Shown: positions 1-64,000 of the stretch, piece after piece
Position numbering within the stretch: position 1 is the first letter of the stretch
How the letters are laid out: each line of letters begins with the position of its first letter
DNA from: Cognatundibacterium squillarum
GTDB taxonomy: Bacteria; Pseudomonadota; Gammaproteobacteria; Burkholderiales; Burkholderiaceae_D
Reading direction: 5' to 3'
DNA: 64,000 nucleotides
Assembly (NCBI RefSeq): GCF_014652435.1
Contig: NZ_BMYU01000007.1
Location: forward strand, 1-64,000
The notes under the pieces: generated by a model
What the model was told of the DNA's origin: nothing
Database searches by the model: none
Seen by the model: the letters and a program-made list of their open reading frames with translations, nothing else
Translations under genes and position numbers: made by a program

Positions 1-110
<110 letters not shown>

Positions 111-176
111 CTAACGATTTTTACGAGAATACTCAGGACGCGCCCGACGTTTTCAGACTAGATAACACCAGTTTTA

Positions 177-251
<75 letters not shown>

Positions 252-273
252 AGCATGTTGACCAAGTAAATAC

Positions 274-347
274 TGGAGCGGGTGAAGGGAATCGAACCCT
301 CGTCTTAAGCTTGGAAGGCTTCAGCTCTACCATTGAGCTACACCCGC
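274..347 (-). tRNA. tRNA-Gly (anticodon TCC)
   Basis: On the minus strand, GCGGGTG pairs with CACCCGC and is followed by TCCA, so the CCA end is encoded. The anticodon loop reads CTTCCAA with anticodon TCC. The T loop GTTCGATTCC is canonical. Middle gene of the tRNA-Tyr/Gly/Thr-tuf transcript. Confidence 0.96.
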
Positions 348-381
348 AGGGGCTACCACTTCAGCCGCAAATTCTTTATTC

Positions 382-466
382 TGGTGGAGAGGGCTGGATT
401 CGAACCAGCGTACTCAAAGAGGGCAGATTTACAGTCTGCTGCCATTAACCACTCGGCCACCTCTCC
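382..466 (-). tRNA. tRNA-Tyr (anticodon GTA)
   Basis: An 85-base class II tRNA on the minus strand with acceptor stem GGAGAGG/CCTCTCC, encoded CCA, anticodon loop CTGTAAA (anticodon GTA) and a long variable arm. It is the first gene after the promoter at 482-510. Confidence 0.96.
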
Positions 467-481
467 GCAGAAGAGCCCCGA

Positions 482-510
482 ATTATAGAGATCGTTTCGG
501 GACCTGTCAA
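482..510 (-). promoter_or_regulatory. Consensus sigma70 promoter of the tRNA-tuf operon
   Basis: On the minus strand TTGACA (505-510) and TATAAT (482-487) are both perfect matches with an exact 17-bp spacer. The bases after the -10 are GC-rich (TCGGGGC), the discriminator type associated with stringent control of stable-RNA promoters. It lies 16 bases upstream of tRNA-Tyr. Confidence 0.9.
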
Positions 511-551
511 GAACTTTTTCACCGAAGCGTTAAGTGTAGACTTTGACGCTT

Positions 552-582
552 AAAACCAGAGGGCTGATGAATCGAATCAGCC
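552..582 (-). terminator. Probable terminator of the MgtC-family gene
   Basis: On the minus strand a 7-bp stem GGCTGAT/ATCAGCC (576-582 and 562-568) is followed within a few bases by TTTTAAG. It is placed just after the stop of the gene ending at 606. The U tract is short, so confidence is moderate. Confidence 0.5.
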
Positions 583-605
583 TAGCTGTGAAAGGTGAGA
601 CTATA

Positions 606-1358
606 TCAGTTTTTTGCGTGATTGAGTTGAAAAGATTCAACGCCGTTAAAACACCGGAATTCTTCTGCGAGCTGACTGACTGGCATTGCACGATGCCGGT
701 CAGCAGCAACCGCTACAAACCGCCATTCAATTCTACCGTCCTGCATACTGATAGAAAGTGTATTCCCCGCTACCTGGTAACCGCGCTGCTGCGCAAGTGC
801 ATGCAGCGCACCTTCTTCCGGCTGAAAATCTTTAGCAAAGCGCAACATCACCGCAACGGCTGCCTGGGAGGGCAGCCACACTTCCAGTTTGTGAACCCAC
901 ACCATACAGGCAGCACTCAGCCCTGCCAGCAAAATTGCCGCAGCATAAAAGCCGATGCCGACCAAAATACCGATTGCAGACGACGCCCATACAGACGCCG
1001 CGGTGGTCAGCCCGCTGATCGTGAAACCCTCCTTCATAATCACGCCGGCACCCAGAAAACCTATGCCAGTCAGAATCCCCTGAATAGTTCTGGAAGGATC
1101 CGGTACCACTGTCCCCGCAGCACGTGCACCAAACCAGAAATCTGGATAACCCGCAATCACTACGACTGCTGCCGATGCCATACAAACCAGTCCATAAGTT
1201 CGCATGCCGGCCGCACGCCCATGATAAGAACGCTCATACCCGACAACAAAGCCGAGCAGCATAGCACCGACGATATTAAGAAAAATAATAAGATTTGCAT
1301 GCAATTCCTCAGGCGACCAGAAGCTGAGAAAGTGATCCATATAAAAGCTTGTGTCCAT
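606..1358 (-). CDS. MgtC/SapB family membrane protein
   Basis: A 250-residue protein with about five hydrophobic membrane segments in its first 150 residues and a soluble C-terminal part. The stretch LLGFVVGYERSYHGRAAGMR, followed by TGIGFLGAGVIMKEG, is the hallmark of the MgtC/SapB family. Members are inner-membrane proteins linked to magnesium starvation and, in intracellular pathogens, to control of the F-type ATP synthase. The C-terminal 80 residues resemble the ACT-like tail of longer MgtC proteins. The ATG at 1358 is used; a second in-frame ATG lies six codons later. It is transcribed alone, towards the tRNA cluster. The role here is inferred from family only. Confidence 0.85.
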   Translation of the reverse strand: MDTSFYMDHFLSFWSPEELHANLIIFLNIVGAMLLGFVVGYERSYHGRAAGMRTYGLVCMASAAVVVIAGYPDFWFGARAAGTVVPDPSRTIQGILTGIGFLGAGVIMKEGFTISGLTTAASVWASSAIGILVGIGFYAAAILLAGLSAACMVWVHKLEVWLPSQAAVAVMLRFAKDFQPEEGALHALAQQRGYQVAGNTLSISMQDGRIEWRFVAVAADRHRAMPVSQLAEEFRCFNGVESFQLNHAKN

Positions 1359-1492
1359 GCCAGTATCCGATAGGTGATCGATGTTTCAGCAAGCATAGTG
1401 AGGCTGAGATCGCTCTGCAATAGTCCGATTGCGGAAAGATGCATGGCTGATAGCCAACTACTGTCGCTGCGCAGTCCACAGCTTTTTTCTTA

Positions 1493-1520
1493 CTGACAGA
1501 ATTCGGTTTGACGTTATAAT
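1493..1520 (+). promoter_or_regulatory. Sigma70 promoter for the riboswitch leader
   Basis: CTGACA (1493-1498) and a perfect TATAAT (1515-1520) are separated by 16 bp. Transcription would begin near 1527, right at the 5' base of the riboswitch fold. Confidence 0.75.
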
Positions 1521-1526
1521 GCGCGC

Positions 1527-1655
1527 ACTCTTTCACTGGGGAGTAGCCGGCCGCTCTGCGGGCGTTGCATCAACATACTTGGCTGCCTGCCATGGTGCAA
1601 CGAATAAGTAATGCTCTGCGTTGTTATTTGGCAAGACCACTGATTGAGCGTGCAC
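1527..1655 (+). ncRNA. yybP-ykoY manganese riboswitch
   Basis: The leader holds GGGGAGTAGCCGGCC (from 1538), the signature 5' strand of the yybP-ykoY aptamer, and later GGCAAGACCACTGATTGAG, its 3' strand. The segments GCGCACTC (1521-1528) and GAGCGTGC (1646-1653) can pair as the closing helix with one mismatch. This RNA class senses Mn2+ and is commonly found before manganese exporters of the MntP and UPF0016/GDT1 families. The next gene is exactly such a UPF0016 gene. A covariance-model search (Rfam RF00080) would confirm it. Confidence 0.88.
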
Positions 1656-1664
1656 TCCTGATCC

Positions 1665-1711
1665 GGGATGGGGTCGTGCGCGCTCGTCACTGGTTAATCT
1701 GACCCCGTCCC
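1665..1711 (+). promoter_or_regulatory. Long stem just before the UPF0016 start codon, possible expression platform
   Basis: GGGATGGGGTC (1665-1675) and GACCCCGTCCC (1701-1711) form an 11-bp stem with one G-U pair. It ends 7 bases before the ATG at 1719. There is no U tract after it, so it is not a normal terminator. Its place between aptamer and start codon suggests translational control of the downstream gene. The sense strand shows no good Shine-Dalgarno sequence in this interval, so the mechanism is unclear. Confidence 0.5.
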
Positions 1712-1718
1712 CATTACA

Positions 1719-2294
1719 ATGACCATGGAAGCATTTCTGATCTCCGCAATGGCGGTTACCGTTGGTGAAATCGGTGACAAAACGCAATTACTCGCACTGC
1801 TGCTTGCCGCGCGCTTTAAAAAGCCAGCACCGATTATTCTTGGCATTCTGGTCGCCACACTGGCAAACCATGCGCTTGCAGGTTGGCTTGGCCATTTTAT
1901 TGCGGGCGCAATTCCCGCACACTGGCTGCGCATCGCACTCGGCATCTCGTTTCTGGGCATTGCTGCGTGGACGCTGAAACCGGATGACATGGATGATGCC
2001 GGCCTCGGCGACAGCCGGTATGGCGTATTTATGCTGACCTGCATTACGTTCTTCCTTGCAGAAATCGGCGATAAGACCCAGCTTGCCACGGTTGCACTGG
2101 CAGCCCGCTTTCAGGATTTATTACCCGTTGTCGCTGGAACCACGCTGGGCATGCTGATCGCAGACGTTCCTGCAGTATTTCTCGGAAAAACAGCATCTCC
2201 GCATTTTCCGTTTAAACTGGTGCGCTGGATCGCAGCTTCCGTATTTGCCATTCTCGGTCTGCTGGTTCTGAGCGGACTGCAACTTCCCTTTTAA
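1719..2294 (+). CDS. UPF0016/GDT1 (TMEM165) family manganese transporter
   Basis: A 191-residue membrane protein with six hydrophobic segments in two homologous halves. Each half carries the family signature E-x-G-D-K-(S/T): VGEIGDKTQLL near residue 17 and LAEIGDKTQLA near residue 113. Family members export Mn2+ (or Ca2+) across the membrane, and bacterial ones protect against manganese excess. The upstream Mn2+ riboswitch fits that job. Start could be ATG 1719 or the in-frame ATG at 1725. It is followed after 5 bases by the ArsC-like gene, so the two are probably co-transcribed. Confidence 0.9.
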   Translation: MTMEAFLISAMAVTVGEIGDKTQLLALLLAARFKKPAPIILGILVATLANHALAGWLGHFIAGAIPAHWLRIALGISFLGIAAWTLKPDDMDDAGLGDSRYGVFMLTCITFFLAEIGDKTQLATVALAARFQDLLPVVAGTTLGMLIADVPAVFLGKTASPHFPFKLVRWIAASVFAILGLLVLSGLQLPF

Positions 2295-2299
2295 ATGCT

Positions 2300-2665
2300 A
2301 TGACAATTACGATTTACCATAATCCGCGCTGCTCCAAGTCGCGCGAAACACTGGCGCTGGCAGAAGCGATCGCCTCAAACCAACAACGTCAGCTGACCGT
2401 TGTTGAATATCTGAAGCAGCCGCTGAATGCAGAAGAATTACAGCAACTGTGGCAGCAAACCGGCGAACCGCTGGACGCATTCGTCCGGAGTGGTGAAGAG
2501 GAGTTCGCAGCGGCGGGACTCAGTCTGACCGACTCCGGCGCAGTCTTTGCGGCAATGGCAAAAATACCCAAACTGATGCAGCGACCTGTCGTTGTGGCTG
2601 ACGGTCGCGCGGTGATTTGCCGTCCGCCTGAAAAAATTCACTCCCTGTTCACGGAGCAAGCATGA
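2300..2665 (+). CDS. ArsC-family (glutaredoxin-type) reductase
   Basis: A 121-residue protein starting MTITIYHNPRCSKSRETLAL. The single Cys in HNPRCSKSR is the catalytic cysteine of glutaredoxin-dependent arsenate reductases, and RPVVV followed by RPPEKI near the C terminus matches the arginine-containing region of that family. Such proteins reduce arsenate to arsenite, but many chromosomal ArsC/YffB paralogues without an ars operon have no proven substrate. No arsenite pump or ArsR is visible here. The stop overlaps the next start as ATGA, so it is translationally coupled to 2662-3423. Confidence 0.85.
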   Translation: MTITIYHNPRCSKSRETLALAEAIASNQQRQLTVVEYLKQPLNAEELQQLWQQTGEPLDAFVRSGEEEFAAAGLSLTDSGAVFAAMAKIPKLMQRPVVVADGRAVICRPPEKIHSLFTEQA

Positions 2666-3423
2666 GCACTCAACAACTCGGTGCCGGTAGCGTAGTCCGG
2701 TTTGGCTGCACAACCAGACAGCTGGCTGCAATTCTTGAAAACGGCATTCCTTCCACCGAAGGCGGCATTCCGGTCGGCGAACTGATGGCCTATCATGCTG
2801 CGGCCATGGCTTTCTATCATGACACGCTGGCATCCCATGCAGCACATGAAGACACGCTGAAACAGTTCGCGGATTTTTTGCAGGCACAGCCGGGCAAAGT
2901 GCCAGGCATGGATCTGCGGTCTGCCGCAGAACTGGCCAGTCTGCCTGTCGTGCTGGATATTCGCCTGGAAGAAGCTTGCGATGTCAGCGCTGATACGCAC
3001 TTTGTCCCTGAAGGTCCGGCAGAACAGAGCTGGAAGCAATGGTTCAGCGTGCGCTTATTGCGTGAAGGCGGCATTCCGGCCAGCTGGATACAGGAAATCC
3101 GCTTCCCGCGTCTGATCGGCTTCCGAGATCTGGAACAAAAGCGCAGCAGCCGCGCCGCAGAACAGACTGCTGATGCAGCGCTAATGGTGGGTGGCCTGAT
3201 GCAGTACTGGCACAAAGATGCGCCGATGGGGCTGATGAAAGCGTTTTATCAGCAACACCGCCGCACCGGATTTTCACAATCACTACCAGCCAGCGCGGAC
3301 GGCTTACAAAAAATTCTGCAACTTGAAGCAGTACGTGAACCAGCAACTTTACTGCTGAATCAGATTTGCCTGTGGCAGGACTTACAGGCAATGTGCGCAC
3401 GTCAGCGTATCAGCCTCAGCTGA
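2662..3423 (+). CDS. Conserved-type protein of unknown function
   Basis: A 253-residue soluble protein without signal peptide or membrane segment. I recognise no domain. It has a mixed alpha-helical composition, with an Ala/Glu/Leu-rich first half and a segment LMVGGLMQYWHKDAPMGLMK near residue 175. The ATG overlaps the ArsC-like stop codon, and codon use resembles the neighbours, so it is a real gene of that operon. Its 3' end overlaps the convergent LysE-family gene by 8 bases. Confidence 0.7.
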   Translation: MSTQQLGAGSVVRFGCTTRQLAAILENGIPSTEGGIPVGELMAYHAAAMAFYHDTLASHAAHEDTLKQFADFLQAQPGKVPGMDLRSAAELASLPVVLDIRLEEACDVSADTHFVPEGPAEQSWKQWFSVRLLREGGIPASWIQEIRFPRLIGFRDLEQKRSSRAAEQTADAALMVGGLMQYWHKDAPMGLMKAFYQQHRRTGFSQSLPASADGLQKILQLEAVREPATLLLNQICLWQDLQAMCARQRISLS

Positions 3424-4069
3424 CCGCTGCCGTTGCCGGCGTGCGGCGTACAAATAACAGCGCCGCACCGATTGCCATCAGCAGCCCGCCGAATACCTGA
3501 TTCTGGCGGCGCTGCCACGAGGGATCACGCAATAAGCGCTGCATTGCCGAAGCTGCCGCTGCGTAGCTGTGCATCACAATCAAATCCACCGTACACATCG
3601 TGATTGCCAGAATCAGCAGTTGCGGCAATAACGCTTCCTGCTGCGAAATAAACTGCGGCAATACCGCCACCATGAAAATAATCCCTTTCGGATTGGTTGT
3701 ATTGGTCAGAAAGCCTGTCATGAAGCGGCGTTTCACACTCGGAATGTGCGCCGCCTGCCCGGTTTCGGCATTGATTGCCGGACCTGCTTCAGAACGCCAC
3801 TGAGACCAGCCGAGATAAATCAGATAGCAGGCACCGACAACTTTAATCACATTAAAAGCGAATGCTGATGCAATCAGCAGGGAACCAACGCCCGCGCCGG
3901 CAATTGCCAGTATCAGCAGCAAACCTGCCTGCAAGCCGAGAATCGTGACACTGGCGCGTTTTACGCCGTAATTCAGGCCGTGCGACATGGATAACACGGC
4001 ACCCGAACCGGGCGAAATCGCTATGACCCAGGCGGCCACCATAAATGCAAACCAGTTCGTCAGATTCAT
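3416..4069 (-). CDS. LysE/RhtB family amino-acid exporter
   Basis: A 217-residue inner-membrane protein with about six hydrophobic segments. The N terminus FMVAAWVIAISPGSGAVL followed by GLNYGVKRASVTILGLQAG is the LysE/RhtB signature, and NPKGIIFMVAVLPQFI is the second family motif. These carriers export amino acids or related metabolites by proton exchange; the substrate cannot be read from sequence. I prefer the ATG at 4069 because GGGAAG sits 5 bases before it; an upstream in-frame ATG lies at 4081. It follows the HDOD-GAF gene by 17 bases, on the same strand. Confidence 0.88.
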   Translation of the reverse strand: MNLTNWFAFMVAAWVIAISPGSGAVLSMSHGLNYGVKRASVTILGLQAGLLLILAIAGAGVGSLLIASAFAFNVIKVVGACYLIYLGWSQWRSEAGPAINAETGQAAHIPSVKRRFMTGFLTNTTNPKGIIFMVAVLPQFISQQEALLPQLLILAITMCTVDLIVMHSYAAAASAMQRLLRDPSWQRRQNQVFGGLLMAIGAALLFVRRTPATAAVS

Positions 4070-4086
4070 TGCACTTCCCATATCAG

Positions 4087-5598
4087 TTAAGTATCTGTCC
4101 CCGGAACTAATAACTGCAGCATACGTTGCCGCAGCATATTCATCAGCTCAGACTCGTCCGCAGTATACCCTTCTCCCGCACTACGCTCACGCTCTGCAAA
4201 AATCAGACCAAATCGCTTTTCCGCCCGTACCAAAGGCATCAGCAGCATACTTCGTGTATCCGGATAGCGTTGCCCCAGCCATTCCGGTAACCGGTCGCTG
4301 ATACGCGAATCCAGCGTGTCAGCGACCACGATATCCAGATTTTTTTGCAGCGCAAGAACAAAAATATCGTTGCTGCCGCTGATCGGCTGACGCCATTCCG
4401 GCATAGCACTGCCAATTGACATGACGCTGATCCAGCGCTGATTAGAATGATCGTAAAGTAACAGCGAAATCGTACGGAAACCGAGCGCACTATACAGAAC
4501 TTCCAGCATAGGAATAATACGGTCATTCAAGGGGGATACAGCGGACGAAGCTGAATTCCGGAGCTCTTGTAATCCTGCGAGCAACAATTGCCGCGCGGCA
4601 AATGGTTTGCCGCTGGGATAGTGCTGCACCGAACCTGCAGTCCTTGCCGGCTGCAGCAAAAAATCATCCCCCAAATGAGTATGACCTGTATCTGCAGGAT
4701 GTGTGGTATTACTCTGCCAGCCCAAGCCCGTCATCAGTGCATGTATTTCATGCTGCACGTTCTGAACCAGCTTATGCAGTGCAGCGTCATTGATATCCAG
4801 TGCAGCAGAAAATCGTTTACAACAGTCTGACTGCACTTTTTGTGACGCCGTTCCCTGAACCATGATCGCAGGAACCAGTTCGGTGGCGAATGTCACCATC
4901 TGACGCAGCCACTCAGAACGGCTGGCTGCTTTCGCCTGCACACCGGAGGTGCAAGGCTGGGTTGCCTGTATGATCAGCTCGGGAATTTTCCAGTGCTGCA
5001 ACACACTAACAGTCAGTCTTTCGACTGACACCCCCAGAAGATCTTCAGCCTGCTGGCGCACCGCCGGATCTCCGGGTCGGGATTGCAGCAGCGTATGCAG
5101 TGCGGGCTCAAAAACAGCAATCAACAGCGAACCGGTATTCCTGAATAAAGCAGCAACAGCAGCTTCTTCCAGCTGCTGAGGTGAAAAACGAGCAGTCATG
5201 TTCCGAACGACCAGACTGGCACACAATGCCTGCAGTAATTGTCCGCGCACGGCTTCGCTGGCAGAAACCGAACGCAGCTTCTCAGCCATCAGTATCGCCA
5301 TTGCGCTGGTTTTCACCAGATCAAAGCCCAGCAACATCACAGACCGGGATATTGTCGTGACCTGACTCCCGGCACGACTGCGATACTCGACAGTATTGGC
5401 AATACCCAGAATTTTCTGAGTCAGCCCTGCATCGGCCAGAATAAAACGGGTCAGCTCACTGACGGAGTCATCGGAAGAAGACGCAATCGCAATGACCTGA
5501 CTGATGGCAGTACCCAGCGCTGGCAAAGCTTCACCACTTTCCAGGCTGTTTAAAATGGCCTCTGCGCGATGTGCGCTTGCGTGAAGAGTGGTAATCAT
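4087..5598 (-). CDS. HDOD-GAF signalling protein
   Basis: A 503-residue protein from the ATG at 5598; a GTG at 5625 would overlap the upstream gene by 20 bases. Residues of about 10-210 form an HDOD domain: LTRFILADAGLTQKILGIAN, then ISRSVMLLGFDLVKTSAMAI and a helix-rich region lacking the catalytic His-Asp pairs of HD phosphodiesterases. Residues of about 330-495 look like a GAF domain (LEVLYSALGFRTISLLLYD, then SMLLMPLVRAEKRFGLIFAE). HDOD proteins are regulatory scaffolds in bacterial signalling. It lies 7 bases after the receiver-TPR gene, so the two probably act together. Ligand and output are unknown. Confidence 0.82.
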   Translation of the reverse strand: MITTLHASAHRAEAILNSLESGEALPALGTAISQVIAIASSSDDSVSELTRFILADAGLTQKILGIANTVEYRSRAGSQVTTISRSVMLLGFDLVKTSAMAILMAEKLRSVSASEAVRGQLLQALCASLVVRNMTARFSPQQLEEAAVAALFRNTGSLLIAVFEPALHTLLQSRPGDPAVRQQAEDLLGVSVERLTVSVLQHWKIPELIIQATQPCTSGVQAKAASRSEWLRQMVTFATELVPAIMVQGTASQKVQSDCCKRFSAALDINDAALHKLVQNVQHEIHALMTGLGWQSNTTHPADTGHTHLGDDFLLQPARTAGSVQHYPSGKPFAARQLLLAGLQELRNSASSAVSPLNDRIIPMLEVLYSALGFRTISLLLYDHSNQRWISVMSIGSAMPEWRQPISGSNDIFVLALQKNLDIVVADTLDSRISDRLPEWLGQRYPDTRSMLLMPLVRAEKRFGLIFAERERSAGEGYTADESELMNMLRQRMLQLLVPGTDT

Positions 5599-5605
5599 GT
5601 GAGCT

Positions 5606-7231
5606 TCAGTTGCGACCGCGTGCACTCAGTCCGTATTTGCGTTGCAGCTCTTCGTAGAGTGTACGGATTGCTTTCAGACGCGGATTCATCGGATCAAGAC
5701 GTCGTGCGGCATCAATCAACTCACGTGCGTGCTCGCCGGTAACATTATCCCAGCCCATGTTTTCAATACATTTCAATGTCGCCAGCGCTGCATTCAGTAC
5801 CACTTGCGGATTGTCCGGTGATTTCTTCGCCGCAGCCAGCATCAGATCTACCGACCCACGGAAATCGCCCTGCTTCGCTTTCTGTACACCCTGCGCCACC
5901 AGCTCCATCACTTCGCGTTGACTGCGCTGCGCCAGCTCACGCGCGATATGGCCTTTACCTGCAGATTCAAAAACACCGATTGCCTTAGACAGCATGCGCT
6001 GATTACTGGCGTTTTTCATCACATCCAGAATCACTTCGGAAGCATGATCGTCTTTATCATGATCAAGACAGGTTTTTGCCAGCCCGAGCTTGGCACCGGT
6101 GGATAAGCCAATATCTTCACGCGCGGCGTTAATTGCATTGTTAATCTCGTCATGCACGCGTTCATCACCAGTTTTGGAATGCACCAGTGCGGATGAGATT
6201 GCACGGCAGGCCTCGGTTTTTTTCAGGCCAGCCATACTTCGCTCCATTTCACGGATCACGGTTTTAGCCTGATTGGTATCACCTTTCTTGACCAGCGCAT
6301 CAACCAGATTCAGATGATCTTCAGGATCGCGGAATTCAGAAAAACGGGCGCGGCTGACCACTTTTTTGAACGCATCTTCTGCACTCGCAATATCGCCGGA
6401 CTCCATCGCGATTTTGCCCAGCTGACGGATACGGCGAACGCCGTGCGGTGACACCGCCACCGCAGCATCCAGCACTTCTTTCGCCTGCGGCAACTGATCC
6501 ATCATTTCATGGGTCTTGGCCAGCAAATCATATGCGTCCATATACTGCTTATTTTCTGCCAGCAGACTCTTCAGAATTTGTTCTGCTTCCTGATACTTAC
6601 CCTGCATGAACAGCGTTTTTGCCAGTCCGAGGCGCGCCCACGCGACAGCTTTCAGTTCGAACAAATGCTGATACAGTACTTCTGCCTCGGCAGCTTCACC
6701 CAGCACCACGTGCAATTCGGCGCGCAGGCGCATAAAGTCAACGGCATAACGCGGATAATCACGCTCACCATGATGGCAGGCTTGCAGCGCTTCGGTCACT
6801 GCACCGTTTTCCATATGCGTGAAAACTTCAACGAAAGCTTTGCGTTTTTCCAGTGCCTTCAGCACGCGATCCAGCAAGGTATCGGCGGTAAATGGTTTCA
6901 GCAGGTAATCCGAAGGAGCGAGTTCGGCGGCACTGACGACTTTGGCGTAAGCGCGTTCTGCCGTTACCATAATAAAAATTGTCGACAAGGGTGCAAGCTT
7001 GTGGTGACGCACATCTTCCAGTAATTGCTGACCATCCTGACCGACGCCCAGGTCGTACTCACACATAATCAGATCAAACACTTTATTCTGAATCGCGCGC
7101 ACAGCTGTACCTGCTGTCAGTGCATGTTCAATCTTGTTGATACCACACAGATTCAGCATGTTATGCAGGCTGACGCGCATACCCTGATGCGGCTCTACCA
7201 GCAGTGCGCGGATATCACTGAGTTCACTCAT
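5606..7231 (-). CDS. Atypical receiver domain with TPR repeats
   Basis: 541 residues. Residues 1-125 fold like a response-regulator receiver: strand ALLVEPHQGMR, then DLIMCEYDLG, VTAER and LLKPF. The key acidic positions are altered: E13-P14 replace the usual Asp pair, and E58 stands where the phosphorylated Asp should be; T90 and K112 are kept. The rest is a chain of TPR-like helices (for example AVAWARLGLAKTLFMQGKYQ and LAKTHEMMDQLPQAKEVLDA). Glu for Asp often mimics the phosphorylated state, so this may be a constitutive adaptor. It is the first gene of a two-gene unit with HDOD-GAF. Confidence 0.85.
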   Translation of the reverse strand: MSELSDIRALLVEPHQGMRVSLHNMLNLCGINKIEHALTAGTAVRAIQNKVFDLIMCEYDLGVGQDGQQLLEDVRHHKLAPLSTIFIMVTAERAYAKVVSAAELAPSDYLLKPFTADTLLDRVLKALEKRKAFVEVFTHMENGAVTEALQACHHGERDYPRYAVDFMRLRAELHVVLGEAAEAEVLYQHLFELKAVAWARLGLAKTLFMQGKYQEAEQILKSLLAENKQYMDAYDLLAKTHEMMDQLPQAKEVLDAAVAVSPHGVRRIRQLGKIAMESGDIASAEDAFKKVVSRARFSEFRDPEDHLNLVDALVKKGDTNQAKTVIREMERSMAGLKKTEACRAISSALVHSKTGDERVHDEINNAINAAREDIGLSTGAKLGLAKTCLDHDKDDHASEVILDVMKNASNQRMLSKAIGVFESAGKGHIARELAQRSQREVMELVAQGVQKAKQGDFRGSVDLMLAAAKKSPDNPQVVLNAALATLKCIENMGWDNVTGEHARELIDAARRLDPMNPRLKAIRTLYEELQRKYGLSARGRN

Positions 7232-7395
7232 GTTGACCTTACTCTTGATTCAGACTATTCAGACGACGAAAGCAGCCCGCGATGCGGGCTCTGTTCAGTT
7301 TCATTATAGGGAAGTGACGGCACAAACGCGGGATTTCTTGAGTTTGCTTCTGTGAAATAGTGTGCAATTGCTGCGCACACGCAACTCGCTGCTGA

Positions 7396-7593
7396 TTATT
7401 TCAGCACTCTGGCGACGAGTAAGACAAACAGGCAGACCAGAATGGTCGAGGCGAACGGAAACACGAACTGGCGTCCGAACAGGCGAAAACGCAGGTCGCC
7501 GGGCAGGCGGCCTATGCCCAGCTTTTCCAGCCACGGCAAGGCGCTGGAGAAGACAACCACCACCAGAAAAATCGTTAAAAACCAGCGAAACAC
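7396..7593 (-). CDS. DUF2905 family small membrane protein
   Basis: A 65-residue protein with two hydrophobic segments (residues of about 3-20 and 46-63) flanking the family signature LGIGRLPGDLRFRLFGRQFVFPF. DUF2905 proteins are small inner-membrane proteins of unknown function widespread in Proteobacteria. It lies between the receiver-TPR gene and the methyltransferase gene, all on the minus strand. Confidence 0.85.
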   Translation of the reverse strand: MFRWFLTIFLVVVVFSSALPWLEKLGIGRLPGDLRFRLFGRQFVFPFASTILVCLFVLLVARVLK

Positions 7594-7683
7594 AGATACC
7601 CCCCTGCCTTTTTGAAGAAATCGCCCTGACGTCGAGAGAATACGCGGGGGTTTTCAGATACCCCCCGGGGTATTTTTGAGGCC

Positions 7684-8850
7684 TCAGAGGCGGTGTGAGC
7701 GGTCCTGCAGCTGTAACAGCGGTGGCAGATCAGCGCCGGTGCCGATGATCAGCACCTTGAACAATTCACCCATTTCCGCCGGCGAAGTCAGTTTTTGCAG
7801 CGCCTGTGATTGTGGCAGATAACTCAGCGCATCTTCTGCTGAGGTGCGCGACAGCAGATCCGTGATGCCGGCGCCGAGCAGGAAAGCCGCCTGAGAATTG
7901 TAAAACTGCACCTGCGCCCCCTGTTGCGAGGCAGCGACCGCCATCGCGGTAAAGTCCACGTGCGCCGTAACATCCTGCAAACCGGGCAGATAGAACGGTT
8001 CCGGATGTGCGTGATGACGGTAATGGCACATCAGCGTACCCTGATCGCGTTCAGGATGGTAATACTCACGTTCCGGAAAACCGTAATCGATCAGCACCGC
8101 CACGCCGTGCGAACCGGTTTGCTGCTGCCCGTTGATCAGCATCTGCGACAGACTGCGCATAAAACCGCAGGCCACCGGATGCAGTTCGGTCAGATAGCCA
8201 TCCGCTAACTGTTCGTGATCTGACATTTGTTCCAGCCATTCGGCGGAAACCTGCGGGCCGTTCTGCCAGCAAAATGCGCCATCCTCCGCCAGCGCCACAC
8301 CGCGTTCGCGCCAGACGCCATTGTCACGCTGCACCAGATTCACCGGCATCGCATCCAGCACTTCGTTGCCCAGTACCAGTCCGGAAAACGCTTCCGGCAT
8401 CTGATCCAGCCAGACCACTTCCGGAAACGCCGCCAGCGTTTCGCGTTGTCTCGCCTGCAACTCGCCGGACAAATCGACGATCGCATAACGGCGTACCGCG
8501 ATACCGGCAGCGCGGCATTCTGTCAGGAAATCCTTCGCCAGTTTGCCCGTACCGGCACCGAACTCCATGACTTCCGGTGCGATCCCCGGCAATAACTGTG
8601 CATACAGACGCGCCAGCGTGCCACCAAACAGCGGCGAAATCTCCGGTGCCGTTGTAAAATCACCGTCTTTGCCTAATTTAGTCGCACCGCCGCTGTAATA
8701 ACCGAGCTGCGGGGTATACAGCAGCTTTTCCATAAACTGCGAAAACGGGATCCAGCCCTGTTCAGCCACCGCTGCCCGCAGTTGCTGAGTCAGTGCTTCA
8801 GATGCTGCCAGCGCCTCAGGCGCCGGAATGGGTAAAGATAATTTTTGCAT
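7684..8850 (-). CDS. NDUFAF7/COG1565-type SAM-dependent methyltransferase
   Basis: A 388-residue soluble protein. The N-terminal region FSQFMEKLLYTPQLGYYSGG followed by GDFTTAPEISPLFGG is diagnostic of the COG1565 (DUF185) family, whose mitochondrial member NDUFAF7 methylates an arginine of a complex I subunit. VMEFGAGTGKLAKDFL is the SAM-binding motif I and VLGNEVLDAMPVN the family's second signature. The bacterial target is unknown. A TACAAT -10-like element lies at 8857-8862, so close to the ATG that transcription would begin at or near the start codon. Confidence 0.85.
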   Translation of the reverse strand: MQKLSLPIPAPEALAASEALTQQLRAAVAEQGWIPFSQFMEKLLYTPQLGYYSGGATKLGKDGDFTTAPEISPLFGGTLARLYAQLLPGIAPEVMEFGAGTGKLAKDFLTECRAAGIAVRRYAIVDLSGELQARQRETLAAFPEVVWLDQMPEAFSGLVLGNEVLDAMPVNLVQRDNGVWRERGVALAEDGAFCWQNGPQVSAEWLEQMSDHEQLADGYLTELHPVACGFMRSLSQMLINGQQQTGSHGVAVLIDYGFPEREYYHPERDQGTLMCHYRHHAHPEPFYLPGLQDVTAHVDFTAMAVAASQQGAQVQFYNSQAAFLLGAGITDLLSRTSAEDALSYLPQSQALQKLTSPAEMGELFKVLIIGTGADLPPLLQLQDRSHRL

Positions 8851-8894
8851 CCCGGCATTGTATTAAAAACCCTACCTCTGCGTGAACTTTTTCC

Positions 8895-9701
8895 ATGAAC
8901 CAGTCTGCTTCTGCCTCTGTTGAGAGACTCGCCCTGATCACCGGGGCTGCCCGGCGTATCGGCCGCGAAATCGCTTTGCATCTGGCCCGTCAGGGCTGGA
9001 ACATTGCTGTGCACTGCCATCATTCCCGTGCTGAAGCGGAACAGACGGCACAGGAAATCCGTGCGCTGGGTCGTAAAGCAGAAATATTTTGCTGCGATCT
9101 GGCCGATGAAGCGGCCGTGCGCGCTTTGTTACCGGCAGTGAATGCGGCGATGGGAACGGTGGAATGCGTGGTGAATAATGCCTCGCTGTTCAGTGAAGAC
9201 CACGTATACAGTTTCAGCTACACCATGCTGAACCAGCATATGCATGCGAATCTCGGCGCACCGTTATTGCTGGCACAAGCCTTACACGCACAGTTACCTG
9301 AGGGACAGCAGGGGTCGGTAATTAATCTGCTGGATCAGAAATTATTTAACCTGAATCCGGACTTTCTGTCGTACACCCTGTCCAAAGCGGCGCTGCAAAC
9401 TGCAACCGTGATGCTGGCACAGGCACTGGCACCGAAAATACGTGTGGTCGGCGTGGCACCGGGAATCACCATGGTGTCCGGCCATCAGACCGAAGCCGAT
9501 TTCGCCGCTGCCCATCAGGTCACACCGCTCGGTCGCTCGAGTACACCACAGGATATCGCCCGTACCGTCGCATTTGTTGCCGACAGTCCGGCCATGACCG
9601 GCACTACTTTGCTGGTCGATGGCGGGCAGCACCTGATTCCTTTGCAGCGCGATGTCATGTATCTGGCGACTGCAAACCAATCTCAACTTTCTTCTGAATG
9701 A
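8895..9701 (+). CDS. Pteridine-reductase-like short-chain dehydrogenase
   Basis: A 268-residue SDR. ITGAARRIGREIALHLARQG near residue 15 is the NADP-binding motif; its second Arg is typical of pteridine reductases and FolM-type dihydromonapterin reductases. NNASLF replaces the usual NNAG, YTLSKAA carries the catalytic Tyr and Lys, and LVDGGQH closes the fold. The next gene, 7 bases on, is folB, which supports a role in reduced pterin or folate metabolism. The exact substrate is inferred. Divergent from the methyltransferase gene. Confidence 0.85.
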   Translation: MNQSASASVERLALITGAARRIGREIALHLARQGWNIAVHCHHSRAEAEQTAQEIRALGRKAEIFCCDLADEAAVRALLPAVNAAMGTVECVVNNASLFSEDHVYSFSYTMLNQHMHANLGAPLLLAQALHAQLPEGQQGSVINLLDQKLFNLNPDFLSYTLSKAALQTATVMLAQALAPKIRVVGVAPGITMVSGHQTEADFAAAHQVTPLGRSSTPQDIARTVAFVADSPAMTGTTLLVDGGQHLIPLQRDVMYLATANQSQLSSE

Positions 9702-9708
9702 GTTTCTT

Positions 9709-10104
9709 ATGTTATCCGTCCTGCACCATCCGCAACTGACCGGTTGCCGCCGTCTGTTTTTGCGTAATTATGAAATCTATATCAATATCGGTGTGCACGA
9801 TTTTGAGAAAAAAGGCGAACAGCGCGTACTGATTAATGTTGATCTGTACATTCCGCTGGAGTTATCAACACCGAAAGAAGATCAGCTGGATGAAGTGGTG
9901 GATTACGATTTCATGCGCGGCACGATCGCCCAACGCGTTTCGCAAGGCCATATTCATTTGCAGGAAACCCTGTGTGATGACGTTGCACGTATGATGCTGG
10001 CGCATCCGCGTGTCCGTGCAGTCTGCGTTTCCACCATGAAGCCGGACGTATATCCGGATTGCGACGGTGTCGGCGTTGAAGTGTTCCACGTTAAAGAAGC
10101 CTGA
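9709..10104 (+). CDS. folB: Dihydroneopterin aldolase
   Basis: 131 residues from the ATG at 9709. The core [21 protein letters not shown], then [19 protein letters not shown] and [10 protein letters not shown] matches FolB, which converts dihydroneopterin to 6-hydroxymethyldihydropterin in folate synthesis. The Glu of LQET and the Lys of [17 protein letters not shown] fit the active site. It sits between the pteridine-reductase-like SDR and ttcA, a gene order common in Burkholderiales. Confidence 0.92.
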
Positions 10105-10111
10105 GGTTGTG

Positions 10112-11056
10112 ATGCAAGCTTTACATGAAACATTGCAGGATGCAGCACCCGTGGAAGGTACTTCCACAAGCAGCGGACGCTCGCCGGAAAAAATCGCTTA
10201 CGAAAACAATAAACTGCACAAGCGTTTATGCCGTCAGGTAGGTCAGGCCATCGGCGACTTCAATATGATTGAAGATGGCGACAAGGTCATGGTGTGTTTG
10301 TCCGGCGGTAAGGACAGCTATGCCTTACTGGATATTCTGCTGACGCTGCGTGAACGCGCACCGATCAAGTTCGATATCGTTGCAGTCAATCTGGATCAGA
10401 AGCAGCCGGGTTTCCCGGAAGATGTGCTGCCGGCGTATCTGGAAAAAATCGGTGTGCCGTATCACATCGAAAATCAGGATACCTACAGCATCGTCAAACG
10501 ACTGGTACCGGAGGGAAAAACCACTTGCTCGCTGTGCTCACGCCTGCGTCGCGGCATTCTGTACCGTGTGGCTGACGAACTGGGCGCAACCAAAATCGCG
10601 CTTGGACATCATCGCGACGATATTCTGGAAACCTTTTTCCTGAATATGTTCTTCGGCGGCAAAATCAAAGGCATGCCACCGAAACTGCAGTCCGATGATG
10701 GCCGCCATATCGTGATCCGTCCACTGGCGTATGTCAAAGAAGCAGATACCGAGCGTTTTGCCGAAGTGCGTCAGTTCCCGATTATTCCTTGCAATCTTTG
10801 TGGTTCACAGGAAAATCTGCAGCGTAAACACGTGAAAGCCATGCTGCGTGACTGGGAGAAAAAACATCCGGGTCGCGTTGACCATATTTTCTCAGCTTTA
10901 TCGACCGTTGTTCCATCGCATCTGATGGACAGAAATATGTTCAATTTCAGCGATCTGAAAATTGACGGTGTCGCCAAACCGGACGGCGATATCGCATTTG
11001 ATGAAGAACCATGCAGCACACCGGCAGCCGGTGTGATCCAGATGCATCTGGAATAA
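10112..11056 (+). CDS. ttcA: tRNA 2-thiocytidine(32) synthetase
   Basis: 314 residues from the ATG at 10112, with GAGG upstream. The PP-loop [16 protein letters not shown] binds ATP. The two Cys pairs [12 protein letters not shown] and PCNLCGSQ hold the iron-sulfur cluster used for thiolation, and [19 protein letters not shown] is a TtcA signature. It places a thio group on cytidine 32 of certain tRNAs. It lies 7 bases after folB, and a strong terminator at 11063 ends the unit. Confidence 0.95.
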
Positions 11057-11062
11057 ACATTC

Positions 11063-11093
11063 AAGAGTGCAGCAATCCTGCTGCACTCTTTTC
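11063..11093 (+). terminator. Rho-independent terminator after ttcA
   Basis: AAGAGTGCAGCA and TGCTGCACTCTT form a perfect 12-bp stem with a 4-base loop, followed by a U tract. Confidence 0.92.
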
Positions 11094-11493
11094 TGGCATA
11101 TCTGGCGCAATCAAATTAAGTCTTTTTTGTGCCACCCCTCCTCACCGTTTTATTCGGACACGTATTTTTCTGAATTCAACACAATAAGCGAAAACAGCGT
11201 TACCACAGGGTATGCATTTCGCATATTAATTTAATTTTTACATGTAAAAACCGACTTAAATCAAAGTCTCCGGTACCGGAACCCCGCCCATTCATTAATA
11301 TATGTATAATATACATACAATTACCGGAAACGTTTCTTCCTGGTTCAGCGTTTCCGATTCTGCTTTCATCTATTGAGATCCTGCTTCTGCCCGGCTCGTC
11401 TGCATCAGCATTATCCCACTCCGCCACAACCCGGTGCGCCGCTGATGCAACAGACCGGCGACAGACACTCAGCCTTATTGGGTATTTGCATCT
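11094..11493. other. AT-rich intergenic region upstream of the LuxR gene
   Basis: 400 bases without a supportable gene. It contains a perfect 16-base palindrome (11235-11250) and a second, interrupted palindrome TATGTAT-AAT-ATACATA (11301-11317) that includes a TATAAT hexamer (11305-11310). No convincing -35 is seen. No lux-box of the ACCTGNCC type was found. Confidence 0.5.
11235..11250. promoter_or_regulatory. Perfect 16-base palindrome, possible operator
   Basis: TTTTTACATGTAAAAA is fully self-complementary and lies about 245 bases upstream of the LuxR-type gene, some 60 bases before a TATAAT hexamer. It has the size of a dimeric regulator site. Which protein binds it cannot be told. Confidence 0.4.
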
Positions 11494-12219
11494 ATGAATA
11501 TGACTTCAGGTTCAGCGCTGTTCGATACATTGTTGCAGGTACATACCGAAACAGACTGGCTGAATACCTGCATTGCAATCAGTCGGGAACTTGGTTTTCC
11601 GTATTTCCTGTTTGGCTATCTGCCACATAAACTGACGCCGCTGACCGATGCGAAAGTGCTGGGAAATATGCCGGATGCCTGGCTGCACACTTATCTGACA
11701 GAGCAATGTAAAGAAACTGACCCTGTCTTACAGCACTGTGCACGCCATCAGCGTCCGTTTTTCTGGGCAGAAGAGTACTTTGCCGATATTCAGGCACAGG
11801 CAACCTATGCCTGTGCCGCCGGGTATGATCTGAAATACGGGCTTGCGCTGCCGGGTCGCGGTCAGGATGCAGAGGTCAGCATCATGCTGCTGTTATCGCC
11901 GGATCCTGCACGGCATCCTGCCACACTGGGGGCGCAGCAAATCGGACAATTGTGTCTGTTCCGGGATTTTGCGATGGATGCACTCAGACCGCTGCTATTA
12001 CCACCTGAAATCTTACCGGTGAAACTGACGCCACGGGAAATCGAATGCCTGATCTGGGCTGCGCGCGGAAAATCATCATGGGAAATTGCTCAGATATTGT
12101 CATGCGCGGAAACAACCATTAATTTTCATATTAACAATGCCAAGCAAAAATTTGGTGTGACTAGCCGGCAGCAAGCTGTTATCCGTGCTATCCGTGGGGG
12201 CTGGATTGCGATTAACTGA
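11494..12219 (+). CDS. LuxR-family autoinducer-binding regulator (LuxR solo)
   Basis: A 241-residue protein with an N-terminal autoinducer-binding domain (about 15-160) and a C-terminal LuxR HTH (about 178-237: LTPREIECLIWAARGKSSWE, with TINFHINNAKQKFGV). All six residues that contact acyl-homoserine lactones in TraR/LuxR have counterparts: W63, Y67, D76, P77, W91 and G116. It should therefore bind an AHL or close analogue. No luxI synthase is present in the window, so it is a solo here. A terminator follows at 12322. Confidence 0.87.
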   Translation: MNMTSGSALFDTLLQVHTETDWLNTCIAISRELGFPYFLFGYLPHKLTPLTDAKVLGNMPDAWLHTYLTEQCKETDPVLQHCARHQRPFFWAEEYFADIQAQATYACAAGYDLKYGLALPGRGQDAEVSIMLLLSPDPARHPATLGAQQIGQLCLFRDFAMDALRPLLLPPEILPVKLTPREIECLIWAARGKSSWEIAQILSCAETTINFHINNAKQKFGVTSRQQAVIRAIRGGWIAIN

Positions 12220-12321
12220 ATCTGGCACCGTACCGTTTGCAGATTGCATTACAGATACTCCTGAATCCGGAATGATATAAACGAATACAGTTTCAGCTGA
12301 AATCATCAAAACTGATAAAAG

Positions 12322-12353
12322 AAAAATGGCCAGTCAGATAACTGGCCGTTTTT
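12322..12353 (+). terminator. Terminator after the LuxR gene
   Basis: GGCCAGT/ACTGGCC (12328-12334 and 12341-12347) with a 6-base loop, then GTTTTT. A run of five A on the left makes it partly bidirectional. Confidence 0.8.
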
Positions 12354-12363
12354 ACGAAAAGTT

Positions 12364-12410
12364 GCGGATCACCGGAATGTTTCTTGGGGGGTATCACCCC
12401 GGCGATCCGC
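12364..12410. repeat. Imperfect 12-bp inverted repeat between convergent regulators
   Basis: GCGGATCACCGG (12364-12375) pairs with CCGGCGATCCGC (12399-12410) with one mismatch, enclosing a smaller GGGG/CCCC hairpin. There is no U tract, and it lies between the 3' ends of the luxR-type and XRE-type genes. Function unknown. Confidence 0.45.
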
Positions 12411-12456
12411 ACCGGCAACCATAGGAGAGCAATCCCGGTCACCGGTAAAGCAAACT

Positions 12457-12732
12457 TCAACACATGATGTGCGGATTGCCACCACGTTTACTGCAGATAT
12501 CCATTACTTGCTGCAGCAAGTGTTCAGGAACACTACCGCTAACATACAAACTGACCAGCATCGCCACAGACAAGGGGGCACTTCCGGCTTTTTCGATACG
12601 ACTACCACAGGACTGACTGACACCAAAACGTTGCCAGAACTGCGTTTGAGTTTCACCGCGCTGTAAGCGGAGCTGCCGGAAATTCATGCCTGATAAAGCC
12701 GGATTTTTTTCTGGATGAGAGAAGTCTTTCAT
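12457..12732 (-). CDS. Small XRE-like helix-turn-helix protein
   Basis: 91 residues from the ATG at 12732. The segment FRQLRLQRGETQTQFWQRFG followed by VSQSCGSRIEKAG has the layout of a Cro/CI-type helix-turn-helix, and the remainder VAMLVSLYVSGSVPEHLLQQ resembles the helices after it. No partner toxin or phage gene is adjacent. A TTG six codons upstream is a less likely start. The upstream region 12751-12954 is very AT-rich, as expected for a promoter. Confidence 0.65.
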   Translation of the reverse strand: MKDFSHPEKNPALSGMNFRQLRLQRGETQTQFWQRFGVSQSCGSRIEKAGSAPLSVAMLVSLYVSGSVPEHLLQQVMDICSKRGGNPHIMC

Positions 12733-12954
12733 GAGAATTCCATATCGCAATAGCAGATAACCGGATTCTTACATTGTTAAATAATATTGAATACTGGTAT
12801 TTCTGATAGGTAATATTTTTATATATGCGGAATTCAAAATCGAAAACAAATGAATGCATCACTTCGCAGGATTACAACGTCATTCCACAAAAAAAATGAC
12901 GGTTGGTACTGGCATTTGCTACTGTGGTGACTTTCCTTTTTTTGGTTTTGCATC

Positions 12955-13662
12955 ATGCTGCCTCTACCTGCGCCGGGCCAGCCATTGCCCGCGATTCCCC
13001 ACACTGCACCGACGCTAACCTACGAACCGCTGGAAGCCGGTAAAAATTTCTGGATCATTGATGATGTCCTGCCCAATGCAGAAGAAGTCAGTGCGCGCTG
13101 TTTCGCAAGAGAGAAATGGGAACTGGGTAAACCGTATGCACCAGAAAGCTGGCCGGGTATGCGTTTTCACGGTGCACTGTTACCGGAAGAACTGGCCGCG
13201 CTGGAAGCCAGAGTTCGTGAACTGACCGGTAAGCCACGCTTGTGGATGGTGCAGCCACCCGGCGGCTTACGACTGGACAGCAATGTAGCGCAGCTGGTCG
13301 GAAAAACTGAAGGCATGCCGCATCCGCATACCGACAGCCGCCATTTATGCCGCTATGCGGCAGTGATTTATCTGAGCAAAAACCCTGCTCCCGACAGCGG
13401 CACCAGCTTCTGTCGCCTGCGTTATCCGAACGGTGCGATCGGCGGCAATATCGTGACTGATCCGCATAAAAATCTGGTCGATGCATTAAAAGTACGCGCC
13501 CTGCCTATGCAGGCGTGGTACGAGGATATGCGGGTACAGAATGTGTTCAACCGCATGATTCTGTATAAAGCAAATCTGGTGCACAGTGCGACCGGTTACT
13601 TCGGTGATGCGATGCCGGATCGCCGCCTGACTGCGGTATTTTTCTGGATGGCAGACGATTAA
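12955..13662 (+). CDS. DUF6445-like protein, possible 2-oxoglutarate/Fe(II)-type fold
   Basis: A 235-residue soluble protein. HPHTDSRHLCRYAAVIYLS near residue 121 and a later His in NLVHSATGYFG near residue 205, followed by RLTAVFFW, give the H-x-D...H spacing of non-heme iron oxygenases. That pattern is also seen in DUF6445 proteins, often found near tryptophan-halogenase or TonB genes. The substrate is unknown and enzymatic activity is inferred. It stands alone, and a bidirectional terminator at 13697 separates it from fahA. Confidence 0.65.
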   Translation: MLPLPAPGQPLPAIPHTAPTLTYEPLEAGKNFWIIDDVLPNAEEVSARCFAREKWELGKPYAPESWPGMRFHGALLPEELAALEARVRELTGKPRLWMVQPPGGLRLDSNVAQLVGKTEGMPHPHTDSRHLCRYAAVIYLSKNPAPDSGTSFCRLRYPNGAIGGNIVTDPHKNLVDALKVRALPMQAWYEDMRVQNVFNRMILYKANLVHSATGYFGDAMPDRRLTAVFFWMADD

Positions 13663-13696
13663 TCAGCAGCCTGCGTCAGGAATACGCGACAAAAAC

Positions 13697-13733
13697 AAAA
13701 ATCCCTGCCGTCTTACGACCGCAGGGATTTTTT
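13697..13733. terminator. Bidirectional terminator between convergent genes
   Basis: AAAATCCCTGC.../...GCAGGGATTTTTT: a 9-bp GC stem with an A tract on one side and a T tract on the other. It can end both the DUF6445-like gene (+) and the hmgA-fahA operon (-). Confidence 0.88.
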
Positions 13734-13772
13734 ACATACGTTGTTGATGCAGCAGTACTTGTTACTGCGAAC

Positions 13773-15107
13773 TCAGATCTGACGTGCTGGCAGCAAAGTA
13801 CCCGCGACTTCACCAAAACCGATACGCGGTGCGCCTTCTTTGTGCGCCCAGCCACGCAGAATCACGGTGTCACCGTCTTCCATAAACACGCGCTGTTCAC
13901 CATTGCTCAGCTGCAGTGGTTTTTTGCCGCCTTCGGTCAGTTCCAGCAGGGAACCTGCCTCTTCCGGTGCCGGACCGGACTGTGTTCCGGAACCAAGCAG
14001 ATCGCCGGCGTGCAGATTACAACCGTTGACCGTGTGGTGCGCAACCATTTGCGATACCGTCCAGTAAGAATGACGGAAGTTCGACAGGGACAGACGTTCT
14101 GCGGCAGTGCCTGCTGTTTTCATCGCCGGTGTCTGTAACAGCACTTCCAGCTGAATATCGAAAGAACCGGACGCACGCACGCTTTCACCGTCCAGATACG
14201 GCAGAGGTTGCGGATCGGCTGCATCGCGATGCCATGCCAGACGATATGGTGCCAGCGCTTCCAGTGTGACGATCCACGGGGAAATCGTCGTCGCAAAGTT
14301 TTTCGCGAGGAAAGGGCCGAGCGGCTGGTATTCCCAGGCTTGCATATCACGTGCAGACCAGTCATTCAGCAGACACAGACCGAATACATGGGATTCAGCC
14401 TGTTCGACCGGAATGGCTGTACCCAGTGCATTGCCCTGACCGATGAAAATACCCAGTTCCAGTTCGTAGTCCATGCGTTTTGCAGGGCCAAATACCGGCT
14501 CTTCCACTGTGGGTGGTTTGGTCTGGCCGAGAGGACGGTGAAATTCCTGACCGGAAACACCGATAGAAGAAGCACGACCGTGGTAACCAATCGGTACCCA
14601 TTTGTAGTTAGGCAGCAAAGGATTGTCCGGACGGAACAGCTTACCAACAGCCGTAGCGTGATGAATCGAGGTATAGAAATCAGTGTAATCGCCGATATGC
14701 GCAGGCAATGCATATTCTGCCTGTGCCTGCGGCAACAGGCAGGCATGCAGCGTGCCTTGCAGCGCAGAACCTTCACGCAGTACGCGTGACAAGGCCAGAC
14801 GCAGTGCTGACCAGACCGGTGCCCCCAGACCCATTAAACCATTCAGGGTTTGCGCATTCACCGCGGCGGTAAAGTGGCCGCCCTGCAGTTCGGTGTAACC
14901 CGCAAACGCATGCACTGCATGCGCTGCCGGCAAATCCAGAATCTGATCGCCGATCGCCACACCGATACGGTAGGGCTGATGGCTGCCTTTACGGCGGAAT
15001 ACCGCAAACGGCAGATTCTGAATCGGGAAATCACAGTTCAGCTGGTTCGCAGACTGTACCCAGCTGCGCAGTTGCAGATCGTGTGTTTCGTTGAGTTGTA
15101 CCGTCAT
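13773..15107 (-). CDS. fahA: Fumarylacetoacetase
   Basis: 444 residues, the full family length. GDYTDFYTSIHHATAVGKLF carries the catalytic Asp and His, MDYELELGIFIGQGN and LLNDWSARDMQAWEYQPLGP the Mg2+ ligands, and LLGSGTQSGP the C-terminal signature. It hydrolyses fumarylacetoacetate to fumarate and acetoacetate, the last step of tyrosine/homogentisate breakdown. Its ATG follows the hmgA stop with no gap (TAAATG), so the two are translationally coupled. The intervening isomerase gene (maiA) is not in this window. Confidence 0.95.
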   Translation of the reverse strand: MTVQLNETHDLQLRSWVQSANQLNCDFPIQNLPFAVFRRKGSHQPYRIGVAIGDQILDLPAAHAVHAFAGYTELQGGHFTAAVNAQTLNGLMGLGAPVWSALRLALSRVLREGSALQGTLHACLLPQAQAEYALPAHIGDYTDFYTSIHHATAVGKLFRPDNPLLPNYKWVPIGYHGRASSIGVSGQEFHRPLGQTKPPTVEEPVFGPAKRMDYELELGIFIGQGNALGTAIPVEQAESHVFGLCLLNDWSARDMQAWEYQPLGPFLAKNFATTISPWIVTLEALAPYRLAWHRDAADPQPLPYLDGESVRASGSFDIQLEVLLQTPAMKTAGTAAERLSLSNFRHSYWTVSQMVAHHTVNGCNLHAGDLLGSGTQSGPAPEEAGSLLELTEGGKKPLQLSNGEQRVFMEDGDTVILRGWAHKEGAPRIGFGEVAGTLLPARQI

Positions 15108-16415
15108 TTATTTTTGCTCCGGATTGAAATACTTTTTGATACCTTGCCAGCACTGATAATAATCGGCCTGCAGCAACGGTGTTTCCATGGCTGCGCGGGT
15201 CGGTTTGATGATCTGGCGGGTTTCGATCATAAACGCCATCGTATCAGAGACCTTTTGCGGGGTGGAAGTATCGATGTTACTGGCTTTCTCAAAAGTCGGT
15301 GCATCCGGGCCGTGGCCACTCATGCAATTGTGCAGACTGGAGCCGCCCGGACGGAAGCCGGTGGACTTCGCATCATACTGACCGTGAATCAGCCCCATAA
15401 ATTCGCTGGCGATATTGCGATGGAACCATGGCGGGCGGAAAGTGTTTTCACCGGCCAGCCAGCGTGGCGGGAAAATCACAAAGTCGATGGTATCCACGCC
15501 CGGTGTATCGCTGGGCGATTGCAGTACCAGGAAAATCGACGGATCAGGATGGTCATAGCTGATCGAGCCGATGGTGTTGAAGTGACGCAGATCGTATTTG
15601 TACGGTGCGAAATTGCCATGCCATGCGACCACATCCAGCGGCGAATGGCCGATTTTTGCCGACCACAGATTGCCGCTGAATTTGGCAACCAGTTCAAAGT
15701 CGCCTTCTTTGTCTTCATACCAGGCCACCGGTGTCTGGAAATCGCGCGGATTGGCCAGGCCGTTAGAACCGATCACGCCCAGATCCGGCAGTTTCAGCAT
15801 CGCGCCGAAGTTTTCGCAGACATAACCACGTGCTTCGCCGTCCGGCAGACGCACCTGAAAACGCACGCCGCGCGGTATCACCGCGATTTCCTGCGGTTCG
15901 ATCAGCAGGCGACCGAGTTCTGTCAGCAACAGCAAACGGCCTTGTTGCGGGATGATCAGCAATTCAGCATCGGCGTTGTAGTAATAGCGGGTTTCCATGT
16001 CGCGGTTGGCCGCGTACAGATGGATTGCACAGCCGCCCTGCGCGTCTGCAGAACCATTACCGGCCATGGTGAACCAGCCATCCACAAAGTCTTTGGACTC
16101 TGCAGGCATCGGCAACGGGTCCCAGCGTAACTGATTCGGTGTAGACGGTACCTGTGCGAAATCATTGCTCATCTGACCATTGCTGATCTGACGGAAAGGC
16201 TGATGCATGGCAGCAGGACGGATGCGGTACATCCAGGAACGGCGGTTAGCGTGGCGCGGTGCGGTGAATGCGGTGCCGGAAATCTGCTCGGCATACAAGC
16301 CGTAAGCGCATTTCTGTGGCGAATTCTGATGCTCAGGCAGTGCGCCCGGCAAGGCTTCGGTTGCCAGTTCATTGGCAAAACCGGTCATGTATTGCAGATG
16401 TTCTGGTGTTCCCAT
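15108..16415 (-). CDS. hmgA: Homogentisate 1,2-dioxygenase
   Basis: 435 residues from the ATG at 16415, preceded by AAGGAGA; an upstream in-frame extension has no support. [20 protein letters not shown] is the typical N terminus. [20 protein letters not shown] and [11 protein letters not shown] contain the His and Glu ligands of the active-site iron. It opens the ring of homogentisate to maleylacetoacetate. First gene of the hmgA-fahA operon, divergent from a LysR regulator 105 bp away that probably controls it. Confidence 0.95.
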
Positions 16416-16520
16416 GGTGGTCTCCTTGTGCAGAATGTTCTGATATCCAGCGCAATGTAATGCAAGCCCGCAATTTTTACGATATAAATACAAAAATACA
16501 GACCATTCACGGGATCAATA

Positions 16521-17429
16521 ATGATCGAAGCCAAGGATACCGACCTGAATCTGCTGGTGGTGTTTCAGGCGGTATATCAGGAAAGGCAGATTTCGCTGGC
16601 GGCGCGGCGGCTGGGTTTATCGCAACCCGCCATCAGTAATGCACTGGCGAGACTGCGCCGCACCCTGAATGACCCGCTGTTTGTACGCACCGCCGCCGGT
16701 ATGCAGCCAACGCCCCGCGCCGAACTGTTTGCTGACAGCGTCGGCCCGGCGCTGCAGCAGATCACGGCCGCGCTGAATCAGCAGGGCGGCTTTGATCCGT
16801 CCGGTGGCATGCGGCGCTTCACGCTGGCGATGAGTGATGTCGGCGAAGTGTATTTCATGCCGGTACTGGCGGCGCGCTTGCCTGCGCTCGCGCCCGGCGT
16901 ACAGATCACCACCGTACGCGCGAATACCGTCGATCTGAAAACTGAAATGGAATCGGGCAGAATTGATCTGGCACTCGGTGCGTTCGATCAGTTATCCGAC
17001 GCCTGGTTTCAGAAGCGGATTTTCCGGCAATCCTATGTCTGTATGATGCGCAGCGAACATCCGCTGGCCGGTGCCGAGATGACACCGGCGGCATTCCGGC
17101 AGGCGCGGCATCTGATTGTGAACGCACGCGAAGAACCGTATCTGCGCATTAATCAGGCGCTGGAAAAAGCCGGTGTCAACATCGCTGCACAGTTGCAGGT
17201 GCCGCATTATGTGGCGGTGCCCTACATCGTGGCGCAAAGCGATTTACTGGTGACCGTCCCGCAAAAACTGGCCGAACGCGCCGCCGCACCGTTTGGCCTG
17301 TGTTACCGCAAACCACCGGTGCAGTTGCCGGATCTGTCCAGTTATCTGTTCTGGCACCGCCGCTACCAGTCTGATCCCGGCAACCAGTGGCTGCGGCAAC
17401 TGATTGTGGAAACCTTTACCGAGCTGTGA
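16521..17429 (+). CDS. LysR-type regulator, probable control of hmgA-fahA
   Basis: 302 residues. The N-terminal winged helix (about 8-66: LNLLVVFQAVYQERQISLAA then LGLSQPAISNALARLR) is followed by a LysR effector-binding domain. The divergent arrangement with hmgA and the short shared intergenic region are typical of a LysR regulator and its target. An AT-rich imperfect palindrome TTTTACGATATAAA (16475-16488) in that interval could be its site. The effector is probably homogentisate or an intermediate, by context only. Confidence 0.88.
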   Translation: MIEAKDTDLNLLVVFQAVYQERQISLAARRLGLSQPAISNALARLRRTLNDPLFVRTAAGMQPTPRAELFADSVGPALQQITAALNQQGGFDPSGGMRRFTLAMSDVGEVYFMPVLAARLPALAPGVQITTVRANTVDLKTEMESGRIDLALGAFDQLSDAWFQKRIFRQSYVCMMRSEHPLAGAEMTPAAFRQARHLIVNAREEPYLRINQALEKAGVNIAAQLQVPHYVAVPYIVAQSDLLVTVPQKLAERAAAPFGLCYRKPPVQLPDLSSYLFWHRRYQSDPGNQWLRQLIVETFTEL

Positions 17430-17506
17430 TGCGCAGGTACCGCAAGGTCTGACGGAACCTGCCGCACGTTCTACAATGCAAAACAGTCACCCGAACGGAG
17501 CCCTGT

Positions 17507-18640
17507 ATGCCTGTCATTACCTGTGTTGAAGATTTGCGTCTGCTGGCAAAAAAACGTGTACCGAAAGCGTTTTACGATTATGCCGACAGCGGCTCGTACA
17601 CCGAATCCACCTACCGTTCCAACAGCAGCGCGCTGGCGGATATCAAACTGCGCCAGCGGGTTGCGATCAATGTCGATCAGCGCAGCACCCGCAGCAGCCT
17701 GATCGGCCACGATGTCAGCATGCCGGTGGCGATTGCCCCGACCGGACTGACCGGTATGCAGTGGGCAAATGGTGAAATGCTGGGTGCGATGGCAGCAGAA
17801 CAGTTCGGTATTCCGTTCACCTTATCCACCATGAGTATCTGTTCACTGGAAGATGTTGCCAGTATCACCACCAAACCATTCTGGTTTCAGCTGTATGTAA
17901 TGCGCGACCGTGGTTTTGTGCGTGAACTGATACAGCGCGCCAAAGCCTGCGGCTGTTCAGCACTGGTACTAACGCTGGATTTACAAATCCTCGGCCAGCG
18001 GCATAAAGATTTAAAAAACGGCATGTCGGTGCCGCCACGCCTGACGCTGGCGAATTTGCTGGATCTGGCGACGAAACCAGGCTGGGCGCTGCGCGCACTC
18101 GGTGGACGTAAAACCTTTGGCAATCTGGCTGGTCACGTCAAAGGCATGGATGGCATCACTACCCTGAGCCAGTGGACCGCCAGCCAGTTTGACCCGACGC
18201 TGAACTGGGATGATGTGGCGTGGATACAGCGTGAATGGGGTGGCAAGCTGATTCTGAAAGGCATTATGGATGCGGAAGATGCGCGTATCGGTGCTTCCCT
18301 TGGGGCTGATGCAATCGTGGTCAGTAATCACGGCGGACGGCAACTGGACGGTGCACCGGCGTCGATTGATGCCTTACCGGCGATTGTGGAGGCTGCCGGT
18401 CATTTAAGCGAAATCTGGTTCGACGGCGGTATCCGCAGCGGACAGGACATCCTGAAAGCCTGCGCACTCGGTGCCAAAGGCTGCATGATAGGCCGTGCGT
18501 TTCTGTATGCACTCGGTGCAATGGGGCAGCCGGGTGTCAGCCTGATGCTGGAGATTCTGCGCAAGGAACTGGATGTCAGCATGGCCCTGACCGGTCTGCG
18601 CGATATCCGCGATGCCAGTCCCGGCATCCTGATCCGCTGA
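17507..18640 (+). CDS. lldD: FMN-dependent 2-hydroxyacid dehydrogenase (L-lactate dehydrogenase type)
   Basis: 377 residues. FYDYADSGSYTESTYRSN at the N terminus, PVAIAPTGLTGM, FQLYVMRDR, LTLDLQILGQRHKD and SNHGGRQLDGAPASIDALP (catalytic His and Arg) identify an FMN alpha-hydroxyacid oxidase/dehydrogenase. IWFDGGIRSGQDILKACALG binds the FMN phosphate. L-lactate is the usual substrate of this subgroup, but mandelate and other 2-hydroxyacids cannot be excluded, so the symbol is tentative. ACGGAGC lies before the ATG and a TACAAT -10-like box at 17472-17477. Confidence 0.82.
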   Translation: MPVITCVEDLRLLAKKRVPKAFYDYADSGSYTESTYRSNSSALADIKLRQRVAINVDQRSTRSSLIGHDVSMPVAIAPTGLTGMQWANGEMLGAMAAEQFGIPFTLSTMSICSLEDVASITTKPFWFQLYVMRDRGFVRELIQRAKACGCSALVLTLDLQILGQRHKDLKNGMSVPPRLTLANLLDLATKPGWALRALGGRKTFGNLAGHVKGMDGITTLSQWTASQFDPTLNWDDVAWIQREWGGKLILKGIMDAEDARIGASLGADAIVVSNHGGRQLDGAPASIDALPAIVEAAGHLSEIWFDGGIRSGQDILKACALGAKGCMIGRAFLYALGAMGQPGVSLMLEILRKELDVSMALTGLRDIRDASPGILIR

Positions 18641-18667
18641 GCGCTTGCTGAACTGGTTTTGCTGCAA

Positions 18668-18688
18668 GCCGGAAACTGGCTTTCCGGC
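18668..18688. terminator. Hairpin after the lldD-like gene
   Basis: GCCGGAAA-CTGGC-TTTCCGGC, an 8-bp perfect stem 28 bases after the stop codon. It lacks a U tract, so it is a weak or Rho-assisted terminator at best. Confidence 0.4.
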
Positions 18689-18708
18689 AGGTCTGAGCAG
18701 CACCTGAT

Positions 18709-18820
18709 TATGCAGAAGTCCGCATCAGCACTTTGCGGGGACCCGGACTTTCTGCCGACGACCGCCGGATCGCTGTGCCGGAATCCGCATTTGAGGCATT
18801 TTCGGGCTGTTTTGGGCAGT
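18709..18820 (-). repeat. Dispersed intergenic repeat, copy A
   Basis: Inverted copy of the family that recurs at 31415, 39489, 49021 and 56519. The 20-base core GTCGTCGGCAGAAAGTCCGG is at 18743-18762 on the minus strand. It lies between the convergent lldD-like and cheB genes. Confidence 0.85.
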
Positions 18821-18899
18821 CCACAGGCCATATCAGACGATACGGCTGCCGGTAAATCAACAAACACGAATCGTTGCGCCCGCGCCTTCAGGGAAGGCC

Positions 18900-20003
18900 T
18901 CAGCGGTGACGCTTGCCGTACTGACTGATCAGTCCGGCGATTTCCTGCAGCGGCACGATACGGTCAACCGCGCCATGCTTCACCGCCTCTTTCGGCATAC
19001 CATACACCACACAGGTTTTTTCATCCTGCGCCAGCGTTTCCGCACCGGCCTGATGCATTTCCAGCAAACCGAGTGCGCCATCGTCCCCCATACCGGTCAT
19101 GATCACGCCCAACGCATTTGCACCGGCATGTTTGGCGACTGAGCGGAACAGCACATCCACCGAGGGTTTATGGCGATTGACCGGCGGGCCATCGAAAATA
19201 TCCACCTGATACTGCGCACCGTTGCGGCGTAACTGCATATGCTTGCCACCGGGCGCGACCAGCGCCAGCCCGTCCAGCACACGGTCGCCGTGCACCGCTT
19301 CGCGCACTTCGATCTGACAAATCTTATTCAGGCGGTCGGCAAAGGCGGCGGTGAATTTCTCCGGCATATGCTGCACGATCACGACCCCGGGGGCATCCGG
19401 TGGCAAGCTTCTGAGCACCACTTCCAATGCCTGCGTACCACCTGTTGATGTGCCGATTGCCACCAGTTTGTCAGTGGTGACCGTCATCGCGCCCGGCTTT
19501 TCGCGGCTTTCGGCAAAAACCGGCGGTGGCTGTAAGGAAGGTACTTTTCCGGCCGCAGCCATACCCGGCGAAGCTGTCATTGCGCGCATGCGGCGCATAT
19601 CTGCCATCGCTGCTTCTCTGACCGTCTGCACCAGATCACCGGCATCGCTGGCCAGGAAATCCCGCAATCCCTGCTTAGGTTTAGTGACAACGGCTACCGC
19701 ACCGGCAGCCATCGCCTGCACCGAAGTAGCGGCCCCTTTTTCTGTCAGAGTAGAACAAATCACCACCGGCGTCGGACGTACCGCCATCACTTGTTTAAGG
19801 AAAGTAATACCGTCCATCCGTGGCATTTCGACGTCCAGCACCACAACATCCGGCCAGTCCTGCCCCATTTTACTCATCGCAAAAATAGGATCTGCCGCCG
19901 TACCAATGACCTCAATACCCGGTTCGCGTGCCAGCACCGCCGCCAGTACCTGGCGCACTACTGCTGAATCGTCGACCAGCATGACTTTAATTTTTTTACT
20001 CAT
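18900..20003 (-). CDS. cheB: Chemotaxis response regulator methylesterase
   Basis: 367 residues. Residues 1-125 are a receiver ([25 protein letters not shown] with the phospho-acceptor Asp, and VTKPKQG). Residues of about 175-365 are the methylesterase, with catalytic Ser in [11 protein letters not shown], His in [12 protein letters not shown] and Asp in [13 protein letters not shown]. CheB removes methyl groups from, and deamidates, chemoreceptors. Last gene of the che operon; its ATG overlaps the cheD stop by 4 bases (ATGA). Confidence 0.96.
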
Positions 20004-20491
20004 GGCAGTATCACTTTTTCCACGTGCCGCACCCAGACATCGCCGGACCAGACATCAAACATCACATTCCGGTGCCCGACTCCGCCCAGATGCTCGGTTT
20101 TGATCTGAAATCCATACTTTTCCAGCAACTGCCTGCCAACATCAATATTGCGGTCCGGAATGGTAAATACCTGTTTACCATGCGCCGGAAACTGATTGCC
20201 ACCACCAAACATCTTTATTTGATAATCACGCGGCTGAGTACGACTGGCACGTATTTCCTGCATAAACAGCGCCAGTGCGTCTTCCGCATACTTTCCATCC
20301 AGTTCGTGCGCAGCATCCTTCTTTCTGAACGGCAGCATGTAATGACACATGCCCCCGATTTTTTTTTGCGGATGCCACATCGTAATCGCGACACAGGAGC
20401 CCAGCAGCGTTCGTATCCGGGTATCTGCATCACCAAAGTAAAATTCTCCGGGTTGCAAAAATATATCAATCAGAAAATCGGGCGTACTCAT
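20000..20491 (-). CDS. cheD: Chemoreceptor glutamine deamidase
   Basis: 163 residues. [20 protein letters not shown] contains the catalytic Cys, MCHYMLP the catalytic His, and MFGGGNQF is a CheD signature. CheD deamidates glutamines of chemoreceptors and in some species works with CheC or CheY. It sits between cheR and cheB in one transcription unit. Confidence 0.95.
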
Positions 20492-20516
20492 CGCTGACCT
20501 CTGTGCCGTTGCCGGT

Positions 20517-21350
20517 TCAGATCTCCCGTTGATAAACAGATGGGAACAGCATCTTCAGCTCATTACTGACGCCATTCAGCGTTTCGGAATGGGAAACCAG
20601 CAAATATCCGCCCGGCTTCAGATGCGGCAGCATGTGGCGTAACAGTTTTTGCTTAGTCGGCAAGTCAAAATAAATCATGACGTTGCGTAAAAAAATCAGA
20701 TCAAATTCACCGAGCGAAGGCGGTAAAGGCTGAATCAGATTTACGGACAGAAAATTAACCCTTTGCCTGAGCACAGGATCAATCATAAAAAAATCTTCAT
20801 ATTCCTCTTTACCGCGCAGGCAAAATCGCTTCAGCATAGCCGGCGGAATTTTCTCCGCTGCCTGCATTGGATACAAGCCCAAACGGGCTTTTTCCAGCAT
20901 ACGCTCGGAAATATCGGTACCGGTAATTTCCCAGCGACTGAGTCTGCCCTGATCCGCAATCACCATTGCCGCGGTATAGGCTTCCTCGCCGCTGGAACTG
21001 GCCGCACTCCAGATACGGAAACTGCTGTTGCCACGTATTCCGTCAATCACTTCCCGCAGAAATTCAAAATGCCGTGGTTCACGAAAAAAATAGGTTTCGT
21101 TGGTCGTCAGCAAATCCAGTGCGAGCCTGGTTTCCTCTTCATAACCCGGCCGCCCGAGCAGGCTGAAATACTGCTGATAATGCGCCAGCTGTAAACGGCG
21201 CAGCCGGTTTTCCAGGCGGCCCATCACCATTGCCTGCTTACCGTCCTTTAAAGCGATACCGGTACGTTCGTACAGGAAGCGGCATATCCAGTCAAATTCC
21301 TGTGCCGACAATTCAAGCACCGGCTTACCGCGTAAATTTTCAGCTCTCAT
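20517..21350 (-). CDS. cheR: Chemotaxis protein methyltransferase
   Basis: 277 residues from the ATG at 21350, which overlaps the cheW 3' end by 11 bases. An N-terminal helical CheR domain (WICRFLYERTGIALKDGKQA) precedes the SAM-dependent methyltransferase: NETYFFREPRHFEFLR, IWSAASSSGEEAYTAAMV and LIFLRNVMIYFD. It methylates glutamates of the receptor. Context: mcp, cheW, cheR, cheD, cheB on one strand. Confidence 0.95.
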   Translation of the reverse strand: MRAENLRGKPVLELSAQEFDWICRFLYERTGIALKDGKQAMVMGRLENRLRRLQLAHYQQYFSLLGRPGYEEETRLALDLLTTNETYFFREPRHFEFLREVIDGIRGNSSFRIWSAASSSGEEAYTAAMVIADQGRLSRWEITGTDISERMLEKARLGLYPMQAAEKIPPAMLKRFCLRGKEEYEDFFMIDPVLRQRVNFLSVNLIQPLPPSLGEFDLIFLRNVMIYFDLPTKQKLLRHMLPHLKPGGYLLVSHSETLNGVSNELKMLFPSVYQREI

Positions 21351-21906
21351 ACTCCCGCTCCTGCGTTCCGGCAAGATGCTTACTGAGACTGGACATTTCA
21401 TCAACCGATAACACTTGCGCCAGATTCAGCAGGACGATAAAACGCCCCTGATGCCTGGCCATACCGGCAATGAAATCCGGTCTGACTCTGGCACCGAAAG
21501 AAGGTGGCGGTTCTATGTCCTGCCCCGGGATTTCCACCACTTCATTCACGGCGTCCACCATCACACCCATCGCCTGCACCTGATTTTCCTGCTCCTCACC
21601 GGACTCAATGATGATAATGCTGGTGCGTCGGGCCACGACAGTCAGTTCGCGGCCAAAGCGGGCATTCAGGTCCACCACCGGCACCACCTTGCCGCGCAAG
21701 TTAATCACCCCGCGTATAAACGGCGGCATCATCGGCACTTCGGTTAAATCTCCGAACTGGATGATCTCCCTGATCGGCAAAATCGGGATAGAAAACACTT
21801 CTCCCGACAACATAAAGGTCAGATACTGCGCGCTGTCATCCGGCATCCTGGCGTCATGCACTGCCACACCGGATGCTGCCATCCCTGTTGCTGCAAGCGT
21901 TCCCAT
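21340..21906 (-). CDS. cheW: Chemotaxis coupling protein
   Basis: 188 residues. YLTFMLSGEVFSIPILPIRE, PPFIRGVINLRGKVVPVVDL and GMARHQGRFIVLLNLAQVL are the CheW beta-barrel motifs that link the receptor to CheA. About 20 extra residues rich in Ala/Gly/Met precede the domain. Nine bases after the mcp stop. Confidence 0.95.
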   Translation of the reverse strand: MGTLAATGMAASGVAVHDARMPDDSAQYLTFMLSGEVFSIPILPIREIIQFGDLTEVPMMPPFIRGVINLRGKVVPVVDLNARFGRELTVVARRTSIIIIESGEEQENQVQAMGVMVDAVNEVVEIPGQDIEPPPSFGARVRPDFIAGMARHQGRFIVLLNLAQVLSVDEMSSLSKHLAGTQEREYES

Positions 21907-21915
21907 AGCAGTCTC

Positions 21916-24585
21916 CTAGAAACGCTCAAACTTCGCTTCATCAAAATGTGCAGCAGTCACATTACGCGCCCGGCGCTCATGTCTGGCGGCGCGCAAAGGT
22001 TGCACCACATCATGATCGCTGCGCAAGTTATCCTGATTGATGCGGAAGAAACTGACCAGCTCCTTCAACTGTTCAGCCTGACTGGTCATTTCTTCTGCTG
22101 TCGCCGCCAGTTCTTCACTGGACGACGCATTTTGCTGAGTGATCTGATTCATCTGATTCATCGCGGTATTGATCTGACCAACACCGGCCGATTGTTCCTG
22201 CGATGCAGCGGCGATTTCCTGCACCAGATCCGAAGTACGCCCGATACCCGGCACGATTTCATCAATCAGTTCACCGGCACGTTCTGCGGTTTTGACACTG
22301 CCGCTGGCCAGATCGCCGATTTCTTTGGCTGCAACCTGGCTGCGCTCAGCCAGTTTACGAACCTCTGCCGCTACCACCGCAAAACCTTTACCATGCTCAC
22401 CGGCACGCGCTGCCTCGATCGCTGCATTCAGCGCCAGCATATTGGTCTGATAAGCGATGTCGTCAATAATGCCGATACGCGAAGCGATATCATTCATGGC
22501 ACTGACCGTATGTTTGACTGCTTCGCCACCTTCCTGTGCTTCACGCGCTGCTTTTCCGGCAATGCCATCCGTCACTTTGGCATTTTCTGCATTCTGGTTA
22601 ATACCGGCAGCCATCTGTTCAATGCTGGCGGAGGTTTCTTCCACGCTGGCCGCCTGCTCACTGGCAGCCTGCGACAGCGACTGGGATGTGGCACTGACCT
22701 GCTCTGCGGCATTCGACAAAGCATCTGTCGAGTTAATGACATCCGTCACAATCTGCGACAGTTTCCCTACCGTCAGATTTGCTGCCTGCTTCAGATCATT
22801 GAATGCGCCGTGAAATTCGCGGTCTATGGTCTGGGTCAGATCACCATTCGCAATCGCCCCGAGCACGCGCTGAATTTCGCTGAGCCCGGTGTCACTGGCT
22901 ACCATGAGGGTATTGATATCATGTCCGAGTTTCTGGAAGAAGCCCTGCTTACCCTCTTCCACAACTCTGGCCTTGAAATTGCCGCGGGAAGCCTGCTCGA
23001 CGATGGCACTGACTTCTTTTTCGATCGCGACTTCCTCAGTTCTGTCCTTCCATTCCACAACACTGCCCAGACGTTCACCTTTGTCTGAAATGACAGGGTT
23101 AGCGGACAATGCAAATGTACGTCCGCCAATCTGGATTTCGGCACGGTGATTATTATTGAATGTGGACAGCATATGCGCCTGATGCGCAGGATTTTTATGG
23201 AACTGATCGATATTGGTTCCCAGCAAACGCGCAGCGCTGAAATTATGCAGGGATTTACGAATATCATTTTCAGCTGCACGCAGCATATCGGAAACAGATT
23301 TATTCAGATAAATAATGTTTCTGTCATTATCAGCAATCATCACATTGGTGGAGCAGTTATCCAGCGCAATTTTGATACGCAGATTTTCTTTGGCGACTGC
23401 GTCTGCTTCCTCCATGCGATTTTTAATATTTCCCACCATCGCAATCAGATTCGCGGAAATACTGCTGATGTCATTCTCCCGCAACGCCAGTTCGGCGGAA
23501 AAATCACCTGACGACACCTTGCTGGCAAATTCCACCACCAGCGCCGGCTCCTGGCCAACCTGTAAAATGATAATCCGTATCATTATGAATGCCAGCACCA
23601 CCACAATCAGAAACAGCAGTAAGCAGGCGCCCACCATTTTCAAACGCAGTGCTTTCTGCTCAGCCAGGCGGTCTTCGGTCCGCTGTGCTGCGACTTTCAG
23701 TAAAGCTTGTTCCAGTTCATGTACTGCATCAATCGCCGCAGACAGCTTTACTGAGTATTCACGCGGATCATAATCGAATCGACTGTTGTCCAGAATTTGC
23801 TCTGACACCAGCCTGCTGGTTTCGGCCAGTTTCTGATTCTGATCAGTGAAGCGGGCCCCGATCTGTTCTTTATATTGCGGCGCTACCGCAATCAGTTTGT
23901 TATAGATTCTTTCACTGCGCTTATTTCCCTCAACAATGATGGAATACAACTCCGCTGACTTATTTCTGTCTTTTTCACTGAGCGCTTTTGCATTGAGTAT
24001 ATCCTGCCCCATGGATCGTACCTTGCGCACGTCTTCGGTCATACGTATCACGCTATCCGTCGTCAGTGCACCCAGATAAAATGTCGCAGGATCGTTACTA
24101 AGTATCAGGTTAGAGTTATCGGTCACCTTATCGATCAGCTGAAATGCTTGCGTAATTATCGCCAGATGGCGTGCCCGGTTTTCGTCAAGTTTGATGCGCT
24201 CCGCATCCGCCTGCAGGGCGGTCCAGCTTTGCTTGAGCTGACCAACATTCTCTTCAATTTTCAACACCTCGTGCTGGCGTGCTGCCACCACAAGCTGATC
24301 CAGCAATGCCGTCATTTCCTGCGCGGTTGCATCGCGCTGACTGCGCATTTCACTTTGCCCCAGAATGACCAGTGTATTCATGCCGGCATGGCGCTGTGCC
24401 AGCTGTATGGTTTTTGCCAGTAAAGGCATGGTCGTGATGCCGGACTGCTCATGCGCGGTTGCCTGAATATCGCTGTTGATACCATGTACATACAGAGAAA
24501 GTGGCAAACCAAACAGCACGACTACGAATATTCCTACGAGGGCAAATTTCTGCCACATTTTCAGTGATTCAATCAGCGATTTCAT
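21916..24585 (-). CDS. Methyl-accepting chemotaxis protein with PAS domain
   Basis: 889 residues. TM1 at about 12-33, a long periplasmic four-helix region (about 34-310), TM2 at about 315-340, then a HAMP-like segment, a PAS domain (about 405-520) and a signalling domain whose hairpin tip includes [37 protein letters not shown] and [11 protein letters not shown] are methylation-helix regions. The C terminus ends KFERF, which fits the x-[FWYH]-x-x-[FWYH] docking pentapeptide for CheR/CheB. The ligand is unknown. It is encoded inside its own che operon. Confidence 0.93.
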
Positions 24586-24644
24586 TTGCGCTTCCTTTCT
24601 CTTATACAGGCGTATTTCCCGAATCTGATATTTCCCCGTGTATT

Positions 24645-26861
24645 TCAGTTTTCCCTAATCAGCGGCAATGCCGCCGGACTACTCTGCAAAAATTGCTGCT
24701 CCTGCTTTTTAGAATGCTGCAGCATCGCCGCCACACTGAGTATCAGTGCAACCTGCCCGCTGCCCAGAATGGTCGATCCGCCTATGCCCTGCACATGCTG
24801 AAACAGGCGGCCCAGTGGCTTGATGACCGTTTGAAATTCTCCCATCAGCCTGTCCACTACCAGCCCGGCTTTTTCCCCGCCGTAGCCAACCACAACCACA
24901 TTCTGACGCCGTGGCAATGGCATCTGAATATCAAATAACTGACGTAAGCGTATATACGGCAACACTTCTCCGCGTAAGTCCATGTAATCCTGCTGCAAGC
25001 CATCCTGTGGCAACTCCAGACATTCGATAACATGATCCAGCGGCACCACGAATGCAGATTCGCCGACTTCCACCAGAAACCCGTCAATAATCGCGAGGGT
25101 CAGCGGTAAGCGCAGACGCATGGTGGTGCCGACACCCATCTCAGAATCAATTTCGATTACACCACGCAGCGACTGCACATTTTTCTTGACCACATCCATA
25201 CCGACGCCGCGGCCGGACAAACTGGATACTTGCTCAGCGGTGGAAAAACCCGGCTCAAAAATCAGTTCAAAAATTTCTTTTTCACTCAGCACCGTATCGC
25301 GCTCTATCAGACCGCGCTCGATCGCACGTGCCAGAATTTTGTCTTTATTCAGGCCGCCACCGTCGTCACTGACTTCAATCACGATGCTGCCGGATTCATG
25401 ATAAGCATGCAGTTTCAGGGTTCCCTGTGCCGGTTTGCCGCGTGCTTCCCGCACTGCAACCGGTTCGATGCCATGATCCATAGAATTACGTACCAGATGC
25501 ATCAGCGGATCACCGATCTTCTCGACCACAGATTTATCCACCTCGGTTTCGCCACCGGTAATATCCAGCACAATATCTTTGCCCAGCTCCAGACTGACAT
25601 CACGCACCACGCGCTGAAAGCGGCTGAAGGTCGTGCCAATCGGCACCATGCGCAACTGCAGTGCGCTGTCACGCACTTCTTCGACCAGCCGCATGACCTC
25701 GCTGGTGGCTTCCGTCATACTTTCATCATGCAATTTGCTGGCACGCAGATTGGCCCCTGCACCCGCAATCACCAGTTCGCCGACCAGATCTATCAGTTTG
25801 TCCAGTCGCTCCGCATCGACACGGATGCTCTGGCGCTCCCGGGCTTTTTGCTCCTTAACCTGCTGCTGTTTGTGCAGTGCTGCATCCACCAGCGGTGCCT
25901 GTATCAGTTCTTCTCTGACCAGAATTTCACCGATATGCGGATTTTTTTGCCCGCCATGACTTTGCTCTCTTTGCCGGGATTGCTTCTGCAGACAGGATTC
26001 CAGTTCATGGCGTGTCAGTACGCCGCTTTTTACAAGAATCTCACCCAGCATTTCATGGTCTTCAGACAGCCCCTTAATAATCTCTATGTATTCATCTACA
26101 CGGCTATTTGGCGCAATAATGCGTATCGTGCTGTCATCGCGCACAAACTCAAACACACTTTCAATGGCTTCTTTGGTCGCTGCACTCTTCAGGACAATTT
26201 CAAATCCCAGATAGCAAGTCTCAGCATCCATCTGTGGCAGTTCAGGAACTGCAGTAATGATGGTGCTTAAATGCACCACGTCGCCGACTGTACTCAGATA
26301 ACGGATGAATGACAGAGGGTCCATCCCGTTGCGCAGGCAATCCGGACCAAATCGCAGCGACAAATACCAGTTTCCCGAATCCACCGCAGCCTGCGCTCCG
26401 GCAATCGGCTGAATATCCGGCTGATGTTCGGCAACATGCGCGTTAGCGCCCGCTTTTCCATCCATGAATTGCTGTAAAGCGTGCTGAAGTTCAGCGCCAT
26501 GCTCAGCCAGCTCAGGCGGGTCCTGTAATCGTCCTGCAGCTATCCCGTCGATCAGCGCCATCAGGTGATCACGACATGGCAAGAGAACCGCAATCAGACC
26601 ACTGCTGACCTGAATCTCGCCGTCCCGCATCTGATCCAGCAGACTTTCCAGCGTATGAGTAAATTTGACGATGTGATCAATGCCGAACAGACCGGCAGAG
26701 CCTTTGATGGTATGTGCCGCACGGAAGATCGCATTCACAGCGTCTGCCGGACTGTCACTGTGCTCCAGATTCAGTAACAGCTCTTCCATGTCTTGCAGCA
26801 GATCACGGCTTTCTGCAACGAAAGTCTCCAGCGCTGCCTGCATTTCACTGTCAAAGCTCAT
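24645..26861 (-). CDS. cheA: Chemotaxis histidine kinase
   Basis: 738 residues from the ATG at 26861 (GGAGGTGGGA upstream). Order: HPt domain with phosphorylated His in [16 protein letters not shown] (residues of about 5-105); a response-region-like segment (about 155-265); two repeats of GEILV-x-SGVL type (about 275-350); dimerisation helix; ATPase with [20 protein letters not shown] and VSDDGGGLN; and a C-terminal CheW-like domain. It autophosphorylates and passes phosphate to CheY and CheB. The paired GEILV repeats between P2 and P3 are not part of the E. coli protein. Confidence 0.94.
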
Positions 26862-26941
26862 TCCCACCTCCGTTTGCAGAACTGCATTCGATGGAAAAAG
26901 CGATCGCACTCCGGCAATCGCCCTGTCTTTTACAACCGGGT

Positions 26942-27226
26942 TCAGTGCACCAGAACGACAGGATCACCAAACCAGGCCGTCAGATTGGTGAACTCAAGTA
27001 TTTCGAGCACAGGTTTGCTGTGCATGACAAAGCGCAGTCGCTTATTCAGCTTGTGCGCTTCTTTTTTCAGTACGATCAGAATCTGCAAGCCCGCTGAATC
27101 AATTTCTGTCACGGCAGACAAATCCAGCTCCAGATCATCGTCGCTGTAAAGAAAACTTTGCAGACGCTGTTTCTCCTGCGCAGCGGTGTAAATCGTCAGT
27201 TCGCCTTCCACCAGGGTAGCTTGCAT
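26942..27226 (-). CDS. STAS-domain protein of the che operon
   Basis: 94 residues covering a complete STAS (anti-sigma antagonist) domain: VEGELTIYTAAQEKQRLQSF then LDLSAVTEIDSAGLQILIVL, with a serine at the usual phospho-switch position (DSAG). STAS proteins bind partner kinases or other regulators. Being placed between cheY and cheA, it probably modulates the kinase array, as in other Proteobacteria with STAS genes in che operons. Its partner here is unknown. Confidence 0.85.
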   Translation of the reverse strand: MQATLVEGELTIYTAAQEKQRLQSFLYSDDDLELDLSAVTEIDSAGLQILIVLKKEAHKLNKRLRFVMHSKPVLEILEFTNLTAWFGDPVVLVH

Positions 27227-27235
27227 GACGCACTC

Positions 27236-27604
27236 CTAAGGCAGAATCAGTTTGGAAACAGCGGCCAGCATTTGTGCAGGCTGGAAAGGTTTGACAACCC
27301 AGGCTTTTGCGCCGGCGGCTTGTCCGGCCTGTTTTTTCGTTTCCTGGGATTCGGTGGTCAGCATGATCACTGGGGTGAATTTATAAGCCGGCAGTTTTTT
27401 GACTTCAGTGACAAAGGTAATGCCATCCATATTCGGCATATTGACGTCAGAGATGATTAAATGCACTTTCTGGCCAGTCAACTTTTTGAGCGCGTCACTG
27501 CCGTCTATCCCTTCAATCACAGTATAGCCGGCACCACGTAATGCAATACCGACAACCTGACGCACAGAGGCAGAATCATCTACAACCAATATGGTCTTGG
27601 ACAT
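27236..27604 (-). CDS. cheY: CheY-type response regulator
   Basis: 122 residues, a stand-alone receiver from the ATG at 27604 (GGAAAGGA upstream; longer in-frame extensions have no support). ILVVDDSASVRQVVG gives the Asp pair, LIISDVNMPNMDGITF the phosphorylated Asp, MLTTES the Thr and VVKPFQP the Lys. It is the phosphate acceptor of CheA and first gene of the operon cheY-STAS-cheA-mcp-cheW-cheR-cheD-cheB. No cheZ or flagellar gene is in the window. Confidence 0.92.
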   Translation of the reverse strand: MSKTILVVDDSASVRQVVGIALRGAGYTVIEGIDGSDALKKLTGQKVHLIISDVNMPNMDGITFVTEVKKLPAYKFTPVIMLTTESQETKKQAGQAAGAKAWVVKPFQPAQMLAAVSKLILP

Positions 27605-27931
27605 ACCATATCCTTTCCTGACGATACACATCGACGATGAAGAAACCAACAAAGCCTGATACCGGGGATACTGCTGACAGATTTTTAATCTGACAATGAA
27701 GTGTTGTTTCTTCATCATAGCGCAATCTTTTAACAAACAACATGACTATCCGGTGTTTTTTGTTCATGTTTGTGACGAAATGTGTGAGATTCTTCACATT
27801 GGTAAATTCGCCATCAGCACAAACATTTCCAAAAAGAAATTATTCTGAGAGCGGCTTAGCAAAGCAGGCGCTGCGGCTTACAATACCGGTTTTCCTCCGC
27901 GTTCCGGCGTTCTATCAGCAGGGTGATGTAA
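27605..27931. other. Divergent control region between cheY and tdk
   Basis: 327 bases without a gene. It holds a perfect CRP/Vfr-type site at 27783-27798 and, nearer tdk, GGCTTACAATACC (TACAAT at 27879-27884) as a likely -10 for tdk. The cheY side has a TATGAT hexamer near 27724 on the minus strand without a clear -35. Confidence 0.5.
27783..27798. promoter_or_regulatory. CRP/Vfr-type binding site
   Basis: TGTGA-GATTCT-TCACA: both half-sites are perfect and the 6-base spacer is exact, with AT-rich flanks. It lies about 180 bases upstream of cheY and 135 upstream of tdk, so a cAMP-receptor homologue could act on either. Confidence 0.55.
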
Positions 27932-28480
27932 TTGGCTAAACTGTATTTCAGATATTCGGCAATGAATGCCGGTAAATCCACTGCCTTACTGCAAGTGGCA
28001 CATAACTATGAAGAGCAGGGACAGAATGTGTTTCTGTACACTGCCGCAATTGATCACCGATACGGCGTCGGCAAAGTCACATCGCGGCTCGGCCCGCAGC
28101 GTGATGCAGCAACCTTTGACGGCCAGTTTGATTTTTTCGCGCAGGCACCGGATGTCAGCTGCATTCTGGTTGATGAGGCGCAGTTCCTGACGGCAGATCA
28201 GGTACGCCAGTTACACAAGCTGGCGCATGTGCGCGGCATTCCGGTGATTTGCTACGGCCTGCGCAGCGATTTCCTCGGCGAACCGTTTTCCGGTTCCACC
28301 TATCTGATGGCGCTGTCTGACACCATTGAAGAACTGAAAAACATTTGCACCTGCGGAAAAAAAGCAACCATGAATATCCGCGTCAGTGAGCAGGGGCAGC
28401 GCATCACCGAAGGCGCGCAGATTGATATCGGTGGCAACGAACGTTACCAGCATGTCTGCGGCCGCTGTTTTTATAAATAA
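27932..28480 (+). CDS. tdk: Thymidine kinase
   Basis: 182 residues. SAMNAGKSTALLQVAHNYEE is the P-loop, CILVDEAQFLT the Walker B region, and CTCGKKATMN plus HVCGRCF the structural zinc ligands of type II thymidine kinases. It phosphorylates thymidine for dTMP salvage. The start must be the TTG at 27932: an in-frame TAA lies directly before it, and the first residues MAKLYFRYSAMNAGKS match the start of known Tdk proteins. Confidence 0.93.
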   Translation: MAKLYFRYSAMNAGKSTALLQVAHNYEEQGQNVFLYTAAIDHRYGVGKVTSRLGPQRDAATFDGQFDFFAQAPDVSCILVDEAQFLTADQVRQLHKLAHVRGIPVICYGLRSDFLGEPFSGSTYLMALSDTIEELKNICTCGKKATMNIRVSEQGQRITEGAQIDIGGNERYQHVCGRCFYK

Positions 28481-28496
28481 ACTTATTAACATTCAA

Positions 28497-28537
28497 TAAA
28501 ACAGGCATCCGGGTTACCGCTTGCCTGTTTTATTTTT
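28497..28537 (+). terminator. Terminator after tdk
   Basis: AAAACAGGCA (28497-28506) pairs with TGCCTGTTTT (28522-28531), 10 bp, then TATTTTTT. Confidence 0.88.
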
Positions 28538-28698
28538 TAGTTTCTGTAAATAGAAGAATTCCTCTAGAGCTTTTGTCATCAGGCGGAAACATCCGCCACC
28601 TATCGTTTTCTGATTTGCACTATTGTCCGTATCTGTCCTTGCTCACAAGAAAAAGAAGCAAGTGGCATATACAACAATAAATCAGGAGATAAACCCAG

Positions 28699-31242
28699 AT
28701 GGATCGTCGTCAGTTTCTGAAATACAGTGGCTTTTTCACTGTGTCCGTTGCCAGCACCGCACTGACCGCTTGCGGTGGCAGCAGCAATAACACAGATACC
28801 ACAACCGCAGCCCTGCCTGCCGCTAGCGGTGGCAGCTGGATTTTCCCGCAAAGTATTGCTTCCGGCGATCCGCGTCCGGACAGCGTGGTGCTGTGGACCC
28901 GCGTGGTACCGGCCAGCGCCGGTATCGCCAGCGTTGCCGCAGCCGGTAACGATGTCAGCATCCGTCTGGTAGTGACTGCAGCCGATAACAGCAGCGCACT
29001 GGGCAGCAATGCTGCACTCAGCGGTACGGCTGTGGTCGATACCCGTTTGCCGGTACTGGCCAGCTTTGATAACACCGTCCGCAACAAAGTGACCGGCCTG
29101 CAGCCGGGCACCGTGTATTTCTATCAGTTTGTTGCCGGTGATGTGCGTTCGAATGTCGGCCGTTTCAAAACTGCACCGGCAGCCGGTGCTGACTTATCGC
29201 AACTGCAGTTTGCGTATCTGACATGTCAGGACTGGAGCGTCAACCACTGGGGCGCGTTTGATTACATCGCGAAAAATGAAAATCTGGATTTCGTCGTGCA
29301 TCTCGGTGACTACGTGTACGAAACCGTCGGTGCTTCGTTCCAGACCGGCAGCGTGGAAGCACGTCATACCGCATTGCAATTGCCGGACGGTACGGTACTG
29401 AACGATGCGAACGGTAAAGCGACAACAGCGAAGTACGCCACCACCACCAACGATTACCGCTATCTGTACAAAATGTACCGCAGCGATCCGCGTCTGCAAG
29501 CAGTGCATGAGCGCTTTGCGATGATCGCAACCTGGGATGACCACGAATTTTCTGATGATGCATGGCAGGATGCGGTCACCTACGAAAACAATAGTCTGGA
29601 CAGCGCCGGCAACAATGTCCGCAATACCACCCGCCGCCGCTCTGCGAATCAGGCATGGTTTGAATACATGCCAGCGGATGTGAATCTGGATAATGCGAAT
29701 ACCACGTTCCAGAACATCCAGATTTACCGCGACTTCCAGTTCGGTAAGCTGATGCAACTGGTGATGACGGATGAACGTCTGTACCGTACCGATCACGTCG
29801 TACCGGAAAACCTGATGAATCCGGCGACCGGCAAACCGCTGAACAGCAGCCTCGGTTCCCGTTACATCGTGCCGAAAGATGTGTTCGATGCGCTCGAAGG
29901 CCAGAAAGTCACTGCGGCCACCGCAATGACCGGCAATCCGCTGACCAACACCTCCATGCTTGGTAAAACGCAGCGCGACTGGTGGAAAGGCAAAATGTCT
30001 GCCGCCACCGCCACATGGAAAGTCTGGGGCAATGAAGTATCGCTGCTGCGCATGGGCCTGAACGGCACCGATGCAATTGCTACCCTGATCGCACTGAACT
30101 CTGTATCGACACTGGCCAGCAGTATCACCGGCGCGCTGGCGAATCCCGCGCTGCAAGGCAATGTACTGGTCGCATCTGCACTGGTTGCTGCGGTGACTGC
30201 CGGTGCCAGCCAGCAAGTCGCTGCCGGTGCCGGTATTGCGATTGCCACCGCCGATGCGATGTCCGGCAATCCACTGAGCGCCGCAACTTCCGCCGGTCTG
30301 ACCGCAACACAGGCAGGTATTGCCGTGGCTGCTTACAATGCCGCCAAAACCGCTGCACCGGCTGGTACAGCAACGCAGGTCGGCGCTGCGGCGCAGACCA
30401 TCGCATTCGGTTTCATCAAACCGGATGTACAGGCGAATAAACAGAATTCCCAGTTCGTGATTGCATCCGGCCAGCAAGCTGCGCTGTCTTCGTTCTTCAC
30501 ACGCTTCCTGCTGAACTGCGATCAGTGGGATGGTTATAACGCAGAACGTAAAGCGCTGATGCAATTCCTGCAGACTTCCAAAATCAGCAACGTGGTCGCG
30601 ATTACCGGTGATATTCACGGCTTCTTTGCCGGTACCGTCAACACCGATTTTGATGCAGCGAACGGCGGCACACCGGTGATGGTGGATCTGGTCAGCGCCG
30701 GTATCAGCTCCGATTCTTTCTTCACTTATCTGAAAGACGGCGCAGGTTCCACCGGTCTGGCAACCATCATTTTCTGGCCGCTGACAATTCCGGTACCGAA
30801 CATCGGCAACGTCACGATCAACGTCAATCTGCTGGATTACACCATGGGCAAAGCAGCACCGACGGTGGATGATCTGGCGGAACAAATCCGCGTGCAACTG
30901 ACCGGCGCACTGGCCGCCAAAGGTGTACCGGAAGGCGCAACCCTGACCGGCACCGTCGCTGCAGTACTGGCGGGTCTGAAAACCAACAGCGATTTCAACA
31001 CCAGTCTGGTCGGTCTGGCGCAGCAATTGTCGGCACTCAACAGCAACCCGTGGATGAAGCATATCAACGCCGATGCACAGGGCTATACCGTGGTGACACT
31101 GACACCGGGCAAGCTGGTTGCGCAGTTCAAGCAAGTCAATAAGCTGGTGAACACCGGCAGCATGACTGCACCGGCGAATGTGATTGCGCGTATCACCACC
31201 GCCACCGTAAATGCCGGAACTGCCGGTCTGACACTGAGCTGA
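28699..31242 (+). CDS. PhoD-like alkaline phosphatase, Tat lipoprotein
   Basis: 847 residues. MDRRQFLKYSGFF is a twin-arginine signal, and the lipobox STALTAC with Cys near residue 25 predicts a folded, lipid-anchored export. PhoD family residues follow: QSIASGDPRPDSVVLWTRV, VHLGDYVYE, TWDDHEFSDDAW and ITGDIHGFFAG (metal ligands). Family members are Ca/Fe phosphodiesterase-phosphomonoesterases. Odd: an Ala-rich insert of about 120 residues (about 450-572) and a second one (about 715-780), absent from typical PhoD (about 500-580 residues). GGAG precedes the ATG. A TGTC-repeat at 28622-28640 only weakly resembles a Pho box. Confidence 0.86.
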   Translation: MDRRQFLKYSGFFTVSVASTALTACGGSSNNTDTTTAALPAASGGSWIFPQSIASGDPRPDSVVLWTRVVPASAGIASVAAAGNDVSIRLVVTAADNSSALGSNAALSGTAVVDTRLPVLASFDNTVRNKVTGLQPGTVYFYQFVAGDVRSNVGRFKTAPAAGADLSQLQFAYLTCQDWSVNHWGAFDYIAKNENLDFVVHLGDYVYETVGASFQTGSVEARHTALQLPDGTVLNDANGKATTAKYATTTNDYRYLYKMYRSDPRLQAVHERFAMIATWDDHEFSDDAWQDAVTYENNSLDSAGNNVRNTTRRRSANQAWFEYMPADVNLDNANTTFQNIQIYRDFQFGKLMQLVMTDERLYRTDHVVPENLMNPATGKPLNSSLGSRYIVPKDVFDALEGQKVTAATAMTGNPLTNTSMLGKTQRDWWKGKMSAATATWKVWGNEVSLLRMGLNGTDAIATLIALNSVSTLASSITGALANPALQGNVLVASALVAAVTAGASQQVAAGAGIAIATADAMSGNPLSAATSAGLTATQAGIAVAAYNAAKTAAPAGTATQVGAAAQTIAFGFIKPDVQANKQNSQFVIASGQQAALSSFFTRFLLNCDQWDGYNAERKALMQFLQTSKISNVVAITGDIHGFFAGTVNTDFDAANGGTPVMVDLVSAGISSDSFFTYLKDGAGSTGLATIIFWPLTIPVPNIGNVTINVNLLDYTMGKAAPTVDDLAEQIRVQLTGALAAKGVPEGATLTGTVAAVLAGLKTNSDFNTSLVGLAQQLSALNSNPWMKHINADAQGYTVVTLTPGKLVAQFKQVNKLVNTGSMTAPANVIARITTATVNAGTAGLTLS

Positions 31243-31305
31243 TCCTGACCATCAGAAACAGCGAGCTGCCTTCGCAGCCGCTGATTCTGCAATGACAGCA
31301 ATCCA

Positions 31306-31341
31306 GCACCGCCTCCGGCCACCGGAGTGCGGTGTTTTTTA
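31306..31341 (+). terminator. Terminator after the phoD-like gene
   Basis: CACCGCCTCCGG-CCA-CCGGAG-T-GCGGTG: a long GC stem with a one-base bulge followed by TTTTTT. Confidence 0.88.
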
Positions 31342-31414
31342 TTGTGCGCTGTCTGCCGCTCTGCCATCCGTCTGCCTGTCTTCACTGATGCCGCAGCCTC
31401 TGAAAAACCGGTTT

Positions 31415-31515
31415 TCGGGCTGAAAATGCCTGAAATGCGGAGTTCAGCACAGCGATGCGGCGGTCGTCGGCAGAAAGTCCGGGCCTCCGAAAATGACAAA
31501 TGACGATGTCTGCAC
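31415..31515 (+). repeat. Dispersed intergenic repeat, copy B
   Basis: Core GTCGTCGGCAGAAAGTCCGG at 31463-31482. The 3' part AAATGACGATGTCTGCACA is shared exactly with copy C, which marks a subfamily. It lies downstream of the phoD-like terminator. Confidence 0.88.
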
Positions 31516-31716
31516 AATTGATCAGGTTGCGCTGCGGCAGATGCAGGCGAGGATAACTTGCGATTTACCCACAGACTCAGCCGCCGCATTTTCGGCATCT
31601 GTGTTCCACCGGTGACACAGGAATCGCAGCCATCCGGCGCTTTTCATCAGCCTGACACAGTCCGCAGGCACACTGGCTGAAATGCAGAATCCGTATATTG
31701 CGATGCAACAATGCGG

Positions 31717-31730
31717 TTGATCCCTGTCAA
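31717..31730. promoter_or_regulatory. FNR/ANR-type motif without an obvious target
   Basis: TTGATCCCTGTCAA matches the TTGAT-N4-ATCAA consensus at 9 of 10 defined bases. The nearest gene start is about 355 bases away, so its role is doubtful. Confidence 0.3.
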
Positions 31731-32084
31731 TCCTGTGTGAAAAAAACGAAAAAAATGCCTTTCCGGGCATGCCAGAAAGTCAGCATTTTTTCAAGCGCAG
31801 GGCTTTGCGAATTTTAGAGAATTCAATCTAACGCCACCTAATTTATGGCTTACTGAATTCAATTGCAGGCAACGTAAAAACATAGCAATAAATACAACAT
31901 CAAATAACAATGTTTTTTAACGAAATTTGATTATCAAAAACACCATTACACACTCTGAAATTATTCCCGCATCCCCCTGCGACTGGCTTACAATCTTGGG
32001 CGCTGTCCGTCTGACGGATAGTCTTACCGTGTGCCAGGGGCCTGCAAACGGGGGGAGATCAGGCCCGTTGTGTCAAGGAAAGCA

Positions 32085-33335
32085 ATGAAACGTTTAGATG
32101 ATTTCCGCCTGAAGTTAGGCAAAGATGAACTGGTTCCTATCATGATTGGTGGGATGGGTGTCGATATTTCCACCGCAGAACTGGCACTGGTTGCCGCACG
32201 TCTGGGCGGTATCGGTCATATCTCGGATGCCATGGTGCACGATGTTTCAGACCGCCGCTTTGACACCAGCTATATCAAAGAAAAAACCCGTCAGTACAAG
32301 TACAACATCAATAACTCGGACAAATCCGAGGTGAAATTTGATCTGGCCCATCTCGCAGAAGCCACCCGTTTGCATGTGGGTAAAACCATGGAAGCGAAAC
32401 AGGGCAGCGGCATGATTTTCGTGAACTGCATGGAAAAGCTCACGATGAATGCACCGAAAGAAACCCTGAAAGTGCGTCTGGAAGCCGCGCTGGATGCGGG
32501 CATCGACGGCATCACCATGAGCGCCGGTCTGCACCTGGGTTCGTTCGCGCTGATCGCTGACCATCCGCGTTTCCGCGAAGCCAAGCTCGGCATCATCGTT
32601 TCTTCGCTGCGCGCACTGCAATTATTCCTGCGTAAAAACGCGAAGCTGAACCGTTTGCCGGATTACGTCATCGTTGAAGGCCCGCTGGCCGGCGGCCATC
32701 TGGGCTTCGGTATGGACTGGGCGGAATACGATCTGCAAACCATCATCACCGAAATCCACCACTGGCTGAAAGAAGAAAAACTGGATATTCCGCTGATCGC
32801 AGCGGGCGGTATTTTCACCGGCAGCGATGCGGTGTCTTTCCTCGAAAACGGCGCGGCCGGTGTGCAGGTGGCAACCCGCTTCACCGTCACCAAAGAATGC
32901 GGTCTGCCGGACAAAGTCAAACAGGAATACTTCAAAGCCAGCGAAGACGATATTCAGGTCAACCAGATTTCCCCGACCGGCTATCCTATGCGTATGCTGA
33001 AAAACACACCGGCCATCGGTGACGGCATTCGTCCGGGCTGCGAATCTTACGGTTATCTGCTGGATGGCAACGGTAACTGCGCTTACATCACTTCGTATAA
33101 CCGCGAAGTGGCGGCGCATCCGGATGCGAAAAAAATCAGCGTGATGGACAAAACCTGTCTGTGTACTCACATGCGCAATTTCAATTGCTGGACTTGCGGT
33201 CATCTGACTTACAAACTGAAAGACACCACCAATAAACTGGAAGATGGTTCATATCAGATTCTGAGTGCAGAACATGTGTTCAAAGATTATCAGTTCAGCA
33301 CGAATAACCAGATCGCACTGCCTGAAAAAGAATAA
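32085..33335 (+). CDS. Nitronate monooxygenase / FabK-like FMN enzyme
   Basis: 416 residues from the ATG at 32085 (AAGGAAAG upstream). LVPIMIGGMGVDISTAELAL, VNCMEK, GPLAGGHLGFG and IAAGGIFTGSDAV, then ENGAAGVQVATRF, are the TIM-barrel and FMN-phosphate motifs of the 2-nitropropane dioxygenase family, which oxidises nitronates or, in FabK members, reduces enoyl-ACP. The last 100 residues contain a Cys-rich segment KTCLCTHMRNFNCWTCGH that typical nitronate monooxygenases lack and that could hold a metal or Fe-S centre. A terminator follows. Confidence 0.82.
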   Translation: MKRLDDFRLKLGKDELVPIMIGGMGVDISTAELALVAARLGGIGHISDAMVHDVSDRRFDTSYIKEKTRQYKYNINNSDKSEVKFDLAHLAEATRLHVGKTMEAKQGSGMIFVNCMEKLTMNAPKETLKVRLEAALDAGIDGITMSAGLHLGSFALIADHPRFREAKLGIIVSSLRALQLFLRKNAKLNRLPDYVIVEGPLAGGHLGFGMDWAEYDLQTIITEIHHWLKEEKLDIPLIAAGGIFTGSDAVSFLENGAAGVQVATRFTVTKECGLPDKVKQEYFKASEDDIQVNQISPTGYPMRMLKNTPAIGDGIRPGCESYGYLLDGNGNCAYITSYNREVAAHPDAKKISVMDKTCLCTHMRNFNCWTCGHLTYKLKDTTNKLEDGSYQILSAEHVFKDYQFSTNNQIALPEKE

Positions 33336-33360
33336 GCCGCTTTCCGGCCTGCATCAGACA

Positions 33361-33396
33361 AAACGCCCGGCAACAATTCCTGTGCCGGGCGTTTTT
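33361..33396 (+). terminator. Terminator after the nitronate monooxygenase gene
   Basis: AAACGCCCGGCA pairs with TGCCGGGCGTTT (12 bp), ending in a T tract. The leading A tract lets it work in both directions, for the DUF2804 gene as well. Confidence 0.92.
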
Positions 33397-33433
33397 GTTG
33401 ATGCCGCAATTCAGCGCATCATAGCGCTGATGC

Positions 33434-34423
33434 TCACCAGCGCGAAAAATGGTTCTCAGTCACGCCGACCAGATTTTTCACTTCGCGCCACGGCTTATCT
33501 TTCGCCGCCCTCACCCTTCCGTTAAACACGCCTATCGGTTGCTGATAACGGCTGGCGGCAATAATCAGATTCTTGTCTTCGGCGCGCACGCCTTCCGGCT
33601 GAAACACCAGATCAATCAAGCCATCTTCACTGGTAATCAGCCATGCCTGCTCCGGCTGTTCCGCCTGAAACTGAAAACGTACCGCACCCAGCGCAATCAG
33701 ATTGCCATCCAGCCACAACACATTTTCCTGCTCACCCAGATAACCGGACTGCAGATTCCAGCCCAGCGATAAGCTGTGCGCCGACGCCCATTGCCACGCC
33801 GTTTCACGTGCCAGAAATCCCAGACTGTGATCCGTGCTGGCAATCATTTTCAGCTTCCAGAAGCGCTCTCCGACCCGTACACCGGCTTCGCAAGGCATGG
33901 CGGAGGATTTGTAGGTGGTGTGCACGGTGCCGCCTTGCGGACGCGCAATTGCGGTCATGCCGGGAACCACGTGCAGACTTTCGCCACCGGCTTCCAGTTC
34001 CCAGTCCGGAAAAATCAGGCGCAGTTTGAAGCCGTATTCATCCTGCTCATAGCGCATCGATTCGCGCCCGAATTTGAAATCGGCAAACGCGCCCGCTGCC
34101 GGATGATCCGATAAACGCGCCGTCAGCCCCGGAATGCCGTCGCGCGAGTAACTCGCAATCAGGCGTTTGGCAACGCGGTCGAACACATAGGCAAACGCGG
34201 TGTTGGTCCAGCCCACATCGACAATCGCCATCGCGCAGAATAGTTCATCGCTGGCCAGCGCGACATAATGCCAGTGCTTGCGATGGGTGCGTTCCCACCA
34301 CCAGCTGCGGCGGTATTCCGCATCCAGCCTGTCATACGCAATCTGATCAGGCGCCCCGGCATAACGGCCAAACAATGGCTGACCGTGCTGATCGCAGACC
34401 GAGGGCGGCACAGTTTTCAACAT
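33434..34423 (-). CDS. DUF2804 family protein
   Basis: 329 residues from the ATG at 34423 (GGGAG upstream). The pattern RTHRKHWHYVALASDELFCA then VDVGWTNTAFAYVFDR, and the C-terminal KNLVGVTENHFSRW, is typical of DUF2804 proteins, beta-rich soluble proteins of unknown function distantly similar to lipocalin-like or carotenoid-hydratase-like folds. No partner gene is adjacent; the exonuclease gene is divergent. Confidence 0.78.
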   Translation of the reverse strand: MLKTVPPSVCDQHGQPLFGRYAGAPDQIAYDRLDAEYRRSWWWERTHRKHWHYVALASDELFCAMAIVDVGWTNTAFAYVFDRVAKRLIASYSRDGIPGLTARLSDHPAAGAFADFKFGRESMRYEQDEYGFKLRLIFPDWELEAGGESLHVVPGMTAIARPQGGTVHTTYKSSAMPCEAGVRVGERFWKLKMIASTDHSLGFLARETAWQWASAHSLSLGWNLQSGYLGEQENVLWLDGNLIALGAVRFQFQAEQPEQAWLITSEDGLIDLVFQPEGVRAEDKNLIIAASRYQQPIGVFNGRVRAAKDKPWREVKNLVGVTENHFSRW

Positions 34424-34601
34424 ACAAACTCCCGAATAAACAAGGCTGTCTGTACCGGAAAAGCAAGTTTTACGTGTAAAACAGCAACAGCGTTCAATGT
34501 ACCTGAGACTGCACAACAATGGCGCAAGATCGCGGCGACTTCCTGCATTTTGTCTGCGACAAGCTACAATACGGTTTGCATCAATCCGCCGGAACACAGT
34601 C

Positions 34602-35996
34602 TTGAATCTCGCCGCCACACCCCTCGCTTTTATCGATCTGGAAACAACGGGAACCGTTGCCACCCAGGACAGAATTACTGAAATTGCCATCATCACCTGG
34701 GACGGCGAACAATCGACCAGCTGGTCTGCGCTGATTGATCCGCAAGCCAGCATTCCTGCGTTTGTCGAACAGTTAACCGGCATCACCAATGATATGGTGC
34801 GCGGACAACCAGTGTTTGCCGATCTGGCGCATGAAATCGCTGCGCGCCTGAACGGTCATATGCTGGTTGCCCACAATGCACGCTTCGATTACGGTTTCTT
34901 AAAAAACGAATTCAAACGCTGTGAAATTCCTTTCCGCGCACCGGTGCTGTGTACGCTGAAGTTGTCGCGCAAACTGTTTCCGCAGCACTTCAAACACAAT
35001 CTGGATGCGATCATCGAGCGCCACCAGCTGGATGCCGGTGACCGTCACCGCGCAATGAGCGATACCAGCGTGCTGTTTCAGTTATGGCGTCAGCTGGAAC
35101 AGCAATTCAGCACCGAACATTTGCATGCCGTGGTCAAAGAACTGACCACGCGCTCCAGCCTGCCGCCGCATCTGGACCCGGCGATTGTCGATCAGTTACC
35201 GCAAACCTATGGCGTGTATCTGTTCTACGGCGAAAACCGGCTGCCGATTTATATCGGCAAAAGCAATCAGCTGCGCCAGCGCGTGTTATCGCACTTCTCT
35301 GCTGATCATGCGATCAATAAAGAAATGCAGTTATCGCAGCAAGTGCGCGATATCGAATGGATAGGCTGTGCCGGTGAAGTCGATGCACTGATTACCGAAG
35401 CGCGGCTGGTCAAAGAAAAGCAGCCGACGCTGAATCGCCAGTTACGCCGCAATACCGAATTCTGTTCATGGCAGCTAGCTGCGGATGAAGATGGCTATCT
35501 GCGTCCGCAACTGGTGTATGCACGCGATTTGCAACCGGGCAAGCAGGATGAATTATTCGGCCTGTTTAAAAGCGGTGCCAGTGCCAAAGAATTTTTGCTG
35601 AAGGCAGCAAAAGAATATCAATTGTGTAATGCGATACTCGGACTGGAAAAACTGCCGGCCGGTAAGCCCTGCTTTTCGTTTCAATTGAAGCAATGCCGCG
35701 GCGCCTGCTGCGCCCGCGAAAAACCGGCGCCGCATAATCAGCGTCTGCAAACGGCGTTGTCGGAAGAAAAACTGAAAGCCTGGCCATTCAACGGCCCGGC
35801 AGTCTTACCGGAAGGCGATATCTGGCATGTGATTGATGCCTGGTGTTATCTTGGTAAAGCCAGCAGTCCGCAGCAGGCCGGAGAAGTATTGCAATCCGGC
35901 CAGCCGCGTTTTGATAAGGACACTTACCGCATTCTGGTGAAATACGGTAACCGCATGCAAGCCTTAGCGTCCCTGACCGGCGCTGTCACTGAGTAA
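34602..35996 (+). CDS. DnaQ-type exonuclease fused to a GIY-YIG (Cho-like) nuclease
   Basis: 464 residues. Residues of about 10-170 are a DEDDh exonuclease: LAFIDLETTGTVATQ (Exo I), VAHNARFDYGFLKNEFK (Exo II) and DRHRAMSDTSVLF (Exo III). From about 200 comes a GIY-YIG-type domain like UvrC/Cho: TYGVYLFYGENRLPIYIGKS. A Cys-rich part CRGACCAREKP follows. The start is probably the TTG at 34602; no ATG is well placed. A TACAAT -10 lies at about 34565-34570. Probable DNA-repair nuclease. Its 3' end overlaps the convergent phosphodiesterase gene by 33 bases. Confidence 0.84.
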   Translation: MNLAATPLAFIDLETTGTVATQDRITEIAIITWDGEQSTSWSALIDPQASIPAFVEQLTGITNDMVRGQPVFADLAHEIAARLNGHMLVAHNARFDYGFLKNEFKRCEIPFRAPVLCTLKLSRKLFPQHFKHNLDAIIERHQLDAGDRHRAMSDTSVLFQLWRQLEQQFSTEHLHAVVKELTTRSSLPPHLDPAIVDQLPQTYGVYLFYGENRLPIYIGKSNQLRQRVLSHFSADHAINKEMQLSQQVRDIEWIGCAGEVDALITEARLVKEKQPTLNRQLRRNTEFCSWQLAADEDGYLRPQLVYARDLQPGKQDELFGLFKSGASAKEFLLKAAKEYQLCNAILGLEKLPAGKPCFSFQLKQCRGACCAREKPAPHNQRLQTALSEEKLKAWPFNGPAVLPEGDIWHVIDAWCYLGKASSPQQAGEVLQSGQPRFDKDTYRILVKYGNRMQALASLTGAVTE

Positions 35997-37262
35997 GCTG
36001 CGGGTTGCCTGCAGCTTGCCACGGGATGGCAGTGCAGGCACACCTGCGACCTGCATCAGTAAAGGATAGACATCCACATTCTGCAACTCTGCGATCTGCG
36101 CACCGGCACGGAAAGCCGGGCCGTTGGCAATGAACAGCGCAGCCATGTCCGGTGCCAGATTGTCATAACCGTGGGCTCCGCCGGAAGAGCGCAGTTTGGC
36201 TTTTTCATTCGCGACGATTTGCCAGCCCGGTTCTGCCAGACAGAAGACCGCCGGAACACGACGGTTGCTACCGAATTCCAGACGCGCCGGAATCTCGCTC
36301 TTACGCCAGCATTCCATGTGCTCATGCTTACCGAGCAAAGCTTTTTCCGCCTGTACTGCGGTTTCTGCGGTCAGTTCTATGCCTGCAAACGGGCCGGTGG
36401 TGATGGTGCGGAACTGATTATCCGCCAGCAACTGATTCAGGCGGATCACACGCTGATCGGATACGGCCGACATACCGTGATCAGACACAATCACCAGATT
36501 CGCCTGCAAACTGCGCTGCTGCAAACCGGCACGCAAGCGTCCGAGTGCGGCATCCACTTCCGCCACCGCCTGTGCGATCTGCGGACTGTCCGGCCCGAAA
36601 TCATGGCCTGCATGATCAACCTGATCGAAATACAAAGTCAGCAAACGCGGACGCTGTACTGCCGGTAAATCCAGCCAGCCAAGCAGCGTATCAACCCGCG
36701 TATCCGGCGACATCTTTTCATCAAACACTGCCCATTGCGAAGGCCGCGCGCCCTGAATATCGGCTTCTGAACCAGGCCAGAACATCGTGCCGGTTTTCAC
36801 ACCGGCTTTTTCCGCCGTCACCCAGAATGGCTCGGCCATATCCCACCAGCGGCGGTCTGTCACGGCTTCGCGTTTGCTCAGCGCAAAACGCACACCGGGA
36901 ATCTGAGTATCTTCCATCGTATTCGCAACGATGCCATGCTGATCCGGACGCAGGCCGGTGACCAGCGTGTAGTGATTCGGAAAAGTCACCGACGGAAACG
37001 AAGGCCGCATCATCGCTGCACTAGACCCCTGTTGCGCCAGCTGATTCAGCACCGGACTGACACCGCGCTGCAGATAATCCGGACGAAAGCCGTCGATTGA
37101 AATCAGAATCAGCGGCTGATTTGCCGGCGTGACTTTCAGCGTGGTGGCCGTCGCAGAATCTGCTGACGGCGCGGCCGCAGGCAGCAAAGAAGAACAGGCA
37201 CTCAGCAGCGCCAGACCAGCCAGCAACGCTGGCAAACGGGACAAAACAAACAGGGACTTCAT
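35964..37262 (-). CDS. Nucleotide pyrophosphatase/phosphodiesterase (NPP) lipoprotein
   Basis: 432 residues. A lipoprotein signal with LALLSAC near residue 23 anchors it outside the cytoplasm. ILISIDGFRPDYLQRGVSP holds the first metal Asp, PSVTFPNHYTLVTGLRPDQH the nucleophile Thr, and VIVSDHGMSAV and AHGYDN further metal ligands of type I phosphodiesterase/nucleotide pyrophosphatases of the alkaline-phosphatase superfamily. It splits nucleotide or other phosphodiesters in the periplasm. A perfect palindrome lies 33-51 bases upstream of its start. Confidence 0.88.
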   Translation of the reverse strand: MKSLFVLSRLPALLAGLALLSACSSLLPAAAPSADSATATTLKVTPANQPLILISIDGFRPDYLQRGVSPVLNQLAQQGSSAAMMRPSFPSVTFPNHYTLVTGLRPDQHGIVANTMEDTQIPGVRFALSKREAVTDRRWWDMAEPFWVTAEKAGVKTGTMFWPGSEADIQGARPSQWAVFDEKMSPDTRVDTLLGWLDLPAVQRPRLLTLYFDQVDHAGHDFGPDSPQIAQAVAEVDAALGRLRAGLQQRSLQANLVIVSDHGMSAVSDQRVIRLNQLLADNQFRTITTGPFAGIELTAETAVQAEKALLGKHEHMECWRKSEIPARLEFGSNRRVPAVFCLAEPGWQIVANEKAKLRSSGGAHGYDNLAPDMAALFIANGPAFRAGAQIAELQNVDVYPLLMQVAGVPALPSRGKLQATRSLLSDSAGQGR

Positions 37263-37294
37263 GATTTTCTTTCAGCAAACCGTCTGCAGCGCAC

Positions 37295-37313
37295 GCCGCA
37301 TACCGTATGCGGC
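37295..37313. repeat. Perfect 9-bp inverted repeat upstream of the NPP gene
   Basis: GCCGCATAC-C-GTATGCGGC. The near-zero loop fits an operator or a cruciform better than a terminator, though it also lies just after the pseudogene stop at 37317. Confidence 0.5.
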
Positions 37314-37316
37314 CAG

Positions 37317-37463
37317 TCAGAACTCTGCATGCACCCGCAACGCTACGGCTCTTACCGGGCCACGGTCACGGTGATACGCCGGATTGCGGATATGCTGCAG
37401 GTCTGCGCTGAGACTCAGTGCAGAAGACCATTGCCTGTGCGGAAAAGTTTCCGGCATTTTGTA
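37317..37463 (-). pseudogene. C-terminal remnant of an outer-membrane beta-barrel protein
   Basis: On the minus strand this frame is open for 48 codons after a stop at 37464-37466 and ends in TGA. It contains WSSALSLSADLQHIRNPAYH, RDRGPVRAVALRVHAEF: alternating strand residues, the NPAYNRDRGPV-type turn and a terminal Phe, as at the end of carbohydrate-selective (OprB-like) or related porins. No start or upstream part exists, because the cytochrome c gene ends 45 bases away. It is a truncated fragment. Confidence 0.6.
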
Positions 37464-37511
37464 TCAGCAAGTTGCCTGATACAGCGATCTTATCCGTGAC
37501 ATCCGGCAATA

Positions 37512-38372
37512 TCAGCGCTGCGCTGCCATCTGCTTCAGATACACCAGCAAATCGTCCAGCTCCGCTTCCGGCAAGACTTCCTTGCTGAAACCCGGCATGC
37601 TTTGCTGCGGCCATGTGCGCACTGAGGCCGGATCGCGGATTAACTGACGCAGCATCTTTTCCTGAAAATACTCGGTCGGATTGTGTGGCAGATTCAGATC
37701 GGGGCCGATGCTGGCATCACCGGCTTTGTTCAGCGTATGGCAAACGCTGCAATGGCGGCTGTAAGCCTGCAGACCGCGTAAAGTTTGTTCTTTCAGCGGT
37801 GCAGAAGCCGCTGGCAGCAATGTCGGAAAACGTTCCGTCAGCGACTGCACCGGCGCGACAGACGCAATCTGATACGGCCATTGTTCCTGACTGATATTGC
37901 CGCGCGCGGCATCGGTCCAGATCAGATAAAACGGGCCTGCCGATGGCTTACCGGCACCCAGCGCAGGCCACGGCTTTGCTGCAGTTTCAAATGCAATCCA
38001 CGGTGTGGCAGCGGATAACAGCGTGTCATCGGCAATCGTCGCCACAAAACCGTCGCTGGCTTTGAACCGGGTATGACCACCGGCTTTCAGCGAAGGCAGC
38101 AGCGCACGCAAAGGCACTGCCTGCCACTGACGCGGCTGATGGTAAGCCGGATCATCCGGCGTTTGTACTATCTGGCGCGCAGGATGCGCACTCAGCGCCG
38201 ACAAAGACCACGTTTGCTGTTCTTGACCGGTACTGATCTGCAGCACCGGTTCTGAAGCAAGCTGCGTCGTCTGCGCTGCACCGGATTGCGCTGAGCCACC
38301 GGTATTCTGGCAAGCCGCCAGCACCGCAAGCGATAACAGACTCAGGGAAACAGCGTAGAGATTTTTTTTCAT
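37512..38372 (-). CDS. Cytochrome c family lipoprotein
   Basis: 286 residues with a lipoprotein signal (LAVLAAC, Cys near residue 21). Residues of about 75-175 resemble a molybdopterin-type accessory fold (VPLRALLPSLKAGGHTRFKA then PWIAFE). Residues of about 195-285 form a class I cytochrome c: RHCSVCHTLNKAGDASIGPD with the CxxCH haem site, and SMPGFSKEVLPEAELDDLLV with the distal Met. It is probably a periplasmic electron carrier; the partner enzyme is not evident. GGAG precedes the ATG. Confidence 0.85.
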   Translation of the reverse strand: MKKNLYAVSLSLLSLAVLAACQNTGGSAQSGAAQTTQLASEPVLQISTGQEQQTWSLSALSAHPARQIVQTPDDPAYHQPRQWQAVPLRALLPSLKAGGHTRFKASDGFVATIADDTLLSAATPWIAFETAAKPWPALGAGKPSAGPFYLIWTDAARGNISQEQWPYQIASVAPVQSLTERFPTLLPAASAPLKEQTLRGLQAYSRHCSVCHTLNKAGDASIGPDLNLPHNPTEYFQEKMLRQLIRDPASVRTWPQQSMPGFSKEVLPEAELDDLLVYLKQMAAQR

Positions 38373-38456
38373 ACGGACTCCGTCACAGAGGTGTCAAAGA
38401 CAGCCGCGCCGCCTTGACTTACAATTCTGGCTGATTCTGCAACCACGCTTAACACT

Positions 38457-39395
38457 ATGCAAGAAGAACTTAGCGATCACGAAGACCTGAGCATCGCACC
38501 GGAAGAACGGCAGGCCGCCACCCAGCGCAGCACCTGGACCAGTGTGGTGGTGAATATTGTGCTGACCGCTGTGCAGCTGGTGGTTGGCGTATTCAGCCAT
38601 TCGCAGGCGCTGATTGCGGACGGCATCCATTCCTTATCCGATCTGCTGTCGGATTTTGTGGTATTGCTGGCCAGCCATCACAGCAAAAAAGAAGCCGATC
38701 ACGATCACCCATACGGCCATCAGCGTTATGAAACCGCGGCCTCGCTGGTACTCGGCGGCCTGTTGCTGGCAGTCGGTATCGGCATGCTGATCAGCGCCTT
38801 TCATAAACTGGAAAATCCCGAAGCGATTCCGGCTGTTCACAGCATCGCACTGTGGGTGGCGATCACCGCACTGATCGCCAAAGAAGCGCTGTTCCGCTAC
38901 ATGCTGAAGCTGGCGCAAAAAGTGAAATCCAGCATGCTGATTGCGAATGCGTGGCATGCACGTTCCGATGCAGCATCCTCGCTGGTGGTGGCAATCGGTA
39001 TTATCGGCAATCTGGCCGGTTATCCGCTGCTCGATCCGGTTGCCGCGTTAATCGTCGGTTTCATGGTCAGTAAAATGGGTTGGGAATTCGGTTGGGAAGC
39101 GCTGCACGATCTGATGGACCGCGCCGCCGACGATGAAGAAGTCGAAGCCATCCGCGCCACCCTGCGCGACACCCCGGGCGTGCTCGGCGTGCATGATGTG
39201 CATACCCGCAAAATGGGCGACATGATCATGGTCGATGCGCATCTGGAAGTGGATGCACAAATCACCGTGGAAGCCGGACATGAAATCGCCGTACTGGCAC
39301 GCCAGCGCGTAATGCAACGCCACCGCGTATTAAACCTGATGACCCACCTCGACCCCTGGCACCGCCACGACGGCGACCACGACACCCCGCGCTGA
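38457..39395 (+). CDS. Cation diffusion facilitator (FieF-like metal exporter)
   Basis: 312 residues with about six membrane segments. SQALIADGIHSLSDLLSDFV and NAWHARSDAASSLVVAIGI carry the paired Asp/His metal site, and HPYGHQRYETAASLVLG lies between. The C-terminal cytoplasmic domain (about 220-305) ends His-rich (HLDPWHRHDGDHD). These proteins export Zn2+, Fe2+ or Mn2+ by proton antiport; the metal cannot be fixed from sequence. TACAAT at 38420-38425 with AAGACA 17 bp upstream is a likely promoter. Confidence 0.9.
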   Translation: MQEELSDHEDLSIAPEERQAATQRSTWTSVVVNIVLTAVQLVVGVFSHSQALIADGIHSLSDLLSDFVVLLASHHSKKEADHDHPYGHQRYETAASLVLGGLLLAVGIGMLISAFHKLENPEAIPAVHSIALWVAITALIAKEALFRYMLKLAQKVKSSMLIANAWHARSDAASSLVVAIGIIGNLAGYPLLDPVAALIVGFMVSKMGWEFGWEALHDLMDRAADDEEVEAIRATLRDTPGVLGVHDVHTRKMGDMIMVDAHLEVDAQITVEAGHEIAVLARQRVMQRHRVLNLMTHLDPWHRHDGDHDTPR

Positions 39396-39419
39396 TCCCG
39401 CTTTTCCCCAGAAAAACAC

Positions 39420-39452
39420 GCCCGCTTATCCCAAAAGGACAGCGGGCTTTTT
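39420..39452 (+). terminator. Terminator after the cation diffusion facilitator gene
   Basis: GCCCGCT (39420-39426) pairs with AGCGGGC (39441-39447), followed by TTTTT. Confidence 0.85.
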
Positions 39453-39488
39453 CATGTCCGCCTGATGGCGGCTCCGCAATACCCAAAA

Positions 39489-39590
39489 ACCGCCCAAAAT
39501 GCCTCAAATGCGGCTTTCAGCACAGCAATCCGCCTGTCGTCGGCAGAAAGTCCGGGCTTGCGCGAAACCTAAATGACGATGTCTGCACAG
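39489..39590 (+). repeat. Dispersed intergenic repeat, copy C
   Basis: Core GTCGTCGGCAGAAAGTCCGG at 39536-39555, and the same 3' part as copy B. Located between the convergent metal-exporter and AraC-type genes. Confidence 0.88.
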
Positions 39591-39611
39591 TGTGCGGTGC
39601 GGCGGCGGTGC

Positions 39612-40655
39612 TTATGACAGCCAGCCGGGCTGGTTCAGGCGGGCGAGGATGTCGGCGCGCAGGCTGCTGGGGCTGACGCCGGTCCAGCGTTTGCAGGAGC
39701 GGCGGAAATTATTTGCGTCGTGGAAACCCAGCCAGTTCGCAACCTGTTCTGTATCCATGCCCTGCACGGTCAGCAGATACAGCGCCATGTGAGTGCGGCA
39801 CAAATCCAGCTCTGCCTGAAAATGGCTGCCGTGTTTGCTCAGATAGCGTTTCAGTGTGGCCGGACTCAGGCCAAAATCCTGCGCAGTTTGCTCCAGCACC
39901 GGCTGCTGACGCAAACGGCTTTGCAGATAATCGTAAAGCTGGTTCAGCAGGCTGGGATTGCAGGCTGGCGGCGGACTTTGTTGCTGCGCCAGTTGCCATG
40001 CAATCTGACTGGCGCGTGGCCACGGACGTTCTGCCTGTTCACGTGAAATCACCATCGCATCCAGCTGACAGGAAAACTGCAGGTCGTGACCGAGAAAGGT
40101 TTGATGCTGTTCTGCCGTGCGTGGTGGCGGACGGTTAAAGCAGAAGCGCCACTGAAAGCGGGATTCCGCCAGCCAGCGTGCCAGTGCGACCACCGCGCTC
40201 ATATGCATTTCCACCAGTTGATTGCGCAGCGCCGGTACGCCGTAACTGTCGCACCAGTACAGAATCAGAAGCCGTTCGCTTTCTATCAGACGCGGCCGCA
40301 GCAAAGGACACAGGGTCTGATAATGTGCGCAGATATGGCGTAAGGCATCGCGCAGATTCGGTGCATGAATCAGCGCCTGACTCAAATGTCCGTAATGCCC
40401 TGGCAGTAACTGTTGTCCGAGTAAAAAGCTGCTGTCGCGTTCAGGACGCTGACTGAAAAAACTGCGCAAGGCTTGCAGATAGGTTTCCGGCGCAATGGCG
40501 GTTTGCTGCGCAGCGGCCAGACTCAGTACACGCTGTTCGCTAAGTACAATTTCCTGCGTGCGCGCCAGATCCAGCAACAATGCAGCCTGACCATGACCGG
40601 GCAATACCGTATCGCTGATCTGATGAAATGCCAGTGGCAGCGAATGCGTTTGCAT
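39612..40655 (-). CDS. AraC-family regulator with arabinose-binding-type N domain
   Basis: 347 residues. The N-terminal 200 residues follow the OruR/ArgR-like (Arabinose_bd) layout: GHYGHLSQALIHAPNLRDAL, LLILYWCDSYGVPALRN. The C-terminal 100 residues hold the two HTH motifs (LEQTAQDFGLSPATLKRYLS; EQVANWLGFHDANNFRRSCK). Target genes are unknown. Its ATG overlaps the stop of the upstream GGDEF-like gene by one base (TAATG), so the two are translationally coupled. Confidence 0.88.
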   Translation of the reverse strand: MQTHSLPLAFHQISDTVLPGHGQAALLLDLARTQEIVLSEQRVLSLAAAQQTAIAPETYLQALRSFFSQRPERDSSFLLGQQLLPGHYGHLSQALIHAPNLRDALRHICAHYQTLCPLLRPRLIESERLLILYWCDSYGVPALRNQLVEMHMSAVVALARWLAESRFQWRFCFNRPPPRTAEQHQTFLGHDLQFSCQLDAMVISREQAERPWPRASQIAWQLAQQQSPPPACNPSLLNQLYDYLQSRLRQQPVLEQTAQDFGLSPATLKRYLSKHGSHFQAELDLCRTHMALYLLTVQGMDTEQVANWLGFHDANNFRRSCKRWTGVSPSSLRADILARLNQPGWLS

Positions 40656-41542
40656 TATGCCGCTGCCTGCTGCAACTCGCGGCTCAGGCGGGTCAGCGTA
40701 TCGCTGTGCAGGGTTTCGCTAACCGCAAAGCGCATTTGCAGATGCACCCGTTCCCGCGAAGGGCTGGCGGGTGCGACTGCATTTTGCGATAAAGGGAAAG
40801 CGGTTTGCTGAATCAGGTCACACAGCGTCTGCGCATATTCTGACGCTGCCTGTGCGTTCAGGCCGGGCAACAGCAGCACATAATGGTCGGCGGCGTAGCG
40901 ACACAACACATCCTGCGCGTCGATATGGAACACAATCCACTGCGCCAGACTCTGCAGAATATGATCGCCCTGCGCCTGTCCGTAATGACGGTTAATTTTA
41001 TGAAAGCCGCAGATATTCAGCATCACCAGACTGGCCGCGCCATGCTGGCTTTGCCAGCTGATTTGCTGGCGTAAATAATCTGCATTGGCAATTTGCGCGA
41101 CACGGTCAATACCGCGGTGATCACGAAACACGCGTTCGCGCTTTTCCATATGGCGATTGAGGCTGCGCTGCTCTTCCTGCCAGAAATACATACCTGCGGT
41201 CAGACTCAGCATGCCACCGAGGTTCAGGCCGGATTCAAGAATATTGTCCCAGAGGTGAGATTTCGGAATAGCGAAAAATTCATCCAGACAGTCTGCCGTG
41301 TTACCGAGCATCAGTGCTGCAAACCCGAATGCAAAACAGCGCGTCACCAGACCGCGCGGACGGTTATAACAAATAATGCCGAGCCAGACGGCGGCCAGTA
41401 AAGCCGTGCCGCCTTCGCCGCAAATATCGATCCACTTCCAGTGCGCAAAGGGTTTCAGTTGTCCGACATACGCATACAGCGACACCAGCAGCGGCACGAG
41501 GGCAGCAACAGTCAGTAAAAAATAGCGGTGCAGTTTCAGCAT
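40655..41542 (-). CDS. Membrane protein with degenerate GGDEF domain
   Basis: 295 residues. Four hydrophobic segments (about 5-25, 43-60, 67-82, 102-118) precede a GGDEF-type domain (about 150-290: SLVMLNICGFHKINRHYGQA, GDHILQSLAQWI). The active-site loop reads RYAADHYVLLLP instead of RYGGDEFVLLLP, so diguanylate cyclase activity is unlikely. It may bind a nucleotide or act as a sensor. It is coupled to the AraC-type regulator, suggesting one signalling unit. Confidence 0.82.
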   Translation of the reverse strand: MLKLHRYFLLTVAALVPLLVSLYAYVGQLKPFAHWKWIDICGEGGTALLAAVWLGIICYNRPRGLVTRCFAFGFAALMLGNTADCLDEFFAIPKSHLWDNILESGLNLGGMLSLTAGMYFWQEEQRSLNRHMEKRERVFRDHRGIDRVAQIANADYLRQQISWQSQHGAASLVMLNICGFHKINRHYGQAQGDHILQSLAQWIVFHIDAQDVLCRYAADHYVLLLPGLNAQAASEYAQTLCDLIQQTAFPLSQNAVAPASPSRERVHLQMRFAVSETLHSDTLTRLSRELQQAAA

Positions 41543-41633
41543 GGTGATGACGGGCTTAAAGCGACGCAGCCTAGCGATGGCATATGACAGGCTGATGAAA
41601 TGCTGCGCACTGTTGTATGCAGTCCACCGGTGC

Positions 41634-41904
41634 TAGAACTCATTTCATCAATACCCGCGAGATGCGTTTGTCTCATAGCGCGGGCTGGCAAGGCGGACAA
41701 GGCAGTGAATAGCGGTGCTATTCACAACGCGTCCAACGCTGTCCAGCGTGCGCTATGAGACAAACCCTCCGGGAACGGAGGTGCCGGGCGCATTGCTTTG
41801 TTGCGTCGCTTGCACAGACACCAGTCTGTGCTGCGCAACGACGCCGCGCACTGCATCCCGGCACCCCGCGTTCGCACTCGTGGCTATTGATGAAATGAGT
41901 TCTA
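41634..41904. mobile_element. 271-bp miniature inverted-repeat element with nested hairpins
   Basis: TAGAACTCATTTCATCAATA (41634-41653) is repeated in perfect inverse at 41885-41904. Inside are further exact inverted pairs: GTTTGTCTCATAGCGC (41666-41681) with 41750-41765; GTGAATAGC/GCTATTCAC (41705-41725); GGTGCCGGG/CCCGGCACC (41780-41788, 41857-41865); and GCACAGAC/GTCTGTGC near 41812-41831. The whole can fold into a two-armed cruciform. It has no credible gene. Outermost TA on each side could be a TA target duplication as made by IS630/Tc1-type transposases. It lies 170 bases upstream of the Pho box of the phytate operon. Confidence 0.75.
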
Positions 41905-42073
41905 AAAAAACGTCAGCAGTGCAAACGGCTCAGGCATACGCATTCACCGCTGGCATACACACCTGTTCCGCCCTGCGCACCACATGGGCAACCAGTCAAT
42001 TCAGCTCAGTTCAGCAGCAAAACTGTATGGCAGTGGATGTTTTACCGCGCATCAGCGTGCCACTGTTTAAGCG
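41905..42073. other. Spacer between the miniature element and the Pho box
   Basis: I see no gene, hairpin or promoter-like sequence here. Together with 41543-41633 it makes up the rest of the gene-free stretch. Confidence 0.4.
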
Positions 42074-42107
42074 CTGTCACAAATCTGACATCAGCGCTGC
42101 CTAGACT
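42074..42107 (+). promoter_or_regulatory. Pho box and -10 of the phytate receptor/phytase operon
   Basis: CTGTCACAAATCTGACAT (42074-42091) matches the PhoB consensus of two CTGTCAT repeats 11 bp apart at 16 of 18 positions. TAGACT (42102-42107) follows after 10 bases, the spacing of PhoB-activated promoters in which the Pho box replaces the -35. The receptor ATG is at 42141. Confidence 0.82.
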
Positions 42108-42140
42108 GCGCCCCATTCCTTGTTCAACTCCATTCGTATC

Positions 42141-44675
42141 ATGTCCGATTCTAAATATTCAAAACCGTCCAGCCCGCTGGCCTACCGCGTGATGAGCATC
42201 GCCATTCTGCAGGCGCTGGCTGCCGTCAGCAGCGCACAGGCTGCCGAACCCGCACAGGAAGTGACTGTCAGCGGCCAGCGTGCCAGTCTGCGCAAAGCCA
42301 TCGCCATTCAGGAAAAAGCCGACCATATCGTCAGTGCAGTCAGCGCCGATGATATCGGTGGCCTGCCGGATAAAAATGCCGCCGAAGCACTGGCGCGTCT
42401 GCCCGGTCTGGCCGTGCAGCGTGATCAGGGCGAAGGCCGTTATGTAGTAGTGCGTGGTCTGGCACCGGATCTGAACAGCGTCAGCATCAATGGCAATCAG
42501 ATTCCGTCACCGGAAGCCAGCCGCCGTGCGGTGGCGCTGGATATTCTGCCGGCGGGCATGATCCGTTCGCTGGAAGTCAGCAAAACCCTGCGTCCGGAAC
42601 ATGATGCCGGTGCACTCGGAGGCAATGTGGAAGTGAAAACCCTGTCGGCATTTGATTTACCGGGTGCGATGCTGAATGCTTACACTGGTCTCAGCTACGA
42701 CGGTGCCAGCGGCAAAACCAGCCCGAATGCCGGTGCCTTATGGGCGCAGCGTTTCATGAGCGGCAAGCTCGGCGTTGCGATGGGCCTCAGCGCAGAGAAG
42801 CGCAGCTTTGCATCGGACAATATCGAAACCGGCGGCAGCTGGCAGGATGGCAAACTGGGCAGCGTGGAATTGCGTGATTACCTGCCGGTGCGTGAACGCC
42901 ATGCACTGGCACTGAATATGGATTACCGCCCGGATGCAAACCAGCAAACCTCGCTGCGTTATTTCCTCAGCGATTTCAGTGATGATGAAGTGCGTGACCG
43001 TCTGACTTTCAGTAATTTTGCCAGCGGCACACTGGCAGAAAATGCCAGCACCAGCGCGCGTGCGGAACGCCGCCTGCGTCAGCGTAAATACACGCAAACC
43101 CTGCAATCGCTGAATATCGCCAGTGAATGGAAGTTCGGTGACAGCTGGTTAAAGATTGCCGCTGCCACCAGCCGTGCCAGCGAAGACACGCCGGAATCGA
43201 TTAACGATGCGCGCTTCCGTGGCACAGCAAATTTCAGCGGCATCAGCTTCACCAATACCGAACAACCACGCATCAGCGCGCCGGAATCTGTGTACACACC
43301 GGCCAGTTACAACCTGAACAGCATCACACTGCAGCAGCGTTATTCATCTGACCGGATGCAGCAATTCCAGACCGACTTCCGAAAAACCCTGCAGGCCGGC
43401 GACAGCGATATCAGTCTGCAGGCAGGTATCAAATTCAGCCGTCGTGATAAAGACAATGACACCAACCAGTGGGCCTACAACAGCAGCAAATCCGGCAGCC
43501 CGAACTACTGGGGTGCAGGTTCTGTCAGTCTGGCGGATTTTACCGGTGGCATGCTGGATTATCCGGTTGGTCGTATCGGTGCCGGTATCAGTCCGGATCT
43601 GATACGCGCACGGGTTGCAGGCCTGAACCGCGATGCGGCTAAGCTGGCGAATGAATCTGCGATCAATGATTACCGCATGCAGGAAAATCTGGATGCAGCG
43701 TATCTGCAAGTCAGCTGGGATCGCCATGCATGGCATCTGACCGCTGGCAGCCGTCTGGAACGCACACATTTCAGCGCCAGCGGAAAACAAATCAGTGCCG
43801 GACAAATCACTGATCTGCAAAAACAGCGCGATTATCAGAACTGGCTGCCATCGGTGCACGCGCGCTATGACTTCGATCAGCAAACCAGTCTGCGTGCCGC
43901 TTGGACTTCGGCACTGGTGCGCGCCAATTTCAGCCAGCTGGCACCGGGCACGAATCTGATCAGCAATACCGAAGCGCAAATCGGCAATCCGGATTTACAG
44001 GCGATGACCGCACGCGGACTGGATCTGGGTGTGGAAAAATTGCTGGCGCATGATGGCGTGGTGTCTGCGTATCTGTTTCATAAAGATGTCCGCAATTTCA
44101 CTTACACCACCAATCTGGCAGGCAGTGCTGCATGGAAAAACTACAGCAGCGTAGTCAGCTATGCCAATGGCGGTGACGGCACATTAAACGGGCTGGAACT
44201 GGCCTACAGCCAGCCTTTGAAAATGCTGCCGGCACCGTGGAACAATCTGATTCTGGGTGCGAACTATACCTTCGTGCGCAGCGATGCCGAGATTGGCCGT
44301 TACGACAGCACCAGCGGAAAATTCCTGAACCGCAGCATACGCTTGCCAGGCCAGGCCGACCGTTTGCTGAATCTCAGCATCGCTTATGAGCAAGGTCCGT
44401 GGAGCGCACGTCTGGCATTAAATTCTAAATCGGAATATTTACTTGAACTCGGCAGCGATATTCTGAATCCGGCACAGGACCGCATCGTCGCACCACAAAA
44501 GCAAATCGACTTGTCTTTATCGTGGCAGTTTGCAAAACGCTGGAGCCTGTTGTTCGAAGCAGCAAATCTGAACAATGAAAAATACTATGTGTATCAGGGC
44601 AGCCCGGCGTACAACGCGCAGTATGAACAATACGGCCGCAGCTACAAACTCAGCCTGAAAGCCAGCCTGATGTAA
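42141..44675 (+). CDS. TonB-dependent receptor, probably for phytate
   Basis: 844 residues from the ATG at 42141. A signal peptide ends near AQAA (about residue 30). The plug domain holds RASLRKAIAIQEKADHIVSA, VSADDIGGLPDKNAAEALAR and VVVRGLAPDLNSVSINGNQI, as in the large TIGR01782-type receptors of carbohydrate or phosphate-compound uptake. The barrel ends YGRSYKLSLKASLM. The next gene is a beta-propeller phytase, and such receptor-phytase pairs are known from aquatic bacteria. Together with the Pho box this suggests uptake of phytate or its lower inositol phosphates. Confidence 0.86.
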   Translation: MSDSKYSKPSSPLAYRVMSIAILQALAAVSSAQAAEPAQEVTVSGQRASLRKAIAIQEKADHIVSAVSADDIGGLPDKNAAEALARLPGLAVQRDQGEGRYVVVRGLAPDLNSVSINGNQIPSPEASRRAVALDILPAGMIRSLEVSKTLRPEHDAGALGGNVEVKTLSAFDLPGAMLNAYTGLSYDGASGKTSPNAGALWAQRFMSGKLGVAMGLSAEKRSFASDNIETGGSWQDGKLGSVELRDYLPVRERHALALNMDYRPDANQQTSLRYFLSDFSDDEVRDRLTFSNFASGTLAENASTSARAERRLRQRKYTQTLQSLNIASEWKFGDSWLKIAAATSRASEDTPESINDARFRGTANFSGISFTNTEQPRISAPESVYTPASYNLNSITLQQRYSSDRMQQFQTDFRKTLQAGDSDISLQAGIKFSRRDKDNDTNQWAYNSSKSGSPNYWGAGSVSLADFTGGMLDYPVGRIGAGISPDLIRARVAGLNRDAAKLANESAINDYRMQENLDAAYLQVSWDRHAWHLTAGSRLERTHFSASGKQISAGQITDLQKQRDYQNWLPSVHARYDFDQQTSLRAAWTSALVRANFSQLAPGTNLISNTEAQIGNPDLQAMTARGLDLGVEKLLAHDGVVSAYLFHKDVRNFTYTTNLAGSAAWKNYSSVVSYANGGDGTLNGLELAYSQPLKMLPAPWNNLILGANYTFVRSDAEIGRYDSTSGKFLNRSIRLPGQADRLLNLSIAYEQGPWSARLALNSKSEYLLELGSDILNPAQDRIVAPQKQIDLSLSWQFAKRWSLLFEAANLNNEKYYVYQGSPAYNAQYEQYGRSYKLSLKASLM

Positions 44676-44755
44676 GGCTGATACACAAAAGCCATCTGAA
44701 GATCGCCGCAGCTGTGCGCATGCTGCGGCGAATACCAACTTGTACAAGCAAAAAA

Positions 44756-46663
44756 ATGTTATTCAAAAAACTGATTTATACCGGCCTCAGCAGCCTGATG
44801 TTACTGGCTGCCAGTCAGATGACTGCCAGCGCCGCTGCTGCGTCCGCTACAGCCAGCCTTACACCTCCCGCCGCATTACAAAAATCTCAGCAGGCATTTC
44901 AGCTGGATCATGGCCGCTGGCTGAGTCTGGATAAAAATGCGCTGCGCTTACTCGCCAGTGACGGCACAACGCTGGCGCAATACAAAATCCGCGCGAAGCA
45001 TCTGGACTTGCGCCGCCTGCAATCACACTGGATGGCGCTGAGTTTTGATGCCGACAATCAGCAAACCGTTGTGCTGCAGATAGATGCGGCAGCCGGCAGT
45101 ATGCGCGAAGCAACCAGTCTGCCTGCGCCACCGTTTTCACTGGAAACCAGTTGCTTATACCTTGATCAGCAATCTCTGCTGCAGGTTTTTCTGATCGGTA
45201 AAGAAGGCATCAGTCAGCAATGGTTGCTGGAACCGCAACCGCGTCTGATTCGCCAGCTGGCACTGCCACCGCATGCTGAGCAATGCCTGAGCGATGACAG
45301 CAGCGGCCGTCTGCTGCTGACCGAACAGTCCGGCCGCGTATGGAGCTATCGCGCTGATCCGGAAGGCCCGTTGCAGGCGGATTTACTGCTCAGCACGCCC
45401 GCCGCAGAAAAGCATGGTCAGCGTTTGCTGGCATTGCGCGACGGGCAAATCCTGATCGCGCAGGCACAGAAACAATGGCTGTGGCATGCCGCGCTGCCTG
45501 CCCAGCTCAGCGCGCTGCCGCCGCTGCCGCAGCCGCAACGCTTATCCGCACTGATGGCGGCCACAGACAGCACAGTGCATGCAGCATGGTGGATGCAAAG
45601 CGCACAGGCAACCGCAAAAAATGCAGCACCGCAGCCGGTCTGGCAACGGCGTACCAGCCCTGTCATTCATACAGCGGCAAAGTCAGCACCGCTGCCGGTA
45701 GCGATCGTCAGGCCAGTGGTACAGACTGCCAGCATGCAGCAATACGGTGACAGCGCCGATGATCCGGCGATATGGCGCAATGCGGGCAATCCTGCCGAAT
45801 CCCGCGTGCTCGGCACCAATAAGAAATTCGGTCTGATGGTGTATGACATGCAAGGTCAGCAAACACAGGCACTGGCGACCGGCAGGCTGAACAATGTCGA
45901 TGTGCGTCAGCAGGTACGCTTTGGCGCAGATGCGCCGCTGGATCTGGCGATGGCAACGCAGCGCGATGAAAACAGTCTGGTACTGTTTCAGATCAGCGCC
46001 GAAGGTAAAGTCAGCGAGGCTGCCCGCTTTAATACGCCGCTCGATAAAATCTATGGCTTTTGCCTGTACCAGCCGGTATCCGGTGGTCTGCAAGCCATCG
46101 TCAACGATAAAGACGGACGTTTTCTGCAATACCGTATCGACCATCAGAACAACCGCTTCAGTGCAGAACTGGTCCGGCAATTCCGTACCGCCAGCCAGCC
46201 GGAAGCCTGCGTCGCCGATGACAAACGCGGCCAGTTATTTATCGGCGAAGAAAAACGCGGTATCTGGGTACTGCCTGCAGCCGCCGACGCCAGCCCGGAC
46301 ATGCAACTGATCCACACCACCGGCAAAGCGCTGGTCGCGGATACCGAAGGTCTGGCCTTGTATCACGGTGAACAAGCAAGCTATCTGCTGGTATCCAGTC
46401 AGGGCGATCACAGCTATCTGGTACTGGATGCTGCTGCACCGTATCGTCTGCGCGGCAAATTCCGTATCGGCATCCATCCGCAACTGGGTATCGACGGCAC
46501 CTCCGAAACTGATGGCATTGAAGTCACTTCCGCCAACATGGGTGGCGCATTCGCACAGGGAATGCTGGTGGTGCAGGATGGCTATAAGCGCTTGCCGGAT
46601 GGTCAGCAAAACTTTAAATACGTACCGTGGTCAGCAATACGGGAAGCGTTGAATCTTCCTTGA
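44756..46663 (+). CDS. Beta-propeller phytase, two-domain form
   Basis: 635 residues from the ATG at 44756, with a signal peptide ending near ASAAAA. The C-terminal 320 residues match beta-propeller phytases: GDSADDPAIWRNAGNPAESR, VLGTNKKFGLMVYDMQGQQT, NNVDVRQ, DTEGLALYHGE and TDGIEVTS, with the many acidic calcium ligands of the fold. The first 310 residues look like a more divergent propeller domain, as in dual-domain phytases. It removes phosphate from Ca-phytate outside the cytoplasm. It lies 80 bases after the TonB receptor and shares its Pho-controlled promoter. Confidence 0.88.
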   Translation: MLFKKLIYTGLSSLMLLAASQMTASAAAASATASLTPPAALQKSQQAFQLDHGRWLSLDKNALRLLASDGTTLAQYKIRAKHLDLRRLQSHWMALSFDADNQQTVVLQIDAAAGSMREATSLPAPPFSLETSCLYLDQQSLLQVFLIGKEGISQQWLLEPQPRLIRQLALPPHAEQCLSDDSSGRLLLTEQSGRVWSYRADPEGPLQADLLLSTPAAEKHGQRLLALRDGQILIAQAQKQWLWHAALPAQLSALPPLPQPQRLSALMAATDSTVHAAWWMQSAQATAKNAAPQPVWQRRTSPVIHTAAKSAPLPVAIVRPVVQTASMQQYGDSADDPAIWRNAGNPAESRVLGTNKKFGLMVYDMQGQQTQALATGRLNNVDVRQQVRFGADAPLDLAMATQRDENSLVLFQISAEGKVSEAARFNTPLDKIYGFCLYQPVSGGLQAIVNDKDGRFLQYRIDHQNNRFSAELVRQFRTASQPEACVADDKRGQLFIGEEKRGIWVLPAAADASPDMQLIHTTGKALVADTEGLALYHGEQASYLLVSSQGDHSYLVLDAAAPYRLRGKFRIGIHPQLGIDGTSETDGIEVTSANMGGAFAQGMLVVQDGYKRLPDGQQNFKYVPWSAIREALNLP

Positions 46664-46683
46664 TCCATTGCGTTAAGCAACAT

Positions 46684-46723
46684 GAAAAAAAGCCCGCCTG
46701 CGAACTGCACAGCGGGCTTTTTT
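46684..46723 (+). terminator. Terminator of the phytate operon
   Basis: AAAAAAAGCCCGC pairs with GCGGGCTTTTTT across a 14-base loop; symmetric A and T tracts make it bidirectional, also serving the gene at 46742. Confidence 0.9.
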
Positions 46724-46741
46724 GATGCCGGTGATACTTGT

Positions 46742-47482
46742 TCAGGCGGCTGCGCCGCCCAGCATTCTGACTAAGAACGCATGGGTTTTCGGTAAGGCGT
46801 CGGCGAAGACCTGATCCTGTTCCAGCGGGGTGCGGACGGACTGGTTGCCGAGTGCGGCGCGGATTTGTTCGCTGTAGTGGGCGACGAACATCTGGCTGAT
46901 CGCTTGCTCAGAAACCTGTCCCTGCGCAGACAACGATTCCAGCGTTTTACGCGCAGCATTCAGTACCACCATGATGCGGTTCTGATGCCATAAATGTTCA
47001 GCGTGTTCTTTGTTACGCTGCGTCAGTTTGTCCTGCGCGTTTTGCAATTCTTGCTGCAGCTCGGTCATGCGTTCTGCCTGCGCTGCCTGTTGCGCCTGCC
47101 ATTGCTGGCTGGCGTGGACTTCGGTTTCGGCGGCTTCCAGTTCGCGCACGCGTTCCAGCAAACGGTTGATCTGTTGCTGCTGGGCTTCCAGCTGCGCCTG
47201 CAGCACTTGCTTATCGGCGACCTGTTCGCGGGTGAATGCCAGTTGCTGCGCAACTTCCTGCTGCGCACGCGCGATGGCTTCATTCCAGCCGCGTTCGTAA
47301 CCGGCGGTCAGACCGCGCCGTTCGCCTTCTGCCAGACCGTCGGCCACACCTTTCTGATAGCCCGCCTGCAAACCTTCTTCCTGCCCTGCGCGGCGGCCCA
47401 GTCGTTCGCCTTCGTGACGGCCTTGCTGCCAGCCATTCTGGAATGCGATTTCAGAACGGTCAAAATAATCTCCGATAACCAT
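46742..47482 (-). CDS. Glycine-zipper/coiled-coil protein of unknown function
   Basis: 246 residues from the ATG at 47482. Residues of about 18-70 show Gly at nearly every fourth position (GWQQGRHEGERLGRRAGQEE and onward), a G-x3-G pattern seen in Yae1 and FliH-type N termini. Residues of about 75-180 are a Gln/Glu/Ala-rich coiled coil. The C terminus (about 185-246) is globular. No signal or membrane segment. I do not recognise a named family and infer an assembly or scaffold role only from the helix patterns. Confidence 0.65.
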   Translation of the reverse strand: MVIGDYFDRSEIAFQNGWQQGRHEGERLGRRAGQEEGLQAGYQKGVADGLAEGERRGLTAGYERGWNEAIARAQQEVAQQLAFTREQVADKQVLQAQLEAQQQQINRLLERVRELEAAETEVHASQQWQAQQAAQAERMTELQQELQNAQDKLTQRNKEHAEHLWHQNRIMVVLNAARKTLESLSAQGQVSEQAISQMFVAHYSEQIRAALGNQSVRTPLEQDQVFADALPKTHAFLVRMLGGAAA

Positions 47483-47597
47483 GATGTGTGCTCTGTCTGA
47501 GGTTGGGCAATGGTGGAAGCTGTTTTCCACCGCATTCACCGGAGATGGGGACGCTGGCGCGCAGTGCAAGATCCGTTTTAAAAATTCCTGTTGGTAC

Positions 47598-48083
47598 TTA
47601 ATTTTTGGCAAACAAGGCTTCGATAGATGCCAGATATGCTGCCATGCCCGGCTCACCTTCTGCCGGTGCCCATGCCGCTTTTTCTGCTTGCTGAACCGCA
47701 ACATACGGGCCGGCTTTCGCTTCAAAAAACACGGAATCTTTTTCCAGCGCGATCATGCAGTGAAACACACCGCTGGGAATATTCACACCGCGCTGCGCGC
47801 CGGTGGCGGACATCACAAAATGCTGCGTGACTTTGCCCTGTTCATCAAAAATCACCATGCCAAAACTGCCCGCCACCACGACGATGGTTTCTTCTTTGTC
47901 CGGGTCCAGATGGCAATGCGGTTGCACATAGGTGCCCGGTTGCAGCGCGTTCAGCAAGCGATGGCAGGCGGCGTTATTGTCGCTGTGGAAATTGTGATTC
48001 TTACGCAGACGCGGACTTTCCTGCGCAGCCTTCGCGGTTTGGGCGAACAGGTCTGTGTCGATGATGGTGATGGTATTGCTCAT
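47598..48083 (-). CDS. WbuC-family cupin
   Basis: 161 residues. LRKNHNFHSDNNAACHRLLN, PHCHLDPDKEETIVVVAGSF and GVFHCMIALEKDSVFFEAKA have the conserved His, Glu and Cys of WbuC-type cupin metalloproteins, often found in O-antigen clusters. Here no polysaccharide gene is adjacent, so its role is open. It lies between the coiled-coil gene and the membrane-protein gene on the same strand. Confidence 0.8.
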   Translation of the reverse strand: MSNTITIIDTDLFAQTAKAAQESPRLRKNHNFHSDNNAACHRLLNALQPGTYVQPHCHLDPDKEETIVVVAGSFGMVIFDEQGKVTQHFVMSATGAQRGVNIPSGVFHCMIALEKDSVFFEAKAGPYVAVQQAEKAAWAPAEGEPGMAAYLASIEALFAKN

Positions 48084-48164
48084 AGAATTTTCTTAAAAAT
48101 GATTCATACAAAAAACCGTGATTGCGGTGCACAGATCGCACTGGCGATGTGTGTTAGACGCTGA

Positions 48165-48869
48165 TCACGGTGCAAGTATTTGTAACGAAGGAAACCAACG
48201 CGCCGAAATGCGGCGGGCGAGTTTGATGCTGGCGACATCTGCGGCGACATAGCCTAAGAAAGCACCGAAAGGGGGATTGGTGGCGTGCAGCCAGCCACCT
48301 GCGCTTTCGGCGGCCCAGCGCCAGCACCCGAGCTGGGTACCAGCGATTTCCAGCGCCAGTACGATCCATGCCATCAGGCCGTACACCAGACTGTAGCGGC
48401 GTTTGCGAAATACAAACAGGCCGAGCGCACCAAAAGCCAGCGACAGCGTATCGCCGAGAAACAGCGCTACCGCAGCGATGATCAGCCAGTTCACCCGCGC
48501 CAGCCAAGGAGCGATCTTTGCGCCGTATTTCTGAAAGAAAGAGAGATCGGCCAGCACCCATGCAATCACCAGCAGTATCGGATGACCGAGCGGCACATAG
48601 ACGGGAATATTGCTGAGCCGGTATTCGTAGACGCGAAACACCAGACTGAACAGGCATTCGCCGACGATGGCAATCACGATAAAGCACAGCACAATCAGCT
48701 GGCGTTCACGCGGCAGGCGTTGCAGGGTCAGCCATAAAAAACCGGCCGTCATTGCCACCGATACACTCTGCCCCCAGCTGATGAATTGCTGCATCCACAG
48801 CGAATCCATGCCGAGCACGATCAGGAATAAAAAGGGCGACAGGCTATATAAACGGTTCAGCGACATCAT
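48165..48869 (-). CDS. Polytopic membrane protein of unknown function
   Basis: 234 residues with about seven hydrophobic segments. Motifs include YEYRLSNIPVYVPLGHPILL and GWLHATNPPFGAFLGYVAAD, which look conserved rather than random, but I cannot name the family. Start ATG at 48869 or 48866. No signal peptide. Spaced 81 bases from the WbuC-type gene. Confidence 0.65.
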   Translation of the reverse strand: MMSLNRLYSLSPFLFLIVLGMDSLWMQQFISWGQSVSVAMTAGFLWLTLQRLPRERQLIVLCFIVIAIVGECLFSLVFRVYEYRLSNIPVYVPLGHPILLVIAWVLADLSFFQKYGAKIAPWLARVNWLIIAAVALFLGDTLSLAFGALGLFVFRKRRYSLVYGLMAWIVLALEIAGTQLGCWRWAAESAGGWLHATNPPFGAFLGYVAADVASIKLARRISARWFPSLQILAP

Positions 48870-49020
48870 GTTTTCATCAGATTGCGGCCAGCCGCGATGT
48901 TTGCGACCGGCTTCCGCCGCCGATGGTAACAGAAGCCCCCTGTTCCGGTCAGCGATCTGAATAAAATGTCATCATCTTCGCCCTTGCCTGTGCGATCTGC
49001 CCAACAGGGCGCGCCGGCAG

Positions 49021-49118
49021 CCCCAAAATGCCTGATTTGCGCAGTTCTGCACAGCGATCCGGCGGTCGTCGGCAGAAAGTCCGGCTCTCCGGAAAAGCCA
49101 AATGCGGATTTCTGCATC
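49021..49118 (+). repeat. Dispersed intergenic repeat, copy D
   Basis: Core GTCGTCGGCAGAAAGTCCGG at 49065-49084, followed by the small hairpin TCCGG-CTCT-CCGGA shared only with copy E. Copies D and E are nearly identical over about 90 bases and form a second subfamily. Confidence 0.88.
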
Positions 49119-49138
49119 ATGGTACAGATGAAACAGCA

Positions 49139-49166
49139 ACGGACAGGCATCGTGTTGCCTGTCCGT
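49139..49166 (-). terminator. Probable terminator of the siderophore operon
   Basis: ACGGACAGGCA (49139-49149) pairs perfectly with TGCCTGTCCGT (49156-49166), 11 bp with a 6-base loop, 28 bases after the receptor stop. The U tract on the minus strand is interrupted (TGCTGTTTC). Confidence 0.7.
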
Positions 49167-49193
49167 TTTCATTGCTTATAAGGTTTGCAACAT

Positions 49194-51260
49194 TCAGAAG
49201 CGCGTCGTCAGCACCAGTGCTGCATTGAAGGGTGCACCCGGCTGCAGCTGAACATTATTGTTGGCGGATTCGATGTAGCGGGCGTTGCCGATATTGTTCA
49301 GTTTCAGCGTGATGTCGTAAGCCGGTTGCAGATAAGTCAGCGCAAGATCAGTGCGCGCATAGCCTGGCAGGCTGACTTTATTGTCGCTGAGAGCAAACTG
49401 CGCACTGTGCGCAATCACGCCGACACCGATGCTCCAGTGTTTCAGGAAACGCTGCTTCAGCCACAGGCTGGCATTGTGCTTCGGTGTCATTTCTGCGCGG
49501 TTACCCACGGGGATATCATTCGAGGCAATGATGCCGGCATCGTTATAGCTGTAAGCGGCACTGAGCCAGGTATCGCTGAACAAGCGTCCCTGCAATTCCA
49601 GTTCCAGACCCTGATTGCGCTGACGCCCCACTTGCAACTGACGCAGACCTGCCGGGTCGGTCGGGTCTGGCGTCAGCTGATTGCTTTGTTCTGCACGGAA
49701 CAGCGCAATGCTGGTGAACAGGCGCTGATTCAGCCATTCCTGTTTCAGACCGACTTCCTGAAAATCGGTACGCAGCGGTTTGACATCACTGAGCGGGTTA
49801 CTGCCGGTGTACAGCAGATCGCCGCCTGCCGGCTGATACGAACGGGCAGCAGTGAAATACAGTACTTGCTGCGGTGTGATCTGATAGCTCAGTCCCAGTC
49901 GCGGCGAAAACAGATTGTCGGTACGTTCACTGACTGCATTGTTTTTCAGATGATTGGTCTGCTCCTGACGGAACTGATCGTAGCGGGCAGCGAGCAGCAG
50001 GCTGAAGGCCGGACTCAGTGTGATTTTGTCCTGCAGATAGACAGCGCGTGTGTCTGCGCGAAATCCGGCATCAATGGCAGCCGGTAAGTTCCGGAAATCC
50101 GGTGCACTGAGCACGTTCTGAGGCTGATACAGGTCAACCGGATAAGCCGTACCGGTTTGTCTGACGACGGAATCACGCTTCTGTTGCGATATTTCCAGTC
50201 CGGCCAGCAATGCATGCTGCCCCAGCGTATAGCGCAGTTCTGTCTGATTCGTCAGGTTCTTTTGCTGTATCGGGAAATACGTGATCTGGCGCGATACCGT
50301 ATTGTCTGCATTGACACGACGGTTACGGGTATTCACGCCGTCCAGATCTGTCTGACTGAATTGCAGGTTATTCACCAGACTGAGTTGCGCACTGAACTGA
50401 TGTTCCAATCTGGCTTTCAGCATATCGCTGTCGGTACGGGTGAAGTCAAATTTCTCGCCGTAAAATTTTGCCGGATCAACGTTCACCGCGCGGCCGTTCA
50501 GCGCAGGTATGCCACGGTCAGGTGTGTGATCTTCGCGCTGTATTTCCGACTGAACTAACAGACTGGTGTCCGGACTCAGTTGCCATGCGAACGACGGGGC
50601 AAGCAGGGTGCGTTTGTGCTCTACCACATCACGGTAACTGTTACCCGCATCGTAGGCTGCGATCAGACGTGCATTCAGTTGCGGATTCAGCGCGCCGCCG
50701 GTGTCCAGTGTCACACGACGCTGGCGCTCCGTTCCCAGCATCAGCGAGATTTCATTATCCTGTTTGGCCTGAGGTTTTTTGGTGACGCGGTTAATCAGCC
50801 CACCGGCTGCACCACGGCCATACAGCGCGGCTGTCGCCCCCTTAATCACTTCCAGCTGCTCCGTGGTTGCCAGATCGCGGAAATATAAACTGTCATCGCG
50901 CATGCCATCCAGCAGGGTATCGCGTGGTGAATAAAAGCCACGGATATAAAACTCATCGCGCCGGCCTTCGCCTTGTCCGGCAATCACACCCGGCGTGTAG
51001 GCCAGTGCCTCTTTGCTGCTGTTGACTGCACGGTCACGCAATTCTTCATTACTGACCACCGATACAGATTGCGGTGTCTCCAGCACAGTGTCGCCGTTCT
51101 TCGCTGCGCTGACCTGCGTGCCACCTTTTACAGAGCGTGCTTTTACTTCAATTAAAGGCAGTTCATTTTTGACATTTTCTGCAGCCAGCGCAGACTGTCC
51201 ATACAGTGAACTGAGTATAACGGAAACGATAAGGGAAAGACGTTTTTTCTTCATGATCAA
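49194..51260 (-). CDS. TonB-dependent siderophore receptor
   Basis: 688 residues. A signal peptide ends at SALA (about residue 26). The plug carries TVLETPQSVSVVSNEELRDR, YTPGVIAGQGEGRRDEFYIR and EVIKGATAALYGRGAAGGLI, typical of ferric-siderophore receptors; the barrel ends in Phe (ALVLTTRF). There is no N-terminal signalling domain, so no FecI/FecR-type control is expected. It lies 24 bases after the last synthetase gene, as the final gene of the Fur-controlled operon, and should import the siderophore made by the neighbours. Confidence 0.92.
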   Translation of the reverse strand: MIMKKKRLSLIVSVILSSLYGQSALAAENVKNELPLIEVKARSVKGGTQVSAAKNGDTVLETPQSVSVVSNEELRDRAVNSSKEALAYTPGVIAGQGEGRRDEFYIRGFYSPRDTLLDGMRDDSLYFRDLATTEQLEVIKGATAALYGRGAAGGLINRVTKKPQAKQDNEISLMLGTERQRRVTLDTGGALNPQLNARLIAAYDAGNSYRDVVEHKRTLLAPSFAWQLSPDTSLLVQSEIQREDHTPDRGIPALNGRAVNVDPAKFYGEKFDFTRTDSDMLKARLEHQFSAQLSLVNNLQFSQTDLDGVNTRNRRVNADNTVSRQITYFPIQQKNLTNQTELRYTLGQHALLAGLEISQQKRDSVVRQTGTAYPVDLYQPQNVLSAPDFRNLPAAIDAGFRADTRAVYLQDKITLSPAFSLLLAARYDQFRQEQTNHLKNNAVSERTDNLFSPRLGLSYQITPQQVLYFTAARSYQPAGGDLLYTGSNPLSDVKPLRTDFQEVGLKQEWLNQRLFTSIALFRAEQSNQLTPDPTDPAGLRQLQVGRQRNQGLELELQGRLFSDTWLSAAYSYNDAGIIASNDIPVGNRAEMTPKHNASLWLKQRFLKHWSIGVGVIAHSAQFALSDNKVSLPGYARTDLALTYLQPAYDITLKLNNIGNARYIESANNNVQLQPGAPFNAALVLTTRF

Positions 51261-51284
51261 TTTCTAATGTAAAGTATTAATAAA

Positions 51285-53204
51285 TCAGGCAACAGCAGAG
51301 ATTTCGTTCACCACGCCCAGCGGGTGATATAAAGGGAAATAGGCGGCCTTGCGATCGGCCTGTTTCAGGAAGCGGATCAGCAAATTCCCTTTCACCGGCA
51401 AAGGTTCACCGGAGAGCAAACCCTGAATGCGGCGAGCAGCTTCGGGATGAGGAAAAATAGCCAGGTAGGCTTGCAGTGTGCTGCGCAGGCATGCCCACAA
51501 TTCGAGATACAGGCTGTGATTACCGTTGGCCAGCGTCGCAATCACTTCACAAATGTTATTCACCAGCAGGCAGTATGCGATGCGTGTCCAGCCTGCATCA
51601 TCACTGCAGTGGATATCGCTGATCGCCTGCGGATCGGCGAACTGCTCCTTCAGCAGCGCACGGCCTTTCGGTGTCAGCCGCGTCAGTTCCAGATCACGGA
51701 CAAAGAAACTGCATGGCGCACCGTCCTCCGCCAGCCCGACGATACTGTTCTGCATATGCGGTTCAAACGCGATGCCTTTTTCAAACAGCAGATAAAACAC
51801 CGGAAAAATTGCCAGCTCAGCATACTGCTGAAACCATTGCTGCAATCCCTGACGGAATGAGAGTCCGTGGCGGTGCGAGAATTTTTCTATCAGTGCCGCA
51901 GTTTGCAAACGGCCTGCCATGCCGTTGCCGAACAATGCTGCGCAGACGTGCGGCGTAATGCCCTGTGCCATCGGTGCCGCCAGACCTTCCCGCAATACCA
52001 GCCCGAAACCGTCTTCAATTTCCTTATGCGCACGGGCGGCGTTCTGCCGGTTCTCAGGAAAACTGAGACTCAGATAAGCCTGCTCCTCCAGTACATGAAA
52101 GCGCGGAAACAGCATCTGCATAAGTGGTTTGATTTGACGGTACACACGGCTGGCGGTCAGTGCTGCCGCCAGTTCATGGCGTGCATTGTTGCGTATGCAG
52201 TTCGTAATACGCATATTCAGAGACAACTTCAGAAACGCGGTAGCATCCTCTGCCACCATCGTACGTATTGAGGCAGTAGGGGCAAAATGCTGCCCGTGAC
52301 AACCAAGATCGCGGATCTCTCCGGCAGCAATGGCTTCAGCGATGCGTGTCTGCTTCAGCATCCAGTCTGCCTGCCACGGATGTAAAGGCAGCACGACCCG
52401 CCCTTCTTCAGCCTGCAAGCCATGTGCAGTCAGCTGCTGCAAATGCACTGCCGTATCTTTGCCGTCCAGACTGTCACTGATGATCCAGTCTGCCGGTACA
52501 CTGAAATAACGTAATTGCAGGCTGGCACCATGCTCAGGCGAATATTGTTGCTGCTCTGCGCGGCTCCAGCCCGAACGGCTTTTCGGGGTCGGATGAAACG
52601 GATGGCCGGTCAGCAGATTCTGTTCACTGGCGATATAACCGGACAATGCACTTTGCTGGCCGGGTTTCTGCCGGTCTGCCTGGGCGTTCAGCAAATGCTG
52701 CATGGTGGCGACGCTTTCCGTGATTTGCTGCTGCAAATCCTGATTGAACGGCGTTCCCTCACGCTGCGATAAATCACGGATGATGATGCCTGCGATAACG
52801 TCCCAGCCGGCAACGCGCCAGACCTGCTGCTGATCCTGCAGGAAGATCTCCGTGGTGTAATCGTAATTTCCGGTCACTGATACATGGCGCACGCCAACGC
52901 AGATGCGACTTTGCAGACGCGGTATTTGTATATCCAGCACCTGCCCTGTGTAATGCCGCAAAGCTGGCGGCAGGCTGCGCGTGCTGGCAACGCTGCGCAC
53001 CGCGAGCTGGTGTTCCTGCATCGCGACTTCACGCGCATAACAGTTCAGCAAAACCCGTGCATGTAAAACGCCGGCGTCGCTACTGACGGAGACCGTCGCC
53101 GTGTTGCCGGTCAGCGGCCGTCGTTGTGTCATCACAGGAAATTGCAGCGCTGAAAAATTTTCCGGCAGAGATTGCCAGGCTGATTGCGGTAAGCTTGCAT
53201 TCAT
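51285..53204 (-). CDS. NRPS-independent siderophore synthetase, IucA/IucC family (second)
   Basis: 639 residues from the ATG at 53204, overlapping the exporter stop as ATGA. LLTGHPFHPTPKSRSGWS has the family motif GHPxHPxxKxRxG; LPLHPWQADWM, ASIRTMVAEDATAFLKLSLN and MRITNCIRNNARHE are nucleotide-binding and active-site regions; FEPHMQNSIVGLAEDGAP is near the C terminus. These enzymes use ATP to join a carboxylate such as citrate to an amine or alcohol. Probably performs the second condensation. Confidence 0.92.
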   Translation of the reverse strand: MNASLPQSAWQSLPENFSALQFPVMTQRRPLTGNTATVSVSSDAGVLHARVLLNCYAREVAMQEHQLAVRSVASTRSLPPALRHYTGQVLDIQIPRLQSRICVGVRHVSVTGNYDYTTEIFLQDQQQVWRVAGWDVIAGIIIRDLSQREGTPFNQDLQQQITESVATMQHLLNAQADRQKPGQQSALSGYIASEQNLLTGHPFHPTPKSRSGWSRAEQQQYSPEHGASLQLRYFSVPADWIISDSLDGKDTAVHLQQLTAHGLQAEEGRVVLPLHPWQADWMLKQTRIAEAIAAGEIRDLGCHGQHFAPTASIRTMVAEDATAFLKLSLNMRITNCIRNNARHELAAALTASRVYRQIKPLMQMLFPRFHVLEEQAYLSLSFPENRQNAARAHKEIEDGFGLVLREGLAAPMAQGITPHVCAALFGNGMAGRLQTAALIEKFSHRHGLSFRQGLQQWFQQYAELAIFPVFYLLFEKGIAFEPHMQNSIVGLAEDGAPCSFFVRDLELTRLTPKGRALLKEQFADPQAISDIHCSDDAGWTRIAYCLLVNNICEVIATLANGNHSLYLELWACLRSTLQAYLAIFPHPEAARRIQGLLSGEPLPVKGNLLIRFLKQADRKAAYFPLYHPLGVVNEISAVA

Positions 53205-54340
53205 AGACGTTTGCTTTCTATAAAAATTGTCAGACCGGCCAGCAGTAAGCAAGCGAGCCAGACGGGAGCGGTATAGTTGAAAGTGCTGGCCAGTGTGCTG
53301 GCAAGAATGCCTGCGAAGACAGCGCCCCACTTATTCGCGCCTTCCAGATTTCCGAAATGCCGTCCGGCACTGCTGTGACGGGTGGTGCCGGCGGCCAGTG
53401 CATTGATCGCCAGATACGCACCGGTCATGCCGATGCCCATCAGTATCCTGCCCGCTGCCAGCAAGCCTGCGCCCTGCGCCAGACCCTGCATCAGCAAACC
53501 GGCGCAAGTCAGGGCGGAACAGCGCGCCAGTGCAGTCTGTGCATTCTGCAATTGAATATGGCGATTCATCGGCCATGCCAGTAGCAGAAACAGGACGTGC
53601 GGCAAGCCGAATAAAGCGCCCGCCCAGCCTGCAGAAAGATGCAGGCGTTCCGCCAGATCAATCACAAAATACGGATATGTCAGAACGGTGCCGATGGTGA
53701 ATACCGCCTGAAAACGATATAGCGTTGCGGCACTTATCCCTGCAACCGCGTTACCGGATGCAGCAGACTCAGGCTTGTTTGCAGGTACGGTGCTTGCAGG
53801 CTCCGGCAAAAAATACAGCAGTACACCGGCCAGACCGGGTAACAGTGCCAGATACAAAAAGATTCTCAGCAGATTTTCCTGCGCACCGAATAAGCCGATG
53901 ATGGCCGGACCGGCGAACAGCGCGGTTCTGGCCGACCCCTGCATCACACTTAACAGGCTGGCCAGTTTTTTGCCCTGCAAAAATGACGCGAGAAATGCAT
54001 TCGATGCCGCGAACGTGCCGCCAAGCAAACCCTGCAGACACAGGCCGGCTGCAAACTCCCACGGTGTACGTGCCAGACCGGTCAGAATGAAGCTCAGGCA
54101 CAGCCCCCAGTGCGCGCGGATCAGGGAAGCACGTATGCCGATGCGGTCTGCCAGCTTGCCCCATAAGGGATTTGCAATCGCCGCTGCCAGTGTCGGCAGT
54201 GTGAAATACCAGCCCGCCATCAGCAGAGATTGTCCGGAGAAGTTCTGCTGCAGGATATGCGCATAAAACGGTGGCATGCAGAGCGCGGCAAATGCTGCCG
54301 CGAAGTGCCCCAGCACCGTCACAGAAACAGCTTGCCGCAT
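53201..54340 (-). CDS. MFS transporter, probable siderophore exporter
   Basis: 379 residues from the ATG at 54340, sharing one base with the upstream stop (TGATG). About eleven to twelve membrane segments; NPLWGKLADRIGIRASLIRA is the MFS loop 2-3 motif and LGGTFAASNAFLASFLQGKK lies in the centre. Lying between two siderophore synthetase genes, it most likely exports the product across the inner membrane, as SfaA-type and LbtB-type carriers do. Confidence 0.88.
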   Translation of the reverse strand: MRQAVSVTVLGHFAAAFAALCMPPFYAHILQQNFSGQSLLMAGWYFTLPTLAAAIANPLWGKLADRIGIRASLIRAHWGLCLSFILTGLARTPWEFAAGLCLQGLLGGTFAASNAFLASFLQGKKLASLLSVMQGSARTALFAGPAIIGLFGAQENLLRIFLYLALLPGLAGVLLYFLPEPASTVPANKPESAASGNAVAGISAATLYRFQAVFTIGTVLTYPYFVIDLAERLHLSAGWAGALFGLPHVLFLLLAWPMNRHIQLQNAQTALARCSALTCAGLLMQGLAQGAGLLAAGRILMGIGMTGAYLAINALAAGTTRHSSAGRHFGNLEGANKWGAVFAGILASTLASTFNYTAPVWLACLLLAGLTIFIESKRL

Positions 54341-56145
54341 CAAACCTCCGCAGCAGGCAGATACGGGTGTAAGGGATTCGGCACTGCATGAAAGCTCTGA
54401 GTCTGCGCAGCAGTCAGACGCCGGCTGGCCAGTTTTTCCAGTTGCAGTTGCGGTACAAACAAGCCGAACTGATCAAACCTCGCCTGCAGTTCCGGTACTT
54501 GCGTCCGGTAACGCAGCAAGGTCTGCGCGGCGCTTTGCCAGAAGCAGACTTCGCTGTAGCCGTGATACTGCGCAAGTCGCTGCGCCAGCTCAGACAAATG
54601 AATAAACAATAATACTTCAAGCAGATAGTCGCGCGCTTCCTGTACGGTTTCCATCGCAAAACCGTTGCTGGCGTTGGCAGCATTACGGAAAGCCGGTGCC
54701 TGACGCAGTGCCTGCAACGCAGCTTCATCGCTGGTCTGGCCGGCAATATAGTGCAGGCCGCCATGCAGATCCCGCATACCGATACCGACCGGCAAACCAT
54801 CGCGAACAATCAGCAAGGTGTTTTGCGCGTGTGCTTCCAGCAAGACGCCGTGTGCCAGCATCAGATGCACCAGCGGCGGTAACAACGCCTGCAGGAAGGC
54901 ATCAACCCATACAGCGGTTCCGTGTTGCTCCAGCCACGGAGCAATGTTGAGTTGCTGACGCTGAAGATCGGGCGTGGTCAGCAAGGTACAGGGCAATATC
55001 TGTTCGTCACTGCGCAGTAAGGATGCCGGTGACTGACGCCAGATGGCGCTGAGCAATCCGTAGCGGTCTTCCCGTGACGCTGCCGGCTTCAGCGAAATTC
55101 CTACCGGTTCGCTGAGTAAGGCCAGCCGGCAGTGTGTTTGCAGAAAAGAATCGGCTGCACACAAGCGGTTCAGCCATGCAGAAATCAGCGGTGCGTTATG
55201 GGTATGGTGATCCGACAATATGCGGTCTGCCGAACTGTTGGCGATGCCCAGCGGCAGCTTCAGATGACAGTTTTGCGCCGTATCCAGCGGACTCAGTGAA
55301 CGTATCGATTGTTGTGCCAGCCAGTCTGCTTGTCCTTCGCCCAGATACAGCAGACGACCATCCGCCAGCCAGTCCGCATACTGTATCTGCAGTAAACGCC
55401 GCCAGTGCCACGGATGCGCAGGTAACAGCACATATGCATCACTGTCTTTCCCCACTTGTCGTATCTGATTCTGTAAGCGCTGCCATTCCGCACTGCCGGT
55501 TTGTTCCTGCAGGAATGCCTCATAACTGATGCCCGGCAGCGTATGGATTTCGCTCAGATTTTTTTCCAGCGCCAGCCAGACCAGATGAAAACTGCGGGCA
55601 AATTCCGGGCCATAGCGGCGGTGATCTTCCAGATCAAATCCGATGCGTGAGCGATAACATGGATGGTACAAATGGCCTTCGCCAAAACTGGCTTCCTGCC
55701 ATGCAAACGGCAGCGCCAGTGCTGCTGCTCCGGCGGGTGCAGCCTGTTGTGCCTGCAGGCTGCAGGCTTGTTTGGCGGCGGTATGCAATAACTCCTGTAC
55801 AAAGCGGGCACTGTGCTCCGCTTTCAGCGGCCTCAGCAAGCGGGTCACAAGCGTATGAATATCCGTCACCGGCTCTTTGCTGTTCTGTTCGCATAACGGG
55901 CCGTACAGACGACGCCGTCCGAAACTGCTAACCGGCCCTGCCGCTATCCGGTACAGAACATCCTGCCCCTGCTCATCCAGCCCGCACAAATACAGGACAG
56001 CCTTGCCACCGGCATCCTGTTCCAGATGCGTGTTCAGCGCACCCTCAAACCAGAACGCTTCGATAAACTGGCGCAAAGTACGTTCTGCGGCTGCGGTGTA
56101 CAGCAAGGCATCCTGCCCTGCGGAATTCAAAAGTGTGTGATCCAT
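54340..56145 (-). CDS. NRPS-independent siderophore synthetase, IucA/IucC family (first)
   Basis: 601 residues from the ATG at 56145; a TTG precedes it. SFGEGHLYHPCYRSRIGFDL is the family motif with two changes from GHPxHPxxKxRxG (Pro to Leu, Lys to Arg). LLPAHPWHWRRLL, LKLPLGIANSSADRIL and LEAHAQNTLLIVRDGLPVGI complete the active-site pattern. First gene of the operon, 236 bases after the Fur-box promoter. It probably makes the first amide on citrate. Confidence 0.91.
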   Translation of the reverse strand: MDHTLLNSAGQDALLYTAAAERTLRQFIEAFWFEGALNTHLEQDAGGKAVLYLCGLDEQGQDVLYRIAAGPVSSFGRRRLYGPLCEQNSKEPVTDIHTLVTRLLRPLKAEHSARFVQELLHTAAKQACSLQAQQAAPAGAAALALPFAWQEASFGEGHLYHPCYRSRIGFDLEDHRRYGPEFARSFHLVWLALEKNLSEIHTLPGISYEAFLQEQTGSAEWQRLQNQIRQVGKDSDAYVLLPAHPWHWRRLLQIQYADWLADGRLLYLGEGQADWLAQQSIRSLSPLDTAQNCHLKLPLGIANSSADRILSDHHTHNAPLISAWLNRLCAADSFLQTHCRLALLSEPVGISLKPAASREDRYGLLSAIWRQSPASLLRSDEQILPCTLLTTPDLQRQQLNIAPWLEQHGTAVWVDAFLQALLPPLVHLMLAHGVLLEAHAQNTLLIVRDGLPVGIGMRDLHGGLHYIAGQTSDEAALQALRQAPAFRNAANASNGFAMETVQEARDYLLEVLLFIHLSELAQRLAQYHGYSEVCFWQSAAQTLLRYRTQVPELQARFDQFGLFVPQLQLEKLASRRLTAAQTQSFHAVPNPLHPYLPAAEV

Positions 56146-56371
56146 CAATCTCTGCCTGTATTAGTGTTGCGAGACAAGGCAGGCCGGAACCGGCACCGCT
56201 GGTCTGCAATTTCTGAAACCGGAAACGGATTGCAGCAGCGTTACACGGAATGCGCTCAGCAGAGGCAGCCCGTTGCGGGTACTGAAAAAATCCTGTTTCA
56301 CGTGCCCCGACAAGGAGTGCTGGCAGACAGATCAAGCTGGCGCTTGAGAGCGGGTGAAGTCAATTTGATAA

Positions 56372-56400
56372 ATACTAAATGATAATGATTCTCATTTCAA
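56372..56400 (-). promoter_or_regulatory. Fur-controlled promoter of the siderophore operon
   Basis: On the minus strand TTGAAA (56395-56400) and TAGTAT (56372-56377) are 17 bp apart. A Fur box GATAATGATTCTCATTTCA (56381-56399) overlaps the -35 and spacer and matches the 19-bp consensus at 14 positions, including the whole GATAATGAT half. Iron-loaded Fur would block the polymerase. Confidence 0.85.
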
Positions 56401-56518
56401 GTGTTAATCTTGTGTAATTTTTGTTTATTGATGCACATCACCGGTAACAGCCCGACCCGGCTTCGCAAGCATCTGTGGCAACGTATCCTGCGCGCCGCCC
56501 TGTTTGTCTGTACTAAGG

Positions 56519-56617
56519 GCCTGAAAACCCCCGTTTTGCGCAGTTCTGCACAGCGATCCGGCGGTCGTCGGCAGAAAGTCCGGCTCTCCGGAAAAGGCAA
56601 ATGCGGATCGCTGCATA
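56519..56617 (+). repeat. Dispersed intergenic repeat, copy E
   Basis: Core GTCGTCGGCAGAAAGTCCGG at 56564-56583, in the divergent region between the siderophore operon and the SRPBCC gene. The rest of 56146-56775 holds the operon leader, the Fur promoter and nothing else I can name. Confidence 0.88.
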
Positions 56618-56775
56618 GTCTGTGACATATCCGCCAACGCTGGCGGTGTGCATCCTGTCAGCCACAAACCCGGAAAATCTTGCCAGTCAATTACTTCTGC
56701 TGACGTATACTCAGCCAGCAAAGCCGCAGACACCGTCTGCTGCGCCCCAACACAACCCACACCAGAGGAAATGCC

Positions 56776-57288
56776 ATGACCGATCAGCTGTCCGCCCCTT
56801 TCACACTGGAACGCCGCTTCGCCGCCCCGCGCAGCCGCGTGTATGCCGCGCTGACCGAATCCGCGCATTTGCGCCACTGGATGTGCCCGCCGGGGATGAA
56901 CATGGTCAAATGCGAAGCCGACGCCCGCGTTGGCGGCGTGTTCCACTACGGCATGCAGGCGGCGATGCCGGGCGCACCGGCCATGTGGGGCAAATGGACA
57001 TTCCGCGCGCTGGAACAGGATCAGAAAATTCAGGTCGTGGTGCAGTTCAGCGATGCTGACGGCGGCGTCACCCGCCATCCGATGGCCCCCAACTGGCCGC
57101 TGTACACTCTGTCCACCACCACACTCAGCGACGATGGCGAAGGCACGCTGGTGCGACTCGAATGGCGCGCCCTGAACGCCAGCCCCAGCGAAGAAGCCAT
57201 CTTCGACGCCTCTCATGCCAGCATGGCCATGGGCTGGGGCGGGGCGATGGATGTTTTGGATGGTTATTTACAGCATGGTGAAAAGTAG
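56776..57288 (+). CDS. SRPBCC / AHSA1-family protein
   Basis: 170 residues. FTLERRFAAPRSRVYAALTE, LRHWMCPPGM, DARVGGVFHYGM and AMGWGGAMDVLDGYL follow the START-like SRPBCC fold of the activator-of-Hsp90-ATPase-like (AHSA1) bacterial family, which forms a hydrophobic ligand pocket. The ligand is unknown. AGAGGAAATG precedes the start. Transcribed away from the siderophore operon. Confidence 0.87.
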   Translation: MTDQLSAPFTLERRFAAPRSRVYAALTESAHLRHWMCPPGMNMVKCEADARVGGVFHYGMQAAMPGAPAMWGKWTFRALEQDQKIQVVVQFSDADGGVTRHPMAPNWPLYTLSTTTLSDDGEGTLVRLEWRALNASPSEEAIFDASHASMAMGWGGAMDVLDGYLQHGEK

Positions 57289-57356
57289 TGGTCTCATACA
57301 CCCAAATTGAGAATTAGATACTTGCTCAAATACGCCAAAATCATGAAAAGTAACCA

Positions 57357-57881
57357 TCAATTAATTCGGGCACACGAGCCCACAGCCACTACCAGAGAAT
57401 CTTTGTAACCATTTCGAGGCGTCGGACTAATGTCTGCAAATTTGGATTGCTTTACATAGGGCCCATCAGGCAAAAACTTCATGTTTCCGCAGTCAATCTC
57501 TTGCAAAATTCCATTTTTAAAGTACTCGGCACACATTTCCCCCGAATATTGGTGGGCTACACTACCCAACTTTAAAATTAGATAACATGCTGAGATATAT
57601 AAATCGTTCTGCCCTGTGTCAAAGCGTTGTTCTGACTTACAACGCTGTTGCTGCTGACTTGCGGAGAGCCTGAGTTCTGCCTGCATGTCTACTTTTCGAA
57701 CGATTAATTTATCTGATGCTTTAAAGTTAGCAGGCTTCCAACTATTTGAAATCCAGTTAAAGCCTGTAGCCTGCTCTTCAACACACAATGAACTAAAGAT
57801 AGGTATCGAAGCAGTGGTGGAATCTGCAAAAACATTTTCCGCAAGAATACAAAAGCAACACATCATTATCAATTTACGCAT
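57357..57881 (-). CDS. Secreted protein of unknown function
   Basis: 174 residues with a signal peptide (MRKLIMMCCFCILAENVFA, cut near residue 19). The mature part has six cysteines that could form disulfides (CVEE, RCKSE, SACY, EMCAEYF, IDCGN, SCARIN). I recognise no family. Base composition is clearly more AT-rich than the neighbours, as in the next gene, suggesting recent acquisition. Confidence 0.6.
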   Translation of the reverse strand: MRKLIMMCCFCILAENVFADSTTASIPIFSSLCVEEQATGFNWISNSWKPANFKASDKLIVRKVDMQAELRLSASQQQQRCKSEQRFDTGQNDLYISACYLILKLGSVAHQYSGEMCAEYFKNGILQEIDCGNMKFLPDGPYVKQSKFADISPTPRNGYKDSLVVAVGSCARIN

Positions 57882-57921
57882 TTTTTATTATAAATAATGC
57901 AATTAATTTATCTATGGTTTT

Positions 57922-58722
57922 TCACTCTTGCAATTGAATTACTTTTTCTATCTTTGAGCTTCCTCGTAAAATAGATAAAGTAATTTTTTGACCGACTTTT
58001 GCAGCTAGACTTACACGAAGCGCCTCAACGCTGGTTATGGGCTCTCCGTTGAGACTCGTAATAATATCTCCTTTGAGTATGTCTGCGTTGAAAGCGGGTG
58101 TATCATCAACTATCAATGTAATAACAATACCTTTATTTGTTTGAAGTGTATTACGCTCAGAGTCATTGAGATCACGGAAATTCGCACCAAGTGAATACTG
58201 TCGTTTAATGAAATAGACCGCGCCGTAATCTTCTCGATGAATAGCTATCGGTATGTAATTAGTTTGGGAACCATATGTAGTAATAACACCATTACCGTAG
58301 GCGTTCGCGGTTCCTTTAGTACCGATTACAGTTGTCGTTCCACTATACGTCGAAGTCGAAATAGTTGGTGTAGTGATTGGAATACTGGTGGTAACCGTTC
58401 CTGTGTACTTTGGATTAACAATAACAACTAAGTCGGCTCCGATAGCACGCCCTTGTTCAATTGCAAGAGAGTCAGCCTGCCGCTGGCCACTATTAAATGA
58501 CGAATAGCCTGCCGGAACGTAGCCTTTTTTACCATAAGCTTCAAATACTGCTGCATCCATCGTTGCAACATAGTTGACTCCCGGCATTTGCGGAGGTGGC
58601 CCCTTACGAATCTTAGCAAGCACCTCAGGTGTTACACCAGGGTATGGCTTGTAGAATTGTTGATAACCATTAGCACAGCCAGCTAATGCAACAACCAGCA
58701 ACGATACCAGTACCGCACGCAT
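57922..58722 (-). CDS. PDZ-domain lipoprotein
   Basis: 266 residues with lipobox ALAGC (Cys at about 16). Residues of about 40-110 carry a VNYVATMDAAVFEAYGKKGY region and a Ser/Thr-rich stretch (about 108-140). Residues of about 190-266 form a PDZ domain: GIVITLIVDDTPAFNADILK then GDIITSLNGEPITSVEALR. No protease domain is present. Probably an envelope protein that binds protein C termini. AT-rich like its neighbour, 40 bases away. Confidence 0.78.
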   Translation of the reverse strand: MRAVLVSLLVVALAGCANGYQQFYKPYPGVTPEVLAKIRKGPPPQMPGVNYVATMDAAVFEAYGKKGYVPAGYSSFNSGQRQADSLAIEQGRAIGADLVVIVNPKYTGTVTTSIPITTPTISTSTYSGTTTVIGTKGTANAYGNGVITTYGSQTNYIPIAIHREDYGAVYFIKRQYSLGANFRDLNDSERNTLQTNKGIVITLIVDDTPAFNADILKGDIITSLNGEPITSVEALRVSLAAKVGQKITLSILRGSSKIEKVIQLQE

Positions 58723-59113
58723 AAAACCTCCTCAGATAACATCAAAAATTTATTTATTTAAATATTATCATTTATATCAATATTGCGGCAACTTTAAAGT
58801 ATCGCCATGACGTATATCATATCCATTTATCTACAGTCTCAGGCAGAGTGACTTTTTAAAAATTAAATCTAGGGAAGTGCTGAATTAATCATCATTTTTC
58901 AGCAGAGCCAGACGTAAGTAGTTGATCTGTATAGAAGCTGGTTTCCATAAGGTGAATAAATCAGCGGTTCCCTAGAGTATCAACGATAAATAAAAGAATT
59001 CATTTATTTTTAAGTTTGGATGTGTTTTGATTTTTCCTTAAAAAAAATCAGAATTTAACTTAAGAAAAAAGAATACCTCTATTTACCGAATACGTATTAA
59101 TTTTTAAATATTT
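58723..59113. other. AT-rich intergenic region with IS5-like miniature element
   Basis: 390 bases without a gene. It contains the element at 58873-58971; the flanks are strongly AT-rich and include the likely promoter of the PDZ lipoprotein gene and the 3' end of glmS. Confidence 0.5.
58873..58971. mobile_element. IS5-like miniature element with CTAG target duplications
   Basis: The ends read GGAAGTGCTGAATTAATC and, inverted, GGAACCGCTGATTTATTC: imperfect inverted repeats resembling the IS5-group terminus GGAAGGTGCGAATAAG. CTAG flanks both ends (58869-58872 and 58972-58975), the 4-bp duplication typical of IS5-type insertion at YTAR. At 99 bp there is no transposase, so it would be a non-autonomous derivative. 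Confidence 0.6.
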
Positions 59114-60931
59114 TTACTCCACAGTCACACTCTTCGCCAGATTACGCGGTTTATCCACGTCTGTGCCACGTGCCAGAGCGGTGTGGTACGCCAACAGTTG
59201 CAGCGGGATGACGTGCAGGATCGGGGACAGGTGGCCGTAGTGTTCCGGCAGGCGGATCACGTGGACGCCTTCGCTGGAAGCGATGTGCGAGTCTGCATCA
59301 GCAAACACGAACAGTTCGCCGCCGCGTGCGCGGACTTCCTGCAGATTGGATTTCAGTTTTTCGATCAGCGCATCGTTTGGTGCAACTGTCACTACCGGCA
59401 TGGCGCTGGTAACCAGTGCCAGCGGGCCGTGTTTCAGTTCACCGGCAGGATAGGCTTCTGCGTGGATATAAGAAATTTCTTTCAGCTTCAGCGAGCCTTC
59501 CAGCGCGATCGGGTAGTGCATGCCACGGCCTAAGAACAGCGCATTTTCTTTGCTGGCGAATTGTTCTGCCCAGGAAATGATTTGCGGTTCCAGTGCCAGT
59601 ACAGCGGATACTGCGGATGGCAGATGGCGCAGTGCTTTGATGTGTTCCTGTTCTGCTTCTTCTGTCAGGCGGCCTTTGGCTTGTGCCAGTGCCAGCGTCA
59701 GCAGGAACAGTGCAACCAGCTGTGTCGTAAACGCTTTGGTCGATGCGACACCCACTTCCACACCGGCGTGGGTGATGTAGTGCAGTGCGCATTCGCGCAC
59801 CATAGCGCTGGTGGAGACGTTACAGATGGTCAGTGTGTGTTCCATGCCTTGTGCGCGTGCATGTTTCAGCGCGGCGATGGTGTCGGCAGTTTCACCACTC
59901 TGAGAGATGGTGACGACCAGTGTATCCGGGTCAGGCACGCTGTCGCGGTAGCGGTATTCGCTGGCGATTTCGACATTCACCGGAATGCGGGCGATGGATT
60001 CCAGCCAGTATTTGGCGGTGGAACCGGCGTAGTAGCTGGTGCCGCAAGCCAGAATCAGGACAGATTTAACTTTCTGGAAAACGCCGTGCGCTTTGTCACC
60101 GAACAGTTCCGGCATGATGCCTGCCACGCCTTCCAGCGTGTCGGAAATGGCGCGTGGCTGTTCGAAGATTTCTTTCTGCATGTAGTGGCGGTAAGGGCCG
60201 AGTTCGGCTGCGCCGCTGTGTGCATGCACGGTACGGACTTCGCGTTCTGTCGGCTGGCCTTTGATGTCGGTAATCCAGTAGCGGTGTACCTGCAGATCCA
60301 CTACGTCGCCTTCTTCCAGATAAATGATCTGGTCGGTCACGCCAGCCAGTGCCATTGCATCGGAAGCGAGGAAGTTTTCACCCTGACCTACACCCACGAT
60401 CAGCGGAGAACCATGGCGCGCGCCAATCACGCGGTGTGGTTCGTCGCGGCAGAACACGCCGATTGCGTAAGCACCGACCAGACGTTTAACAGCTTGCTGA
60501 ACGGCATCAAACAGATCGCCGTGATACAGATGATCGACCAGATGCGCGATCACTTCGGTGTCGGTCTGGCTTTCGAATACGTAACCCAGTGCTTTCAGTT
60601 CTGCGCGCAGTTCTTCGTGGTTTTCGATAATGCCGTTATGCACGAGGGCGATACGTTCACGGGAGAAGTGCGGATGGGCGTTTTCAGAGGAAGGTACGCC
60701 GTGGGTTGCCCAGCGGGTGTGCGCGATACCGGTAAAGCCGGACAAGCCACCCTGCTCTACCTGTTCCTGCAGTTCTGCCACGCGGGAAGTACTGCGGCTG
60801 CGGCGCAGACCGCCGTCAATGTGCAGCGCAACGCCGCAGGAATCGTAGCCACGGTATTCCAGACGTTTCAGGCCTTCCAGCAAGACCGGGGTGATGTTTC
60901 TTTGCGCAACCGCGCCGACGATACCGCACAT
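59114..60931 (-). CDS. glmS: Glutamine-fructose-6-phosphate aminotransferase
   Basis: 605 residues, full length. The protein starts [10 protein letters not shown] with the catalytic Cys right after Met; [12 protein letters not shown] and [17 protein letters not shown] belong to the N-terminal glutaminase. Two SIS domains follow ([40 protein letters not shown]) and the end is [11 protein letters not shown]. It makes glucosamine-6-phosphate for peptidoglycan and LPS. Divergent from the Lrp/AsnC-type gene. Confidence 0.97.
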
Positions 60932-61031
60932 AATGACTCCCGTTGAATAAACGATGAAGAAAATAACAATATCGCTATGCTAGCCGAATGAAGATGCAAT
61001 TTTTTGTCTTAATATGACTCATAGAGAAAGA

Positions 61032-61109
61032 AAATTTCACTCATATATACAATCAATTTTCTGTAAAATTTATAGATTGTTTTTGAAATTAAATTTCACA
61101 AAAATTTCA
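61032..61109. promoter_or_regulatory. Three AAATTTCA repeats in the glmS/Lrp divergent region
   Basis: AAATTTCA occurs at 61032-61039, 61091-61098 and 61102-61109, the last two 11 bp apart (one helical turn), with a GAAAT-TAA-ATTTC palindrome at 61085-61097. Likely operators of the adjacent Lrp-family protein, which typically binds several phased sites and regulates itself. Confidence 0.5.
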
Positions 61110-61114
61110 TCGCC

Positions 61115-61588
61115 ATGACAAATTCTCTCGTACTGGATGATCTGGATAAGCGCATTTTGTTGCAATTACAACAAAATGCCGCAATCACAAATCAGGAACT
61201 GGCAGAAAAGGTACACGCTTCCGCGCCGACTTGTCTGCGCCGGGTCAGACGTTTAACTGAAGATGGCTGGATACAACGTCAGGTGGCGCTGGTACAACCG
61301 GAAAAACTGGGCATGACGCTGACGGCGATTGTGGAAATCACGCTGGATGTGCAGACCAGCGAACAACTGGCGGCATTTGAGCAACTGGTAGCGGGTGAAC
61401 CGGCGATACAGCAATGCTATCGTGTCTCGCCGGGGCCGGATTTTGTGCTGGTGTTGCTGGTACAGGATATGCCTGCCTACCATGCGCTGGCGCATCGTTT
61501 GTTTTCCAGCCAGCGCAATATCCGGAATGTGCGCAGTTTCTTTTCCGTTCACCGCAGCAAATTCGATACAACAGTCCCTTTACCTTAA
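61115..61588 (+). CDS. Lrp/AsnC family regulator
   Basis: 157 residues. LDDLDKRILLQLQQNAAITN followed by QELAEKVHASAPTCLRRVRR is the N-terminal HTH; GMTLTAIVEITLDVQ and CYRVSPGPDFVLVLLVQDM form the RAM ligand domain. Probably responds to an amino acid. Sits divergently from glmS, with repeat motifs upstream that suggest self-control. Confidence 0.92.
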   Translation: MTNSLVLDDLDKRILLQLQQNAAITNQELAEKVHASAPTCLRRVRRLTEDGWIQRQVALVQPEKLGMTLTAIVEITLDVQTSEQLAAFEQLVAGEPAIQQCYRVSPGPDFVLVLLVQDMPAYHALAHRLFSSQRNIRNVRSFFSVHRSKFDTTVPLP

Positions 61589-61661
61589 TCCGTGCCTGCC
61601 GGCAGCAGTTTTCGTATCAGCGTGGTTTGCTGCCTGCATTCAGCACATCCGGGCTGTAATA

Positions 61662-62450
61662 CTACTGAAACGATTTCCATACCACGCCGCTGCGTGCGGC
61701 TTCTTCCAGTGCTTTTTTCAGGTGATTGCGGTCACTCTCGTTCAGACTGTGCAAGGACAGATAAATGCCGCTGTCTGTCCAGTCCACTTCCGGTACCGGC
61801 AGGTATTGAATTAAGGGAGCAAGATCCGCAACGCGCGTATCCTGCGCAATCGAACCGGCAAAGATATACGGCGCCATCATCGTGTACTGAACCGTACCGG
61901 CCTTCATCAGTCGCGCGATGGATACCGGATCCGATTCCAGCTGTACCCGGTTTTGCTGCTGCAGAGACTGCATCCAGCTGACATAGGCATCGCCATAATC
62001 GAAACCGCGCACCAGACTTACCTGCAATGCAGGCGTCTTCAGCACAGCATCCAGCGACGCAGGCGGGCTGACTCCCTGCTGGCGCAGTCCTATCAGGGTG
62101 GCGCGGGTGTACAGCAAGGGGACAAAGATGCCGTGACGGTCACGACGGCTGGTACGGATCGCAGGAATCAGCACATCTGCCTGTCCGGTTTCAAATAACA
62201 TTTCCAGACGGGCACGCGGCACCACACTGAACACCATCTTGCAGCCGCTGGCATTGGCAATCTGACGCAACATGTCCGGGTAAACACCCTCGGGCTTACC
62301 TTGTCGTACAAATACACTGAAGCCGGTAGGTGCGATCGGTATCTGAATCATACGGGTACAGGTACTGGCTTGCACAGCAAACGAGGGCAGCAGGCACATA
62401 CCCGCCCATCCCCAAATGAAGGCTTTTAAACAAAGTCGCAATGCGTGCAT
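61662..62450 (-). CDS. Periplasmic solute-binding-like protein (SBP family 3 type)
   Basis: 262 residues from the ATG at 62450. The signal peptide (ALRLCLKAFIWGWAGMCLLP to VQAS) is clear. GFSVFVRQGKPEGVYPDMLR, PRARLEMLFETGQADVLIPA and a final helix ESDRNHLKKALEEAARSGVV resemble amino-acid-type binding proteins. No ABC permease is adjacent, so it may be an orphan or act in sensing. The upstream interval 62451-62848 holds no gene; a 12-base palindrome TGCCGGCCGGCA lies at 62612-62623. Confidence 0.78.
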   Translation of the reverse strand: MHALRLCLKAFIWGWAGMCLLPSFAVQASTCTRMIQIPIAPTGFSVFVRQGKPEGVYPDMLRQIANASGCKMVFSVVPRARLEMLFETGQADVLIPAIRTSRRDRHGIFVPLLYTRATLIGLRQQGVSPPASLDAVLKTPALQVSLVRGFDYGDAYVSWMQSLQQQNRVQLESDPVSIARLMKAGTVQYTMMAPYIFAGSIAQDTRVADLAPLIQYLPVPEVDWTDSGIYLSLHSLNESDRNHLKKALEEAARSGVVWKSFQ

Positions 62451-62848
62451 ACATTTCCACCAGAAATAGGCTGGGATCACTCTGAATGACCAGGTTTCAG
62501 CATAGGCGATAGCCACTGCCGATTCCAGCACGACATTGGATCCGCTTACAGGCTGTTGTATCGGGAAAACCCGGGCCGATTTTTTATCCGGGATTAGATT
62601 CTGCACACTAGTGCCGGCCGGCAATTTGCAGGCTGTCTGAAAGCTTGTGCTTGCTATAACTGACACTGACATGTCATGGACCAGGGCAAGGTGCATTGCC
62701 GGAAATCAATTATCCGAAATCTGCGCAATTTGATGCGAATACGGCACAGTTACCCTTTGTTGCAGTTTAATTTTTTCAAAAAGTAAATAATATTGTGTTT
62801 TATGCAGCTGCAAATTTAATCAGAGTAGTGATACAACGGAGTCTGGCA

Positions 62849-63700
62849 ATGAAACGGTCTGCCGAGCATTTACAAGTCATCGTGATCACCGGTGCATCGG
62901 ATGGCATCGGTGCGGAACTCGCTGTGCAACTGGCAGCCCGTCACCGCACCAGTCTGGCGCTGGTACTGGCCGCCCGCAACGAACAACGCCTGCAAATGGT
63001 GGCACGTACCTGTAAGCGTTATGGCAGTGTCTGTCTGATCGTGCCAACCAACGTCGCATCCGAAAGCGAATGCAAACACTTAATCCGCGCTACGGTACAA
63101 CAGTTCGGCGGGATTGATATTCTGATTAACAATGCGGGACGTACCGCACAATCCAGTTTTACCGAACGGCGCGATCTGGGCTGGCATCAGGAACTGATGC
63201 GGGTGAATTACTGGGGCAGTGTCTGGTGTACCCATGCCGCCCTGCCTTATCTGCGCGAATCACGCGGCAAAATTCTGACAATAGGAACCCATGCCAGCCT
63301 GACCGGCCTGGCAGGCGCCAGCGCATACAGCGCCAGCAAAGCCGCACTGAGCGCGTTTTATCAATGTCTGCGTGATGAATTACGCGGTAGCGGTGTGGCT
63401 GTCCTGATGGCATATCCGCATCATGTTGCGACGCATTTGCAGGAACACGGGTTTCTGAGCACAGGCATACAGGGTGAAGCTTTACGCGGTTCGCAGATGA
63501 TGCCGGTCAGCGAATGCGCAGCACGCATTTTGCGTGGCATGGATAAAAATCAGTCGCGGATCATGCTGCGCCGTACCGACCGGCTGACACACTGGCTGTA
63601 TCTGCTTGCTCCGCGTCTTGCCGCACGTTTGTTCAAACCGGCACATCAGGAATCCGCGCAGGCCGGACATCAGGAAAACTCGCTGCATCCGAATCACTGA
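62849..63700 (+). CDS. Short-chain dehydrogenase/reductase
   Basis: 283 residues from the ATG at 62849 (ACGGAG upstream). ITGASDGIGAELAVQLAARH binds NAD(P), NNAGRTAQSSF follows, and YSASKAALSAF holds catalytic Tyr and Lys. The C-terminal 50 residues are basic and hydrophobic (LTHWLYLLAPRLAARLF), as in membrane-associated DHRS7-like members. Substrate unknown. Stands alone, before the convergent porin. Confidence 0.87.
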   Translation: MKRSAEHLQVIVITGASDGIGAELAVQLAARHRTSLALVLAARNEQRLQMVARTCKRYGSVCLIVPTNVASESECKHLIRATVQQFGGIDILINNAGRTAQSSFTERRDLGWHQELMRVNYWGSVWCTHAALPYLRESRGKILTIGTHASLTGLAGASAYSASKAALSAFYQCLRDELRGSGVAVLMAYPHHVATHLQEHGFLSTGIQGEALRGSQMMPVSECAARILRGMDKNQSRIMLRRTDRLTHWLYLLAPRLAARLFKPAHQESAQAGHQENSLHPNH

Positions 63701-63753
63701 TGGCATTGCCTTCCAGTTGCGCCATAGCCGGATACAAAATCAATTCCCCCCAT

Positions 63754-63780
63754 AAAAAAACCCCGGCACATGGCCGGGGA
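63754..63780 (-). terminator. Terminator of the porin gene
   Basis: On the minus strand CCCCGGCCATGTGCCGGGG followed by seven T. Placed 32 bases after the porin stop. Confidence 0.9.
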
Positions 63781-63811
63781 AAACGCTCTCGTTTTAAAGG
63801 GACACGACAAA

Positions 63812-64000
63812 TCAGAAGCGGTGCTGCATACCAATCGTTGCACCGGACTGTGAATTGGTGAAACCGGCATCATCACGCGATACGCCAGTCGCCAGACCAT
63901 TTTTTGCTTTCGCATACGCAGCAGATACATACAAATCGGTACGTTTAGACAGCGCATATTTTGCACGGGCTACCAGCATAGACGGATCAGCATCTTTACC
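63812..64000 (-). CDS. Gram-negative porin, C-terminal part
   Basis: The frame read from the right edge gives ARAKYALSKRTDLYVSAAYA, a gap of polar residues, then SGATIGMQHRF with a terminal Phe. KYALSKRTDLY and the ending GMQHRF are typical of betaproteobacterial general porins (OmpC-like, trimeric outer-membrane channels). The rest lies outside the window. Confidence 0.9.
   Translation of the reverse strand, partial: GKDADPSMLVARAKYALSKRTDLYVSAAYAKAKNGLATGVSRDDAGFTNSQSGATIGMQHRF

Follow-up and report, generated by a model that had tools for sequence, protein, structure and literature searches.

The five dispersed repeats in the window, i.e., the whole 64-kb stretch of DNA analysed here, belong to a large genomic family, each copy of which may be where a DNA-wrapping nucleoprotein complex assembles, probably with a role in chromosome topology like that of BIMEs or strong gyrase sites; from the analysis of the copies this reading is given a probability of about one in two. 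The element is larger than was first seen: end boxes and a core stand in helical register, a long form exists, and the A/T tracts of the flanks are phased.

The core search returned five exact cores in the window, with 0.01 expected and none of 100 shuffles reaching five. With the 119-column model of the family (E ≤ 1) the same five copies were matched and no sixth; all the copies reported in the first-pass annotation were recovered, each with the exact core. They align without gaps from left box through right box. The whole short-form element extends from -62 to +56 around the core, and the features of the five copies are as follows:

18706..18824, minus strand: copy A, whole short-form element (core search, alignment, model match 18707-18818)
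18743..18762, minus strand: copy A, core (core search)
18773..18792, minus strand: copy A, left box (family register)
18707..18726, minus strand: copy A, right box, direct repeat of the left box, CGG version (family register)
31401..31519, plus strand: copy B, whole short-form element (core search, alignment, model match 31408-31518)
31433..31452, plus strand: copy B, left box (alignment and family register)
31463..31482, plus strand: copy B, core (core search)
31499..31518, plus strand: copy B, right box, ACG version (alignment and family register)
39474..39592, plus strand: copy C, whole short-form element (core search, alignment, MAFFT, model match 39482-39591)
39506..39525, plus strand: copy C, left box (alignment and family register)
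39536..39555, plus strand: copy C, core (core search)
39572..39591, plus strand: copy C, right box, ACG version (alignment and family register)
49003..49121, plus strand: copy D, whole short-form element (core search, alignment, model match 49017-49117)
49035..49054, plus strand: copy D, left box (alignment and family register)
49065..49084, plus strand: copy D, core (core search)
49101..49120, plus strand: copy D, right box, CGG version (alignment and family register)
56502..56620, plus strand: copy E, whole short-form element (core search, alignment, MAFFT, model match 56513-56619)
56534..56553, plus strand: copy E, left box (alignment and family register)
56564..56583, plus strand: copy E, core (core search)
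56600..56619, plus strand: copy E, right box, CGG version (alignment and family register)

Across the 4.19-Mb genome, 231 cores were found with at most one mismatch, 267 with at most two and 293 with at most three, i.e., one per 14 kb, while the backward pattern used as a control gave none at up to two mismatches and three at up to three. The large genome-wide family predicted from the window is therefore real, and an absence of further copies is refuted. The core had been called invariant; it is exact in all five copies, and 231 of the 293 genomic cores carry at most one change, but the invariance is in part due to the core having served to pick the copies. A core-masked model run on 144 kb of contiguous sequence gave ten matches, eight with the exact core, one with a single change and one in the long form. 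The set used below, also picked by core, was drawn from 114 places by leaving out one that belongs to a different genome and three whose cores have 3-4 mismatches; 101 of the remaining 110 copies carry the exact core. Along contigs C1 and C2 the exact cores are spaced much as at random, and along C3 more evenly than that. Head-to-head dimers of the REP kind were not seen, the nearest pair among the 101 listed exact cores being 1,249 bp apart, or 872 bp once inexact cores are included (L086, among the sampled loci).

Each copy consists of a left box (ATGCGGnnTTCnGCAyAG), the core, and a right box directly repeating the left one. Both boxes keep one register over about 115 bp in the 110 copies, and a MAFFT alignment of 55 of these has 119 columns and no gaps, although the copies average 67.7% identity in pairwise comparison and some spacer columns, +33 for one, come close to background composition. 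In 517 kb of the genome, mostly picked by core or left box, the distance between the boxes takes two values, 65 bp or about 85-87 bp. Scanned separately, the boxes form, in the frame of the scan, 147 pairs at 66 bp and seven elements (13 counts) at 85-88 bp, with none at any other distance from 40 to 140 bp. When 15 long-form loci were added and the range was set to 20-250 bp, 140 pairs fell at 66 bp, 19 at 85-88 bp, and single ones at 202 and 222 bp; pairs in reverse order gave the mirrored distances and two singletons. The long form has about 10 bp more, with A/T tracts, on either side of the core, equal to one helical turn each: the distance from left box to GTCGGC grows from 31 to 41 (read in 10 of 13 cases, the anchor having hit a GTC three bases upstream in the other three), and the stretch between GTCGGC and the right box lengthens from 34 to about 45. 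Similarly, among the best 90 scored R2 matches 40 span 103-111 bp, 48 span 84-89 bp and two are partial, none being of about 97 bp. Truncation is rare, as 118 elements are full and the one apparent partial, L154:13242, initially a candidate half element, proved to be a long form. The strictness of the helical-turn spacing at some 300 sites, and the growth of the long form by one turn per side, point towards a DNA-protein complex as the object of selection.

The copies could instead be a non-autonomous mobile element, a MITE or REP-like sequence spread by a transposase whose needs would account for the conservation, and this we consider unlikely. It would explain the high copy number in intergenic positions and the abundance in one species, with few relatives in three others. 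Pairwise identities are overdispersed (sd 0.052 versus 0.0405 in shuffled columns), and six pairs reach 85% identity against at most one in shuffles, the two closest pairs being neighbours; this excess shows some copying history. A single Y1_Tnp gene is present in the genome, but its 3.3-kb locus contains no element. The boxes are direct rather than inverted repeats, the left edge fades with no abrupt end, truncated copies are very rare, and between the boxes no indels occur beyond the two helical forms. No target-site duplication stands out in this family or in the second one described below; the best of 4680 combinations of offset and length was found in 4 of the 110 copies, with 0.4 expected. 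Strongly linked subfamilies are also absent. The subfamilies proposed earlier survive as two right-end versions, ACG and CGG at +40/+41, but not as clear lineages, since the version is strongly linked only to the neighbouring columns +35, +44, +45 and +47, while with some other columns, e.g., +27 and -23, its linkage is weak; clear clonal subfamilies were rejected for want of strongly linked column sets. Intergenic repeats of sister species G004, by contrast, have indels and near-identical copies.

On both sides of the element, A/T tracts are phased to the helix past the conserved sequence. Periodicity at -130..-62 and +57..+130, for the most part outside the conserved sequence, was not reached in any of 1000 shuffles, and the phasing extends for about 110 bp per side, some 220 bp overall. 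AAA and TTT exchange as blocks across copies, which fits bending and not pairing. A wedge model gives extra curvature in the left arm (35.6 versus 20.9 degrees shuffled) and none in the right (35.2 versus 35.3 degrees).

The protein bound might be DNA gyrase itself, the copies being dispersed strong sites at which positive supercoils arising between converging genes are removed, as at BIME-2 and the Mu site in E. coli; this is a distinctly unlikely reading. Helix-phased flanks around a central region are present in the element, as in the Mu strong gyrase site and in the E. coli gyrase motif, which in the section of PMC6379681 concerned is described as a centre flanked by phased GC/AT sequence, with a period of 10.75 bp over 130 bp, and the location at gene 3' ends and in convergent regions would suit such a role. 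However, the motif is degenerate, whereas the boxes and core are strongly sequence-specific, and phasing over about 110 bp per side exceeds its 130 bp. Furthermore, the sister species, which must possess gyrase, have few of the sites or none.

Among the 99 copies with typed neighbours (11 of the 110 had none), 61 are placed between convergent genes, versus 14 of 55 intergenic regions; gene calls came from simple ORF scripts, which differ on some copies (B, for example, is called tandem by one and convergent by another). Convergent placement is also typical of REPs, according to the part of PMC3733652 that treats them. In the window the convergent, tandem and divergent contexts claimed earlier agree with the ORFs and with Pfam and NCBIfam searches: copies A (18.7 kb) and C (39.5 kb) are convergent, B (31.4 kb) is tandem, E (56.5 kb) is divergent, and D (49.0 kb) is tandem provided that the unsupported ORF 48165-48869 is a gene. 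In NCBIfam the neighbours of copies B and E match only below the curated cut-offs, and ORFs overlapping copies A, B and E have no match in Pfam.

Closeness to gene 3' ends would also be expected if the copies were RNA elements, i.e., terminators, riboswitches or small RNAs, a reading that is extremely improbable. Terminators are separate from the copies where observed: of 53 convergent cases, 30 have a terminator-like hairpin on the side of the left-hand gene, between it and the element, and 21 have one on the opposite side, compared with 7 of 90 inside genes. Folding the consensus with RNAalifold, a check suggested at the outset, gave only helices of 3-5 pairs, the five-pair one being bulged and lacking covariation. 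Covariation is local (in 44 of the 45 strongest column pairs the two columns are no more than 7 bases apart), and the sole distant pair, -7/+22, forms a base pair in 5% of copies. The folding energy of CGTCGGCAGAAAGTCC is -0.9 kcal/mol, and the TCCGG-CTCT-CCGGA hairpin reported earlier, although present in some copies, is not conserved across the family. No copy in the window matches Rfam at the gathering threshold, and at eight loci (E ≤ 0.5) the two matches lie off the copies. RNA structure was accordingly rejected, there being neither pairing covariation nor an Rfam match on a copy.

Three sister species contain two or three strong relatives of the element each, and in all three a pair of related copies flanks an insertion of about 1.7-2 kb, whose ORFs match a Hint domain in G001 and G062, with no match for the two ORFs tested in G011. 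Such pairs would fit a recombination, DNA uptake or segregation site (an attachment site, an uptake sequence or a centromere-like sequence), which is nonetheless very improbable: the paired copies carry different cores and hence are not products of one exchange. As for uptake, the left box, AAATGCGG, is reminiscent of the Haemophilus uptake core; the likeness would lie in an AAnTGCGG-like core and phased A/T tracts, while the Haemophilus sequence is much shorter and far denser, and its tracts lie opposite, beyond the other end of its core. DNA uptake sequences are usually much denser than one per 14 kb.

A second family of about 78 bp, unrelated in sequence, was found in at least one copy in 16 of the 42 genus genomes searched and in many copies in ten. 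In G033 all 59 end pairs lying 50-170 bp apart, taken with no length filter, are 78 or 79 bp long (another set of lengths was prefiltered to 76-81 bp). Its flanks are likewise phased, with 0 of 1000 shuffles reaching the observed value on either side (41 copies), and its contexts in G033 are 16 convergent, 15 tandem, four divergent and one edge, a few being counted twice through overlapping loci. In both families the left flank has a period of about 10.0-10.5 bp and the right flank one of about 11.25-11.5 bp. Shared fixed length and asymmetric flank periods hint at one protein of changing specificity and at asymmetric wrapping. The two families do not as a rule occupy the same orthologous places: only one of six G000 elements in an 80-kb region has a second-family counterpart (the GH44-aminotransferase gap), the other five having an orthologous gap free of the second family or no clear orthologous gap. 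In two species a second-family site has the same two neighbours, a SIS gene and a sugar-binding-protein gene, and the neighbours of low-copy sites, considered as a pointer to the binder gene, name no binder. Neither family was found in 200 kb sampled from each of four other species of the genus, and any role is thus dispensable at the genus level. That every species has such a family was rejected through G004, G060, whose repeats we take to be dRS3-like, and G026 and G066, in which a k-mer test found no family of this kind.

The family appears to match no described repeat family that we could find. In agreement with the first-pass annotation it appears not to be a catalogued repeat, within the scope of searches in Rfam, other genomes and the texts of papers; plasmids and phages, each searched with one copy, gave no match, and a plasmid or phage origin was rejected on that basis. 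In scans of genome contigs the exact core occurs in at least two unrelated contigs among the matches listed. Scans of viral contigs gave six stretches with the 17-base core, none with left box plus core and five with second-family ends, which we take for chance, no expectation having been computed.

The element lacks most of the traits tested that define REPs and MITEs. REPs, as described in parts of PMC3733652 and PMC6379681, have hundreds of intergenic copies, often restricted to a species and enriched between convergent or tandem genes, and BIME-2 is bound and cut by gyrase; in number, intergenic position and convergent or tandem enrichment the element is similar. REPs are, however, palindromes of 20-40 bp with defined stems, whereas the element is of about 100 bp, with direct-repeat boxes, two helix-spaced lengths, phased flanks and no covarying stem. 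The palindrome of the CGTC superfamily, with a stem of 8-9 bp and a loop of 4-5 in the passage of PMC3733652 concerned, has no counterpart among consensus helices of 3-5 pairs; CGTC does occur in the core, ahead of or overlapping the weak bulged hairpin, in mid-element and not terminally. The GTAG superfamily is characterised, in the relevant parts of PMC3733652 and PMC2817692, by a GT(A/G)G head followed by a GC-rich palindrome with a stem of 5-13 bp, and the consensus has neither GTAG nor GTGG before a stem. No RAYT-like transposase gene flanked by the repeat was found at the single Y1_Tnp locus. MITEs such as Correia and ERIC are also short, non-coding and dispersed, but the element lacks terminal inverted repeats, the defining MITE feature as stated in part of PMC10969869, as well as a sharp left end, and no target-site duplication was found; it is by these features that ERIC is set apart here.

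Under the preferred reading, that of a site for DNA wrapping, a large nucleoprotein complex would assemble on each copy as double-stranded DNA, with one or several proteins touching the two boxes and the core along the same helical face. DNA beside the copy, and inside the long form, would be bent or wrapped at the helically spaced A/T tracts. Selection would maintain the sites in intergenic gaps, chiefly those bordered by gene 3' ends, and their probable function there would be to anchor, wrap or insulate the chromosome or to control its supercoiling. Against this reading stand the curvature predicted for the left arm alone, the spacing of exact cores along the contigs, the placement shared with REPs, the traces of copying history and the dispensability of any role at the genus level. 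More tentatively, and with the balance against it, the element may represent a new class of chromosome-organising DNA element, present in part of one betaproteobacterial genus and read by helical geometry and replaceable boxes, the same machinery using a family of unrelated sequence in the sister species. Dispersed bacterial repeats are mostly regarded as mobile debris or RNA hairpins, from which this element differs. It offers a way into two questions: how the stretches between converging genes might be marked and insulated in a bacterial chromosome, and how a mark of this kind can give way to an unrelated sequence in a sister species.

The element is organized as a left box, a core and a right box, with positions counted from the core start (0). 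Its anatomy was derived from 110 copies of the short form, taken as fixed windows around the core, 101 of them with an exact core since the loci were fetched by exact core. Both boxes hold a single register across the set, and a MAFFT alignment of 55 of the 110 copies is gap-free. In the profile of the 110 the left box (-30 to -11) reads AAATGCGGnnTTCnGCAyAG, the core spans 0 to +19 and is followed by the block CTCCGnAAAT, and the right box (+36 to +55), a direct repeat of the left one, reads ATGACGATnnyTGCAyAA or ATGCGGATnnyTGCAyAA. Spacer columns, e.g., +33, are close to background in composition; the right edge is sharp, and the left fades via A/T tracts at -39, -49 and -59.

The five exact cores of the first-pass annotation were confirmed in the window by a core search, and the element model matches those five and none besides; two lie in convergent, two in tandem and one in divergent context, as described, the left neighbour of copy D being without a family match. 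The large genome-wide family that had been predicted exists: the host genome, G000 (4,185,104 bases, 20 contigs), contains 293 cores with up to three mismatches, about one per 14 kb (231 with up to one, 267 with up to two), against 0, 0 and 3 matches of a backward control pattern at up to one, two and three mismatches. A core-masked model applied to 144 kb of contiguous sequence identified eight exact cores, one with one change and one long form. Two contigs show random-like spacing of exact cores, and on a third the cores are more evenly spaced. The left box alone was found in 163 places and the right box alone in 161, the backward patterns in none. Among 32 left boxes in 20 stretches selected for having no exact core, 26 are followed by a core with one to three changes, one by a core with five, and five by a different middle.

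The distance between the boxes takes two values. When the boxes were scanned separately in 517 kb, 147 pairs lay at 66 bp and seven elements at 85–88 bp, with no pair at any other distance between 40 and 140 bp; the scan, when enlarged to cover 20–250 bp, gave 140 pairs at 66 bp, 19 at 85–88 bp and singletons at 202 and 222 bp. Most of this sequence had been retrieved through its core or left box, a choice that leaves the spacing to the right box free. The long-form core, GACGTCGGCAGAAAC.CTGGC, is homologous to that of the short form, and inserted A/T tracts lie on both sides of it: in 13 long elements the left box is separated from GTCGGC by 41 bases (31 in the short form), and GTCGGC from the right box by about 45 (34). 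The long-form model scores at least 90 places in G000, and among the matches listed 40 span 103–111 bases, 48 (short forms) span 84–89 and two are partial, with no intermediate length. With tracts inserted on both sides, two lengths and none midway, the element therefore lengthens by one helical turn on both sides jointly, which is what a symmetric complex with all its contacts on one face would demand.

Phasing extends to the flanks. In the average of the 110 copies, A/T content has peaks at -29, -39, -49, -59, -69 and -79, fainter to about -110, and at +29, +37, +45, +54, +67, +77, +88 and +111. In 1000 shuffles made by sliding every copy, the periodicity at -130 to -62 and +57 to +130 was never matched; farther out, 1 shuffle reached it on the left and 25 did so on the right. 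The best periods are 10.5 (left) and 11.5 (right), or about 10.25 and 11.25 in another run, and the extra curvature predicted by a dinucleotide wedge model is confined to the left arm. In 15 long-form copies the left-hand tracts are present too and the right flank is weak.

The element is not an RNA. Of the top 45 mutual-information column pairs, 44 sit at most seven bases apart, among them AAA/TTT block swaps at -40 to -38 and -50 to -48 and an AC to CG change at +40/+41; the sole distant pair, -7/+22, is occupied by T and C in either order and base-pairs in 5% of copies. RNAalifold helices have three and five pairs on one strand and four and four on the other, with covariation almost absent, and an Rfam search gave no match on any copy examined.

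The copies have a mean pairwise identity of 67.7% (sd 0.052, slightly wider than the 0.0405 of shuffled columns). Six pairs reach 85% identity, at most one in shuffles, and genome neighbours make up four of the 15 closest pairs, including the two closest; some copying history thus remains visible. The right-box versions are strongly linked only with +35, +44, +45 and +47, and weakly with a few other columns. In 440 kb there are 118 full copies, the sole partial match being a long form. Selection is the best explanation for copies so diverged yet free of indels and remnants.

Convergent gene pairs flank 61 of the 99 copies with both neighbours typed by simple ORF calls (11 of the 110 were excluded), tandem pairs 33 and divergent pairs 5, compared with 14 convergent among 55 intergenic regions in 144 kb (Fisher p 2e-5). 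Among 53 convergent cases, 30 have a terminator-like hairpin to the left of the element and 21 have one to its right; inside genes, the same detector gives a hit in 7 of 90. The window also contains a yybP-ykoY manganese riboswitch (1526-1699) and a gene resembling that of the staphyloferrin B synthetase SbnF, under the curated cut-off (54340-56148). The GlmS of the host is similar to that of Burkholderiales and matches an Acidovorax plasmid record at 73.5%.

Sister species have few copies of the element or none. The core with up to three mismatches has one to three matches in each of 11 of 42 other genomes of the genus, a level similar to that of the backward control (in G066 two matches have two mismatches), and of 398 further genomes in the order, two carry one single-mismatch core each; in a wider contig collection the exact core occurs on at least two unrelated contigs, among the matches listed. 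The short-form model, run with strict filters on 42 genomes including G000, gave strong matches (E < 1e-7) elsewhere only in G001 (3), G011 (2) and G062 (3), and weak single matches (E 0.004–0.1) in 14 others. Those three genomes carry an insertion of about 1.7–2 kb with a related copy on each side, and G000 has one copy in the same gap. In G033, G029 and G012 that gap is occupied by a different repeat, the second family given below.

Features in sister genomes
L114:5565-7667, same place in L115 and L116: flanked insertion; in G001 and G062 it contains ORFs with Hint domains
L123:3306-3424 (G033), an example: second family, ATACTCCC...GGGGGAGTAT, about 78 bp, sequence-unrelated, with helix-phased flanks

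The G001 insertion contains a repeated stretch of about 40–50 bp (GGAATGCATCTGTTGCG...). Of 42 genomes, 16 contain the second family at least once: ten have 17–85 and six have 1–6 strand-wise matches, places matching on both strands being counted twice. The backward pattern gave no match, G000 has none of the family, and no such family was found in four species sampled at 200 kb each. In 190 kb of G033 all 59 pairs of its ends are spaced at 78 or 79 bp. In 41 copies from several species its flanks are phased with periods of 10.0 (left) and 11.25 (right); near the element none of 1000 shuffles matched this on either side, and farther out 273 and 228 of 1000 did. G003 and G022 (L129, L130) have few copies, and in each of them one copy is flanked by the same two genes, for a SIS-domain protein and a sugar-binding protein. 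A guanidine-II riboswitch was noted in G033 (L172:2598-2645). G004 (L192–L201) has abundant repeats (13 places) with a common GAGGCTGTCGCAAAAG, with indels and with a part reminiscent of dRS3.

REPs are tagged palindromes of 20–40 bp (PMC3733652, PMC2817692), which, like the element, also occur in convergent-gene gaps (PMC3733652); in the element core a CGTC stands ahead of a hairpin that is weak and bulged, and the 8–9 bp stem of the CGTC REPs (PMC3733652) is absent. MITEs have terminal inverted repeats (PMC10969869). The only Y1-type transposase match in G000 (C11:113908-114231) lies in a 3.3-kb locus (L223) in which no element was found. The core sequence is not mentioned in the searched literature, which mostly excludes subscription papers and so is no proof that the element is unpublished; among the matches listed, those to the boxes and second-family ends are all off topic, and none of those listed in topic searches concerns the element.

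We infer that the observed features call for a complex that would contact the three DNA boxes on one helix face and would bend or wrap the flanking DNA. DNA gyrase is the best named candidate for the binding protein, because its motif combines a centre with phased flanks of 10.75 bp period and BIME-2 are gyrase sites (PMC6379681); range, specificity and species distribution, however, count against gyrase alone. For the three-box complex, a role in chromosome architecture between genes is favoured.
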